Assembly: GCA_963556255.1 (NCBI GenBank)
Contig: OY744616.1
Coordinates: forward strand, 1,763,110-1,827,109
Reading direction: 5' to 3'
Origin: Allolobophora icterica
Lineage: Eukaryota; Annelida; Clitellata; Crassiclitellata; Lumbricidae
DNA length: 64,000 nt
In this document: positions 1 through 64,000 of the stretch, piece after piece
How the letters are laid out: every line of letters starts with the position of its first letter
Numbering within the stretch: position 1 is the first letter of the stretch
Made by a program: the position numbers and the translations under genes
Notes under the pieces: model-generated
The model's database searches: none
Told to the model about the DNA's origin: nothing
The model's input: the letters and a program-made list of their open reading frames with translations, nothing else

Positions 1-915
1 GCATTTGTATTCATTCTATGCTGCAGCTTCACAAGGGAACCCACTTAAAACGTCAGAGAAAATCTTACAAAATGAAAATGTTTTAATCTGCTGAGAGCGG
101 AAAATCGGTATAGGGTATTATTATAGGTTCTGAATATGTGATGGTACATAGATAGTGTACAGAAAGAACTTTGGAAGTACTTTTAGCCATATAATGATTT
201 ACAATTTCCAGTGTTTCTAAAACGGTACAAAGAGAATAACGAATATCAACCACAAAATTGTTCGACGGGATAATGCAAAGCGAGAAACTACGAAATTACA
301 TTTGATTGAAAGAAATTGGCTGAAATATTTGAACGCGTCCAAGATGTTCGAAGCATCTGGGATACGAAGCATGATGCAGATTTTTAAGTTAATGATGGCA
401 TAATTATTAATTATACACGAATGAATTTATGGCCATTAATAGGCCTGTTTGTATCAGTAAAGAGCTTTCAGTAAAAAAAACTTGAATGTTTGTGTTCAGG
501 ACCTGTTGGTCAAGTTTCTGTTGTTTAGAAACTTTTTAATTCGATAGGTTGCGTGTGAAAGGGAGCACTTCAACTATAATGAGCCATTTTATTTTTGCAA
601 TGATATACCTCGTATGAAGAAGGATCTTCATGGTTGGTGTTTACTCATTTGATATGTTGCTTTTACTAATTTGACTAAGAACAAGGTTCTGTTTCTTATT
701 TTATTCTCTGGCTTATTGTTTTTTTACTCAATTTTAATCGTAGGCAGTCAATTATGAATAATTATGTTTGACTATGCACACTAATTGGGTAGGTTTTGCA
801 GTTTGAAAATAAATATTTCGATTAAGGTGAACAATTCAACCACATTGCGATGTATTATTTAGTTTTATGATATTTTTTCAATGATCAAGGATCTTGTTTG
901 TTGTTTTAATTTAAT
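1..915 (+). pseudogene. 3' tail of an upstream zinc-finger unit (copy 0)
   Basis: The sequence is collinear with the 3' tails of the later zinc-finger units (8401-9260, 27411-28300, 51260-52110, 59270-59870). Shared landmarks are the decayed finger piece around LQLHKGTHL, the phrase ATCTGCTGAGAG, and GAAGAAGGATCTTCATGG. No open frame survives. It shows that the zinc-finger array continues to the left of this window. Homology fades after about 915. Confidence 0.8.
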
Positions 916-952
916 TTAGTAGTAACGAGTACGAAGTATGAGACGTCACATC

Positions 953-1165
953 CTTTGTGTGACGTCACAATGTATTATCCAGATGCCATTATCTATTTCA
1001 AACCTTCGACTATTTATTACATTTTAATAGCATTTTAAATTTATTTTCTTTCGGAGCACTTCATAACTTTTGTCGTAAGGGTTGTGCATTTGCAATAATA
1101 GGACTTTCCTTTGGGTTATTCTCTTTTGTTTATTTACTGACAACTGATTGGTGTTTCTTTCAATG
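953..1165. repeat. Dispersed repeat shared with 40005-40225
   Basis: Both places read through TGACGTCACAAT, then a long similar AT-rich stretch (TATTTATTACATTTTAA) and GGGTTATTCTCTTTTG. Similarity is roughly four bases in five by eye. No coding potential was seen. It may be a segmental duplication or an unclassified transposon. 1166-1689 holds nothing I recognise. Confidence 0.65.
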
Positions 1166-1689
1166 TTGTTGTTGACTGTGGCAAGAGGCGACGTGCGTTT
1201 GTTTTTCTGGCAGATCTAGTGCTTCCTTTAAGTACGCTATGCGGAGAAACGAACATCGCCTGAAACCAGGAATGACGAGCAAACGACTGAAGGCTCAGAC
1301 TGCAAGGTAGGTAATACAGGGACGTTTATGATAGTGCAGCTTATAATAATTGTTTGTTGTCTCTGTGACTATAGAGGATCCTGAAGCAGATGACGGTGGG
1401 TGGGTGGCGGTCTTTGTGGAGGAACTGAGAGTATGCATAGTGAAAGACCTGCACAGATGTAGCAAGAGGAGCAGTCCGCAGCGAGTTTGAATGGTGAATC
1501 AGATAATTGCCGTAAAGTTGACGGCAGTTTATTCCAGAAGCATGTATCATTCTAAGGCTTTTCACTCCAAATTTAAGTCTCAGTATCCTCAAGGAATTAT
1601 TCTAGCCTGATATCTCTAATACTCTGCCTTCCAATTTTGATTGTCCTAGCCTTAGCAGCAATTCACCCCTCTGACACGCCGCAGCACTC

Positions 1690-2045
1690 ATGAGTAAGTA
1701 AGAAAAGATCCAAAGTAGGCCTCTAACAGTTAAACAGTATTAAATTCGGTGTGAAAATTGAGTTAAAGGGAGAAAGTTCCAAAAAGTAGGTCCAGCAACA
1801 GAAAAACTCTCACCAAGAACAGTTCTTGATTTAGATATGATGAGAGAAAGACACTCGGATGATCTCGTGAACAATCATAATTCCGGAAAATAAGGACTGA
1901 TTTCGAGAATTGTGGTTCCAATGGCCAGCATTCAATATTTTATAAACTAAGAACCCCAATATGAAACAAATCCTTTACTGAACAGGAAGCCAATGCAAAG
2001 ATTTAAATACAGGGTACTTCAGGGGTTATATTCGCATATCCCAAC
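1690..2045 (-). mobile_element. 5'-truncated L2-like LINE fragment (RT C-terminus)
   Basis: Read on the minus strand, the segment translates, with a few stops and shifts, into the typical end of an L2-clade reverse transcriptase: LHWLPV, then KILNA, then ESFSVAGPTFWN (allowing one damaged codon) and LPL. No start or catalytic core is present, so this is a dead 3' fragment. 2046-2478 holds nothing recognisable. Confidence 0.65.
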
Positions 2046-2478
2046 CAAGGTTGACAGATGACACCCAGATCAGAGTTTCTAATTTATGTTATTATTTAAT
2101 GGCAATCATCGAATATCAATTACCGTATTTAACTGCAATCACCGAGGATCAATCATGCCATTAAATGGCAATCACATTATTACAGCCAAGAACAGTGAGA
2201 CAGACTGACCGAATGAACCAATGTAATCGTCTGCAGTACCAGTACTACCAGACAGATATCGATTGTGCTCAGAGTCCTGTGCTCCGACCTTCGACAGGGT
2301 CCACGCCAGGTAGCAAACTCCGACCCAGTGACGGAGCAGTGTCATCTTGGTGTCTCTAGTCGGCATCCTTCGAGTCATGTACATGCAACAGATGCAGCAC
2401 CATCTTTAGTTATTCCTACATTTATTAAGTGTCACTATCTTTCACTGATTTAATCAATGGCGCTGGCTGAACTAAAAC

Positions 2479-2680
<202 letters not shown>

Positions 2681-2739
2681 TAATTATCATTGTCTTTGTT
2701 GTTGAACATTGCTGTTTTAAGACTTATTCTAATGATCTA

Positions 2740-3480
2740 ATAACATAACATAACATAACATAACATAACAAGGGTTTTAAGTGGTTCAGAAGACGTGTAG
2801 TCTGTGTTAGAACCACTGCAAATTTACCTCGAACTCTTAATAGCCCAATTTTCCTAGCTTCTTCTTAAAAGCTGTTATAGTGTCCACTGAGACAGTACTA
2901 TCGTCCAAACCATTCCACAGGTCTACAACTCTTGCACTAAAGAATTTCTGCCCTAATGTTCCCTTCGGCCTCTTAAATAATTTATACCTGTGTCCCCGAG
3001 TTGGCTTGTTCGGTGCTAATTCAAAGAACCTCTCCCACTGCAGTGCTTCCTTTCCAGTGATAATCTTATAAGCTTCAATCAGATCTCCTCTGCTCCTCCT
3101 TTTCTCCAATGTTGTTAGTCCACACCTTTTCAACCTTTCTTCATAGCTCAGATCCATGTAGCCCCAAATCATTTTCGTAGCTCTTCTTTGTACTTTCTCC
3201 AGTTTTTCCATGTCCTGTTTCAGGTATGGATTCCATACCTGGATGCAGTATTCCAACTGTGGCCTAACCAGTGATTTGTACAACTTTATTATTATATCTT
3301 TGTCTCTGGTGACTATTGTCCTTTTTATCATACCTAAAGTTGAATTAGCCTTTTTTGCTGCTTCAGCACATTGCCTTGAAGGTTTTGCACTCTTGTGCAT
3401 AATCACTCCCAAGTCCATTTCTTCATCACTCACTTTCAACAATCGATTGATAGTAGTTACGGATGCAGCAACAGCGACGT
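2740..3480 (-). mobile_element. 5'-truncated CR1/Jockey-like LINE, RT C-terminal part
   Basis: A minus-strand frame of 201 codons (2837-3442) reads as the thumb and C-terminus of a non-LTR reverse transcriptase. The recognisable stretches are LVRPQLEYCIQVWNP, then LEKVQRRATKMI, then FSARVVDLWNGL. The catalytic YADD region is missing, so the copy is 5'-truncated. Its 3' end at about 2740-2770 is a short (ATAAC)n tail, as expected for CR1-like elements. The frame is uninterrupted, which suggests a fairly recent insertion. The clade assignment is from general motif resemblance only. Confidence 0.75.
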
Positions 3481-3730
3481 TTCTTTAGCCAATTCCTCTA
3501 ACTGTCTTTGCGTGAGGACTGGTCAAAGGACTCTGCATTAAAAACCTATGTTGGAAACCCTATCGCCAAAGACCCAACACTTTCAGAAGACCCTCTCCAA
3601 CCCGCTCACCGCGTGGGTCGACTACTGTACAATGGAGGTAAAGACAGTAGGTACAGTGGATCGCCTGATAGCTCTCAGTCGTTTCAGTTGGAAGAAGCAG
3701 GAGCAAGTCAGAGTCGAGATTATGTTCAGT

Positions 3731-4037
3731 CATGGGCGTGCGCAGGAATTTTTTTTAGGGGGGCGTAAAAAAATGTTGGGAGGGGCACAAAATTGTTTTG
3801 GAGGGGAAATGACACTTTTACATAAAAAAATTGCATAGAAAAAATTAAAAATAAATGATGATCAAGGAGTTTACTTAAATAATTAAGTACCGGGGTAGCC
3901 TATTTCTTTGCATTGAAAATCGTGTTGGGACTGTTGTAATACATGAATCATAATAATCAAAAGATTTTATTTTTTTTTAATTTGCAAAATCCAGGGGCGC
4001 AAATGCGCCCCCTTGCGCCCCCTTCCGGACGCCCATG
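3731..4037. mobile_element. hAT-type MITE with perfect 8-bp target duplication
   Basis: The termini are CATGGGCGTGCGCAGG and the inverted CATGGGCGTCCGGAAGG. The element is flanked by TGTTCAGT at 3723-3730 and 4038-4045. It is 307 bp and non-coding, and is rich in GGGGGC near the ends. An 8-bp duplication plus short imperfect inverted repeats is typical of the hAT superfamily. Confidence 0.8.
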
Positions 4038-4127
4038 TGTTCAGTAAAATAAAAAAAATGCGTATTATAGGGCCTACTAAACACACCATTCTATTCTCTC
4101 TTCTTAAAGCCATAGTAGTTAGCGTCA

Positions 4128-4818
4128 TCATCAATCAATCAATCAATATTCGTTTATTGCAAAAATTCCGGTCGACGCAAACGCGACAGGATTACACAGA
4201 CTTTAAAAAGAGATACATTAATTGCAAATGAAAATAAATAGATAACAGTCAATTAGAGAGTTTAAACATATGGGGTTTTAAATAAGGTAGGCCCTATGGG
4301 GCCTACATATAAAAGATAAACAGCATATTGCTAAAATAGTTAATTGTTAATAAGTGTTTTTATACAGCATACGGGATATAAAGTTTTTGTCATTTTTATC
4401 AGGTAATGTGAAATTATGAGCCCGTTGCTGGAGATTATGAGGGATATTACGATCAGGTGGAAAATAGGGGCGCAGAACATGGTCTAGGTTTGTAATAGCT
4501 GCCTTAAAGAGGCTTTCATCTGCCTGTTTTGCCAATTCAGAGGCGCTTTGAATGGATGGGGAGAGTACACCAGAACGTCGCATTTTCCTCAGCAGTTTTT
4601 CAACCCTCTCTCTGCCTCCTGCTTGGGTATAATCCCACCAGGCTGGGGAAGCATAGGCCTACATCAGAGAAGCTATTGTGGTGGCCCTTTATATTTCCTG
4701 TATGACATGAGGTGGAAAGCCATGGGATCGGAGGACTCTGAGTGCATAGAGTGCTTTTGTAATCTGTTGCGTTGTTGTCAACTGAATTTATTGAATTAAA
4801 CGAATATTGATTGATTGC
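4128..4818 (-). mobile_element. Truncated CR1-like LINE, minus, with inverted tail sequence at both ends
   Basis: The minus strand encodes the C-terminal part of a LINE reverse transcriptase in two damaged frames: ALYALRVLRSHGFPPHV around 4720-4760, then a 78-codon frame at 4347-4583 with the ending FISRMLYK. It is the same family as the pieces at 12872-13186 and 41696-42043. The 3' end is an ATCA/TGAT repeat at 4128-4147. The phrase AAACGAATATTGATTGATTG also occurs in the opposite orientation at about 4799-4818. So either a second very short copy or a rearrangement closes the right side. Confidence 0.7.
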
Positions 4819-5096
4819 AAGACAAGTTTCGCACATGAAAACTTTAGATCTGCTTTACGCGTTATTTTGACACCTCTACACAAAACATAATTTCCTTGTT
4901 TACGCAGAGACCACAAAAACTATGACATCACGAATTTTAGCGCTATTGCCAGGGTGAGATTCAAATTTACAGATAAAATATTTAACAAATTTAACAAAAT
5001 AACAACTTAGTTACTGTAGGCCCTATATATTTAGATAAACAGTCAGGTTTAACGTAATTATGTATCAACTGATTTTTGCCTTACTCGGGGTAGAAG

Positions 5097-5105
5097 TAGG
5101 CCCTA
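5097..5105. other. TA-footprint-like insertion, TAGGCCCTA
   Basis: Copy 1 reads GAAGTA-GGCCCTA-GTTGAAAAAG, where copy 4 (33050-33062) reads GGAGTAATTGAAAAAG. The 7 extra bases duplicate the TA. Confidence 0.8.
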
Positions 5106-5132
5106 GTTGAAAAAGTAAGACTTCGATTTTGA

Positions 5133-5196
5133 GTGATAATAGAAGAAATCCTGGGAGAGCTAGAACAAGCTCTCCCAGGATTTCTTCTATTATCAC
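5133..5196. repeat. Perfect 29-bp hairpin inside the 5' block
   Basis: The arms 5133-5161 and 5168-5196 are exact reverse complements separated by the 6-base loop AGAACA. The paralogous place in copy 4 (about 33083-33135) has only a ragged version of the same foldback. Confidence 0.9.
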
Positions 5197-5385
5197 GCCG
5201 AGCAAAGTGTCATGAAAAGCGATGGCGTTAAAGCGTTGGTTCGCAATTGCTGAAAAGTATCTGGTTTCTCTCGTGTGCCTGGTTATAAGAGAGAAGCTGC
5301 ACAACTCTGAGATGAAAAGTAGGCCACTGCTGCTGATTCGGCCAAGAGTCTCAAACGCTAACGGGCAAAGTTGAATTATTATTGG

Positions 5386-5941
5386 TATTGTTATACTGTT
5401 ATTGTTGTTATATTTATTATAATGTTGTTACCGTTATTTCAGTTGTTATGATTATTATTATATTCTCAGCATTTCACTTGGACTATAGCGCTATAAGAAT
5501 CTGCTGAGAATAAAACGGCGTCTGGAAGGGCAGCTTCTAGTCAACTTTTGGCATGGTGTATGTGCTACAGAAAAACGATGCTTTGAAGATCAGATATATT
5601 AATTATTTGTACTAGGTATAATAGGTAAACGGTCTCTATCAATCCGCTTAACCATACCTTGCTGTTTTAAGTCTTCAATAAATCTGTCATTAGATATCTA
5701 AACCCAGATAATTTCTATAATTGCCTGCTAAAACTAGCTTTAAAATATCAAAACCAAAATTCTGAATATATTTATAGTGGCATGAAAGTGAGTTTGTGAT
5801 ATTTGCTTTTTTAAAGCTTTTCCACTTCATTCTATTTTGTTTCCAGATGTTACATATCCTTCAACTTTCTAGATACGCCATTAATTCAGAACCTTCTGTT
5901 TGTTCTTCAGTTCTTCACAGGTTCTGAAGCAGGGAAAATAA
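5386..5941 (+). other. Intron-like 5' region and splice acceptors of copy 1
   Basis: An ATT-rich stretch is followed by sequence conserved in every unit: TTTCAC, TATAGCGCTATAAGAAT, ATTAATTATTTGTACTAGGT, CAATCCGCTTAACCATA and GCCTGCTAAAACTAG. Two acceptor-like sites follow, TTTTGTTTCCAG|ATG near 5847 and TTCTTCACAG|G near 5920. In the finger frame a TAA lies at 5939-5941, so a transcript using the second acceptor must begin translation at the ATG at 5987. Confidence 0.6.
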
Positions 5942-5986
5942 TACCTGTGTCTGGTTTGTGATAAAACATTCTCATACTCTTCAGTT

Positions 5987-7060
5987 ATGAAAAGACACAC
6001 TAGAGAGACTCATACTCATACTGGAGAGAAACCATATCAATGCCAGTTATGCAAGAAATCATTCACACAACTTTCTCATCTCGAGAACCACCAAAGAACT
6101 CATACTGGAGAGAAACCGTATCAATGCCAGTTATGCCAGAAGTCATTCACACAACCTTCTTATCTGGAGAAACACAAAAGAACCCATACTGGGGAGAGGC
6201 CTTACCATTGCCAGATGTGCAAAAACACTTTCTTCCAGGCTTCCCATCTAAAATGTCATGTAAGAATTCATACAGGAGAGAAACCATACAAGTGTCAGTT
6301 ATGTGAATTTATAAGTAATCGTAAAATTTATCTAAAGATGCACATGAGAACACATACTGGAGAGAAACCATACAAGTGTCAGTTATGTGAATTTATAAGT
6401 AATCGTAAAATTTATCTAAAGATGCACATGAGAACACATACTGGAGAGAAACCATACCTTTGCCAGATATGTGAGAAAGCATTCGCATTTACTTCCGGTC
6501 TGAGACGTCATGAAAAAACCCACTCTGGAGAGAAATCTTACCTTTGCCAGGTATGTAAGAAAACATTCGCATGTGCCTCTGATCTGAGATATCATGAACA
6601 AACCCACACCGGAGAGAAACGACACCTTTGCCACGTATGTCAGATGACATTCGCACGTGCTTCCGGTCTGAGAAGTCATGAAAAAACCCACTCTGGAGAG
6701 AAACCATACCTTTGTCATGTATGTCTGAAAACATTCGCACGTGCTTCACATGTGAGATATCATGAAAAAACCCACTCTGGAGAGAAACCATACCTTTGCC
6801 AAGTATGTCAGAAAACATTTGCATTTGCAAACAGTCTGAGATGTCATGAAAAAACCCACTCTGGAGAGAAACCATACCTTTGCCAGGTATGTCAGAAAAC
6901 TTTCACACGTGCTTCATCTCTGAAAAGACATGGGAGAGTCCATACAGGAGAGAAACCATTTCTTTGTCATGTTTGTAAGAAAACATTTTCTGAGTCTTCA
7001 AAGCTGAAACATCACCAGAAAACCCATTCTGTGGAGAAACCACTTGTATCTCATTTGTAA
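5987..7060 (+). CDS. C2H2 zinc-finger protein, copy 1 (12 fingers), apparently intact
   Basis: The 357-codon frame encodes twelve consecutive C-X2-C-X12-H-X3-H fingers joined by TGEKP-type linkers, so the product is expected to bind DNA in the nucleus. A preceding half finger (LVCDKTFSYSSVMKRH) carries a small in-frame insertion before the first linker. Fingers 4 and 5 are of a different type (CEFISNRKIYLKMH, with the aromatic residue two places after the second Cys). They are identical to each other. The last finger (FLCHVCKKTF...HHQKTH) is complete and the protein ends EKPLVSHL. No KRAB, BTB, SET or other effector domain is visible in this exon. The ATG at 5987 was chosen because an in-frame TAA sits at 5939. 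Any N-terminal exon could not be identified. Target sequence and role are unknown. Confidence 0.85.
   Translation: MKRHTRETHTHTGEKPYQCQLCKKSFTQLSHLENHQRTHTGEKPYQCQLCQKSFTQPSYLEKHKRTHTGERPYHCQMCKNTFFQASHLKCHVRIHTGEKPYKCQLCEFISNRKIYLKMHMRTHTGEKPYKCQLCEFISNRKIYLKMHMRTHTGEKPYLCQICEKAFAFTSGLRRHEKTHSGEKSYLCQVCKKTFACASDLRYHEQTHTGEKRHLCHVCQMTFARASGLRSHEKTHSGEKPYLCHVCLKTFARASHVRYHEKTHSGEKPYLCQVCQKTFAFANSLRCHEKTHSGEKPYLCQVCQKTFTRASSLKRHGRVHTGEKPFLCHVCKKTFSESSKLKHHQKTHSVEKPLVSHL
6287..6454 (+). repeat. Exact 84-bp tandem duplication of one finger
   Basis: 6287-6370 and 6371-6454 are identical in all 84 bases, each encoding one finger plus linker ([13 protein letters not shown]...). The absence of any synonymous difference implies a very recent duplication or gene conversion. 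Confidence 0.95.
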
Positions 7061-7292
7061 AACACATTTTCGAAATAGAAAATCATGTTAGAATTCATGC
7101 TGGGGAATACTAAAGCCAATGACAGTTATGTTAGAGAAAATTCTCACATAATTCTGAACCCATTATAGACTGGAACTATATAGATGCACATAATGTCAAA
7201 AAACCCATAGAGACATCATAAGGTGTAGCCACTGTATAATGCCATTCTCATATGAACTTCATAGGTTCTGGATTTGATATGAAACGCAAGAA

Positions 7293-7301
7293 TAGGCCCT
7301 A
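7293..7301. other. TA-footprint-like insertion, TAGGCCCTA
   Basis: Copy 1 reads CAAGAATA-GGCCCTA-TATGAGTTC. Copy 4 reads CAAGAACATATGAGTTC (near 35985). Confidence 0.8.
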
Positions 7302-7354
7302 TATGAGTTCGATATAAGAATATTGTAATATTGGTTTCTTATGTACTATTCATG

Positions 7355-7905
7355 ATCATAACTGTAATCTCCAAACTTCTAAAGCGCCACTCGAAGGCCA
7401 AGCGCAGGGCACCAGCCTATTCACGAGCGCTACGTCAAGTCAGAGGTTGTTTCCAGAGAGTAATCCAAGAGAAGTCCGAGTCCAGATTCCAGAAGATCAA
7501 ATCAGAGGGGATTTCCAAAAGAGTCGTCCAAAAGAGTTCCGAGTCCGATTTCCAGGGGTCCAGATCAAGAGAGGAGGCAGCAGTTGTCAAGGCGGGTGTC
7601 GTTATGGGCGAGAATAATTGGAAGGCGGAGGATCAGATGAGTCAGGGTAAAGGTACTTGAAAAGGTGAGACTTCAATTTTGAGTGGTAAGCCCCGGGGTG
7701 ATAGCTAGAGGAGCATGAGGAGGAGGATGGAGGACAGGTTGCAATGATGATGGCGAAACAGAGAATCTGCGGAATTCAGGAGGGAGATCATTCCAGAGGC
7801 GTGGTGCTGTGTTGGATATGCATGGCTCGGTTGGAGAACTTGAAATGAGTAGTGACTGGAGGTCGAGATAGGAGAAGGATGGGTGGCTGATATCTGAATA
7901 GTTAA
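7355..7905 (-). mobile_element. 5'-truncated L2-like LINE
   Basis: The minus strand at 7673-7912 encodes APRLWNDLPPEFR, the conserved C-terminus of L2-clade reverse transcriptases. The left part (7370-7460) resembles an L2 3' end with GGCGCTTTAGAAGTTT. The same 3' sequence occurs at 41036-41125 and, more diverged, at 45735-45825. The rest is non-coding debris. The plus-strand open frame across 7331-7660 is not a gene. Confidence 0.65.
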
Positions 7906-8756
7906 ACTTCAACCCCTACTGGTGAGAAACGTTATCTGTGCCAGTTTATGCCATATCTCCTTTATAATTTAGTGATATCTAGCTCTCATGAGACTCCATA
8001 CTGGAGAAACCTTTCCTGTGCCATTTTGCGTGACTTACTTGAGAACTTATAATTATTGGAAAAAATCCAGTTTGTAAAAATTGGTTCGACCGATCTTCTG
8101 GTCTACTGGGCCGTGCTGGAATTCATATTAAAGATCAAACACAAGACAAAAAGGCCTACAGTGATCTAAGGAGAAATATGATATCACATACTGAAGAGAA
8201 ACCATACCTTTATCAATAAGGAAACATTCGAACGCACTACAAAAGTGACAGAACGTAAAACTACCATAGCCCTACTAGATCGAAAATACTTATGTGTCAG
8301 GTTTATAAGAAACAAGTCATCCTCTTAGTGTACAGAATCATGTTAGGATCCATTCTCACCAGCTCCAGTTAGGCCTATGTCAGCATTTTTTGCAGTCATT
8401 CCACTCTGCAGCTTCACGAGAGAAACCACTTAAAACGCTAGTGACTGTTACAAAATGAAATATTTTCTATCTGCTGAGAGTGGAAAATCGTGCTAGAAGA
8501 TGAATTTTGGTCGAAAGAAATTATCTGAAATATTTTAACTCGTCCTATGTTCGAAGCAACTGGATACGAAGCATGATGCAGAATTTTAAGTTAGTGAATG
8601 AAATTATGCCCATTAATATTTTGTATCTAGGCCTAAGTACAAACATCTTGATTGTTTGCGTAGACCTGTTGGTCAAGTTTGTGATGTTTAGGAACTTTTT
8701 AATTCGATAGATTGTCAAAGTAAGCACTTCAACAATGAGCTGTTTTATTTTGCAGT

Positions 8757-8764
8757 TAGGCCTA
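8757..8764. other. TA-footprint-like insertion, TAGGCCTA
   Basis: Copy 1 reads GCAGTTA-GGCCTA-TATACC. Copy 2 reads GCATTTATATAC (near 18762). Confidence 0.75.
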
Positions 8765-8933
8765 TATACCCTGTATGAAGAGGATCTTCATGGTTGCTTT
8801 TACCTATTTCCCTTGTTGCGTTTACTAATTTCATTCACTCACAAGGATCTTTTCTTATTTTGTTCTCTGGCTTATTGATTTTTTACTTATTTTTAATGTT
8901 AGACAGTCAGTCATGAATAATTATGTTTGGCTA

Positions 8934-8941
8934 TAGGCCTA
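8934..8941. other. TA-footprint-like insertion, TAGGCCTA
   Basis: Copy 1 reads GGCTATA-GGCCTA-CGCATG. Copy 3 reads GAGTATACACATT and copy 6 reads GACTATTCGCACT. Confidence 0.7.
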
Positions 8942-8955
8942 CGCATGTTAGAACC

Positions 8956-9180
8956 ACTGAACCAGGGCTGTAGGCCTAGTGGTAACATTAAAGGTGAGTA
9001 CTCGTACGCTACCGGTTAGTTTTCCGAAACAAATCAGAGGTTAGTATAATACGCTACAGTATTTTGTGAGTATGCGCTACAGTATTTTAATGTAAATAAA
9101 TATAAATATTTTGTGAGGTAATAGTATACGGTCTCTATAGAGGTGAGTACACGTTGTATACCCGCGCATACCCTCGACTG
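8956..9180. mobile_element. hAT-type MITE related to 44363-44715
   Basis: It is flanked by GTTAGAACC on both sides (8947-8955 and 9181-9189). The left side contains CAGGGCTGTAG. The right terminus, CAGTCGAGGGTATGCGCGGG on the minus strand, matches an internal part of the 44363 element. It is a diverged copy that seems to have lost part of its right end. Confidence 0.6.
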
Positions 9181-9290
9181 GTTAGAACCTATAGGTTGGG
9201 GACGTTTTGCATTTTAAACTAAATTTGTTCGAATAAGGTGCACAATACTGTCGCGAATTTCTCTTTGAACCACAATTCTGGGAGAGTGGA

Positions 9291-10145
9291 ATAATAAGGC
9301 AGCCGACGGCACGTGTCGCGATTACCAGGATGCCTCACGGCTGTCGGTGATGTCCGTCATGTTATGTCCGTCAGGTTCGGCTTCAGCTGTTTGCGGAAGG
9401 CTTAGAATTGAAGACAAGACTGGCAACTGGAAACGTATTAAAACGGTAGCTTTATTTCGCTGATTCGGGTCGCAGTGTTTAATCTAGTCCCCCTCTTATG
9501 GGGGGAGGTTTGTTGGGGGGACCAACAAGGGCGACCTTCCTTTTTTTAAATAAAAATTTCATCCATGTTCTGGGGACTTTCACCTTGAAAAAATATTTCC
9601 GTCTTAAAAAAAACGTTAAATTTTCTTCACTTTCCTTAAGAAATCATCCCTGAAAATGTGACGACCTTTTTTAGGAATTAATCTCTCAGAAACTTTCATA
9701 TATATTATTCTATTATTTTATTCTTATATTACTCAACTCTGGGGGGCAAATATGTATCCGGGGGGGGGGGGATTTCCCCAAAAGCTGTCTAGACAGAGGC
9801 GGATTAAGGCATGTTCAACATGTTCGACCGAACAGGAGCCCCACACTTGAGGGGCCCCCACACATGCAAAAGAATTTTTTTTTAATATTTTAAAATTAAT
9901 GTTATTTGTTAAGTTTAATAGTAAAAATGAGCCAAAAACTGAGAACAAATAATTTGAAAACTAATTTTAATCAGTGTGGGAATTGTAGAGAAAAGACTGG
10001 GGGTTTAACATTTTATCCGTATTTTGCAAGCTGATGTCAGCGAAATTTGAAAGCAACTCATTTCAACACCAGCAGTTTTGGAAATCAGACTCGAATCAAA
10101 ATTATAGGTCTACGGTGCAACTGCGAGAGTGTTAGGACTGATCAG
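9291..10145. other. Mixed debris with partial MITE ends
   Basis: CAGTGTTTAATCTAGTCCCC at 9473 is one terminus of the MITE family seen complete at 61277-61436. CAGAGGCGGATTAAGGC near 9784 looks like a hAT-type end. No partner ends could be assigned. G-runs at 9760-9770 and CCCC runs are present, and there is no credible gene. Confidence 0.4.
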
Positions 10146-10217
10146 AATGTCGTGTACCTGAAAAAGGATTATTATAAGCAGCAGTTTATAATAATCCTTT
10201 TTCAGGTACACGACATT
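10146..10217. repeat. Perfect 32-bp hairpin, 8-base loop
   Basis: 10146-10177 and 10186-10217 are exact reverse complements (each starts AATGTCGTGTACCTG on its own strand) with the loop GCAGCAGT. It lies just upstream of the copy 2 promoter-like block. Confidence 0.9.
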
Positions 10218-10329
10218 ATGATTTCTTTGTTGAGAAAATTCAAACATGCATACGTACACAATGGAAATTTCTCCTGTAGTCCCCCTATGCCAGAGACTCA
10301 TAGTTAAATAATGCTAAATCACACTAGAA

Positions 10330-10470
10330 CAACGTCAGCTTTAAACCTTATTTTGACACCTCTTGTTCAAAATAGAATTTCCTTGTTTACGTAGAGACCA
10401 TAAAACTATGACGTCACTAATTTTAGCGCCTTGACCAAGGTAAGATTGAAATCTGCAGTTTAATACCAAT
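10330..10470 (+). promoter_or_regulatory. Conserved 5' block of zinc-finger unit copy 2
   Basis: It has the same order as copy 1: TTTTGACACCTCTTG, TTCCTTGTTTACGTAGAG, a full palindromic CRE-like TGACGTCA (10409-10416), ATTTTAGCGCC, and a strong donor-like CCAAG|GTAAGA with GT at 10440-10441. Homology stops at an AAT repeat near 10470. A promoter role is inferred. Confidence 0.6.
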
Positions 10471-11689
10471 AATAATATAATAATAATAATAATTTCGTTT
10501 AATATCTTCAAACTGACAATTACGCAGTATGATTACAAATCAGTATGAACGTATGATCACAAGTTATTACAGGAGTCGAATTTAACTGTATAACAGGCAG
10601 ATAGACAATTTCCACACTACACGCTTGCTTATTTATGACGCTGAGGACTAGGCCTTTTATAATATAGAAAGTAACACTAAATAAATTGTTATTAACTCCA
10701 TGCAATAACTATGGAACACAGTCACAGCCAAAGCCAGTAATGTCAGCGAGAGGGATGTGCTTGCTTTGCTTTGCAAAAACTGTCCGTAATTGGTGCTGGT
10801 TTGGATAGGCCTAAGCACTGTTTTCTTACGTTTCAGAAAGTTATCCATAAGACAAACAGCAAAATTACGGTACATAGTTAGCATATAACAGCGAACGTCA
10901 ACGAAATAGGGATATGCTTTGCAAATCTCTGTATTATCGTTCAGCTAAAGGTAAAACCAGGCGAATTGCACAAATTTCAGATTCTACAAGTCCAGAGTAC
11001 ACAATCCGGAAATAGACCAGCATATTGCAAATAAAGCCTTCACTGGAGGAACCACTAGAGTCCATTTTGACATTTTTTTAAAGCTAACTATGTCTGGTAA
11101 TACGTAATGCTATAGACTACAGAGCAAGTGTGTTTTTTCAGAAAACCCAAGTCAGTCCAGAGTTACAATTAGAAGAAAATATAGCGTTTATGTAAAAACA
11201 ACTAGCCTAGAGTCCTAGCTAGAGCTTCGGTGTTTCTTCCATGGAAAAAACAATCAGGCTCATATTCAGTGTTGATTTTCCAAAATGAAACACTTGTAGA
11301 CTTTCAAAGTTTGTTTTGTGAATACTTAAACTCTTTTAAATGGAATCTAGTTGTAGGCCTACTTCTGATGAAGGCTTCAAATACATCGCGCTTACATTGG
11401 GTGCAGAAATGATTGGCAGTCGATTAGGAGAAATATAGGCGCTATATTAAATTTTATAAAACACACGTGTTATTAGGCTAGAAATGTAACGTGACCATAA
11501 GCCTACATCTTATTTACGTCACTGTAGGCCCTAGTACGCAAAGAATAACTATCAGCAACATCACAAAACTGGTGTGATCGAATACCCAATTGGATCCTTG
11601 TGGATCATACAGTTACAGGAACACTATAAGTAGCGTATGAATTTGAAAACACAGGCTGTTAATGATAAACCATACAGTGTTAAGCATCA
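10471..11689. other. AT-rich region with no recognised feature
   Basis: Several short open frames occur but none has recognisable motifs, repeats or paralogues in the window. The region may belong to the long first intron of copy 2, if the 5' block at 10330 is its promoter. Confidence 0.4.
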
Positions 11690-12593
11690 CATTATTTTCA
11701 GAACGCTCTCGCGGACCCCCGCCAAATCACGGGATCTCCACCTCTGGATGATGGCGAATAGACTTAGCCTTAATCCCTCAAAAACCCAATTGATTTGGTT
11801 TGGAACTAAACAGCAATTGTCAAAACTTGACCTCCAGCTAAGGCCTCACAATTTCCTGACTTCACGTTCTCCTCTAGTGTCCGTGATCTGGGTGTCACGC
11901 TTGACAGTGCCTTAACGTTGACTGAGCACCTAACACTGCTGACCCGCTCCTTTTACTACCAACTAAGGCGTCTTAGAGCCATTAGGAGGTCAGTATCCAC
12001 CACTGTCTTTACGACCATGGTGCACGCCTTTGTCTGTACACGCATTGACTATTGTAACTCGGTGCTAATCGGACTTCCAAAGACGCGTCTGTCCTCAATG
12101 CAGTCGGTCTTGAATGCTGCAGCCAGACTTATTGCACGTCTCCCACGTTACTCGCATATCTCCACATACATGACCAATGAACTTCATTGGCTTCCTGTGG
12201 CGTCTAGGATCAGATTTAAAGTCTTGCTCTTAGTAACTAAGTCCCAGCAGGGTTTAGCGCCTAAATATCTCTGTGATTTGATGTGTAAACCACTCTCTGC
12301 TCGCTCATCTCGTCCTCTTCGATCCTCCGTCCGACTTGATCTCTTTGTCCCTCGATCGCGGACTTCTCTGACCCAACATCGGGCCTTCGCTGTAGTGGGT
12401 CCGTCACTATGGAATGACCTTCCCCCCTGCAGTCCGTAGTAGGATTCTAGAGGGGATCACACCTGCTTCTCTTCGCTGCCTAAAGACTTACTTGTTTACG
12501 GGCCTGTCACGTTGAGAGCGCTTCTGTATAGCCCTGCTGAGAGAAGCGCTTTATAAATGTTCAGATAAGATAAGATAAGATAAGATAAGATAA
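11690..12593 (+). mobile_element. 5'-truncated L2-clade LINE with (ATAAG)n tail
   Basis: Two frames cover the end of an L2 reverse transcriptase. The first (to about 11910) has LHLWMMANRLSLNPSKTQ. The second (11918-12439) has CTRIDYCNSVLIGLP, NAAARLI, LHWLPVASRIRFK and FAVVGPSLWNDLP. A frameshift lies between them near 11900, and the YADD core is missing. The 3' end has GCGCTTTATAAATGTTC followed by (AGATA)n at about 12562-12593, the expected L2 tail. Confidence 0.85.
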
Positions 12594-12639
12594 ATCGGGG
12601 GTCCGCGGACCACAGTTTGAAAAACTCTGTCATAGGTTA

Positions 12640-12752
<113 letters not shown>

Positions 12753-13428
12753 ATTCTTTATTAAACGCTAGCAAACGCACAGCGCTTTACATACAATTTT
12801 ACACAAAGAGGAAAGAAAAATATAACAGTAATAATGACGTTAGATCATAAATGAAATAATAGCAACAGAGCCTAACTATACAGCATCCTACCCAGGAAAC
12901 CTTGTCGGGTAAGGGAGTCAAATCTAGGAAGAACCAGATTATGAGAACGAGGACGCAAATCATACCCGGTCTTTAGAACTGGAGGTAGAAGGTCGTGGAG
13001 GAGGTGACTAGGGTTTTTGAGCATGTTCTTAAACAGATCACGATCAGCTTTTTTGCAGAGTTCCTCAAAAGTAGGAAAAGCAGGAGGGAGGTAGCCGAGA
13101 CGAACCAACTTACGGATAATTGCGCCCAAATGATTAAGTTCCTGCTTGTTGGCAAAGCCTAACCATAACTGGGAACAGGACAGCATACGGTTGACAGTGG
13201 TAGCCCGTATTACATCATGAAGCCTGGGGCCCGAGAGCCCATGAGAATCAAGATACGATGAGCGTAAATGGATTGTTTAGCCTTTATGCTTAGTTTTTGG
13301 ATATAAAGAGAGAATCTAAACTTACCGGTTATTTCAATTCCTAATATTTTTAATAAAGAGACCCTTGGTATTCCGTATATAGGAGGTGGAGTGGATTAAA
13401 GGATCGTTTTGGGCTTGGTGAAGCTCAA
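12753..13428 (-). mobile_element. 5'-truncated CR1-like LINE
   Basis: A 104-codon minus-strand frame (12872-13186) encodes a LINE C-terminus: LVRLGYLPPAFPTFEELC, then HDLLPP, then FLGRMLYS. It is homologous to 41696-42043. Upstream minus-strand sequence to about 13428 carries degraded RT. It is inserted immediately 5' of the conserved CAATCCGCTTAACCATA of copy 2. Confidence 0.75.
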
Positions 13429-13697
13429 TCAATCCGCTTAACCATATCTTGCTGTTTTAAAAAAATCAGTCGTTAGATATTAATAGCCAGATAATTTCCA
13501 TAACTGCCTGCTAAAACTTGTTAAACTATCAAACCATGATTCTGAATAATATTATGTTTCATAGCACTGTAAGCGAGTTTTCGATATTATGTTTTAAAGC
13601 TCTTTCGAATTAGTGATAGGTGCTTCATTCGTCTGTGTTTCCAAATTTTACTTATCATTCAACTTTCTACATACGCCGTTAATTCAGAACCTTCTGT
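13429..13697 (+). other. 5' region and splice acceptors of copy 2
   Basis: It matches 5645-5920 of copy 1. The first acceptor-like site is weakened here (TTTCCAAATTTT in place of TTTCCAGATGTT). The second, TTCTTCACAG|G near 13710, is intact. Confidence 0.6.
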
Positions 13698-15416
13698 TTG
13701 TTCTTCACAGGTTCTGAAGCGGGTAAAATATATATATATCTTAGAACTTTCTCATACTCTTCAGTTATGGAAAAACACACCAGAACTCATACTGGAGAAA
13801 AACCATATCAATGCCAATTATGCAAGAAATCATTCACACAAACTTCTAGTATGGAGAGACACAAAAGAACACATACTGGAGAGAAACCATATCAATGCCA
13901 ATTATGCAAGAAATCGTTCACACAACTTTCTAATCTGGAGACACACAAAAGAACACATACTGGAGAGAAACCATATCAATGCCAATTATGCAAGAAATCG
14001 TTCACACAACTTTCTAATCTGGAGACACACAAAAGAACTCATACTGGAGAAAAACCATATCAATGTCAGTTATGCCAGAAAACATTCTCTTGCGCTTCAG
14101 GTCTTCGAAGTCATGAAAAAGTCCATTCTGAAAAAAACCCATACATTTGCCAAGTGTGTCAGAAAACATTCTCCAAATATTTTAATCTGCAAGTCCACAT
14201 TAGAATACATACTGGAGAGAAACCTTACCAATGTCATGCTTGTCAAGAAAGATTTGCTACATCTTCCAATCTAAAACAGCATGGTAGAATTCATACTGGA
14301 GAAAAACCACACTACTGCAAGTTATGCCCAAAAACATTCTCATGTAATTCCACGCTACAGGTTCATTTTAGAATCCACACTGGAGAGAAACCTTACCAAT
14401 GCCATGCTTGTCAAGAAAGATTTACCATACTTTCCAGTCTAAAAGACCACGCTAGAATTCATACTGGAGAAAAACCATACCAATGCCAGTTATGCCAAAA
14501 AGAATTCTCACGTAATTCCACTCTACGTGTTCACAAGAGAATTCATACTGACGAGAAACCATTTCTCTGTCATGTATGTCATAAAATATTTTCTTCTTCT
14601 TCCAGTCTACGAAAACATGTTAGAATCCATACTGGAGAGAAGCCTTACAAATGCAGGATATGTCAAAAAAAGTTTTCCTATTCTTCCAATTTAAGGATTC
14701 ATGCAAGAATTCATACCGGAGAGAAACCGTACCAATGTCAGTTGTGTGAGTTCAAAGGTAATGATTACGGTTACATAAAGAGGCACATGAGAACACATAC
14801 CGGAGAGAAACCATATCTTTGTCACGTATGTAAGAAAACGTTCTCATTGAGTTCAGGTCTGAGAAATCATACAAAGACCCACACCGGAGAAAAACCACAC
14901 CTTTGCCAGGTATGTTATAAAACATTCGCATATGCTTCCGGTCTGAAAAATCATGCAAAATCCCACACTGGAGAAAAACCGAACCTTTGCCAGGTATGTA
15001 AGAAAAGGTTCGCATGTGCTTCCGGTTTAATAAGTCATGGAAAAACCCACTCTAGAGAGAAACTATACCTTTGTTTGGTGTGTCAGAAAACATTCGCGCA
15101 TGCTTCACATGTGAGAAGTCATGAAAACACTCACTCTGGAGAACAAAGGTATCTTTGCCACGTTTGTCAGAAAACATTCACATGCGCTTCCGGTCTGAGA
15201 CATCATGAAAAAATTCACTCTGGAGAGAAACCATACCTTTGCCAAGTATGTCAGAAAACATTCGCATTTGCTTCCGGTCTGAGACGTCATGAAAAAATCC
15301 ACTCTGGAGACAAACCATACCTTTACCAAGTATGTAAGAAAACATTCGCAAGCATTTCGGCTGTGAAATCACATGGAAGAATCCACGCAGAAACCATTTC
15401 TGTGTCATGTTTGTAA
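13698..15416 (+). CDS. C2H2 zinc-finger protein, copy 2 (18 good fingers, last finger lost)
   Basis: The 572-codon frame has eighteen complete C2H2 fingers and a nineteenth whose first Cys is Tyr (YLYQVC). Fingers 1-3 are of the FTQ/H-K-R-TH type, 5-11 alternate QERF and KTF types, and 12 is the CEFKGNDYGY type. Fingers 13-19 are the TFA-type block. The frame is open upstream through the acceptor into MFFTGSEAGK. The ATG at 13767 (VMEKHTRTH) corresponds to the starts used by the other copies and is more likely. The first half finger is lost by a local deletion. A 5-base deletion near 15383 shifts the frame, so the final finger is replaced by ETISVSCL and a stop. This is probably still a functional array: no internal stop is present. 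Confidence 0.8.
   Translation: MFFTGSEAGKIYIYLRTFSYSSVMEKHTRTHTGEKPYQCQLCKKSFTQTSSMERHKRTHTGEKPYQCQLCKKSFTQLSNLETHKRTHTGEKPYQCQLCKKSFTQLSNLETHKRTHTGEKPYQCQLCQKTFSCASGLRSHEKVHSEKNPYICQVCQKTFSKYFNLQVHIRIHTGEKPYQCHACQERFATSSNLKQHGRIHTGEKPHYCKLCPKTFSCNSTLQVHFRIHTGEKPYQCHACQERFTILSSLKDHARIHTGEKPYQCQLCQKEFSRNSTLRVHKRIHTDEKPFLCHVCHKIFSSSSSLRKHVRIHTGEKPYKCRICQKKFSYSSNLRIHARIHTGEKPYQCQLCEFKGNDYGYIKRHMRTHTGEKPYLCHVCKKTFSLSSGLRNHTKTHTGEKPHLCQVCYKTFAYASGLKNHAKSHTGEKPNLCQVCKKRFACASGLISHGKTHSREKLYLCLVCQKTFAHASHVRSHENTHSGEQRYLCHVCQKTFTCASGLRHHEKIHSGEKPYLCQVCQKTFAFASGLRRHEKIHSGDKPYLYQVCKKTFASISAVKSHGRIHAETISVSCL
13890..14057 (+). repeat. Near-exact 84-bp finger duplication in copy 2
   Basis: 13890-13973 and 13974-14057 differ at 2 of 84 bases. 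Both encode the same finger (helix LSNLETH). Confidence 0.95.
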
Positions 15417-15950
15417 CAAAACATTTTCCATAGATTCAGGTCTGCAACGTCACGAGAAAACACAATCGGTGGAGAACCATTTAAGTGTTGTTTGTAAAAG
15501 ACATTTGGAAATTTAAAAAAGTAAGTAATCAAGTTGGAATTCATGCCGGATCAAAATAAAGTCAATACTAGTTATGCCAGAGAAAATGCTCACGTAATTC
15601 TGTTTTCCGAGTTCACCTATACAAGGAAACATATAGATGCTCGTAATATTAAACAACCCCAGTAGACACATCATGTACATTATATCTATGCCCTTGTAAT
15701 GCCATTATCATGGGCTTCATATGTCTTGCATTTGATATTAAACTCAAGAAAATACGAGTTCCATATAAGATATTTGTCGTATTAGTTTATTTGTCTTACA
15801 TATGAGGCTTAAGTCTAAATACTAGTTAAGCTTCAATCCCTACTGGTGAGAGGCGTTATCTCTGCATGTTTATGCCATAATTTCCTTTAAAATTTAGTGA
15901 TTTCTAAACTCTCACGATACTCCATACTGGAGAAACCCTTTGCTGCGCCA

Positions 15951-16199
15951 TTTTTATTTATTTATTTTATTTTATTTATTCCGGATATTTCTATAGCGCC
16001 TCTCGAAGTCTACTACTACTCAGAGGCGCTCCCGACTACAGCTTTTGATACTGTGCCGGAATTTTCACGCCGAAGCACCACGAGCAATTGCGAGTGAAGG
16101 ACTTGCCCAAGGTCCGTACGCAGCGGCTAGAGTGGGATTCGAACCTGCAACCCTCCGGTCACAAGGCGCCAAACTTACCACTGAGCCACCACGCTCCAC
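15951..16199 (-). mobile_element. tRNA-derived SINE with an L2-like tail
   Basis: On the minus strand it starts TGGAGCGTGGTGGCTCAGTGG (16179-16199), with a pol III A-box-like TGGCTCAGTGG. The B box follows as GGTTCGAATCC. A body with GGGCAAGTCCTTCACT and GGCGCTATAGAAATAT follows, ending in (AATAA)n. The 3' part resembles the L2 end at about 12540-12593 (GCGCTTTATAAAT), as expected for a SINE mobilised by an L2-type LINE. It lies between CCATTT and AGATAATTAAAA in the copy 2 tail. A CATA-rich patch follows to 16275. Confidence 0.85.
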
Positions 16200-16677
16200 A
16201 AGATAATTAAAAACATACATACATGCATGTGTACGTACGTAGGCCTACGTGCATACATGCATATATAGATATATAGCTGAAGCATTTCTTAGAATCTCCT
16301 TTTCCGTTACTCACCTGAGAACTCATACTGGAAAGAATTCAATTTGTAAAAATTGTTTCGTCCGGTCTTCTGGTCTCATGCCAGAGGTCAAACGTATTCC
16401 TATGTAAGTTGTTTAGACACAAAACAGATGTTATAGCCTATTCATCTCAAGAGAAACATGATAACACATAATAGGCCTACTGAAGATAAATTATAGCTTT
16501 GTCAGTCAGGAAGCATTAGAATGCACTTCAAACGTGACAAGACATGAAAACACCCATACTAGAGACAAAATACTTTTGTGTTTACAAAATAACATGTCCT
16601 CATCTTACGGACTACAGAATCCTTGTCAGTTTCAGTTATGCCAGACAGCATTTTGTAATCATTCTGCTCTGCAGCAT

Positions 16678-17309
16678 AGTGCGACCGTACGTTACCTCCC
16701 GGAATAACGTACGCGTACTGTACGTACGTTATCGAAAAAAATAACGTACGCGTACTGTACGTACGTTATCGAAAAAAATAACGTACGCGTACCGTACGCG
16801 TACGGTAAAAATGCCACAAATTTATCTGGTCATTCACAAAGAACCTCAATATAACTATGGTCTTATACGTTACGCGTACCGTACGCGTACGTCAAAATGA
16901 TCAGTTTAACTCTACAGTAGGCCTATTATAGTCTCTCCGTGCGCAGGCATATTTATTTACGAACGGTACGGAAATTTAGTATTACCAATAAAATGACCAT
17001 CCTATAAAGTGTGCCGTAAAATCTTAATATTCTTCACATTAGACAGAATATCACCAATTTGGATTTTAAAAGTTTGAAAGTAGAGATCATTGAACAGCCA
17101 CAGATGATGATGTAATGGTTAAAATTGGTTACGACCGTCAATCACCAACTATTATTGACTTTTGTTGGGCATAATGTTATGTATTTATTTTCGTCATGAA
17201 TTGACATGTGAACGTACGGTAACGTACGGCATAATAACGTACGCGAACTGTACGTACGTTATGGAAAAAAATAACGTACGTAGGGCCTACAATACGTACG
17301 GTCGCACCT
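16678..17309. mobile_element. CGTACG-rich TIR element
   Basis: The inverted ends GTGCGACCGTACGT (left) and GGTGCGACCGTACG (right, minus strand) enclose about 630 bp. The flanks repeat TGCTCTGCAGC (16665-16675 and 17310-17320), showing where it entered the copy 2 tail. Sub-terminal regions are tandem units of AACGTACGCGTACTGTACGT followed by ACGTTATCGAAAAAA. No ORF is present. The superfamily is uncertain: the duplication looks 8-11 bp long. Confidence 0.65.
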
Positions 17310-17511
17310 TGCTCTGCAGCTTCACGGGGGAACCCATTTAAAAAGCCATAGAAAGTCTAACAAAATGAAGAAATTTTTATCTGCTGAGAGTGGAAAATCG
17401 CGTTAGGGGATTATTATAGGTGTTGAATATTGATGGTGCATTTAGGGTAGAGAAAGCATTTTCAAAGTAGTCTTGTAGCGAGATTTACAACTCTCAGTGC
17501 TTCAGACACAG

Positions 17512-17519
17512 TAGGCCTA
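17512..17519. other. TA-footprint-like insertion, TAGGCCTA
   Basis: Copy 2 reads ACACAGTA-GGCCTA-CAGTCTC. Copy 5 reads ACACAGTACAGTCTC (near 51425). The insertion is exactly 6 bases, with no other change beside it. Confidence 0.9.
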
Positions 17520-17757
17520 CAGTCTCAACCACAGAATAGTTTGAAAGGATAATGCAAACCGAGAAACTCCGCAATGATATTTGATCGACAGAAATTATCT
17601 GAAATATTCGAAAGCTTCCTATAGCCTAATGTTCGAAGCATCTGGATGCGAAGCAAAATGCAGAATTTTTATGTTAATAATGAATGAAGAATTTATGCCC
17701 ATTAATATTGGTATCGAAAGTAAGGAGCTTTAGGTACAAAATATTTGTGTTCATTAC

Positions 17758-18657
17758 GGTACCGGCCCGCTATTCCGGGGGTCCGCTATTCCGGGGATCC
17801 GCTATTCCGGGGATCCGCCGGAATATACATACATACAACATACATACATGCATAGATACATACATACATGCATACATGCATGCATACGTATACATACATA
17901 CATGCATACATACATCCATGCATGCATGCATGAATGTATGCGTTGATGTATATATTCATACATACATGTATGTATGAATGTATTAATACATACATACATG
18001 TATGTATACATGAATGTATGTATACATTGTTGGGAGTGGCCTTCAGCCATCCCGCCATTATCATCCTCACGTGCATTTACTAACATTAGTTAAGACGCAC
18101 CTCGTTTGAAGCTAAAAGTAGGATGGTCTCGTTGACTATAAATAGCAGGATTCTTCTTTCGAAAGAGAGACCGGTTTTAGTTACGTAAGGCGTTAGTCGT
18201 CCACCGCTGTGTGTCACGCTTGTAAGTACCCTTAGTGGTCGTTTTCCGAGAGTGTACCCTGCGTGGTCGCTACTCATGTTTAATTGCCGGTTCTAGAGTT
18301 GTTTCTTCCTTTGTGAAGTTATGCTAGCGTAGCAGGCGTCTTCTCGGAGAGTCTATCTTTTGTGTTTGGTTTTGGCTTGGATGTGTGAGTATCACTCCAG
18401 TTATGTACATAGTGTAAATATACCAACTATATTTAACAATATTGCGAAAGTCTTCAATTTCTTGTCATTAATCATTCTAACTCACATTTCACCTCTAGAC
18501 AAACAAGGTAACAACATACATACACGCATACATTCATGCATGCATGGATGTATGCATGTAGGCCTATGTATGTATCTATGCATGTGTGTATGTTGTATGT
18601 ATGTATATTCCGGCGGATCCCCGGAATAGCGGACCCCCGGAATAGCGGACCGGAACC
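17758..18657. mobile_element. Long-TIR element with modular CCGCTATTCCGGGG ends
   Basis: Each end is built from 2-3 copies of CCGCTATTCCGGGG(A/G)T followed by CCGCCGGAATATACATAC, in inverted orientation. The flanks are GTTCATTAC (17749-17757 and 18658-18666), a 9-bp duplication. Next to the ends are CATA/TGTA tetranucleotide repeats, and the centre (18030-18500) is unique. Terminal GG with an 8-9 bp duplication would fit the Merlin superfamily, but no transposase is present. The CATA-run open frames here are artefacts. Confidence 0.75.
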
Positions 18658-19234
18658 GTTCATTACCTGTTTGTCAAGATTTTGATATTTTAGGAACATT
18701 TCTATTTCGATTGATTGTGTGTTAAAATAAGCACTTCAGTTATACCGAGCTGTTTTAGTTTGCATTTATATACTTTGTATGAAGAAGGATCTTCATTCTT
18801 TATGGTTGCTTTTTACTCATTTTCTTTGTTTCCTTGCACCCATGAACAAGGAACTTTTTCTTATCTTATTAGCTAGCTGGCTTATTGTTTTTTTTACTCA
18901 TTTTTAATCTTAGGCAGTCAGTTATGAGTAATTGGGTTTTGTTACGTTTTGTATTTTGAAAATAATAGTTCGATTAAGGTGGACAATTCAACCACACTGA
19001 GCTGTATTATTTTAGTTTGATGATACTTTTTCAATGATCAAAGATCCTGTGTTTTGTTTTAATGGTGTTTACTCGCTTAAAATTAACTGTAACAGTTGAT
19101 TAATACACTACCAAGGCAATGTAGGGGATAGTTTAGCACAAAACCAGCTGCAGTAATGGTAGGCTACTATTGAAATGTCTTGGCAAATAAACTTTGTTTA
19201 AGCTCATTCTGTATTAGTTGAGAAGTAAATAAAC

Positions 19235-19242
19235 TAGGCCTA
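19235..19242. other. TA-footprint-like insertion, TAGGCCTA
   Basis: Copy 2 reads AACTA-GGCCTA-TTAGTGAT. Copy 5 reads AACTATTAGTGAC (near 52240). Confidence 0.85.
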
Positions 19243-19304
19243 TTAGTGATATGGCGTCCATGGACAACCATTGGAAGGCATGTGCTCAGTGAATAACAGC
19301 TGTC

Positions 19305-19501
19305 CAGAGGCGTAATTTGTGGGGGGTACGAGGGATACCCCGTACCCCCAATTTTTGGACTGGGGTACCATGCTCCCCACTGTTTGAACAATGCCAATCA
19401 ATATTTTATTAATGTGCCTTCCCAGAGATCGAAGTATCCGCCTTGCTTTGTGTATGTAAGAAATTGGTACCCCCACTTTTTAGTCCAAGGTAACGCCCCT
19501 G
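19305..19501. mobile_element. hAT-type MITE (197 bp)
   Basis: The ends are CAGAGGCGTAATTTG and, inverted, CAGGGGCGTTACCTTGG. The 8-bp duplication CAGCTGTC is perfect (19297-19304, 19502-19509). It is the same family as 53492-53822. The uninterrupted target sequence is seen in copy 5 near 52305. Confidence 0.85.
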
Positions 19502-19665
19502 CAGCTGTCTCTAAGCATAGACCTGGCGTGTGCCCATATATGCTTTCAGCTCGGTTTTTCGTTATGTATTTTGTCTTTCTATTCATCAGCTCTGTTGAAA
19601 AATGTACATCTTCTGTTCTTTGAAGAATGATTACTTTTCTCATTTCCCATAAGAGCAGTGATTAG

Positions 19666-20448
19666 ATGGAGAACAAGGCACCACTCGCCCCTCCCTTTGC
19701 TACGCCACGAAAAATGTAAACGCGTTATCAGACATGAAATCTCCTAAATAAGCCACGATCGGATGCAGTGTCATTGCATAGAGGGGGCAAAGAGGGTGGT
19801 GAAATGAATTCTGCAAGATTTCTTGTATCACTTGTCAATGATGATAACGTGAAAGACAGTGCCAGCCAATGTTCCAATTATCCAAAGATCGTGCAGATTT
19901 ATAACCTCAAACTCGATAGGCTTCGTATACACATTGTGTACCGGTACTAGAAGTTCTATTAAGTTTCGATTCTGGATTTGTTTCTACTTCTGTCTGTGTA
20001 TATGCCTGTCTGTCTCATTCTTTCTGTCTGTCTCTATCTCTCTCCGAGAGCCCAACATCCTGTACTATTTTAGTCAGTTTCTAGTATTTTTAAACCATGA
20101 GCGTCTATGCATTCGTCTCTCTGGCCCTTCCCTAACGACACTGGCATTGAATCGCAGAGTCGAAGAACAGTTGTGGAGAGGCGCTTTGGTTTTCTTACTT
20201 CTTGATAGGCCTAATACTGAATCTGTGAAGTTTGTGAATCCTCAAAATCGTGATTTGATTCTTGACCTTAACAAACAGACAGATAAGCAGAGGGGAGAAA
20301 GACAGACAAAACAAGTGAGCGAGAGACAAGTTATACATAATATTGGAAAACCGGGTGAAAGAGGCCAATGATTCAGTGGCCATCAGAATTGGTTGCCACA
20401 TGAAATATTAGAATAGGCTCTAAAGAAGGCGAGGTGTAAATAATAATT

Positions 20449-20450
<2 letters not shown>
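19666..20450. other. Intergenic region, no supported feature
   Basis: A 170-codon plus-strand frame at 19859-20371 is compositionally biased (TGTCTGTCT runs) and has no recognisable domain, so I treat it as chance. Confidence 0.4.

Positions 20451-20525
<75 letters not shown>
20451..20525. repeat. (GAT)n microsatellite
   Basis: An uninterrupted GAT run flanked by AATAATTAT and AATCATAATAA. Confidence 0.95.
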
Positions 20526-20924
20526 AATCATAATAACGACAATTTCTATGTCGTGAAAAGGGCGCAGATAGAGCAAAGGTAGGCCCTAGTTTGAAATGTT
20601 ACACTCTACAAGTCCTCAACCACTGTAAACATAGGGCCCAGTTCTTACGAAAATCTGGTCTGTGGATGCACTGGCTGGGGTTCACTGATCCTGCTCATTC
20701 TGTTGTTTTTCGCGTGCGATATCAATCCACTGTCATTCGAAGGTGTAGCACTCTGTTCTTTCATCAGCACCACTGCCCTTGGAGGAATTAAGGCATTCTG
20801 CAATCTGTCCGTCTCTGTTAAAATAAAGTTTGAAAGGAACTAATGCAAAGGATAAATATAGTATGTTTTGTTGCGGAAAAAAGGATGCCTTCGAGCTAAC
20901 CCATAGAGGCAGCGACTACTTTTT

Positions 20925-21175
20925 AACTCGTTGAAGAATTATTAAAATATTTGACCCAGTCATGATCTCAGCATGGGAAGCCATTTAGCGACTCAGCTCC
21001 ATGCTCTTGTGAATTGGAATAGATCTGATGCAGTTCGACATAAAGTTATTTTGATGCGTTCTCTTCTTATTCTAATCCCATGTCTTATGCATTTTTTTCT
21101 CGCTGCTGATTGCTTGTGGAGGGCTGGAGGCCATAATATGTGTTAAAAGGTCACAACTTATATGATATTGAATAA
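20925..21175. repeat. Segment shared with 43105-43370
   Basis: Both contain AAAATATTTGACC, GAATTGGAATAGATCT, GGAGGCCATAAT and AGGTCACAACTTATATG in the same order with indels. 20526-20924 holds nothing recognisable. Confidence 0.7.
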
Positions 21176-22990
21176 CAGGATAATGAATTTATGATTGTGG
21201 TTTCAATAGATTTCTCGAAAGCTTTTGACACTATTCGGCATTATAACCTATTTTTAAAGCTAGGACCCTCGATATTCCAGACCACATACCGTACATAATT
21301 GGTTAGTCAGTTATTTCAGGATCGAAAGCATATCACCAGATTCCAAGGGGCTGTATCGGAAGGGGCTTCAGTTAATGCTAGCCTATAGTGTTTTCCAAGG
21401 TTCAGTGGTTGTCCCCGAAACTTATGTTGTGGGGTCGTCCGATCTTCAATTCTTCATCCTCAATATAGTTTCAGTTTCCTTGTTAAATATGCGGATGACA
21501 TTTAATAGTAAGTTCATCACACATTCGAACAGTGGCCGAATAACATGATCACATCGTGATATGGGCTAAAAACAATAACCTCAAGTTACCTTCAACCACA
21601 ACCCAAGAGATTATTTTCTCCATAAGGGGTCAAAAAGGGTCAACCATACCTCTGATCATAGGCCTACAAAGCAGTCTTGTTGTCAAGACCTTAAACCTCA
21701 AGACCAAGACCAAGACCAAGACCTTGAACCTCAAGACCAAGACCAAGACCTTGAACCTCGAGACCAAGACCAAGACCAAGACTTTGAACCTCGAGACCAA
21801 GACCAAGACCAAGACCTTGAACCTCAAGACCAAGACCAAGACCAAGACCCAACAAATCGAAATTAGGTCAAGACTTCTAAAAATTGTCAAGTCGGAATAT
21901 TCGCTATTCTAATGAAAACATGAGTCTTTTCTTTTATTCAAGCAAATTAACTTTAAATGCAAACTGCAGAGAAATCCGAATTTGTATTCAAAAGTCCTTC
22001 ATGCAAACTCTTATACCAAATACCTTTTGTATTTTATAAAAACCAATTCGCTCAGAATTTTCTGAACAAGACGTGCCTGGTGGGCCTCATAAAAATTCCG
22101 CCAAGTGAAAAAATACGTTAGGCCTATACAGGTGCTGATCATGAAGTCGCTGACACACAGAGAGTAGCTTTTCAAGCACTGGATGTAAATGTACAGATAG
22201 TGAGTCCTTTTGAAATCTTCCCATGGTTTATCATACCGTCTGATACAGAATAACTGTTGCTGCTGCCAATGGGTTTTCCTGATCAACAAGACTTGTATCC
22301 ATCCATAGATATAGGTCGTATGATGCAAGCAGGCTTGATACAGAATTCTTGAGTTCTGTTAAATGACTGTTCATATTAACAGCCGGTCTTGGTCTTGGTC
22401 TTGCGAGACCAAGACCAAGACTTTGAACCTCAAGACCAAGACCAAGACCAAGACCTTGAACCTCAAGACCAAGACCAAGACCAAGACTTTTAAAAACGAA
22501 CTCGAGTGCACTCGAGACCAAGACCTTGGTCTCGAGGACAACAAGACTGCTACAAAGCGCATAACGAGTTGAAACTCTTAGAGTTCTGAGGATAACCCTT
22601 AGCTCCAACGCCAGCATTTCCAAACATAGGCCTTCTGACAGAGTCCCGACATCAAGTTCCACCTCCATGTAGCCTACGCGCTCCGGGTTTTGAGAGTCCA
22701 TGGTCTCTGCATGATGTAACATTGGATACAACTAGTTCTCACCTTACGTCTCTCCAGCCTAGTGGGGTTATACCAGCAATGGTAATGACACCTGCAGGTT
22801 AGAACGCATGTTACATCGAATCATGCGCAGAGCCTTCCTTCTCGCCTCCATCCAAAGTGTGGCTGAAATGATTGATGCTACAGATGATAGCTTATTTTTA
22901 AAAATCTGTTGCTTACCTTATCATGTTCTTCGTGGTATTTTCCTTCCCATCGACAAAATAAATACGACTTAAGGAGTCACGGACTCACAA
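21176..22990 (+). mobile_element. Decayed LINE reverse transcriptase split by a hAT element
   Basis: The left part (21180-21660) is a degraded copy of the RT at 23683-24612, including VVSIDFSKAFDTIRH and a damaged YADD region (KYADDI). The right part (22560-22990) resumes at the matching point (VTLSSN region, then WGYTS-like sequence). The break is exactly the hAT element 21672-22549. Multiple stops and shifts make it inactive. Confidence 0.75.
21672..22549. mobile_element. hAT-type element with CAAGAC tracts at both ends
   Basis: The perfect inverted ends CAGTCTTGTTGTC...GACAACAAGACTG are flanked by the perfect 8-bp duplication CTACAAAG (21664-21671, 22550-22557). It is 878 bp and interrupts a LINE. 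Both sub-terminal regions are (CAAGAC)n interspersed with TTGAACCT in the same orientation. The centre (21880-22370) is unique and lacks a transposase. Open frames within the CAAGAC tracts are not genes. Confidence 0.85.
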
Positions 22991-23038
22991 TTTTACGCTG
23001 CCTTCTAAAGATAAATTTGCGCATTAATTAACACATCC

Positions 23039-23423
23039 GGTACTTGTCGGTTTCACGACCCCCAAACACACCGAAAGAAAACACCACAACATGAAGTTAA
23101 CTTTATATTTCACGTTATTAAACTAGTAGCGGGATGAACGATTAAAATGTTAATTAAACTAAAAGCGGGATGAACGATTAAAATGTTAATTAAACTGGAA
23201 GCGGGATGAACGATTAAAATGTAAATTAAACTAGATACGGGATGACGATTAAAATGTAAATTAAAATGGAAGAGGAACGAACGATTAAAATGTAAATTAA
23301 ACTACAAGCGGGATGAATGATTAAAATGTTAATTAAACTAGAAGCGGGATGAATGATTAAAATGTTAATTAAACTAGCGGGATGAACGATTAAAATTTTT
23401 GGGTCGTGAAACCGACAAGTACC
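23039..23423. mobile_element. Minisatellite-cored TIR element A
   Basis: The perfect 23-bp inverted ends begin GGTACTTGTCGGTTTCACG. The 8-bp duplication ACACATCC is perfect (23031-23038, 23424-23431). The whole interior is about eight copies of a 30-38 bp unit with GCGGGATGAACGATTAAAAT and TTAATTAAACTA. There is no coding capacity. Terminal GG with an 8-bp duplication recalls the Merlin superfamily. Confidence 0.85.
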
Positions 23424-23479
23424 ACACATCCTTCTATTCTCTTCTCTAAAAGCCATTCTAATAATGTTATCGTGCTTCA

Positions 23480-23682
23480 ATACGTAAACTGCTTTACGCT
23501 TTATTTTGACACCTCTTGCACTAGATAGAATTTCCTTGTTTACGTACGAGACCACAAAAACTTTGACGTCATGGATTTTAGCGCAGTTGCACAGGGTAAT
23601 TTCAAATTTACCTGTTCATAACATAACAACTTAGTTACCGTTTATCAGTCGGGTTTAACATATCTATCAACATATCTATAAA
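23480..23682 (+). promoter_or_regulatory. Conserved 5' block of zinc-finger unit copy 3
   Basis: It contains TTTTGACACCTCTTGCA, TTCCTTGTTTACGTACGAG, the CRE-like TGACGTCA (23564-23571), ATTTTAGCGC and a weaker donor-like CAGG|GTAAT near 23596. A LINE fragment is joined directly downstream. Confidence 0.55.
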
Positions 23683-24612
23683 GTGACAGAACCCACCTCT
23701 CCATCGGATTGTCGACCGATCTCCGTGTTGCCAATACTCTCGAGACTTGTTGAACGCTTCATCGTCCACTCACATCTATCCTGCATTCTTGGTAGAACCT
23801 ACCGTAGAGTCTCTGGCGGATCAATATGGGTTCCGCCCGACAGGATCTACCACTGCAGCCATTATAGTCCTTCTTCACCGCATCACTACCCTCCTGCAAG
23901 ATAATGAATTTCTAATTGTGGTTTCAATGGATTTCTCAAAAGCCTTTGACACTATTCGCCATTATAATCTATTTAAAAAGCTAGGATATCTCGATATTCC
24001 AGATCACATATATAATTGGTTAGTCAATTATTTTCAGGACCGTAAACACATCACCAGATTCCAAGGGGTTGTATCACAAGTAGCATCTATTAATGCTAGT
24101 GTTGTCCAAGGTTCAGTGGTTGGCCATGAATCTTACGATGTTGCGTCATCTGATCTTCACCCTAATTATAGTTTTAATCATCTTGTTAATTATGCGGATG
24201 ACACTTATTTAATAGTAGGGTCATCACATATTCGAACAGTGGTTGAAGAATATGATCACATTGCGATATGGGCTAAAAACAATAACCTCAAGTTAAATCC
24301 AACCAAAACCCGTGAGATGATCTTCTCCAAAAGGGGTCAGAAAGGGTTAAACATTCCTCTCATCATTCAGGGAGCAGAAAGAGTTGTTACTCTTAAAGTT
24401 CTAGGGGTAACCCTTAGCTCCAATCTCAGTATGTCTAAACATGTTGACAAAGTCTTGACATCAAGTTCCACCTCCCTGTATGCGCTCAGAGTTTTGAAAG
24501 ACCATGGTCTGTCCCCTCAAGCTTTGCATGATGTAGCAAGGGCTACTACTGTTTCTCACCTTTTGTATGCCTCTCCGGCCTGGTGGGGTTATACCAGCAA
24601 ATATGATAGGGA
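23683..24612 (+). mobile_element. CR1-like LINE reverse transcriptase fragment
   Basis: Two overlapping frames, 23683-23904 (SDCRPISVLPILSRLVERF) and 23747 onward, join by a frameshift near 23770. They read through the RT core: QYGFRPTGSTTAAI, MDFSKAFDTIRH, the catalytic VNYADDTYLIV, then LKVLGVTLSSNLSM and SHLLYASPAWWGYTS. The endonuclease domain and 3' end are missing. The copy stops at 24612, where copy 3 unit sequence resumes. The continuation of the frame to 24760 into ATT repeats is spurious. Confidence 0.85.
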
Positions 24613-25223
24613 TAGGAAGTGGAATTATTATACGAATTGTTATACTGTTATTGTTGCTATTGTTGTTATTTTTATTATTATGTTGCTATTGTTGTTATTT
24701 TTATTATTATTATTATTTCTCAGCATTTCACTTTACTCTAACGCCATAAGAATATCTTGAGAATAAAAACAGCGTCTGGAATGCCAGCTTTTAGTCAACG
24801 TTTGGCATTGGGTATGTGCTACGGAAAGCCGATGCTCTGAAGAGCTGATAATTATATTAATTATTTGTACTAGGTTTAATAGATAAACCTTATCAATCCG
24901 CTTAACTTTACCTTGCTGTTTAAATCTTTAATAAATCTCGTTATGTAGCCTATATCTAAAGCCATATAATTTCTATACCTGCCTGCTAAAACTAGTTCAA
25001 ATATGAAAACCATGATTCTGAATATGTTTCATAGTGCCATGTTAGTGAGTTTGTGATCTTTGCCTTTTTAAAGCTGTTTCGAATTACTGATAGATGCTTC
25101 ATTCTATTTTGTTTCCAGATGTTACCTATCCTTCAACTTTCTAAATATGAACCAGACGCTGTTTTATTCTCGTCTCTTTGTTCCTAACAGCTTCTGAAGC
25201 GGGAAAATATATACCTTTGCCTG
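24613..25223 (+). other. 5' region and acceptors of copy 3
   Basis: It is collinear with copies 1 and 4: an ATT/GTT-rich stretch, then TTTCTCAGCATTTCAC, CGCCATAAGAATAT, CCGCTTAAC and GCCTGCTAAAACTAGTT. The acceptor-like TTTTGTTTCCAG|ATG lies near 25120 and CCTAACAG|CTTCTG near 25191. In this copy the frame from the second acceptor into the fingers is open. Confidence 0.6.
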
Positions 25224-26267
25224 GTGTGTCATAAAACATTTTTATACTATTCAGTTATGGAAAGGCACACTAAAACTAATATTGGAGAGAAACCATATCA
25301 ATGTCAGTTATGCCAGAAGTCATTCACACAACCTTCTCATCTGGAGAAACACAAAAGAACCCATACTGGAGAGAAACCATATCAATGCCAGTTATGCCAG
25401 AAGTCATTCACACAACCTTCTCATCTGGAGAAACACAAAAGAACCCATACTGGAGAGAAACCATATCAATGCCAGTTATGCAAGAAATCATTCCCACAAT
25501 CTTCTCATCTGGATACACACAAAAGAACCCATACTGGAGAAAAGCCTTACAAATGCCACATATGTGAAAAACAGTTTTCCTATGTTTTCAATATGAGGAG
25601 ACATGCAAAAATCCATACTGGAGAAAAACCGTACCAGTGCCAGTTGTGTGAGTTCAAAGGTAATGATTATGGTTATCTAAAGATACACATGAGAACACAT
25701 ACAGGGGAGAAACCATATCTTTGTCAAGTATGTCAGAAAACTTTCTCATTTAGTTCATATCTCAGAAAACATGCAAAAACCCACCCTGGAGAAAATCCAT
25801 ACCTTTGCCAGGTGTGTCAGAAAACATTCTGCCAATCTTTTGATCTGCAAAGCCATATTAGAATCCACACTGGAGAGAAACCTTATCAATGTCATGTTTG
25901 TCGAGAAAGATTTACCACATCTTCCAGTCTAAAACAGCATGTTAGAATTCATACTGGAGAAAAACCATACAAATGCCAGTTATGCCAAAAAGCATTCTCT
26001 CGTAATTCCACTTCACTGGTTCATATTAGAATCCATACTGGAGAAAAACCTTACCAATGCCAGTTGTGTGAGTTCAAAGGTAATGATTATGGTTATCTAA
26101 AGATACACATGAGAACACATACAGGGGAGAAACCATACCTTTGCCAGGTATGTCAGAAAACATTTGCATGTACTTCCAGGTATGAAGTCATGATAAAACC
26201 CACTCTGGAGAAAAATCACACTTCTGCCAGGTATGGCAGAAAACATTCGCACGTGTTTCATATCTGA
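25224..26267 (+). CDS. C2H2 zinc-finger protein, copy 3, truncated by a frameshift
   Basis: The 347-codon frame encodes a partial first finger (VCHKTFLYYSVMERHTKTN, final His replaced by Asn) and ten complete TGEKP-linked fingers. Fingers 1 and 2 are near-identical, and 5 and 10 are both of the CEFKGNDYGYLKIH type. In finger 11 a one-base deletion in TCCAGGTATGAAGTC (near 26185) moves the frame, and translation ends in unrelated residues at 26267. The true frame resumes beyond (26268-26572). It has an upstream open frame through the acceptor, unlike copies 1, 4, 5 and 6. A shortened 10-finger protein could still be made. Confidence 0.75.
   Translation: MCHKTFLYYSVMERHTKTNIGEKPYQCQLCQKSFTQPSHLEKHKRTHTGEKPYQCQLCQKSFTQPSHLEKHKRTHTGEKPYQCQLCKKSFPQSSHLDTHKRTHTGEKPYKCHICEKQFSYVFNMRRHAKIHTGEKPYQCQLCEFKGNDYGYLKIHMRTHTGEKPYLCQVCQKTFSFSSYLRKHAKTHPGENPYLCQVCQKTFCQSFDLQSHIRIHTGEKPYQCHVCRERFTTSSSLKQHVRIHTGEKPYKCQLCQKAFSRNSTSLVHIRIHTGEKPYQCQLCEFKGNDYGYLKIHMRTHTGEKPYLCQVCQKTFACTSRYEVMIKPTLEKNHTSARYGRKHSHVFHI
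25296..25463 (+). repeat. Near-exact 84-bp finger duplication in copy 3
   Basis: 25296-25379 and 25380-25463 differ at a single base (TGT/TGC, synonymous), encoding the finger with helix PSHLEKH. Confidence 0.95.
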
Positions 26268-26572
26268 AAAGTCATGAAAAAACCCACTCTGGAGCAAAAC
26301 CATACATTTGCCAGGTATGTCAGCAAACATTTGCTCGTGCTTCAGATCTGAAAAGTCATGAAAAAATCCACTCTGGAGAGACATCATACCTTTGCCAAGT
26401 ATGTCAAAGAACATTCTCAAGCACTTCATATCTTAAAAGACATGGAAGAATCCACACAGGAGAGAAACCATTTCTGTGTCATGTTTGTAACAAAACATAT
26501 TCTCAATCTTCAAATCTCCGACATCACGAGAAAAGCAATTTGGTGGAGAAGCTATTTGTGTCTTGCTTGTAA
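26268..26572 (+). pseudogene. Out-of-frame C-terminal fingers of copy 3
   Basis: In the ancestral frame this stretch still encodes about four fingers ending in FVSCL and the stop at 26570-26572. One finger has its second Cys changed to Trp (CQVWQKTF). The last finger ends HEKSN in place of H-X3-H. These would be translated only if the upstream frameshift were absent. Confidence 0.75.
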
Positions 26573-28360
26573 AAGAGATTTTCAAAATACACAAAATCAT
26601 GTTGAAATTCATACTGGAGAAAAGTAAATCTAATGCCTTTGATGCCAGAGAAAATTCTCACATAATTCTGTTCTGCGGGTTCGCAAAATAACCCATACGA
26701 GACTGGAACCACATAAATGCCCAATATAGTGTCAAACAACACCCAGTAATCATGTGTATTAAATCCAAGTCATAATGCCATTCTTCTGTTATCAAATGCC
26801 AGCAAATATGAATTCCATATGAGAATATTGTCATATTGGGTTCTTATAACCTACATATGAGGTTGCTTTCTTAATTGTTATGGTTGAATTCCTTTTGTTA
26901 GAAACGTTATCTGTGCCAGTTTATGCCAGAATTTCCTTAGAAATTTAGTGATTTAAAAACTCTCTTCAGACTCCATACTGGAGAAACCCTTGCTGTGCCA
27001 TTTATGCTTGAAGCAGTTGTAACAATCTCCTTTCTCTGGACTTACTTGAACTTATATTGGAAAGAATCCAGTTTGTAAAAATTGGTTCATCCGATCTTCT
27101 GGTCTACATGGTCATTCTAGAATTCATGCTCAAGATCAGAGCCATGTTTTAGACACAAAACAGAAAATACAGTCATCTAAAGCGAAGGATGATAACGCAT
27201 ACTGGAGAGAAACCATGGCTTTGTCTGCCAGGAAACATTCAAATGCACTTCATATGTGACAAGACATGAAGGCACCCATACTAGACACAATACACTTCTA
27301 TGTCAGGTTTGTAGAAACATGTCCTTATCTTACAGTCTGCAGAATTATATCAAAATACATCAGTGCCAGTTCCAGTTATGCCAGATAGCAGTTTGCAATC
27401 ATTCTACTCTGCAGCTTCACAAAGGAACCCACTTAACAAGCCAGAGTAATTCTTACAAAATGAAAATTTTCAATCTGCTGAGAGTGGAAAATCGGTTTAG
27501 GATTATTACAGGTGCTGAATATGTGATTGTGTATTTAGTGAAGTGAAAGAAGTTTTGAAGTACTGTTGTTACAACATAGATTTACAAGTGCCAGTGTTTC
27601 AAAGACAGTACAAACAGAATAGCTTGAGTCTCAACCACAAAGTAGTTTAACCAGACAATGCAAACCGAGTAACCTAGCAATGGCAGTTGATCGAAAGAAA
27701 ACTCTGAGATATTTGAATACGTCCAAGATGTTCGGAGCATCTGAATGCAAAGCGTGATGCAGAATTTTAAGTTAATGAATGAATCTATGCCTGTTAATAT
27801 TTGTATCAAATGTAGAGAGCTTTAAGTACAAAAGCTTCAATGTTTGTGTTCGGGACCTGTTAGTCAAGTTTCTGATGTTTAGGAACTTTTAAAATTCGTG
27901 TGAAAGTAAGCACTTCAACTATAGTGAGCTGTTTTATTTTGCAATGATATACTTTGGATGAAGAAGGATCTTTATGGCTGTTTTTTTACTCACTTGATTT
28001 GTTGCTTTTACTAACGAAGAAGGATCGTTTTCTTATTTTATTCTCTGGCTTATTACTTTTCTAAATAATTTTTAATCTTATGCAGTCGATTATGAATAAC
28101 TCTGTTTGAGTATACACATTTTTAGAACCTACTGGTTGGATACTTTTGTATTTTGAACTAAATTTGTTCAAAAAAGGTGGACAATTCCACCATACTCAGC
28201 TGTATTAGTTTAATTTGATGATTCGTTTTCAATAACCAAGGATCCTGTTTGTTGTTTTATTGTTGTTTACTGGCTTAAAACTTCTGTAATTGTAGATTAA
28301 TGCACTGAGTAGGTTATTTAGGCGATAATTTCACAAAATCAGCAGCAATTTTACTGGTGC
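26573..28360 (+). pseudogene. Fossil-finger 3' tail of copy 3
   Basis: This is the cleanest tail. A 96-codon frame at 27256-27546 still shows finger remnants: LLCQVCRNMSLSYSLQNYIKIH, then FQLCQIAVCNHSTLQLHKGTH. Before it lie CATACTGGAGAAACCC and CCAGTTTGTAAAAATTGG. The tail ends near 28360, where LINE debris starts. Confidence 0.75.
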
Positions 28361-28394
28361 CTGCTAGGGAGTGGAGGGCTGAGTCTACCTATAG

Positions 28395-29345
28395 GGGCTT
28401 ACAATAAGAGACGGGCAGATCATTTTATTCCCCAAATTATACCGTGGGCGGAACGAGTTTCCTCAATTGAAGTTTTAGGAGTTACTTTACGCTCTGATCT
28501 AAAGATGGGGTCACATCTGGATGCAGTCCTTATGGCTTCATCTTCATCCCTCTATGCTCTGATTGTCCTTCAAACACATGGTTTTCCATCTCCAATATTG
28601 CATGATATAGCAAGGGCAACCACATTATCCTGTATTATGTAGCGGGCCCACAGTATAAATAATTACACAGTACGTCGACTCGCATTGCTAACTGTTGAAT
28701 AGTTTTTGGGGTGACGCCATCTTGAAACACAGCTTTTGAATTATAGATTTAAGCTGAAATTAACGTTAAAAATAATATTGTTAATTCTAATGAAGTTCTC
28801 GATGTTGTTTTAACGTTTAAAAAATATTTTATTTGATGGATTCAGGTGTATCGGCGTGTAGTCCTCAATGTGGTTGGAACGTTTAACAAATATTTGATGT
28901 GATTGTTTCCGGTGTATCGGCATGGAAACGTCCTCTTTCAAGATGGCGTTTGGTCACACATTCTGACTGCTGCAGAGGCCGGGAGTCGACGTACTGTGTA
29001 ATTATTTATACTGTGGTGGTCCTATGTCTCTCCCTCATGGTGGGGTTACCCGAGTAAAGGTGAAAAGAATAGAGCCGATCGACTGTTAAAGCGAATGCTT
29101 TAGGCCTATATAAATCTAGGCCTATATAAATCCATCCAGAAAGCAGATGATCCTTCTCGCCTGGCTGACGACCGGCAATTTAATGCAGTGGTGTCTAACC
29201 CACAACACGTTCTTTGCCCCTATCTTCCCAGAGAGTCGACTCACTCGAACCCTTACCTTTCCGCCTTCGAGCGCATAATTTTTCACTTCCAAATAAAAAT
29301 GATAAAAACTTTATATCGAGGGTTTTATATTACAATTTGTTTTAG
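28395..29345 (+). mobile_element. Decayed CR1-like LINE fragment, split by a TIR element
   Basis: The left part encodes SSIEVLGVTLRSDLKMGSHL and LHDIARATTLS. The right part resumes with YVSPSWWGYPSKGEKNRADR and later NPQHVLCPYLP, with the C-terminal region following in a shifted frame. The interruption is the TIR element 28644-29022. It is inactive. Confidence 0.75.
28644..29022. mobile_element. TIR element with nested inverted repeats
   Basis: The termini share CCACAGTATAAATAATTACA and continue CAGTACGTCGACTC, about 35 bp, preceded by GGGC on the left and GGACCA on the right. The flanks TATGTAGC and TATGTCTC suggest an 8-bp duplication with two differences. Inside, GCCATCTTGAAA is inverted as TTTCAAGATGGC. 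Two diverged copies of a roughly 75-bp unit with GGTGTATCGGC fill the centre. No ORF is present. Confidence 0.7.
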
Positions 29346-29454
29346 TTTCGAATTGAGTGAAATTTAGCTGATAGATTTCTATACTTATCTATGATTTCAC
29401 CCAATTGCGTTCCGTCAACTGGTTGATGAATAAACGAAAATTTGATTTGACGAT

Positions 29455-29494
29455 TTGACACCTCTTGCACTAGATAGAATTTCCTCGTTTACGT
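29455..29494 (+). promoter_or_regulatory. Left part of the copy 4 5' block, cut by the RTE insertion
   Basis: GACACCTCTTGCACTAGATAG and TTCCTCGTTTACGT match the block of copy 3. The block continues at 32885 after the RTE element, whose target duplication is GTTTACGT. Confidence 0.75.
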
Positions 29495-32400
29495 TCTGTT
29501 CTGTTCTGTTTTCTCCTCCGTCAGGTATACACCGACGATGAGGCTTCGACCAGACGTCTCCAAGTCTCTCTGTCTCTGATCTTATCCATAGCGTCTCTCA
29601 TATCCATTCCTTGTGCTTTCAGATCCTCCATGACATTGTCCATCCATGTCTTTGTCTGTCTTCCTCTGCTTCGCACTCCCTCTACGTGTCCGTAGAGCGC
29701 CATTGCTGGTAGTCTGGTGTTGTCCATTCTTGTCACATGACCAAACCATGTGAGTCTTCTTTTCCTGATCTTGTCTATCACTGTTTCTTTTTGATCCAAC
29801 TCCTTTCTGATCACTTCGTTGCGGATTTTATCCCTTCTAGTTCTGCCCCTTATTCTTCGCAGCCAGCTCATTTCTGCTACGAGCAACCTCCTTTCGTCTT
29901 CTTTGCGCAGGCACCAGCACTCGGCGCCGTACAGCAGGACTGGGATGACAAATGTTCTATATAGTTTCAGCTTTGTTTCTATCGATATGTTGTGTGTTTT
30001 CCAGATCTTATTCAATTTCCCGAACATTGCTGACCCAAGTCCAATCCTGCGCTTTATATCTCTTGTGCATTGCCCATCTTCTGTTATTAGGCCTCCTAGG
30101 TATACAAATTCTGTCACTTGTTCTAACATCTCGTTTTCCAGCGTAACTTCTAGCTCCTCGTGTTGTTTCCCAATGGTCATTGCTTTTGTCTTTTGCGTGT
30201 TGATTTTTAATCCAAATCTCTTACTACTCTCCTGTACTCTGTCAGTTAGCCTTTGTAATTGTCCCTGCGATTCTGAGACCAGGTCGATGTCATCTGCAAA
30301 TCGTAGGTTGTTAATCAGCTGTCCATTGACCAGGACGCCGGCCTTTTCCGATCTCTTCGCAAAGCTCATCATTGCTTCCAGGAGCATGTTGAACAGGTCC
30401 GGTGATAATCCACATCCTTGTCTCACACCTACCGTGACTCTGAACCACTCCGTTAACTCCCCGTCTACTCTTACTGCGCTCATCGACTTGCTATACAAAT
30501 CCTCCAGCAGCAGCACCAGTTCCTCCGGGACTCCGTAGTTCCTTAATACCTGCCACAGCCCCTCTTGCCATACACTATCGAACGCCTGTTTGAAGTCTAT
30601 GAAATTGTTATACAGAGTTCTATTCTGGCCGAAATACTTTTCTGACAGTTGTCTAATTACAAACAGCTGGTCTATTGTTCCTCTTCCAGCTCTGAATCCC
30701 GCCTGTTCCTCCGCCAGTACCTCCTCGACATATCGCCTCAGACGCTGTTGCAGTACTCGGGTGTATACTTTCCCTGGGATGCTCAGTAGGCTAATTCCCC
30801 TGTAGTTGCTGCATTCCTTCCTGTCGCCTTTCTTGTGCACTGGTATAATCACAGCTCTCCCCCAATCCTCTGGGCATTTCTTTTCCTGATATACTTTATT
30901 GCATAGTGTATGCATCATTTGCACTGAGCATTCATCTCCAGCTTGTATCATTTCCGCCATGATGTTATCTTCTCCTGGTGCCTTCCTGGCCTTCAGTCTC
31001 CATATAGCTGTCTCTACCTCACTCTCAAGGATATCCTCCATATGTTCCTGTTGGTTGCTTCCTGGTAGCTCATCTAATAGTGTCATATCCACGGGATTAC
31101 TTTCATTGTATAGTTCTTCATAGTATTGTTTCCACCTACTTTTGATTTCGTTTGTATTTTCCAGCGTTTTTCCCTCCTTGTCCTTTACTGTCACGGATTT
31201 TGATGTAACCGTACCGCAGATTTCGTTAACTACCTGGAACAGTTTTCGAGTGTTCCGGTTTCCGGCGTGGCTCTCTACCTCTTTGCATCTGTCCTCCAGC
31301 CATTGTTCTTTACACTGTCTTGCCTTCTTTTTAATCTCTCTAGTCAGCTTGTTGTATCCTTTCCTGTTTTCCTCGCTCTGTGTTTTTGTTGCCCTCCGGT
31401 CTCTTCTCTGGTTACTCATATCAAGAACCTCCTGTGATATCCATGGAGCCCTCTTTTGTTGTTTCCTATAGCCTATTACTTGCTGCGCTGCATCCGTATA
31501 GATGGTCTTAACCTCTCTCCATACTTCTTCTGCTGTGTTCAAGTCCTCTGTGTTAGCCCTCCTCCACTTGTCGTGTAACAGGTTGCTGTACTGTTGCCTG
31601 GTCGTTCCCTCCTTGAGTTTTTCTACATCAAATCTTCTTCCCAGTCTTTCCTTGTTGATTGTTTTCAGCTTTAATCTTATTCCGGCCATTACCAGCTTGT
31701 GGTCCGAGGCTATGTCTGGTCTGGAGAATGGTCTGCATGTTGATACACTGCTTTTCCATCTGTTGTTTACCAGTATGTAGTCTATCATGTTTCTTGTCCT
31801 TCCATCTGGTGATTCCCATGTCCACTTTCTTTTGGCTTTCCTTTGGTAGAATACAGTGTTCATTACTGTGAGGTTGTTGGTTAGACAAAAGTTAAGTAAT
31901 CTCTCCCCTCTTTCGTTTTCTGTTCCATATCCGAACTTTCCCAGTGCTCCTCCCCATGTCCTCCAATCGCTTCCTACCTTTGCATTGAAATCTCCCATAA
32001 TTATGACTAGGTCTTGGCTGGGTGTATCCCGGATCGCGCTTTGCAGTGCTGCGTAGAATTCTTCTATTGCCTCCTCTGTCGAATCTGATGTTGGTGCATA
32101 TACCTGAACGATTGTCGCCTTTCCGCAGGATGTCCTAAACCTCGCCTTTACAATGCGTGGTCCTATTGTGTTATATCCTATCATCGCTTTGGCCATCTCC
32201 TTCTTCATAATCAGAGCGACTCCATCCTGGTGTCTGTTGTCCGTTCTCCCCGAGTATATGATCTTGTACTCGTCTTTGTTAAACTCCCCTGATCCTGTCC
32301 ATCTCACCTCTGACAATCCCATAATGCTCCACTTAGTATCTCCAAGCTGGTGGAGCAATATGTCCAGCTGCCCGGCCGCGTGCAGCGTTCTTACGTTCCA

Positions 32401-32884
32401 TGTTCCGATGTACATTTTTTCTTTGCAATTGATTATATATTCTCCCCTACATCGTCCGTTGCAAGGGTTTCTCTGGTTGACGACCTGAGCAGCCTTGCTG
32501 TTTCTACTCCTGCCGGACGCGACTCTCCTATGCATTTGCATCGGAGACCCGTTAACGTCGTTATCTAGGTCTGTACTTGTGTCTATCATGTCGAAGTTTC
32601 TTGGTCCTATACCAGGTGGTGACCATTCCTCTCCTGGCAGGGTAAGGAAGCCGGTGGGCGTTGATCGGCCTCTTTCGCCCTAAGGTGTCCTTCCAGCACC
32701 TACCTCCTGCGTTGGCCAGCCATTTTCGGGGTTCCTGGTGAGCCTGTCCACCTCGCGTATCGCCCTAGGTGGTTCTTCGGCTGAGCCTTCACCACTGATG
32801 GCATAGCCCCACCAGGCGATCCCTTACTTGGCTGTTCACCCCCCCACCACGGTGAGGTGCAGGTAGGATTTTGGGGGGGAATGA
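29495..32884 (-). mobile_element. Apparently full-length RTE-like LINE (about 3.4 kb)
   Basis: On the minus strand the element has a GC-richer leader of about 295 bp (32884 to 32590), a single 1022-codon ORF, and a very short 3' end with (AACAG)n at 29495-29512. The flanks carry GTTTACGT at 29487-29494 and 32885-32892, a clean target duplication. The insertion lies inside the conserved 5' block of zinc-finger copy 4. The lack of any ORF damage points to a young and possibly still competent copy. A rearranged relative lies at 39620-39995. Confidence 0.9.
29521..32589 (-). CDS. RTE-like LINE polyprotein: AP endonuclease plus reverse transcriptase
   Basis: The intact 1022-codon ORF encodes an N-terminal APE-type endonuclease (TWNVRTL at residues 63-69, SEVRW at 93-97, GDFNAKVG at 199-206, SDHKLV at 295-300). 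A reverse transcriptase follows (VHKKGDR near 584, NYRGISLL near 595, GFRAGRG near 631, IDFKQAFDSV near 664, GVRQGCGLSPDLFN near 721, catalytic FADD at 764-767). The C-terminus carries the WFGHVTRMDNTRLP and RQTKTWMD motifs common in RTE-like and craniofacial-development-protein-2-like sequences. There is no separate ORF1 in view. The product nicks the target and primes cDNA synthesis from its own RNA. No frameshifts or stops are present. The start codon chosen is the first in the frame; a start further in (for example before the WNVRTL motif) is possible. Confidence 0.92.
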   Translation of the reverse strand: MIDTSTDLDNDVNGSPMQMHRRVASGRSRNSKAAQVVNQRNPCNGRCRGEYIINCKEKMYIGTWNVRTLHAAGQLDILLHQLGDTKWSIMGLSEVRWTGSGEFNKDEYKIIYSGRTDNRHQDGVALIMKKEMAKAMIGYNTIGPRIVKARFRTSCGKATIVQVYAPTSDSTEEAIEEFYAALQSAIRDTPSQDLVIIMGDFNAKVGSDWRTWGGALGKFGYGTENERGERLLNFCLTNNLTVMNTVFYQRKAKRKWTWESPDGRTRNMIDYILVNNRWKSSVSTCRPFSRPDIASDHKLVMAGIRLKLKTINKERLGRRFDVEKLKEGTTRQQYSNLLHDKWRRANTEDLNTAEEVWREVKTIYTDAAQQVIGYRKQQKRAPWISQEVLDMSNQRRDRRATKTQSEENRKGYNKLTREIKKKARQCKEQWLEDRCKEVESHAGNRNTRKLFQVVNEICGTVTSKSVTVKDKEGKTLENTNEIKSRWKQYYEELYNESNPVDMTLLDELPGSNQQEHMEDILESEVETAIWRLKARKAPGEDNIMAEMIQAGDECSVQMMHTLCNKVYQEKKCPEDWGRAVIIPVHKKGDRKECSNYRGISLLSIPGKVYTRVLQQRLRRYVEEVLAEEQAGFRAGRGTIDQLFVIRQLSEKYFGQNRTLYNNFIDFKQAFDSVWQEGLWQVLRNYGVPEELVLLLEDLYSKSMSAVRVDGELTEWFRVTVGVRQGCGLSPDLFNMLLEAMMSFAKRSEKAGVLVNGQLINNLRFADDIDLVSESQGQLQRLTDRVQESSKRFGLKINTQKTKAMTIGKQHEELEVTLENEMLEQVTEFVYLGGLITEDGQCTRDIKRRIGLGSAMFGKLNKIWKTHNISIETKLKLYRTFVIPVLLYGAECWCLRKEDERRLLVAEMSWLRRIRGRTRRDKIRNEVIRKELDQKETVIDKIRKRRLTWFGHVTRMDNTRLPAMALYGHVEGVRSRGRQTKTWMDNVMEDLKAQGMDMRDAMDKIRDRETWRRLVEASSSVYT

Positions 32885-33320
32885 GTTTACGTACGAGACC
32901 ACAAAACTATGACGTCACGAATTTTAGCGCCATTGTGCAGGGTAATATTGAAATTTACAGTTCACAAAATAACAACTTAGTTACGGTATCGTTTATCTTT
33001 AGATAATCAGTCAGGTTTAGCATATCTATCAACTGACTTGCCTAGGGTAGGAGTAATTGAAAAAGTGAAACTTCAGTTTTGAGTGATAATAGAAGAAATC
33101 CTTGTTCTAGCTCTCCAGGGATTTCGTCTAGTATCCGGCCTAGCAAAGTGTCATAAAACGCGATGGCGTGAAAGCTTTGGATTGCTAGGGCCTATTGACC
33201 GAAAAAGTATCTGGTTTCTCTCGTGTGCCCGGTTATAAGAGAGAAGCTGCACAACTTTGAGATGAAAAGTAGGCCACTGCTGCTGATTGGGCTAAGGGTC
33301 TCAAACGCTCACCAGCAAAG
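32885..33320 (+). promoter_or_regulatory. Right part of the conserved 5' block, copy 4
   Basis: It contains GTTTACGTACGAGACCACAA, CRE-like TGACGTCA (32910-32917), ATTTTAGCGCC and donor-like CAGG|GTAAT near 32942. It continues with AACAACTTAGTTACGG, a ragged foldback near 33083-33135, CTCTCGTGTGCCCGGTTATA and GCAAAGTGGAATTATTAT. The RTE insertion now separates it from the left part by 3.4 kb. Confidence 0.6.
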
Positions 33321-33384
33321 TGGAATTATTATACGAAATTTTATACTGCTTGTTATTTGATTATTATGTTGCTATTGCTATTTT

Positions 33385-33389
33385 TGTTG

Positions 33390-33480
<91 letters not shown>

Positions 33481-33510
33481 TATTATTATTTTTATTATTA
33501 TTTCTCAGCA
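33385..33510. repeat. (ATT)n microsatellite
   Basis: A nearly pure ATT run in the intron-like part of copy 4, at the place where other units also have ATT-rich sequence. The polyIle and polyLeu open frames across it are artefacts. Confidence 0.95.
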
Positions 33511-33744
33511 TTTCACTTTACTATAGCGCTATAAGAATATTTTGAGAATGAAAAACAGCTTCTGTAACCCCAGCTTCTTGTCAACTTTTGGCATGGGTAT
33601 GTGCTACGGAAAGCCTATGCGTGAAGAGCAGATATATTAATTATTTGTACTAGGTTTAATAGATTAACGGACTCTATTAAACCGCTTAATCATACCTTGC
33701 TGTAATAAATCTGTCGTTATATCTAAAGCCAGATAATTTCTATA

Positions 33745-34010
33745 CCTGTCTGTCTACGACGGTTCTAGGAAATCCTGGCCATGTCCTCCACGAGCTACTT
33801 CCACCTAAAAAACCTGTTAGCATATTCTCTCCGGCCCTGTTCTCATGACCGAGTTGTACCAATAGCTGATAATAACATGAAAGAAACTTTTATATGTAGA
33901 ATGCTTTATTCATATTGACTTGATGACAGTTGTTTACATGTATGTACACCGGAGTGCGTCTTGCAGCCGGTAAAAATAAAGAATATACTTACTTACTTAC
34001 TTAAAACTAG
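33745..34010 (+). mobile_element. 5'-truncated CR1-like LINE end with (CTTA)n tail
   Basis: It encodes NPGHVLHELLPPKKP, homologous to NPGHVLHDLLPP at 41696-42043, then FYMYRMLYSY-like sequence. It ends AATAAAGAATATACTTACTTACTTA (33977-34001). It interrupts the conserved GCCTGCTAAAACTAG stretch of copy 4. It is the same family as 12753-13428 and 41562-43013, but on the opposite strand. Confidence 0.75.
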
Positions 34011-34257
34011 TTAAAATATCAAAACCATGATTCTGCATATGTTTCATAGCGGCATGTTAATGAGTTTGCGATCTTTGCCTTTTTAAAGCTGTTCCGAATT
34101 ACGGAACAGCTTTAAATTTGTTTCCAGATGTTACCTACCCTTCAACTTTCTAAATATGCCATTATTCAGAACCTTCTGTTTGTTCTTCACAGGCTCTTCA
34201 CTGGGAAAATATATACTTTTGCCTGGTGTGTCATAAAACATTTTTGTACTCTTCATA
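34011..34257 (+). other. 5' region and acceptors of copy 4, with a 15-bp hairpin
   Basis: The acceptor-like TTTGTTTCCAG|ATG lies near 34128 and TTCTTCACAG|G near 34192. Directly before the first is a perfect hairpin (34082-34096 with 34102-34116, loop AATTA), which replaces about 25 bases present in the other units. In the finger frame a TAA lies at 34255-34257, next to the ATG, because one base of CTTCAGTTATG is missing. Translation therefore probably starts at 34258. Confidence 0.6.
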
Positions 34258-35742
34258 ATGAAAAGACACACCAGAATTCATATTGGAGAGAAACCATATA
34301 AATGCCAGTTATGTCAGAAATCATTCACCCAACCTTCTGGTCTGCAGAAACACAAAAAAACTCATACTGGAGAGAAACCATATCATTGCCATGTATGTAT
34401 GAAATCATTCACACAAACTTCTAATCTGGAGAAACACAAAAGAACTCACACTGGAGAGAAACCATATCATTGCCAGTTATGCCAGAAATCATTCGCACAA
34501 ACTTATAATCTGGGGATACACAAAAGAACTCATACTGGAGAGAAACCATATCAATGCCAGTTATGCCAGAAATCATTTGCACAAACTTATAATCTGGGGA
34601 TACACAAAAGAACCCATACTGGAGAGAAACCATATCAATGCCAGTTATGCCAAAAGTCATTCACACAACATTCTCATCTGGAGAAACATAAAAGAACCCA
34701 TACCGGAGAAAAGCCTTACCAATGCCAGATGTGCAAAAACAGTTTTTCACAGGCTTCCCATCTGAAAGGTCATGCAAACATTCATACCAGAAATAAACCG
34801 TACAAATGTCAGTTATGTGAATTTACAACTAATCATAAAACTTATCTAAAGACGCACATGAAAACACATACTGGAGAGAAACCATATGTTTGCCAGGTGT
34901 GTCAGAAAACATTCTCTCAATCTACTCATCTGCGAGGCCATATTAGAATCCATACTGGAGAGAAACCTTATCAATGCCATGTTTGTCAAGAAAGATTTAC
35001 CACAGCTTCCAGTCTAAGAAACCATGTTGTAATTCATACTGGAGAAAAACCGTACCAATGCCAGTTATGCCAAAATGTATTCTCACGCAATTTCAATCTA
35101 CTGGCTCACAAGAGAACCCATACTGGCAAGAAGCAACATCTATGTTGTGTATGTCATAAAACATTTTCTTCTTTTTCCAGTCTACGACAACATGCTATAA
35201 TCCATACTGGAGAAAAGCCTTACAACTGCCACACATGTAAAAAAATGTTTGCCTATTCTGACAGTTTAAAGAAACATGCAAGAATTCATACCGGAGAGAA
35301 ACCGTACCAGTGCCACCTGTGTGAGTTCAGAGGAAATGATTATGGGTATGTAAAGAAGCATATGAGAACACATACAGGAGAGAAACCATACCTTTGCCAA
35401 GTATGTCAGAAAACGTTCTCATTGAGTTCAGGTCTGAGAAATCATGTGAAACTCCACACTGGAGAAAAACAACACCTTTGCCAGGTATGTCAGAAAACAT
35501 TCGCATGTTCTTCTCATGTGAGAAGACATGAAACCACCCACTCGGGAGAAAAACCATACCTTTGCGAGGTATGTCAGAAAACATTCTCAAACACTTCAGA
35601 TCTGAGAAGACATGGAAGAATCCACACAGGAGAGAAACCATTTCTGTGTAATTTTTGTAACAAAACATTTTCCCAATCTTCAGTTCTGAAACGTCACGAG
35701 AAAACCCATTCTGTGGAGAAACCATTTGTGTCTTGCTTGTAA
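34258..35742 (+). CDS. C2H2 zinc-finger protein, copy 4 (17 fingers), intact
   Basis: The 494-codon frame has seventeen complete C2H2 fingers with TGEKP-type linkers and no damage. Fingers 1-6 are KSFTQ/KSFAQ type, 7 is CEFTTNHKTYLKTH, 8-12 alternate KTF, QERF and KMF types, 13 is CEFRGNDYGYVKKH, and 14-17 are the KTFS/KTFA block. It ends EKPFVSCL. Fingers 3 and 4 are near-identical. One linker reads TRNKP and another TGKKQ, small departures that may loosen contact. The start at 34258 is forced by an in-frame TAA directly before it, so the first half finger seen upstream in other units cannot be attached in frame. It is expected to be a nuclear DNA-binding protein. No effector domain is seen, and an upstream exon could supply one. 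Confidence 0.88.
   Translation: MKRHTRIHIGEKPYKCQLCQKSFTQPSGLQKHKKTHTGEKPYHCHVCMKSFTQTSNLEKHKRTHTGEKPYHCQLCQKSFAQTYNLGIHKRTHTGEKPYQCQLCQKSFAQTYNLGIHKRTHTGEKPYQCQLCQKSFTQHSHLEKHKRTHTGEKPYQCQMCKNSFSQASHLKGHANIHTRNKPYKCQLCEFTTNHKTYLKTHMKTHTGEKPYVCQVCQKTFSQSTHLRGHIRIHTGEKPYQCHVCQERFTTASSLRNHVVIHTGEKPYQCQLCQNVFSRNFNLLAHKRTHTGKKQHLCCVCHKTFSSFSSLRQHAIIHTGEKPYNCHTCKKMFAYSDSLKKHARIHTGEKPYQCHLCEFRGNDYGYVKKHMRTHTGEKPYLCQVCQKTFSLSSGLRNHVKLHTGEKQHLCQVCQKTFACSSHVRRHETTHSGEKPYLCEVCQKTFSNTSDLRRHGRIHTGEKPFLCNFCNKTFSQSSVLKRHEKTHSVEKPFVSCL
34465..34632 (+). repeat. Near-exact 84-bp finger duplication in copy 4
   Basis: 34465-34548 and 34549-34632 differ at 3 of 84 bases. One change is His/Gln at the residue before the first Cys. 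Both helices are TYNLGIH. Confidence 0.95.
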
Positions 35743-36484
35743 AAACATTTTCATTTTGGAGAAAAGTAAAGCCAATGCCAGTTATGTCAGGGAAAATTCT
35801 CACGTAATTCTCTTCTGCGGATGCATAAAAGAATTCTTGTTACTTGCTAGACTTTAACCCTATAAATGCAAGCAATGTCAAACAACCCCAGTAAATACAT
35901 CGTGTGTATTACATCTAAGTCTGTATAATGCCATTCTCATAAGGGCATCATATGTTCTGGCAGTCCTGCATGTGATATCAGATGCAAGAACATATGAGTT
36001 CCATATGAGAATATTATAAGATTTAGTTTCTTATGTCCTACACATGAGGCTATCTAAGTTGTTAAGCTTCAATCCATACTAGTGAGAAACGTTATCTGTG
36101 GCAGTTTTTGCCATAATTTCATTTAAAATTTAGTGATTTCAAAACTCATGAGACTCAATACTGGAGAAACTGTTCCTGTGCCATTTATGCCTGAAGCATT
36201 TGTAACAATGTTTTATGAGTTTCTTTAAAAAGGCGTTGTATAAATCTGTCATTAAAAGTTATACACTTCTGAGAAAGCAGTTAAAGGTGCCTTGCATTCG
36301 ATGACCATGCAAATTACATATACATGTAAAACTGCGATAAATACAATAGGGCCTAGCCTATGCAAATATAAAATTTCGTGATTACCACTTAATGGAGATA
36401 AATTCGATGCTGATCTATGAATAAGATAGAGGCGTCGTGCTCCTTGTGCCTTTCCAAGAGTTCAATTGAACATACGAAAACACC
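35743..36484 (+). pseudogene. Fossil-finger tail of copy 4, cut short
   Basis: It follows the usual tail (degraded finger at 35758-35830, then ATATGAGTTCCATATGAGAA, then GGAGAAACTGTTCCTGTGCC) to about 36215. After GCATTTGTAACAATG the shared sequence stops. The remaining part of the tail, present in copies 1-3, 5 and 6, is missing. 36216-36484 is unrecognised. Confidence 0.7.
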
Positions 36485-36492
36485 GTTTAAAC

Positions 36493-37623
<1,131 letters not shown>

Positions 37624-38093
37624 GTTTAAACAAAGAAGCGTATACAAATTCAGAAGAAATGTCAGATGAACAACAGTCCAGTTGAATAAGCAAAACCTGT
37701 TTATTTGGTTTTAATAGCTTTCGCATAAGGCAACAGGATTTCTGGCTTAACCCATGAAGACTACCTCAACCTCGACCCATACCAGTAAGGAGTGGCTTGA
37801 CCGTTGCATGTTTCCATTTCGACGGGAAACGGCCGATGGCAAAGGAATGATTGAACATCCGAGCTATGTAGGGCGCCAGCAGCGCAGCCGCCTCCTTCAA
37901 CCTCGACCTATACCAATAATAATGTTCTGGAATGTGTAAGCCGCATAGCCAGTCATTAAATTTATTTCCATCGTGTCGATTCGTGTGGCCTAACCTTTTT
38001 GTGAATATGGATTAAATCCAATAGTTTAACGATATGCCTATAATTATTAGGCCCCTTTACCCCAAAAGGCTGTTGCCGTCGAATGGATATATA

Positions 38094-39293
38094 GGGGAGA
38101 GTTGCCCCAAATGGACCGTTGCCTTAATTGGACCACAGCCGATTTACACCCTAGATACCCATTTAACCTCGTACTGTTGTATTCTTGCGCAGTCGAATAT
38201 TGATCGTATCGACGTAGACAGTTTTACGGAATACTAAACATTTATTAAATGGCGGTTAAAACTCTATTTCATGTAGTTCTGATCTATTTTTAGCCGTACC
38301 TGACAACGAGGATATACATTTAAGATCAGCTTTTAAAAATTCAATCAAATCTGTTTTAGTTATAGCCAGGTTTCATGTTTGAGCGACAATAAGTGTTTTT
38401 AGGCTAAGACTGACGTGGTTGAACTATCGCAGTGTAAGCAAAAGTAGTCCGTGTTGCCTGGAATGGACCACACTTAGTTTCCTGAATTGGACCGATAATT
38501 TGGGGTGGTCCATTTAAGGACACCGGCACTTGCAATGTTATACTGTTATTATATAATAATAAGTTCCATTGGCTTGGATTATGTCGAACAACATTTTCTA
38601 TCAGTTGTATATGTAGATGTCAACGAGTAAAAAAAATGCGGGGACTGCTTGATGATGATGTGTTCCTCTGTGCAAACTGTGTGTAATTCCTCTAATTAGG
38701 CCCCTATTAATTATTAAGTGTTAGACTCAAATGGTTGTAACTAAGTATTAATAAAAGACTTAACTAATCATTAATTTTAGTCGTAATTAAGTAGTCTATA
38801 GTTAACTATGTATAGTCTATATATAACTAGTGATTCTGACAATGTACACCTAATTAGTTTACTGGCAGTGGATATATTAGTCATATATTAAGTTGATTTC
38901 TACTACTTTTATAGTATTTTGACAGTTAGATACAGACGCCTTTGTTGCATGTTATAGACATTTAGTGTTTTAAAACGTTTAAAGTGTTTTTTATTGCACA
39001 TTATCTTTAAAAAAACGTCTTTAATATAATATGTTCCATTCAGGGCAACTGGTCCAATCAAGGACACCATGTGGTCCATTTAAGGAAACAGGTTGCCTTG
39101 ATTGGACTTATTGGAGCTCAAGTTGTTTTAGTTATTTTTCATAAATGCATGAATGCTATCTGTCCCTTGATTATTAACAACATACTTGAATAATCAACCC
39201 ATCATATGGCATAATTTCCTTTTAGAAATTCGGTAGCATTCATTCAGTAAACCTCGGTTTTCCTTAAGTGGTCCATTTATGGCAACTCTCCCC
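38094..39293. mobile_element. TA-flanked TIR element with TGGTCCATTT sub-terminal repeats
   Basis: The inverted ends GGGGAGAGTTGCC...GGCAACTCTCCCC are flanked by TA on each side (38092-38093, 39294-39295). Inside, the motifs TGGACC/GGTCCA, TTGCC and TTAAGG recur many times near both ends. There is no ORF of note in 1.2 kb. TA duplications indicate the Tc1/mariner/pogo group. The first seven bases GGGGAGA match the pogo-like element at 61855. Confidence 0.8.
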
Positions 39294-39344
39294 TACTTAG
39301 AACAATAATTCGTCAAACAAAATATGACCTCCTATAGCCTCATA

Positions 39345-39515
39345 CAGGGGTGTCTATCCCCCTAATACATTGGAGCAACTTCCTCTTCCCCCCTCTTCTT
39401 ACCCCTACCCTTCCTCCCCCCCCCTAAAATGGTGGCACACACACACTGACAAATCTTCCCCCTATTTCTTAGATGGAGCATTTGCACTAAGGTTTCTATG
39501 GTGTAGACGCCCCTG
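39345..39515. mobile_element. hAT-type MITE, family also at 53260 and 54803
   Basis: The ends CAGGGGTGTCTATCCCC and CAGGGGCGTCTACACCATAG (inverted) are flanked by the perfect 8-bp duplication GCCTCATA (39337-39344, 39516-39523). It is 171 bp with a CT-rich middle. Confidence 0.88.
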
Positions 39516-39619
39516 GCCTCATATAACCGAAGGTTAAGACTAATAACTGTAATCGGACTATAGCTCAGTAGTAATGAATACGTATTCTTTATAAGTGTGC
39601 TCATCATGCAGGCTAAACT

Positions 39620-39995
39620 TTTTTTAGTCCTGTGCCAGGTGGTGTCAACTGTCAACTCCTCTCTTGGCTGGGGTAAAGAAGCCGGTGGGCCAAGCAGTAG
39701 GCCTCGTTCGCCCTCAGGTGTCCTGCCAACACCTGCCTCCTGCGTTGGCCAGCTGTTTTAGGAGTTCCTGGGGGTAATGCCCCTGCAAGAGATTACCAGC
39801 AAGAGCATTACATTGTCATGGGGAGGGAACACGGAGTCGAGGAAGACAAACAAAAACATGGATGGAAAACGTGTTTAAAGATCTTACAAGACATGGGCAT
39901 GAGAACGATCTTACTATTAGAGTTAGAAAGAAATTGAGCCTACTTGTACAAACCTCATCGTCGGCACACTCCTGACGGAAGAGGGAAGAAGAAGA
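39620..39995. mobile_element. RTE-like LINE copy with 5' inversion
   Basis: The left half (39627-39775) is the 5' leader of the RTE element at 29495-32884 in minus orientation (GGTGTCCT, CCTGCGTTGGCCAGC and GAAGCCGGTGGGC are recognisable). The right half (39820-39990) is the 3' coding end in plus orientation (EEDKQKHGWKT resembling the RQTKTWMD region, then CCTCATCGTCGG and a GAAGAA tail). The two parts point in opposite directions. Confidence 0.65.
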
Positions 39996-40004
39996 AAAAT
40001 ATGC

Positions 40005-40225
40005 GAAGTGTATGACATCACGTTCGTTGTTTGACGTCACAATATATTTTCAAGACGGCAGTATCTATTTCGAAACCTCGAATATTTATTACATTTTAAC
40101 AACATTTTAATTTATTTCCATTTGGCGTTCTTCATTACTTTTGCCGTAAGGGTTTTGCTTTTGCAATAGCACTGGCTTTGGGTTATTCTCTTTTGCTAGG
40201 CATTTTCCGACAACCGATCCGTAAA
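40005..40225. repeat. Dispersed repeat, partner of 953-1165
   Basis: It matches the left partner over TGACGTCACAAT, AATATTTATTACATTTTAA, CGTAAGGGTT and GGGTTATTCTCTTTTG. 40226-40394 is unrecognised. Confidence 0.65.
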
Positions 40226-40394
40226 TGCTTGGATCAGGTGGAGAGGAAGAGAAAGCCCGTAGCTAAGGGGAACACAACAAGAATAAGTTACTAAAGGAAC
40301 AAACCATGTTCTGAGAGACGGCCATCTTCAGTACGTTGCCCGTGGGGGCGACCGCGGAAATGGCAGAGCCAGACCCGAGACAGAACTTCATAGT

Positions 40395-41035
40395 GCTGCC
40401 TCTCTTAAGAAAGCGGCCAATCCTGAAGTTCCTCTGATAGAAACGGTCACTAGAAAAATTGAGTCTAGCCATTTTACGTTGAAAGTAGACAAGGCAGTGA
40501 CTCGGGTGGCTCAAGACGTGAAGCACTGGGCTGGAGTCAATCCTGCCCCCGCAATAAAGTTAGCGTCCGGGCGGGCTAACGCCACAATTGTATGTGTAGG
40601 CCTAATTTATGCCACTACTCTATGGGGGGGGGGGTCCATAGAGTAGTGGTAACATCACTGGCGTGAAGAGCAAGAGGTAGCGGGATCGCTTCCCGCAACC
40701 CTCTCAAAGGTCCACTCAGCCTTTCATTCGCGAGATGGCGCGTTGTTAAAATGAGATGTAGGACGTGATGGGCGCCTTGCATGGCTGCCGTATATAGTTA
40801 AATTCGACTCCTGTAATAACTTGTGACAAAACGATTGATACGTAAAGGTAAGCCAGTAACTTCCGAACGGCAACATGTATTTGTAGGCCTAACTGTAATC
40901 GAATATTTATAGGCTAACAGCGCCACTCAACGATTCAGATACGCTCCCAACCGAAGTCAGTGCGACCACTCCCAAATTCGCCAAGCTGATCAGCGCACAA
41001 AGCCAATTACTTAATTGCGATATATTATAGGCCTA
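40395..41035. repeat. Segment shared with 52740-53259
   Basis: Both contain GGCCAATCCTGAA, GAACGGTCACTA-like, GCGTCC(A/G)GGCGGG, CACAATTGTATGTGTA, GGTAAGCCA-TAAC and CGCCACTCAACGATTCAGAT in order. The part around 40630-40770 is unique to this copy. No coding potential was found. Confidence 0.7.
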
Positions 41036-41125
41036 GTCGTAATCGTAATCTTAAAACTTCTAAAGCGCCACCCGAATGCCAGGCGAACGGCACCAGCCTG
41101 TTCACGAGCGCTACGTCAAATCAGA
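41036..41125 (-). mobile_element. L2-like LINE 3' end fragment
   Basis: It matches 7370-7460 (AACTTCTAAAGCGCCAC, CACCAGCCT, TTCACGAGCGCTACGTCAA). The match resumes at 43016-43060 (TTCCAGAGAGTA) after the inserted LINE, so the older fragment was split. Confidence 0.65.
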
Positions 41126-41531
41126 GAAGAAGAAGAAGAAGAAGAAGAAGAAGAAGAAGAAGAAGAAGAAGAAGAAGAAGAAGAAGAAGAAGAAGAAGAA
41201 GAAGAAGAAGAAGAAGAAGAAGAAGAAGAAGAAGAAGAAGAAGAAGAAGAAGAAGAAGAAGAAGAGAAGAAGAAGAAGAAGAAGAAGAAGAAGAAGAAAA
41301 GAAGAAGAAGAAGAAGAAGAAGAAGAAGAAGAAGAAGAAGAAGAAGAAGAAGAAGAAGAAGAAGAAGAAGAAGAAGAAGAAGAAGAAGAAGAAGAAGAAG
41401 AAGAAGAAGAAGAAGAAGAAGAAGAAGAAGAAGAAGAAGAAGAAGAAGAAGAAGAGAAGAAGAAGAAGAAGAAGAAGAAGAAGAAGAAGAAGAAGAAGAA
41501 GAAGAAGAAGAAGAAGAAGAAGAAGAAGAAG

Positions 41532-41561
<30 letters not shown>
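41126..41561. repeat. Long (GAA)n microsatellite, tail of a LINE
   Basis: About 435 bp of GAA with three small interruptions (near 41264, 41298, 41454). It abuts GTATATTCTTTATT, the LINE 3' end. Read on the minus strand it is AATAAAGAATATAC then (TTC)n. The 185-190-codon Glu/Lys/Arg open frames across it are artefacts. Confidence 0.95.
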
Positions 41562-41563
<2 letters not shown>

Positions 41564-43013
41564 TATTCTTTATTACACCATTAGCAAACGCACAATGGGA
41601 CAGAAGCTAGAAGCATTGATTGTAAAACATTGAAGTAATAATAAATCGAAATAAAAATGATAAAATAAGTAATTAAAAAAGCAAGTGTTTTCTTATCATT
41701 TATGCAGTAATCTAGCAATGTAACCCTTCCCCGTCAAAGGATCACATCGTGGTATCTCGCGATTATGCCGGCGAGGTCGAAGATAATATCCGGTAGATCG
41801 TATCGGAGGGAGCAAATCATGGAGGACATGCCCTGGGTTCTGAAGGATTGCTGCAAAGAGAGCATCGTCCGCCTTAGAACACAACAGGTCAAATGTAGGA
41901 GTATCAGTTGGCAGATACCCTTGTCGCTTAAGCTTACGTATCAAGGCAGAGAGACGTTTCTCTCTCAAGACCAATGGAAAATCCCCACCAGACTGGAGAT
42001 GAGTACAACATTCGTGCCACTGTGGTGGAACGTACAACATCATGAAGGCGGCTTCCAGTTAATCCATGAGAAACCAGGACTCGCAGAGCAAAAAAGGATT
42101 GTTTAGCTTTACAACAGATGTTGTTAATGTGCGAGGAGAACCCAATTTTTTCAGAAAGATTGACACCCAAAATTTTTATTTCATTTACACGTACGATCCC
42201 AGCAATGGGCGGAGGGGTTTCTAGAATTTTGGTTCGAGGACGCCTTATTATGATTTCACAAGACTTACTATGATTTAAGCGCAAGTTGCAATTTCTGGCC
42301 CATTCACCTATGTGGGCAAGTTCAGAGTCAGTGGTCGTTATGTTTGAGGCAGGAATTATCAAATAGCAATCATCTGCGTATTTGAATAATCGGTTCCCTG
42401 CATGAAGCAATTTAAGTCCAGAAATGGCGGCCAAAAAGTGGATTGGTCCAAGCCCTGACCCCTGCACAGTGCTAGCATTTATACATTTGTATGGGGAAAT
42501 GATACCACAAAATTTAGTACAGTGCACTCGATTAAAAAGCAAAGAAAGCACCCAATTGTAAACAAAATCAGGAATTAACATGGAGGCTAACTGCTCTGCG
42601 AGGTAATTATGCCTTACAGTGTCAAATGCCTTGGAAAAGTCAAGCGATATCATGCGGGCATACGGCACGCATGTAACTGTTTCTAGTAAATGATCGGTTA
42701 TAGCTATCAATGCCGCCGAGGTCGAACCAGATGGCCTGAAGGCATATTGGTCTGAATAAAGACTATTTTCATTAGGGTTTGTAAGGATTGGATAATAGTA
42801 AATTTGAACAACAAATTTTTCCAAAATTTTACATAAAATTGGTGTGATGGATATTGGTCGGTAATCAGCCTCTGTCACTGGGCTAGAGATCTTTGGGATA
42901 GGAGTGATTTTACTCTCCTTCCATTGCGGAGGGATATAAGACTCAGTTAGTGACTTCTTGTAGAGATATGAAATTGGGGTTGCCAGTAGATGAGCCATAC
43001 TTGACTTGATTAG
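41562..43013 (-). mobile_element. 5'-truncated CR1-like LINE with RT core
   Basis: The minus-strand frame 41934-42998 (354 codons) carries IPPQWKESKITPIPK, DYRPISITPILCKI, QYAFRPSGSTSAAL, MISLDFSKAFDTVRH, the catalytic FKYADDCYLI and IKILGVNLSEKI. A frameshift near 41940-42040 leads into 41696-42043 (YLPTDTPTFDLLC, NPGHVLHDLLPP, YIARLLHK). The endonuclease domain is absent. The 3' end is the GAA run. Flanks ATCAGAG and ATTAGAG may be the target duplication. It interrupts the older L2 fragment 41036-43060. Confidence 0.88.
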
Positions 43014-43925
43014 AGGGGTTTCCAGAGAGTAGGCCTAGTCCAAAAAAGTTCGAGTCCGGTTATCATTATATAATTTATTCCAAGATAATATTGAACAGCA
43101 CCTAGAATGTTGAGAATTTATCAAAATATTTGACCTCATCATGATCTCTATAGGCTAATATGGGAATCCACTAATCGACTCGGCTCAATTGATTGGTGAA
43201 TTGGAATAGATCTCACGAAGATCGACATAAATTTCTTCACCTACGTTCTCTTCTAGTAGACCCGCGTCTTAGGCACTTTTTCTCTCTGCTGATATAGGCC
43301 TAGTATTGTGGAGGCCATAATTGTGTTAAAACAGGTCACAACTTATATGCTATTGAATTACAAGTTTCGGGCAATGAAAATTTCATAAACTCACTGATAT
43401 GTATTAATAGTACTGGATTGATAAAGCTTCAGTCATTGGCAATTGGCCGACGGCGAATCAGAAGGTCAGGGAAGACAGTTTTCGTTGACGTATAATTAAG
43501 CAACGAAATCATATAATACTTTATATTTAACGATATTTCTAAAATTTAATTAGGGCCTACAATGGATTTATGGGTAAAGTATTTTAAATAATTAAAAAGT
43601 TTTAAAAAATGTCAACAAGTCTTCTGTCGTCTGCTCTGTTTTTCCCATGGTTTACCCTGACTGAGCGATAATCCGAACTTTCAGAGCCCATTAGCTATCC
43701 AGTAACTATTAATACATATCAATTGTGCGCAACCAAGCCCAAGTCGACGCGTTGTCATCTTTTACAAAAAGTGAATAAATTTACCCATTTACAAATATAT
43801 TCACAGGTGTTCGTATATCAGGTTATTTTATATATTATGTAAGGTTTAAAATTAGAAAGTTTGCTGCTTGTACGCATAACTTGAACAATGCAGTTGTTTG
43901 TTGCTTCTTATTGACTCCACTATCA
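43014..43925. other. Unit spacer with a repeat shared with 20925-21175
   Basis: 43105-43370 repeats the segment seen at 20925-21175. 43371-43925 has no recognised content apart from GGGCCTA motifs and AT-rich sequence. Confidence 0.55.
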
Positions 43926-44190
43926 GTGGATAAACTTATCTGCTTTACGCCTCATTTTGACACCTCTTGCGCAAAATAAATTTTCCTTGTGACGCAAAGA
44001 TCACAAAACTATGACGTCACTACTTTAGCGAAATTGTACAAGGTAAGATTCAAATCTACAGTTTACAAAATTACAACTAAATTACAGTTTGGACTGACTA
44101 AAGTCAGTGAAGTTTCACAAATCTCTCAACTCATTTTTGCCTTTCTGCAGAATGTTCAATTATTATCAGTGGAAAGTTCCACTATTAGCC
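43926..44190 (+). promoter_or_regulatory. Conserved 5' block of zinc-finger unit copy 5
   Basis: It contains TTTTGACACCTCTTGC, CRE-like TGACGTCA (44012-44019), TTTAGCG and a strong donor-like ACAAG|GTAAGA with GT at 44043-44044. CAAAATTACAACT and ATTTTTGCCTT follow as in the other units. Confidence 0.6.
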
Positions 44191-44362
44191 TACCAGCCCC
44201 TGTAGGCTTAGCCTGTTCTAATGTTTGCCTCTACGACGTCTACGTCGTAAATTTGAACACAGCAAAATAATCTTTAAAATTGCTTCCTCGTGTGAAATAT
44301 TTGAAGAAATATTCTGCAACCTTAATATATCACTTTCAATGGCTTTACATCTGGAGTGTAGG

Positions 44363-44715
44363 CAGGGCTGTAGTCGAGCGTATTATACGCGGCTATACAG
44401 CGTATACTAACCTCTAGAGAAATTTGAGAGCGTATACTCATGGCTGTAGACGAGGGTATACGCGGGTATACAGCGTATACTTACCTCTGTAGATGAATTT
44501 TTTAGAAAAAGAGAGGTTTCAAAGGTTTTTAGGGCGAATGACTTAAAAAAAAAGGTCATCAACTTTTTCAGAGACAAAATCGTAAAAAGTCTGAAATTTT
44601 CTGAGAATTGGTGAAAAGTCTGAAATTTTTCCTTAAAAAAGGTCTTCAAATTTTTTTTTACGCCGCTGGTCACCGGTAGCGTATACTCACCTCAAATTTT
44701 ACCACTACAGCCCTG
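44363..44715. mobile_element. hAT-type MITE (353 bp), CAGGGCTGTAG ends
   Basis: The termini CAGGGCTGTAGTCGAGCG and, inverted, CAGGGCTGTAGTGGTAAAAT are flanked by the perfect 8-bp duplication AGTGTAGG (44355-44362, 44716-44723). The left part holds two tandem units with GCGTATACT and ACCTCTNNAGA-like sequence. The centre is T-rich and imperfectly palindromic. It is related to 8956-9180. Confidence 0.9.
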
Positions 44716-44819
44716 AGTGTAGGGCCTAGTTAGAATCATTCATTTCGTATGACTGTCTACGTTGTGGCTTCTCACGTGTTTCTTATAGGGCCTATTATAA
44801 ATCAATTACAGGCATAGGC

Positions 44820-44980
44820 CCTAGTTCGAGAATTCGCATTTTACGAATTTTACGAATTGTAAAAATTCACGAATTTTTACGAATTTTAAAGTTGCAGTTT
44901 TAAAATTCGTTAAAATTCGTGAAATAATAAAATAATAGAATTCTTCGCCATGGCAACGAATTTTATTATTTGTTTACTTT
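44820..44980. repeat. AT-rich repeat of ACGAATTTT units
   Basis: The unit (T)ACGAATTTTA recurs about eight times in both orientations, so the stretch can fold on itself. No target duplication was found. It is possibly an old palindromic MITE. Confidence 0.5.
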
Positions 44981-45260
44981 TCAACTTTTTAAGCAAGTAA
45001 ATGTCAATTAATGTCATAGGCAATCAATCAATCAGCCGTAAACGATAGCTGACTAGCTAATACTATCCTCTTTGTTTCAAACTGTGTGCCATTTACACTC
45101 CGTTGCTTTGAATTGATCAATAAGCAAGTCGAAAGTTTCACACAATTGCCATTTATTTCTTAAAATTAAATTTAAAGTAGATATAAATGAGACATTCGGT
45201 TTCTTAAATTGGCATCAAGCATTATTGAATGCATGATTCATGAAATTTACTTAATATAAC

Positions 45261-45442
45261 CAGAGACGGACCTAACTTTTTTGGTCTCTGAAGTTAAAAC
45301 TGTTATGGGGCCCTGTAAAAATAGACACGGAACACCCTATATATCTACAGTCCGAGTCGCTTCCGAAGCTGAAGCCCGGGGCTCTGAATGTTCAGTTTGA
45401 GCTTCATTGGTTTCATAGTATATAATTATATATGCGTCACTG
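45261..45442. mobile_element. hAT-type MITE (182 bp)
   Basis: The ends CAGAGACGGACC and, inverted, CAGTGACGCATA are short and imperfect. The 8-bp duplication AATATAAC is perfect (45253-45260, 45443-45450). Confidence 0.75.
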
Positions 45443-45450
45443 AATATAAC

Positions 45451-46074
45451 CATCTACTCGTGTAGAAGAAGTTCGCAAAACCTGGAGTGTCAGTGATTCC
45501 ATACACTGAATGTCGGTTTTTTCCAAGGCACCATACTTTTTCGAGTTATCTTAGGCCACAATGCAGTACCTTATAATGCTTATGAAAAAGGACGAGTCAA
45601 AGGGGGAATTGCGGCTATAGACCATTTGAATTTAGAAAGCCAGTTCGAAGAATGAAAAAATACTTGTGCAAGAGTTGGTCCGAAAGGCCACTCCAGCTAT
45701 GTTCTCGGACAATAGGACATGAACAGGAGTGATCGTAATGGTAATCTCCAATTTTCTATAGCACCACTGTAAAGATAAGTGCAGAGAACCATCTTATTCA
45801 CTAGCGCTGACCATTGGATCCACCCTTGTTTCCAACTCACTCTGTGTTTCTTCTACATAGGCCCTAATATGCACCTAGAATCCCTTTCGGCCCTCCATAC
45901 CTGTTACCTATTACCTTCAATCCCGTCTGGATACAGCAAAACATTGTCTTTTGCACAGGATGGAATTTTTATCATCTGGATTTTTAGGAAATAGGCCCTA
46001 GCAGGGGTTGGAGGGCATTGAAAATATCTCCATTCCCTTGTTCTCTCAGAGCGCTTCGTTCAATACCTAAACTG
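45451..46074. other. Spacer with a faint L2 3' end
   Basis: 45735-45825 resembles the L2 3' end at 7370-7460 in minus orientation (GTAATCTCCAA, TATAGCACCACT, TTCACTAGCGCT). Nothing else was recognised. Confidence 0.4.
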
Positions 46075-46313
46075 CTGAGATGAAAAGTAGGTTACTGCTG
46101 CTGATTGGGCCAAGAGTCTCAAACGCTAACGGGCAAAGTGGAATTATTAATGGTATTTTTAGACTGTTATTTTTCCTATTGTTATTTTTATTAATATTAT
46201 GTTGTTATTATTATTTTTTTTTCCCGAGGTACATGTAATCCCTCAGGAGTATAAAAAAATTATGCTAGGAGCTGTTGTTGAATGTCTGAAAAATCAGGCC
46301 TCGTCCTCCGCAA

Positions 46314-46386
<73 letters not shown>

Positions 46387-46485
46387 TATCCGAGGTATTT
46401 ATGATCCCTCAGGTGATCAAAATAATTATTTTGATCACCTGATAATAATTATTATCAAAATAATAATAATGATAAAATAGTAATA

Positions 46486-46521
<36 letters not shown>

Positions 46522-46986
46522 TTCTCAGCATTTCACATATGTATAGCGCTATAGAAATGTCTTGAGAGTAAAAGAAGCTTCTGGAACGCACCTTCTAAGA
46601 TTTCAGCTTTTCGCTTCGTGAATGTGCTACAGAAAGCAGATGCTTTGAAGAGCTGATTTATTATTATGTAATAATTATAATAGATTAACGGATTCACTCA
46701 ATCAATCCGCTTAACCATATCTTGCTATTTCCTTAATAACTCAGTCGTTAGATATCAATTGCCAGATAATTTCTATTATAACTGCCTGCTAAGACTGGTT
46801 ACAATATCAAAAGCATGGTTCTGAATATCTTTCATGGTGACATGAAAATGAGTATTCGATATTTGCCTTTTTGAACTGTTCTGAATTAGTTATAGGTACT
46901 TTATTCTATTTGCTTTCAGATGTTACCTATCGTTCAACTTTCCAGATAAGCCGTTAATTCAGAACTTTCTGTTTGTTCTCCACAGC
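46075..46986 (+). other. 5' region of copy 5 with (ATT)n and a perfect palindrome
   Basis: GAGATGAAAAGTAGG, GCTGCTGATTGGGCCAAGAG and GGGCAAAGTGGAATTATTA match the other units. (ATT)n runs lie at 46313-46386 and 46488-46521. A 32-bp perfect palindrome lies between them (46410-46441). It continues with TTTCTCAGCATTTCAC, CCGCTTAACCATA and the acceptor-like TTTGCTTTCAG|ATG near 46919. The second acceptor (CTCCACAG, ending 46985) is cut from its exon by element B. Confidence 0.6.
46410..46441. repeat. 32-bp perfect palindrome without loop
   Basis: CAGGTGATCAAAATAA is followed at once by its exact reverse complement. Confidence 0.95.
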
Positions 46987-47606
46987 GGTAAACGTACGCT
47001 TTAGCGTAATTAATTATTGGCAGGATTTCGAAAAAATGAATAGCGTAAATAATTATTTCATCCACCTTCCGGCTTCTAGTTAAGTTTTAATATTACACGT
47101 TTTAACCGTTCATCCATCCAGCTTCCAGTTTTAGCTGATTTTCATCGCACATCCAGCTTTTATTTTAAGTTTTACTATGAAATGTTTTCATCGCTCATCC
47201 ACGGCAATGATATCGGCGTTAAACGATTATAGTTTCATCGCAATTCCAAATTCCAGTTTCCGTTTTATTATGTAATATTTTCATCATTTATCCAGCATCT
47301 AGTTTCAATAATATTTTCATCAATCATCCAACTTCTAGTTTGAGTTATATTTTCATCAGTCATCACAATATCCACTATAAGAGTTAAAGCACCTAAAGTG
47401 GAGGATTACCTTCGCACATCCAGCTTCTCGTTTGATCTCCATTCATCGCTCAGCCAGCTTTCAGTTTGACTTCTATTTTCATCGCTCATCCAGCTTCCAG
47501 TTTGATTTCTATTTTCATCGTTCATCCAGCTTCCAATAATTAATTACGCTACAGCGAACGTGGACATTTCGTCAAATAATTAATTACGCTAAAACGTACG
47601 TTTACC
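46987..47606. mobile_element. Minisatellite-cored TIR element B, inserted at the copy 5 splice acceptor
   Basis: The ends GGTAAACGTACGCTTTAGCG and, inverted, GGTAAACGTACGTTTTAGCG agree over about 32 bp with one difference. A degenerate second copy of each end lies just inside. The interior is tandem units with CATCGCTCATCCAGCTTCCA and GTTTGATTTCTATTTT. These are the reverse complement of the core of element A in type. Flanks CTCCACAG and CTTCAGAG (6 of 8 matching) may be the decayed duplication. Confidence 0.8.
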
Positions 47607-47672
47607 CTTCAGAGCTTCTGAAGCAGGGAAAATATATACCTTTGCTTGGTGTGTCAGAAAACAGTCTCATAA

Positions 47673-49247
<1,575 letters not shown>

Positions 49248-49447
49248 CAAAACATTTCCCAATCTTCAAACTTGAAACATCACGGGAATACCCATTCTAT
49301 GGAGACACCATAAGTGGCTTGTGTATAAAAGACATTTTCGAAATAAAAATCATGTTAGAATTCAAACTGGAGAAAAGTAAAGCCAATGCCAGTTATGGTA
49401 TAGAAAATTCTCATGTAATTCTGTTCTGCGGGTTCTCAAAAGAACCC

Positions 49448-49728
49448 GGTTCTATGGGGTTCTAGGAATTTTCGCCCCCGGAAGATTCTCCCCCGGAAGT
49501 TTCGCCCCCGACATTTCGCCCCCGGGAAGTTTCGCCCCCGTCGATCCAGCTTCTAGACTTAGTTACATTTTCATCATAAATCCAGTTTCTAGTCTTCTAG
49601 TTACATTTTCATCGCTAATCCAGCTTCTAGTCTTAGTTACATTTTCATCATGGATCCCGGAGGCGAAACTTCCTCGGGGGCGAATCTTCCAGGGGCGATT
49701 CTTCCGGGGGCGAAATTTCCGTATCCCG
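49448..49728. mobile_element. Minisatellite-cored TIR element C with TTTCGCCCCCG arrays
   Basis: The flanks AAGAACCC (49440-49447) and TAGAACCC (49729-49736) differ at one base. Each end is an array of TTTCGCCCCCGG(AAG), in inverted orientation. The centre has three units of CCAGCTTCTAGTCTTAGTTA followed by CATTTTCATC, the same minisatellite as in elements A, B and D. The uninterrupted target is seen at 58500-58525 in copy 6. Confidence 0.8.
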
Positions 49729-49987
49729 TAGAACCCATACTAGACTGGAACCATTATAAGTTCCAGTAATGTCAAACAACAGTAATCATGTGTATTATAT
49801 CTAAGCCTGTATAATTCCATTCTCATATGGGCTTCATATGTCCTGCATGTGATATCAGAAGAACATATGACTTCCATATGAGAATATTGTCATATCTATG
49901 CCAGTTAGGGCCATAATTTCCTTCAGAATTTAGTGATTTCTAAACTCTCATGAGACTTAATACTGGAGAAACCTTTCCTGTGCCATT

Positions 49988-49995
49988 TAGGCCTA
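49988..49995. other. TA-footprint-like insertion, TAGGCCTA
   Basis: Copy 5 reads GCCATTTA-GGCCTA-TACCTCAACC. Copy 4 reads GCCATTTATGCCTGAAGC (near 36180). Alignment on both sides is restored only when GGCCTA is removed. Confidence 0.8.
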
Positions 49996-50411
49996 TACCT
50001 CAACCAGTTCGTAGAATCTCTTTTTTCGTGACTTACTTGAGAACTCATATTGGAAAGGATCCAGTTTGTAGAAATTGGTTCGTCCATTCTTCTGGTCTAT
50101 GGGGCATGCTAGAATTCATGCTAGATATCAAACTTGCTCATGCCAGTTTTTAGGCACAAAACAGGTAATATAAATATCTAAAGAGAAACAAGATAACACA
50201 TACTGAAGAGAAGTAATAGCTTTGTCGGTCAGGAAACATTCGAATGTACTACAAACGTGACAAGACATGAAAACACCCGTACTAGAGAGAAAATACTTAC
50301 ATGTTAGGTTGATAAACAACATGTCCTCATCTTAAAGTCTACAGAATCATGTTAGAATCAATTATACTAGTTCCAGTTATGCCGGACAGTTTCACGAGGG
50401 AACCCACTTAA

Positions 50412-51252
50412 CCCTCGAGTGCCCAAGCTATTTTTTGGTACACGAATGCCCAACGGGGGGGGGGGTCCGACCGGACCCCAATGTTTTCATTGTGATATAT
50501 GGAGAACGGATTGGAATATTTTAACGGGATTTGGCTTGTTATAATCCAAATTCAATTTGCAATCGACTGATATATGGTATTTCACAATAGCGCCACCTAG
50601 TGAAACTTTATTTGAACTTTAATAGGGGCCCTACTCTTTTGTAGTTTCTTTGCAATTTCGGGATTTTTCGCATGTATTCAATTGTACGCATGTAGCTGTT
50701 CCCTGGTTGTGGGGTACAGGATTGGAATATTTTAACGGGATTTGGCTTGTTATAATCCAAATTCAATTTTCATTCGATTGATACATGGTATTTTACAATA
50801 ACTTGCGCTAAAAATTTATTTCTGGGTTGGTAAACCATATGCCAGTATGACCACCAGCCGCATATCTTGGGGTGTCCTTGGTATATGCTATGGTTGTGGG
50901 GTACAGGAATGGGATATTTTAACGGGATTTGGCTTGTTATAATCCAAATTCAATTTGCAATCGACTGATATATGGTATTTCACAATGACGTGCGTTAAAA
51001 TAATTTATTTCTGGGTTGGCAAACTATATGCCAGTATGACCATCAGCCGCATATCTTGGGGGTATCCTTGGTATATGCTATGGTTGTGGGCTACAGGGTG
51101 GTTGTATATTCACGCAAAATATAACATACGAAGCCCAATTGAATGCTTTAGGATGTCCTAAAAGCATTTCTACAATTTCGTAGCCGTTCTAAAGTTATCC
51201 GTGAAAAGCGGGTCTGGGGTCCGGTCGGACCCCCCCCTTGGGCATTCGAGGG
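50412..51252. mobile_element. piggyBac-type MITE (841 bp)
   Basis: The ends CCCTCGAGTGCCCAA and, inverted, CCCTCGAATGCCCAA lie exactly at TTAA (50408-50411, 51253-51256). Just inside both ends is the self-complementary GGGGTCCG(A/G)(C/T)CGGACCCC. The interior is three to four tandem copies of a roughly 190-bp unit with AACGGGATTTGGCTTGTTAT and GATATATGGTATTTCACAAT. TTAA targets plus CCCT ends are diagnostic of piggyBac-like elements. No transposase is present. Confidence 0.88.
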
Positions 51253-51658
51253 TTAAAAAGCCAGACAAAATCTTACAATTTAATGAAAATTTTCTATCTG
51301 TTGAGAGTTGAAAATCGTGTTAGTGGATTGTTATAGGTGCTGAATATGTGATGGTGTATTTAGTGAAGAGAAAGCATTTTTCAAGTACTGTTGCAGAGAG
51401 ATTTACAACTCTCCGTGTTTCTCACACAGTACAGTCTCAACCGGAAAAGAGTTTGACAGGATAATGCAAACCGAGAAACTCCGCAATGATATTTGATCGA
51501 AAGAAATTATCTGAAATATATGAACACGCTTTACGTTCAATATTCGAAGCATCTCGACACCTAGCATGGTGCAGAATTTTAAGTTCATGAATGCACAGTA
51601 ATACACAAATGACTTTATGCCCATTAATATTTTTTATCAAAATTGAAGAGCTTTTAAG

Positions 51659-51666
51659 TAGGCCTA
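51659..51666. other. TA-footprint-like insertion, TAGGCCTA
   Basis: Copy 5 reads TTTAAGTA-GGCCTA-CACAATG. Copy 3 reads TTTAAGTACAAAAGC (near 27823). Confidence 0.75.
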
Positions 51667-52131
51667 CACAATGTTTGTGTTCAGGAGCTGTTGGTAAACT
51701 TTCTGATGTTTTAGGAGCATTTTTAATTCGATTGATTGTGTGTTAAAGTAAGCACTTCAACTACACTGAGCTACTTTGTTCTTGAATGATATGCTTTGTA
51801 TGAAGAAGGATCTTCATGGTTGCTTTTTACTCATCCCTTTGTTACTTTTACCAATTTCGCTCACGAACAGAGATCTTTTTCTTATATTATTATCTGGCTT
51901 ATTGTTTTTAAACTCATTTTAAATTTTAGTTATGAGTAATTATGTTTGAATGTACTGTTTGGGTATGTTTTGCATTTAAAAAATTTGTTCGGTTAAGGTG
52001 GACAATTGAACCACAATGACTATTATTTTAGTTTTATGATACTTTTTCAGTGATCAAGGATCCTGTTTCTTTTTTATTGGTGTTTACTCGCTTAAAATTA
52101 ACTGTAACTGTAGATTAGTGCACTATCAAGG

Positions 52132-52139
52132 TAGGCCTA
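52132..52139. other. TA-footprint-like insertion, TAGGCCTA
   Basis: Copy 5 reads CAAGGTA-GGCCTA-CTTTAGGGGA. Copy 2 reads CAAGGCAATGTAGGGGA (near 19115). Confidence 0.7.
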
Positions 52140-52739
52140 CTTTAGGGGATAATTTCACACAAAATCAGCAGCTATGGTACAACTGAAATGTCTTGGCAAA
52201 TTAACTTTGTTTAACCTCACTCTGTTTTTAACAGCAACTTAACTATTAGTGACATTGCATCCATGCACAGCCATTCGAAGACATGTCCGCAGTGAATAAG
52301 AGCTGTCCTTAGCATTGACCCGGCGTAAGCTCCTATATGCAGTGAGCTTGATTTAACCTCTGGGTAGCGCCTTTACATTTTTCGTGATATATTTATAATC
52401 TTTCCGTTCATCAGCCTCGTTACAAAATGTACTTATATTCTTCTGAGAATGGTTACTCTTCTCATTTAAAGGCCAAGCTCGATCTCTAAAATTCTCCGGA
52501 GAAACCGCATGAACCCCGACCCTTGTAGGCGTGACTAATAGAGATCTGTTTGCCAATGAGCATCTGCTTCAACTTGTTGACAGGTTTAGCCGCTGATATA
52601 GATAGCTATAGGGCCGCCTGCTGAGCTAGACTGAGGAACTGTCAAGCCGACGAGTCAAAAGTTATGTAATACAACTTGTCCAGCGACCTGCGTGAAGCCC
52701 CTGAACAGACTGCTGTAAACATGTACATCGTCCCTTTGC

Positions 52740-53259
52740 ACTGAGTAAGGGGCCAATCCTGAACCTCCTCTGATTGGAACGGTCACTATGAGCAGAGATA
52801 GAGAACAGCTGCTGTTTTACGTTGAGAGTAGACCAGACAGTGACTCGAGTCTCGGGTTGTTCCAGACGTGAAGTCGGCTGTAGCCAACCCGCCTGGCAAG
52901 AGAGTTAGCGTCCAGGCGGGTGTACACCACAATTGTATGTGTAATTTATGCAACGGAATGCATATTAAAGTTAGTATGGATACCTTGGCCGAACAGTGCT
53001 TCTGAAGAATAAATGTGTCTATGTGACACCTTTGAATCTTGACCTTCATGCATGAAACCTGCAGTCCGGTGCAATTCAACTCCTGTCAACGTCGACCAGA
53101 TAACTTGGCACGACGATTGACAGAGGTAAGCCACTAACATCCGAACGGTGATTGTAATTTTAGGTCTCAATCGAACATTCGTAAAAGCGCCACTCAACGA
53201 TTCAGATGCGCTCCCAACCGGTCAACGATTCAGATGCGCTCCCAACCGAAGTCAGTGGC
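52740..53259. repeat. Segment shared with 40395-41035
   Basis: See the partner. This copy has a 24-bp direct repeat of CAACGATTCAGATGCGCTCC followed by CAACCG at 53197-53245. Confidence 0.7.
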
Positions 53260-53411
53260 CAGAGGCGTCTATCCCCCCCCAAGTCATTGGAGCAACTTCT
53301 TCTTCCCTCCTCCCCCCCCCCGTTAATGGTGGGACACACGCTGACATCTCTTTCCCCATATTTCTTAGACGGAGCATTTGCTCCAAGGTTTCTATGGTGT
53401 AGACGCCTCTG
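53260..53411. mobile_element. hAT-type MITE, family of 39345
   Basis: The ends are CAGAGGCGTCTATCCCCC and, inverted, CAGAGGCGTCTACACCATAG. The flanks TCAGTGGC and GTTGTGGC agree only partly, so the duplication has decayed. Confidence 0.8.
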
Positions 53412-53491
53412 GTTGTGGCTCGTAGATTCGAACCCGCTTCTCTCCTCTGACTCCGAGGGCCCTGACCAGAGGCTTTCCCAACGCCACTGGA

Positions 53492-53822
53492 CATAGGCGT
53501 AATTTTTGGGGGTAGGCCTACGAGAGGTACCGTGCCCCCACTTTTTGGACTGAGGGGTAACATACCCGCACTTTTTAATTAAACAATGCCAATCAATATT
53601 TTATTAATGTACCTTCCCAGAGATCGCAGTCTCTGCCTTGCTTCGTGTATGTAGACAGTGTGAGGAGTATGTACCACAAAAAGACGAAAGCAGGCTACTT
53701 GTATTGACACAGACATTAGAGAATACTGGCACGGTAATATGTCCAAAATGGTCTTCATGCAAAAAGCGAAAGTGGAGAAGAAATTGGTACCCACCACCTT
53801 TTAGACCAAAGTTACGCCCCTG
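53492..53822. mobile_element. hAT-type MITE, family of 19305
   Basis: The ends CATAGGCGTAATTTTTGG and, inverted, CAGGGGCGTAACTTTGG share the interior CAATGCCAATCAATATTTTA with 19305-19501. The flanks CCACTGGA and CCTCTGGA (7 of 8) lie at 53484-53491 and 53823-53830. This copy is longer by about 130 bp. Confidence 0.8.
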
Positions 53823-53929
53823 CCTCTGGACCGATCTGCATGCATGGCCTTTTCTGGGGGTATCGACTACCTCCCAGACCCCATAACGTGCTCGCCATAT
53901 ATCCTACGGTAATTTCCTCAAGACTACTG

Positions 53930-54267
53930 GACATAGGCGTAACCCTACATCTGATTTGGCCAAGAGGCTCAAACGTTAACGGGCAAAGTGGAATTACTAC
54001 TGCTATTTTCATACTGTTATTGTTGCTATTGTTGTTATTTTTATTATTATGTTATTCTTATTTTAGTTATCATTGTTATTATTTTGTCAGCATTTCATAA
54101 ATATTAACTTCAGCGCTATAGAAATTGCTTGCCAATAAAAATAACGTCTGGAATGGCTTCTGCTAAATTTTCGATTAAGGGACTCTATCAATAAAATCAG
54201 CATAACCATTATCTTGCTGATTTAAGTCTTTAATAAATCGGTCGCTAGATATCCGTAGCTAGCTATG
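53930..54267 (+). other. 5' region of copy 6, left part
   Basis: It starts with another CATAGGCGTAACCCTAC fragment, then the unit-specific GGGCAAAGTGGAATTACTA, an ATT-rich stretch, TTTCATAAATATT, and CATAACCATTATCTTGCTG. The CRE-containing block seen in other units was not found upstream. It seems lost in the MITE-rich stretch at 53260-53930. Confidence 0.55.
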
Positions 54268-55988
54268 TAGTCCGACAGTTAAATAAAAATTTACATTGAA
54301 AGTTCAGAAAAATCCTGCCAAGAGTATAATGCCGGTATATGTTAGAGTAATAGTTTGTTTTGCTGTATTATAAATTATACTTGATTCGGATAACTCTTTG
54401 TCGGTATTTTTGCATATTTTTGTAGATGAGCGATAATATAGGTGTTTGTCTCCGTCAAGGATTTACCAAAGCGTTTTTGCCGAGGTGTTCGGGGTTTTCA
54501 TGTGTTTTTTTTGTATTTCACAGACCCTATTTCATTTCTTGTCATTTCCACCAACACGCTACATCGCTAGGATAATTTATTGTGGACGTTTGTTGTCTTA
54601 TGTCAAAAGGGTATTGCCAGAGGAGTATTATTTAATCGATAATTCCGTGTCTTGACTTTAGTACTGTAAGAAATGCAGGTAAAGCCCCTATAGTGATATG
54701 TATGATTTGCCAGAATAATATTGGAGACAATTTAGCTGTAGTGGTAAAGGGTATTGAAACACACGTAACCGTGTTGTGTCCTGGGTAAGCATGACTTATT
54801 GCCAGGGGCGTCTACACCATAGAAACCTTTGAGCAAATGCTCCATCCAAGAAATGGGGGAGGGGAGATCTGTCAGTGTGTGCCACCATTTGGGGGGGGGG
54901 CGAAGGAGAGGGGGAAGAAGAGGAGGGAAGAGGAAGTTGCTCCAATGACTTAGGGGGGATAGACGCCTCTGCTTATTGCAGATTATGTTGCACCATCCTA
55001 ATGTACAACAACAACTTCGCATGAAACTCTTGCGCCCTGGGTTTAGTTTGTCATGTGACGAAATTAGATAATACAAACGGTCAGCAATGCAAAACTGCCC
55101 CAGTGATGAAGCTGCCCATAGCATAGCTGATAATTTGTCAATAGTGCATTTTTTGCTGACAATGTTGATCACTATATTAGGATGCGTTATGGACTAAACA
55201 CGTTCCATGGATGGGTATAATTTCAGCCACTATCCTAACTGCTGGGGATTTGGTAATAAACAAGTTGTGTGTCGGCTTGAGAAACCTGCGCTAGCAGGTG
55301 AAGCTACCCGAAATAAATGCACTACTGTTCATTTCTTTGATAAATGCAATGAAAAGGGAGTTTCTTGCTTCGGTCCATTCGGTCCTTGCAGTGTCCAATA
55401 TAATTCTGCCTTCCATAATAGACTTAAGCAGTCTATGGCATGCTGCTGGTCTGTTGATAGAGGTTTACGCATTAGGTCACAGGTATTTAGGAGCTCCTTG
55501 ATCCTTGACCAAACTGGTCAGGATTTATGCAATATATATGTCAGGGACAGCACAGTGGTGTTGCAACTGTAGATATGCTGTCTATTGTAGATTTAAATCC
55601 CTCAGATAAAAACTGCATCTATTTTACGTTGGTTAATGTAATGAATGTTCAAAGCTATATTATGCAGCATTGCTACACCAAACATTACCAGCCACAGTAC
55701 ATCAAGGCTGTTTATAGTCTGGACTCCTCCCTTCTAGTCAATCAGGGTTTAGAGGTCACCATTCTACGGAAACTGCCCTCCTGTCCCTTCTCTCGGACAT
55801 ATATACTGCCATTGACAGGTCTCATTTAGGGGTAGCCATCTTTAGTTATGGGTAAAAAAATTTTTATACGTATGCGATACACATGTATAATTCTGATATT
55901 CATATTCTGTGCACATTTCCGGTTCTAACGATATATAACTTTTGCTTGGCAGGATTTTTCTAAGGTTCAGAAAAATTCAGGCGGACTA
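54268..55988. mobile_element. Unclassified 1.7-kb TIR element with decayed ORFs
   Basis: The outer ends share TAGTCCG, and a stronger inner match AGAAAAATCCTGCCAAG lies about 35 bp in from each side (54308 and the reverse near 55955). The body contains a 121-codon plus-strand frame (55207-55572) with several Cys (NCWGF, DKCNEKGVSC) and short frames before and after it (54446-54655, 55527-55829). I cannot assign a family. A hAT MITE (54803-54971) is nested inside. The element interrupts the intron-like region of copy 6. Confidence 0.5.
54803..54971. mobile_element. hAT-type MITE, family of 39345, opposite orientation
   Basis: The ends are CAGGGGCGTCTACACCATAG and, inverted, CAGAGGCGTCTATCCCCC. 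The perfect duplication is CTTATTGC (54795-54802, 54972-54979). It is nested in the TIR element 54268-55988. Confidence 0.9.
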
Positions 55989-55993
55989 ATGTC

Positions 55994-56453
55994 GGTAATC
56001 TGGGTTTTAGCGTCCGAAATTATTTACATTGGGTAATCCTGTAGTTTAGCGTCCCAAATTAATTACACTGCATCAGCGATGAAAACATTTCTTAGTAAAA
56101 CTCAAACTAGAAGTTGAAAGATTGATGAAAATATCAATGAAACTAGAAGCCGGATGATTGATTAAAATATTACATAATTAAAGTCAAACTAGGAGTTGGA
56201 ATTGCGATGAAAATCTCTCGTTTTAGTGCCGATATTATTCCCGTGTATTACCGATGAAAACATTCTATAGTAAAACTCGAACTAGGAGTTGGAAGATTGA
56301 TGAAAATATTCACGAAACTAGAAGCTGGATTTATCGATTAAACTATAGCAAACTATAGAAGTTGGATGAGCAATGATTATTTATTGAATTATTGTATATT
56401 GCATTAAAACGTTTCAATGAAAATAATTTCGGACGCTAAAACCCAGGATTACC
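55994..56453. mobile_element. Minisatellite-cored TIR element D
   Basis: The ends GGTAATCTGGGTTTTAGCGT and, inverted, GGTAATCCTGGGTTTTAGCG continue to about 32 bp of TIR. The flanks CTAATGTC (55986-55993) and CTAATATC (56454-56461) differ at one base. A second degenerate end copy lies at 56031-56070. The core has units with GCGATGAAAACATT and AACTAGAAG(C/T)TGGA, the same type as in A-C. Confidence 0.85.
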
Positions 56454-56737
56454 CTAATATCTATAACTGCCTGTTAAAACTAGTTTAAATATCAAAACCA
56501 TAATTCTGAATATGATTCACAGTCGGGTGTGAGTTTTCGATCTTTGCCTTTTTAAAGCTGTTTCGAATTAATGACGGGTACTTCATTCTGTTTTGTTTTC
56601 AGATGTTCTTAAAATCCTTCAACTTTCTAGATGCGCCGTTAATTCGGAACCTTCTGTTTGTTCTTTACAGCTTCTGAAGCGTGGAAAATGTATACGTTTG
56701 CCTGGTGTGTCATAAAACATTCTTAAATTCTTAAGTT
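56454..56737 (+). other. 5' region and acceptors of copy 6
   Basis: GCCTGTTAAAACTAG, TGCCTTTTTAAAGCTG, acceptor-like TTTTGTTTTCAG|ATG near 56602 and TTCTTTACAG|CTTCTG near 56670. In the finger frame TAA occurs just before the ATG (TTCTTAAGTTATG), so the half finger upstream is dead here too. Confidence 0.6.
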
Positions 56738-57973
56738 ATGAAAAGACGTACTAGAACTCATACTGCAGAGAAACCATATCAATGCCAGTTATGCCAGAAA
56801 TCATTCACACAACCTTTTCATCTGGAGACGCACAAAAGAACTCATACTGGAGAAAAGCCTTACCAATGCCAGTTATGCCAGAAACCATTCACACAACATT
56901 CTCATCTGGAGGAACACAAAAGAGCTCATACTGGAGAGAAACCATATCAGTGCCAGTTATGCAAGAAATCATTCACACAACCTTCTCATCTGGAGGAACA
57001 CAAAAGAACCCACACTGGAGAAAAGCCTTATCAATGTCAGTTTTGCAAGAAATCATTCACACAACCTTCTAGTCTGAGAAGACACGAAAGAACCCATACT
57101 GGAGAGAGGTCTTACCAATGCCAGAAGTGCAAAAAATGTTTTTTCCAGTCTGCCCATCTAAAAAATCATGCAAGAATTCATACAGGAGAGAAACCGTACA
57201 AATGTCAGTTATGTGAATTTATAACTAGTCGTAAAACTTGTCTAAACAGACACATGAGAACTCATACTGGAGAAAAACCATATGTTTGCCAAGTATGTCA
57301 GAGAACATTCTCATGCGCTTCAGGTCTCAGAATTCATGAAAAAGCCCACTCTGGAGAAAAACCATACCTTTGCCGGGTGTGTCAGAAAACATTCTCCCAG
57401 TCTTCCAATCTGAAAAGGCACGTTAGAATCCACACAGGAGAAAAACGATACCAGTGCCAGTTATGCCAAAAAGCATTCTCGCATAATTCCACTCTTCTTG
57501 ATCATATTATAATCCATGCTGGAGAGAAACCTTACCAATGCCATGTTTGTCAAGAAAGATTTACCGTAGCTTCCAGTCTAAAAAACCATGCTAGAATTCA
57601 TACTGGAGAAAAACCATACAAATGCCAGTTATGTCAAAAAGCATTCTCACGTAATTCCAGTCTACTGGTTCACAAGAGAATCCATAGTGGCGAGAAACCA
57701 TTTCTTTGTCATGTTTGTCATAAAGTATTTTCTTCTTCTTTCTATCTACGACGACATGTTATAGTCCATACTGGAGAGAAGCCTTACAAATGCCACATAT
57801 GTCAAAAAAAGTTTTCCTATTCTTCCAATTTAAGGAATCATGGAAGAATTCATACCGGAGAGAAACCGTACCACTGCCACACATGTCAAAAGATGTTTTC
57901 CTTTTCTTCCAATTTAAGGAACCATGCAAGAATTCATACTGTGGAGAAACCGTACCAATGTCAGTGGTGTTAG
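56738..57973 (+). CDS. C2H2 zinc-finger protein, copy 6, truncated after 14 fingers
   Basis: The 411-codon frame encodes fourteen complete fingers and the first half of a fifteenth. Fingers 1-5 are of the KSFTQ type, 6 is [14 protein letters not shown], and 7-14 alternate KTF, QKAF, QERF and KKF types. Translation ends at TAG (57971-57973), where the other units have GAG in the CEF-type finger. The same frame reopens directly after, so this is a single point nonsense change. The truncated protein keeps a full DNA-binding array and may still work. The first TGEKP linker reads TAEKP, and KRH before it is KRR. Confidence 0.8.
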
Positions 57974-58351
57974 TTCAAAAGTAATTATTATGGTTATCTA
58001 AAGAGGCACACGAGAAAACATACAGGAGAAAAACCATACTTTTGCAAGGTATGTCAGAAATCGTTCTCATTCAGTTCAGGCCTGAGTATTCATAAAAAAA
58101 TTCACTCTGGAGTAAAACCATATCTTTGCCAGGTATGTCAGAAAACATTTGCACGTGCTCCACATGTGAAAAGTCATGAAAAAACCCACTCTGGGGAGAA
58201 ACCATACCTTTGTCAGGTATGTCAGAAAACATTCACAAGCACTTCAGCTCTGAAAACACATGGAAGAATGAATCCACACAGGAGAGAAACCATTTCTGTG
58301 TCATGTTTGTTAGAAAACATTTTCCATATATTCAAATCTGAAACGTCATGA
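57974..58351 (+). pseudogene. Remaining fingers of copy 6 beyond the nonsense codon
   Basis: In the same frame as the CDS it encodes the rest of finger 15 (GYLKRHTRKH), fingers 16 and 17, and most of 18 (HGRM). A 4-base insertion near 58270 then shifts into RRETISVSCL and a short extension ending 58351. Translation would require readthrough of the TAG. The final finger is out of frame at 58290-58390. Confidence 0.75.
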
Positions 58352-59900
58352 GAAAACCCATTCTGTGAAGAAACCGTTTGTGTCTTCTTTGTAAAAGACA
58401 TTTTCGAAATTAAAAAAATGATGTTCGAATTCATAGTGGATAAAAGTAAAGCCAATGCCAGTTATGCCAGAGAAAATTCTCACGTAATTCTGTTCTGCGG
58501 GTTCACAAGAGAACCCATACTAGACTTGAACCGTATGTTAGTAATGCCAAACAACTCCTAGCAATCATGTGTATTACATATGAGACTGTATAGTGCCATT
58601 CACTTCAAACGTATGTCATACATGTGATATCAGATGCAGGAACATGTGAGTTCCATATGAGAATATTGTCATATTGGTTCCATATGTCCTACATATGAGG
58701 TTGATGTCTAAATGGTTATGCGTGAACGCCTACTGGAGACAGTGGTGAGAAACGTTATCTGTGCCATTTTGTGCCATAATTTCCTTTAAAATTTTGTGAT
58801 TTCAAAACTTGCATGAGACTCCACGCTGGAGAAACCCTTCCTCTGCCATTAATGTCTGAAGCTCTTCTAACAATCATCTTTTTTTACTTGAGAACTCGTA
58901 TTGGATAGAATCCAGTTTATAACAATTGGTTCGTCCGATCATCTGGTTTACGTTTTAATGGTGGAATTCATACTGGAGATCAACAGTTCGAATGCCAGTG
59001 TTTTAGACAGGAAACAGATAATATGATCATCCAAGGAGAACTATATCACATACTGGTAGAGAAACCATACCTTTGTCAGTCAGGAAACATTGGAATCCAC
59101 TTCAAACGTGACACGACATGAAAACACCCATACTTGAGAGAAACTGCTTCTGTGTCAGGTTCATAAAATTATTTTCCCATCTTAGAGTCTACAGAATCAT
59201 GTTTAAATTCATCCTCACCAGTTCCAGTTATGCCAGACATAATTATTTTTTTAGTCATTCTACTCTGCATCTCCACGAGGGAACCCACTTAAAAAGCCAG
59301 AGAAAGTCTTACAAATTGAAATTTTTTTATCTGATGCGAGTGGCAAATCAGGAAACAGATAACAGATAAGGGTTATTATGGGTGGTGAATATGTGATTGT
59401 GTATTTAATGTAGAAAAAGAAGTCTTGGAGTACTGTTGTAACCATAGATCTACAGCTGCCAGTATTGGTGAAGCTTTTAATTTTACAGGAACATGTTTAA
59501 TTCGATAAATTGCGTTTCAAAGTAAGCACTTCACATTATACTGAGCTGTTTAATTTTGCAAGGAGATACTTTGTATGAAGAAGGATCTTCATGGTTGCTT
59601 TTTACTCATATCCTTTGTTACTTTTACTAATTTCACTCGGGGACAAAGATCTTTTTCTTATTTTGTTCTACTCATTTGTAATCTTAGGCAGTCATTTGGG
59701 CCTATGAAATATAATGTTTGACTATTCGCACTTTAGAACTTACTGGTTCGGTACGTTTTGCAGTTTGAAAAAAAATAGTTCCAATGAAGGTGGACTATTC
59801 AACCACAATGAGCTGTGTTAGTTTAATTTCACGATAATTTTTCAATAATCAAGGATCCTGTTTTTTTATTGTTGTTTACTGGCTTAAAACTTACTGTAAC

Positions 59901-61131
59901 CAGGGACGTAATTTGGGGGCAAGAGGCATTTGCCCCTTGATTTTTGAAAGAAATGGGAAAATGATGGAAGAAGAAAAGGAGGAAGCAGAAAGGGTAGAAT
60001 TTTATTATATACTATTGACAAAACTAGCGTGTCAATAGCTTTTTTCACATTTGTTGCCATAGCCGGCGCTAGGGCGTGGGGGGGGGGCTCAAGTTTGTAA
60101 GGGGCCTGCAAATTTAGCTGGTCATTATGCCTATGTGTGACTGTTTCTGAAACCCACTACCAGAGTCGCGTTTGCAGAAAACGGGGGCCTAGGCGCAAAT
60201 AATTTGGGGGCCTTCTGAACTTGATGTTATTTTGCACAATTTCACAAAAAAGAACTATTAGCCCAAATGAATAGAACAATTATAAATTACAATAATCTAC
60301 GTTTATGTGAATGCTAAACTGTATAAAATAGAAAATAGTCATTTAAAATGAATAAAAATTGAAACTATAGGTAAAACATTAGGGGCCTTCCATATATTAC
60401 GTACACAAAAATTGGACCCCTCCCTGTCCAACTTTCCACCCCTCACCTGCGTACGTAGGCCTACAGTTGACGCACCCCCAGACTAGCTGCAGAACGTGTC
60501 ACACAGGTCCAGGCAGCGACTGTCTGCACTTTAGGCCAGATTGAAGGATGAGTAATCCATGGCCTCACTGTTGAGTTGTGTGATGGTTTAATAATTGCGT
60601 TCAGAGGTAAGGTGGTATACAAGTGAGACCTTTCCCACAGTCCTACTTCCTCTGGTAGTACCAGATAGCTCACTTGAAGGCCAATCAATTTGCGTACGTA
60701 CATTATCAGTGGACGCAAGCCCATGCATTTCGGTTATCCCTCCCCCTCCATGCGTACGTAATATATGGATGGTCCCTTAATCGTTCCACCATGCTCAGCG
60801 GTTATCATTGATAGCAATAATTATTTCAATTGAAAGTTAAAGACTTGACGTTCGGTCGTTCTCGTTTGCAGTGTATATTCGTAGTTATTGGGGACCTCAG
60901 GTAAGGCTTTGAGGGACTCAAGTACCATAGCGCCGTCACTGTTTGTTGCAACTATAAATAAATTCATCCAAACCTAATTATATTAATTAGCACACATCAT
61001 GCATCTCGGCTTACAGTTTTGCACATGTAGAAGAAATACAAAACTTAACAAGCTGGCCAAGATCGCTCCTGAAAAATACTCAAATGACGTACGTCCTCCC
61101 CTCCCCCGAAAAAACCGAAATACCGTCCCTG
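59901..61131. mobile_element. hAT-type element (1.23 kb) hosting a nested Harbinger-like MITE
   Basis: The ends CAGGGACGTAATTTGGGGG and, inverted, CAGGGACGGTATTTCGG are flanked by ACTGTAAC (59893-59900) and ACTGTAAT (61132-61139), 7 of 8. GGGGGCCT-rich sequence at 60065-60220 may be a further nested fragment. No transposase was recognised. Confidence 0.75.
60382..60776. mobile_element. Harbinger-like MITE
   Basis: The ends GGGGCCTTCCATATATTACG and, inverted, GGGACCATCCATATATTACG continue to TAC, and are flanked by TTA on each side (60379-60381, 60777-60779). A 3-bp TWA duplication suggests PIF/Harbinger. It is nested in the hAT element. No ORF is present. Confidence 0.65.
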
Positions 61132-61276
61132 ACTGTAATGGTAGATTAATGCACTCCCATTTCACACAAAAGCATCAGTGGTACAATTGAAATGTCTTGA
61201 CTTGGTAAATAAACTTTGTTTAATCTCACTCTGTATTAGTTGAATAGTAAATAAACTTCCGTTAAGCCTACTCTAG

Positions 61277-61436
61277 CAGTGTTTAAATCTAGACGTCATT
61301 TGGGGGGAAATTTCCCCCAGGATTTATGTCTCCCCCAGAGGCCGGCAATATTATAATGTATAGACTGTTTTGGGGAAGAAATCCCCCCAGGATCCTTGTT
61401 TCCCCTCTCAGAAGAGGGGGACTAGATTAAACACTG
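61277..61436. mobile_element. MITE with CAGTGTTTAATCTAG ends
   Basis: The ends are CAGTGTTTAAATCTAGACG and, inverted, CAGTGTTTAATCTAGTCCCC. The interior has GGGGGAAATTTCCCCC-type runs. The target duplication is not clear. A lone end of the same family is at 9473. Confidence 0.7.
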
Positions 61437-61499
61437 GTGCTCTTGTGACACTGCATCCGTTGTAGAACCATTGGAAGACATATCCGTAGGGAATAACTT

Positions 61500-61732
61500 A
61501 ATTCTTCCTCTTCTCCTCTTCCTCTTCCTTCTTCTTCTTCTTCTTCTTCTTCTTCTTCTTCTTCTTCTTCTTCTTCTTCTTCTTCTTCTTCTTCTTCTTC
61601 TTCTTCTTCTTCTTCTTCTTCTTCTTCTTCTTCTTCTTCTTCTTCTTCTTCTTCTTCTTCTTCTTTTTCTTCGTCACCTCCTCCTCCTCCTCCTCCTCCT
61701 CTCCTCCTCCTCCTCCTCCTCCTCCTCCTGCT
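61500..61732. repeat. (CTT)n then (CTC)n microsatellite
   Basis: CTT repeats span about 61528-61664 and CCT repeats about 61677-61730. It joins the copy 6 tail directly (GGGAATAACTTAATTCTTCC). The polyLeu open frame here is an artefact. Confidence 0.95.
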
Positions 61733-61769
61733 TATATAAACATAATTATGCTGTTGAATGACACGTTTC

Positions 61770-61854
61770 GCGCAGTGAAAACTTTATAGATCTGCTTGAT
61801 CTGCTTGCAGCCTTATTTTGACACCTCCTGCACAGAATATAATTTCCTTGTTTA
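61770..61854 (+). promoter_or_regulatory. 5' block of a seventh zinc-finger unit, left part
   Basis: It contains AAAACTTTATAGATCTGCTT, TTATTTTGACACCTCCTGCA and AATTTCCTTGTTTA, the same order as at 4840-4905. The block is cut at a TA by the pogo-like element and continues at 63906. Confidence 0.65.
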
Positions 61855-63905
61855 GGGGAGACCGGGGTTGGTTGCAACAAATGTCATATTTGTTGTTATA
61901 TTTTTTTTATTTTTGGTACAACCTAAAACCAGTTTAGCCCATATATATCCTTTATATCTCGGCACCAAATCAAGCTATGGCGACAGTCTCTGTGACAAAA
62001 CATGTGCCCACAATAGCCATTTGAACAGAGGGCTTCAAAGTGTTGCAACCAACCCCGGGCCGGGGTTGGTTGCAACGACCCTGGGGATGGTTGCAACAGT
62101 ATTGAAAATTGTCTAATTATTCAACTCAGGCTGTTTACTGAGGCCTGCCTACATCTAACAATGTAATGAACTGAACAAATTAAAAATTCATGTAATCAAA
62201 GTCATCAATAAAAATATAAAACTGTCAATTGAATGGCCACACTCTAGATACCCGAAACCCTGCTTGTATATTTGACGGCGTTATGAAGTTTGGGAGGGCT
62301 TGAGATACAATTCCTGGTAAATAAAAAATTGTCATGTTAATCTCAGGTTGATTTTTCATCCAGGTTACACCCACAATATTGAAATATTTCTTGAAGGACC
62401 CGTAGACATGGCGGTCAAGTGGGGGCTGAAGTTTGCGAGAACAGTGTGGTGGAAACGTCAGTATCACCACACCGTTCTGTTTTTGTAGAGATATATAGCT
62501 TCGATGCTAATGTGTGGCTGTCCATCAGCAAAAAGGACTGAATGATCTAAACTTTGGTTAACATGTTTGTTAAAATGTCTCATAAAGATGTGCGACTCCG
62601 ATACAGCCACTTATAAAATGTTCTCTGAAGTTAAAGCGGAAAACAAACATTGGAGGCGCAGAATTCCCACATGCATTCACTGCTAACTCCAAAGTCGCCA
62701 ACTGCTCTCTTTCAGCGATGTCAACGCATCAATCTGCTTTAGGCCCCTGCGAGAGATAACTTATGAAGGCGTTGCAGAAATTGGTTACTCTGGTTTCATC
62801 GAGATTGTAAACATCACTTGCTTGGAAAGTATGACGATCAATAACTGCACATAGTTTGTCAAAGAACGAGTATATGGTTGTTGCGTTGAAACTAGTTGCT
62901 CTTGCCATACTCGTGGCTTCTGGTCTCTGTATTGATAAAACGATTCACAAAATAAATCCCGAAAGCCAATCTTCACCAGCAGTAGACTTAGCAGACCACT
63001 GAGGGAGAAAGTTCACAGTGAATTTAGTAGCACATTGGTAAGCAAGTTCATGTGCTTCCTTAGGCGATAAGCCATACTACATGTCCCCAACCATCACCAA
63101 ATATTTAGCAATTAATTACTCTTGTTGGTCTAAAAAAATTTTGTTTGGTTTATATCCTGGATTCGGCATTGCCACATTGGCCAAACGAGCAGATTTAAGT
63201 TAATGTTTTGACCTTTTGCAGACTGTCTAAGACCAGCTCCATTATAAAAATGCATCCATAATTGTTTCTTTACTAGCAGAACCGCGATCACTTTTTCGTT
63301 TATGATTTCTCATAGTCACACATAGTATTTAGGCTTACAAAACACAAAGATTAGGTGATTAAAGCACGTCCATGGTTAAAATAATTCAATCAGTACCAAT
63401 TAGTGCAATGCATATAATATTACAATATAATGTGCCATAATTGTGACGAGTATATGAACACGGTTTATTGAAACAAATGCATGGGGTTGGTTGCAACATG
63501 TTGCAACCAACCCCCCCAAAAAATGTTGCAACCAACCCCAAGGCAATGCAGAGACTTTGTCATGGAAAATTTTGTCGACAGCGTTGTTTTTAAATAAAAT
63601 GGCTAAATGCATTTTGAAGCCCAATTCCTTGTCACAATTATGACTCCAAACCACACTAAATTGATCTAAAACATTCAGCTGCATTACGAAAGAAAACGAA
63701 GCCGGGAAACTTACTTTGATTGCGAAAAAAACCTTTTAATTATTTGATGTAGCCATTATCAACTACCTACAAACACATTAGGTCACATTGACCTATAAGC
63801 TATTCTGTACATGTTAGGCGAGTTAATTTCACGCTGCTATTATACAGCGCTTAACTAGCGAGGGTGTTGCAACCAACCCCTGTTGCAACCAACCCCGGTC
63901 TCCCC
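61855..63905 (-). mobile_element. Decayed pogo/Tigger-like DNA transposon (2.05 kb)
   Basis: The perfect 24-bp inverted ends begin GGGGAGACCGGGGTTGGTTG and are flanked by TA (61853-61854, 63906-63907). GTTGCAACCAACCCC is repeated inside both ends. The minus strand encodes transposase remnants: a DNA-binding/N-terminal part (EAHELAYQCATKF, EDWLSGF) near 63050-62940, then RPEATSMARATSFNATTIYS, then a DDE-type NLDET motif near 62800. The C-terminal LPGIVSQALPNFITPSNIQA, then GFRVSRVWPFN, lies at 62225-62470. Stops and shifts separate these, so it is inactive. The TA target and NLDET motif place it in the pogo/Tigger group. Interrupting the block of unit 7, its pre-insertion site would read TTGTTTACGTAG, as in other units. 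Confidence 0.88.
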
Positions 63906-64000
63906 TACGTAGCGACCGCAAACATTAATTAAATACGTCACTAATTTTAGCGCCTTTGTACGCTCTACCAAAGATTTAATAACCTAATAACATCTTTGCG
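63906..64000 (+). promoter_or_regulatory. 5' block of a seventh zinc-finger unit, right part
   Basis: TACGTAGCGACC, AATACGTCAC in place of the CRE-like TGACGTCAC, AATTTTAGCGCC, then TACCAAAGATTT. It shows that the array continues to the right of the window. The CRE-like core has lost its first two bases. Confidence 0.6.

Follow-up and report, generated by a model that had tools for sequence, protein, structure and literature searches.

Excision footprints of a TA-targeting transposon as the probable origin of an abundant palindromic 8-mer

Why should a single palindromic 8-mer, TAGGCCTA, crowd the 64-kb window (the whole stretch of DNA analyzed here) and recur throughout a 1.118-Gb genome? 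It is very probable, in our judgment, that excision of a cut-and-paste transposon that targets TA and has GG...CC ends left TAGGCCTA and its length variants behind as footprints. This reading, which was also that of the original prediction, is supported by insertion at TA with duplication of the TA, a fixed GG/CC core, the length spectrum of the remnants, young families with GGGG...CCCC ends, and scars at homologous TAs that hold elements in other copies of the same short interspersed element (SINE).

Motif abundance in the window and the genome

Pattern counts in the window returned 31 occurrences of TAGGCCTA, 9 of TAGGCCCTA, 7 of TAGGGCCTA, and none of TAGGGCCCTA, against second-order Markov expectations of ~0.5 for TAGGCCTA and ~0.1 per 9-mer, in agreement with the crowding that had been predicted. 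The 31 TAGGCCTA sites, taken from the pattern count and its contexts, lie between positions 4654 and 60463. The genome-wide count that had been proposed as a check gave 273,201 occurrences of TAGGCCTA, ~25 times the Markov expectation, compared with 7,459 for its reversed control (a word that contains CpG). TAGGGCCTA and TAGGCCCTA together occurred 65,378 times versus 2,168 for the reversed control, and the genome total of intact scars is ~338,000. An apparent strand bias among the listed TAGGGCCTA and TAGGCCCTA places is probably an artifact of listing order. The literature matches listed for the TAGGCCTA motif held nothing relevant, and in the available part of a sea-anemone paper the match was to a primer.

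The palindromic form and the abundance of TAGGCCTA would suit a selected protein-binding site or a word favored by composition, but we regard this explanation as very improbable, given the ~25-fold excess over the Markov expectation and the gain of the motif by 6-bp insertion (described below). Among 16 NNGGCCNN palindromes, only TAGGCCTA was in clear excess (60 versus 2.4), and its one-mismatch relatives showed a modest excess, as predicted by decay of the motif. Also against this explanation, none of the 47 window motifs falls within the six forward-strand zinc-finger frames, where 4.2 would be expected (P = 0.016). These motif-free frames are at positions 5942 to 7057 (delimited stop to stop and named from sequence reading), 13683 to 15413, 25188 to 26264, 34237 to 35739, 47814 to 49244, and 56735 to 57970.

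Gain of the motif by insertion at TA

As read from alignments of paralogues, TAGGCCTA arises through insertion of GGCCTA at TA. Six of the 10 alignable TAGGCCTA loci from the window and the sample had a partner that lacked the motif through a 5- to 6-bp gap (6 bp at 8757, 17512, 18559, 52132, and L011:1352 and 5 bp at 53513), whereas the word was absent from the partner at only 1 of 359 control loci carrying other TANNNNTA words (Fisher P = 4e-10). An ungapped partner was also present for 1 of the 10 loci (18559, a simple repeat). The test omitted eight rows (the overlapping loci L001, L002, L004, and L005 and the L025 array), and positions 19235 and 49988 lay outside it through failure of the flank filter. 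These comparisons argue against an origin of the motif mostly by substitution or deletion.

The nine sites at which one sequence unit had been predicted to hold a motif where another holds a single TA were upheld in part. A plain-TA partner with the right gap total was found for five forward-strand sites: TAGGCCCTA at 5097 to 5105, for which self-alignment of the window placed a plain TA in a paralogue near 33054, and TAGGCCTA at 8757 to 8764 (paralogues without the 6 bp, with a plain TA at 18766), at 17512 to 17519 (a clean 6-bp insertion relative to a plain TA at 51430), at 19235 to 19242 (a clean 6-bp insertion relative to 52243), and at 49988 to 49995 (likewise clean, relative to 27003). 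At two further forward-strand sites, the gap was right but the dinucleotide of the partner was different or ambiguous, namely, TAGGCCCTA at 7293 to 7301, whose paralogues lack the 7 bp and read CA or AA there, and TAGGCCTA at 52132 to 52139, which has a 6-bp gap relative to 19117 and a differing partner dinucleotide. Position 8934 was covered by no alignment, and the gaps at 51659 were ambiguous. The pre-insertion state, a single target dinucleotide, is recoverable. In a 440-bp array, the motif occurs in 3 of 23 monomers (possibly not independent of one another) and TA stands at that place in 20. A clean case outside the nine predicted sites is TAGGCCTA at 18559 to 18566 on the forward strand, a 6-bp insertion relative to 17866(-) at 92% identity.

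Elements and scars at the same TA

At the site AGAGTA|CG of a tRNA-like SINE, 47 copies carried 3 to 8 extra bases, and the reversed control pattern returned 0. GG/CC scars were present in 22 of the 47, comprising exact GGCCTA in 10 copies, GGCTA in 5, GGGCCTA and GCCTA in 2 each, and GGCCCTA, GGGGCCTA, and GGCCTATA in 1 each. The inserts in the remaining 25 copies were not intact GG/CC scars; in one of them, GGACCTA, an A separates GG from CC. One insert at this site is CATGTA, the form expected from a CA...TG-ended element. Median identity among the 20 insert-bearing copies that were read was 63%, and the inserts are therefore mostly separate events.

The TA of this same SINE site is occupied by a GGGG element in C4:50249498-50250701. 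A second SINE position is represented in the window by a SINE-like copy with a plain TA (AAGAGGTAGCGGGATC; positions 40632 to 40723, forward strand). Two copies on C9 (C9:65832539 and C9:65813253) have an element at the homologous TA, and a copy on C8 (C8:13504773; 90% identity to that of the window across 136 bp) has the scar TAGCCTA there. The pattern search for this position returned two matches versus five for the reversed control, and both matches proved on reading to be SINE copies. Inserts at a third repeat site seldom took this form, with TAGGCCTA in just 1 of the 24 copies that carried an insert. Full GG...CC elements at footprint sites, which the original prediction had proposed seeking, thus occur at homologous TAs of paralogous copies at two SINE positions, rather than as alleles of one locus.

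These shared TAs bear on whether a transposon is needed at all. A mutational process, such as a polymerase, nuclease, or repair habit that inserts GGCCTA at TA, would fit the very high ratio of scars to resident elements. We nevertheless consider it improbable, since the core is fixed and the TA duplicated, since elements have inserted at the same TAs, and since those TAs also carry CATGTA and CCGTA/CGGTA, matching the ends expected of other TA elements. The base preference adjoining TA also resembles that of real elements (see below).

TA-flanked element families

The two elements in the window that had been predicted to have GGGG...CCCC ends are both real, TA flanked, and multicopy. The first, an element with terminal inverted repeats (TIRs) and no recognized gene at positions 38094 to 39293 (ends GGGGAGAGTTGC...GCAACTCTCCCC; TA at 38092-38093 and 39294-39295), was scored at 39 other places, mostly at full length and with 91 to 97% identity, and TA flanks both sides in 23 of the 30 copies read. 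The second, at positions 61855 to 63905 (ends GGGGAGACCGGGG...CCCCGGTCTCCCC; TA at 61853-61854 and 63906-63907), has TA on both sides in all 12 copies read. These GGGGAGA families have both the TA target-site duplication and the TIRs by which Tc1/mariner elements are recognized. No Pfam family, DDE/D transposases included, passed a curated cutoff in six-frame scans of the 61855 element, and no autonomous copy of either family was found; a candidate between C1:9317055 and 9321526 (L086) was rejected, its end words being paired by chance. Large inserts between paralogues included no GG...CC-ended case among the matches listed.

Both families also carry scars of their own. Across 30.4 kb from 25 members of the 38094 family, which differ by a mean of 2.1% from their own majority sequence, we counted four derived scars, namely, one TAGGCCTA, one TAGGCCCTA, and two TAGCCTA; one TA is shared by two of the four. 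The 12 copies of the 61855 family (24.8 kb) contain a single scar, TAGGGGCCTA. In the young copies read, this corresponds to five GG/CC scars per ~1,340 substitutions, or ~1 scar per 270 substitutions, and GG/CC scars are therefore a genuine component of the indel spectrum. At L108 and L116, extra TAGGCTA/TAGCCTA words are not listed as insertions of at least 3 bp, so these two words can have other origins too.

The end word TAGGGGAGA occurs 4,912 times versus 4,964 by the Markov expectation. With no excess, resident copies of the GGGGAGA-ended families probably number hundreds, compared with ~338,000 intact scars, and scars therefore outnumber elements several-hundred-fold, a surplus that slow turnover could explain. 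The prediction of an abundant GG-ended TA-inserting family thus stands as to the existence and youth of the families and probably fails as to their abundance, which would be hundreds of copies and not hundreds of thousands.

Remnant lengths and target preference

The three motif variants had been predicted to be 2+2, 2+3, and 3+2 remnants of the element ends, and for the longer two this was not borne out. TAGGGCCCTA occurs 729 times genome-wide, with ~402 expected by the Markov model and ~3,900 if 3-base retention were independent at each end; we rejected such retention from GGG ends on this near-background count, and G runs are mostly one sided. TAGGGGGCCTA predominates among the TAGGGGNCCTA matches listed (100 of 3,791), which have 76 G, 11 T, 8 A, and 5 C, and resembles a G run extended on one side; with 8 A among the matches, a remnant including A, the fifth base of GGGGA, is not favored. 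Five-base remnants in the sampled DNA have solely G or C between GG and CC (21 versus 0). TAGGTA/TACCTA, remnants of a single end that might have been anticipated, showed no enrichment (108 versus 99.6). The GG/CC core matches the GGGG...CCCC termini of the elements, a match that strictly concerns the first two bases.

The base adjoining TA departs from background for both scars (P = 5e-8) and elements (P = 2e-4), with no difference between the two (P = 0.16), and their target profiles differ at position +5 (P = 0.014). The latter difference, the small number of resident GGGGAGA copies, and a neighbor count that fits production since ~0.10 to 0.16 divergence, predating the 2 to 3% spread of the families, would favor another TA-targeting GG...CC family, rare or lost, as the author of the scars. 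This is a variant of the excision-footprint reading that is compatible with its mechanism, and we hold it to be possible but less likely than not. Against it, a GGGG element occupies TAs that are scarred in other SINE copies, and 258 kb of scanned DNA, too little for exclusion, yielded no further TIR family with GG ends and TA flanks that was convincing. Moreover, GGC ends with GC:GC annealing of 3-base overhangs predict TAGGCGCCTA, which sits at background (444 versus ~439), and we rejected that route.

Proposed mechanism and implications

Under the excision-footprint reading, a transposon with TA-GG...CC-TA ends would insert at TA and duplicate it. On departure, the transposase may cut 2 bases inside the 5' ends of the element, leaving a TAGG-3' overhang on each flank. 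The GG overhangs would be unable to pair, and fill-in of the gaps followed by joining would yield TA-GG-CC-TA. Slippage during fill-in on the short G:C template could add a one-sided G or C (TAGGGCCTA and TAGGGGCCTA), and loss of a single base could give TAGGCTA or TAGCCTA. Most of the scars would be the work of the window families or close relatives, turning over at a low rate for a long time.

We lean toward the view that one long-lived, low-copy, highly itinerant GG-ended system wrote the scars, making the 8-mer a genome-wide record of germline transposition that can be dated and may still be accumulating. If so, there have been several hundred departures per resident copy, leaving hundreds of thousands of scars in 1.1 Gb, and the one-sided G extension records germline joining of noncomplementary GG overhangs. 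DNA-transposon activity is usually gauged by resident copy number, which is blind to departures; in this genome, these could be tallied directly, dated through motif decay, and mapped to the base, and the choice of end-joining products in an animal germ line would become a genome-wide statistic.

Comparison with known systems

TIRs of the ISL2EU group (PHIS superfamily) usually begin with GG, according to the available part of PMC4482050, as do those of the window families. However, ISL2EU elements are described there as duplicating AT inside A|AT|T, whereas the families here duplicate TA (23 of 30 copies of the 38094 family and all 12 of the 61855 family), and we rejected ISL2EU as the source of the scars on this ground. 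The same part of that source gives a 3-bp TWA duplication for PIF/Harbinger, which the GGGGAGA families lack; in them, the duplication is the 2-bp TA and the third base is not constant. Pogo-type Passer elements, as described in the available part of PMC9976928, share the TA duplication and short TIRs with the GGGGAGA families.

Tc1/mariner footprints are given as 2 to 4 bp in the available part of PMC7913693. The scars resemble those of Tc1/mariner elements (Tc1, Sleeping Beauty, and ZB) in being short end remnants at a TA site. Compared with the exact remnants of Tc1 and Sleeping Beauty, they differ in having a GGCC core in which both ends are usually kept; the one-sided G extension and the occurrence of hundreds of thousands in one genome also set them apart from Tc1/mariner. 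A further likeness to Tc1/mariner is the one SINE copy with TACATGTA, of the form expected from a CA...TG-ended element.

Abundance of the motif

We searched 1,117,693,669 bases in 328 contigs, with the window at C19:1763110-1827109, and compared the counts with second-order Markov expectations scaled up from fetched DNA. TAGGCCTA occurred 273,201 times (~10,971 expected) and its length variants TAGGGCCTA and TAGGCCCTA together 65,378 times (~4,200 expected); counts were 729 for TAGGGCCCTA (~402 expected) and 444 for TAGGCGCCTA (~439 expected, a hand-scaled value). Pattern counts in the window were 31 for TAGGCCTA, 9 for TAGGCCCTA, 7 for TAGGGCCTA, and 0 for TAGGGCCCTA. TAGGCCTA was unevenly distributed: its density was 484 per Mb in the window against a genome average of 244, and 124 across 17 sampled 10-kb stretches. 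Among the 16 NNGGCCNN palindromes it alone was in clear excess in the window and sample (60 versus 2.4). Two fetched stretches contain long N runs (L017, ~1-4200; L022, ~1-2600). Among the papers listed in literature searches none was seen to describe a palindrome spread through a genome in this way, although this does not prove that no such description exists.

Gain by insertion at TA

The original prediction that TAGGCCTA is gained by insertion at TA was borne out by paralogue alignments from the window and sample, in which 6 of 10 independent judgeable loci had a partner lacking 5 to 6 bp exactly there (6 bp in 5 cases), compared with 1 of 359 other TANNNNTA loci. Eight rows from overlapping loci were left out, and stretch L025 (C15:1300001-1310000), a tandem array of a ~440-bp unit over all 10 kb, was handled separately. 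Three of its 23 monomers carry TAGGCCTA at a position where the other 20 read TA; judging from at least two having the same adjoining base, these three may have a common origin in one event. TAGGCTA/TAGCCTA was also enriched (45 versus 19.5 expected) and of insertion origin (4 of 7 loci), while neither TAGGGTA/TACCCTA (16 versus 18.5 expected) nor TAGGTA/TACCTA (108 versus 99.6 expected) showed enrichment.

Element families and the scars within them

For the TA-flanked element at 38094-39293, 40 of 472 first-look candidates were scored and 39 proved to be matches elsewhere, mostly at full length and with 91-97% identity. In the 30 copies with both junctions examined, TA was present at both sides in 23, and 58 of the 60 ends were GGGG or CCCC (exceptions in L030 and L083); two copies with identical flanks, L044 and L074, probably represent a single insertion. 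The element at 61855-63905 gave 231 candidates at first look; among the 40 that were scored, long matches were 90-98% identical. TA stood at both sides in all 12 copies examined; a Pfam scan of this element linked no transposase to the GGGGAGA families. The predicted TA-inserting families with GGGG...CCCC ends are real and multicopy, but their expected abundance held up only in part, as resident copies are probably few, TAGGGGAGA being without excess. In copy L089 (C9:34652581-34653841), CGTA-GGCC lies immediately left of the GGGG, as if left by excision of a second, adjoining element.

Twenty-five full copies of the 38094 family, including that of the window, were compared (30.4 kb, differing by a mean of 2.1% from the majority sequence). 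At positions where the majority reads TA, single copies carry scars, that is, GG/CC remnants with a duplicated TA: TAGGCCTA in L091, TAGGCCCTA in L090, and TAGCCTA in L097, with TAGCCTA in L107 at the same TA as the scar of L090. Other insertions at majority TAs are TACAGTA (L110) and TAAGCTTA (L105). Among the 12 copies of the 61855 family, only L115 bears a scar, TAGGGGCCTA. Together the two families hold five GG/CC scars per about 1,340 substitutions; L108 and L116 each have one further TAGGCTA/TAGCCTA outside the scripts' insertion lists.

At one scar for every 270 substitutions, ~0.01 scars would arise per haploid genome per generation if the mutation rate is assumed to be near 3e-9 per base per generation. 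A few hundred active elements could sustain this rate, and the scarcity of resident copies is therefore not in itself a refutation of TAGGCCTA as an excision footprint. One-mismatch relatives of TAGGCCTA numbered 358,997 against 222,000-263,000 expected, an excess of 0.36-0.52 of intact scars, which, depending on the Markov baseline, fits steady scar production since a divergence of ~0.10-0.16.

Plain, occupied, and scarred TAs in repeats

One 38094-family copy (C4:50249498-50250701) is located in a tRNA-like SINE, between AGAGTA and CG. A whole-genome search with exact flanks and 3-8 extra bases after this TA (reversed control, 0) listed 47 copies, with inserts of GGCCTA (10), GGCTA (5), GGGCCTA (2), GCCTA (2), and GGCCCTA (1), and one each of GGGGCCTA, GGCCTATA, CATGTA, CCGTA, and CGGTA; the remaining 22 were one- or two-base derivatives of the named classes, short duplications, or unclassified. 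The 20 copies examined with flanks were dispersed and diverged (median pairwise identity 63%, best 76%, although the left aligned portion may partly fall outside the SINE), so the scars at this site are mostly separate events. The window and sample held one plain-TA copy with exact flanks. The SINE copies (L122-L141) are highly diverged and share a recurrent 3' portion like ACCTTGAGCAAGTCCTTCACTCACAATTGCTCAG.

At a second SINE position, the TA is plain in window 40632-40723, occupied by the 38094-family element at C9:65832539 and C9:65813253, and replaced by TAGCCTA at C8:13504773 (90% identical to the window copy over 136 bp) and by TACCGGTA at C3:34865183 (87% over 143 bp). These last two, the only insert-bearing copies that the pattern gave (reversed control, 5), were checked individually and differ from the window copy by 5 or 6 extra bases at the TA and otherwise by small differences. 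At a third repeat site, TAGGCCTA was present in 1 of 24 insert-bearing copies (reversed control, 0). The states at SINE TAs are compared across different SINE copies, not alleles of one locus.

The base outside the TA was A-poor and C-rich both at scars (158 flanks, p = 5e-8) and at elements (46 flanks, p = 2e-4), with no difference between them at this base (p = 0.16) and a difference at position +5 (p = 0.014); the p values, over eight positions, are uncorrected and background frequencies were rounded.

Length variants and other insertions

The variants had been explained as 2+3 and 3+2 base remnants. Given the ratio of five-base to four-base remnants (0.239), independent retention of 2 or 3 bases per end would give ~3,900 TAGGGCCCTA, and the 729 found rule it out. 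TAGGGGNCCTA totals 3,791 genome-wide, with N = G in 76 of 100 matches listed; this and the shortfall of TAGGGCCCTA point to a one-sided build-up, in which extra Gs seem to accumulate without copying the A that comes next in the GGGGAGA ends. In sampled DNA, five-base remnants had exclusively G or C as the middle base separating GG from CC (21 versus 0). One SINE copy has an A there. Excision would leave a 2-base overhang, the gap between the ends would be filled in, and slippage on one strand during joining could generate the length variants.

TACGGTA/TACCGTA, together with TACCGGTA, TACATGTA, TACAGTA, and TAAGCTTA (one case each), are further insertions at TA, located at window 10866 and 21287, at C8:52809348 and C19:2170442, and in L143, L141, L110, and L105. 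They suggest that other TA-targeting families, whose ends differ, have left footprints as well. The window also contains two larger inserts. One, of ~900 bp (21659-22560), has inverted ends GCAGTCTTGTTGTC, an apparent 7-8 bp duplication, and internal CAAGACC repeats, and is absent from the paralogue at 23897-24600; the other, of ~620 bp (46986-47607), has inverted ends GGTAAACGTACG and is absent from that place in other aligned zinc-finger units.
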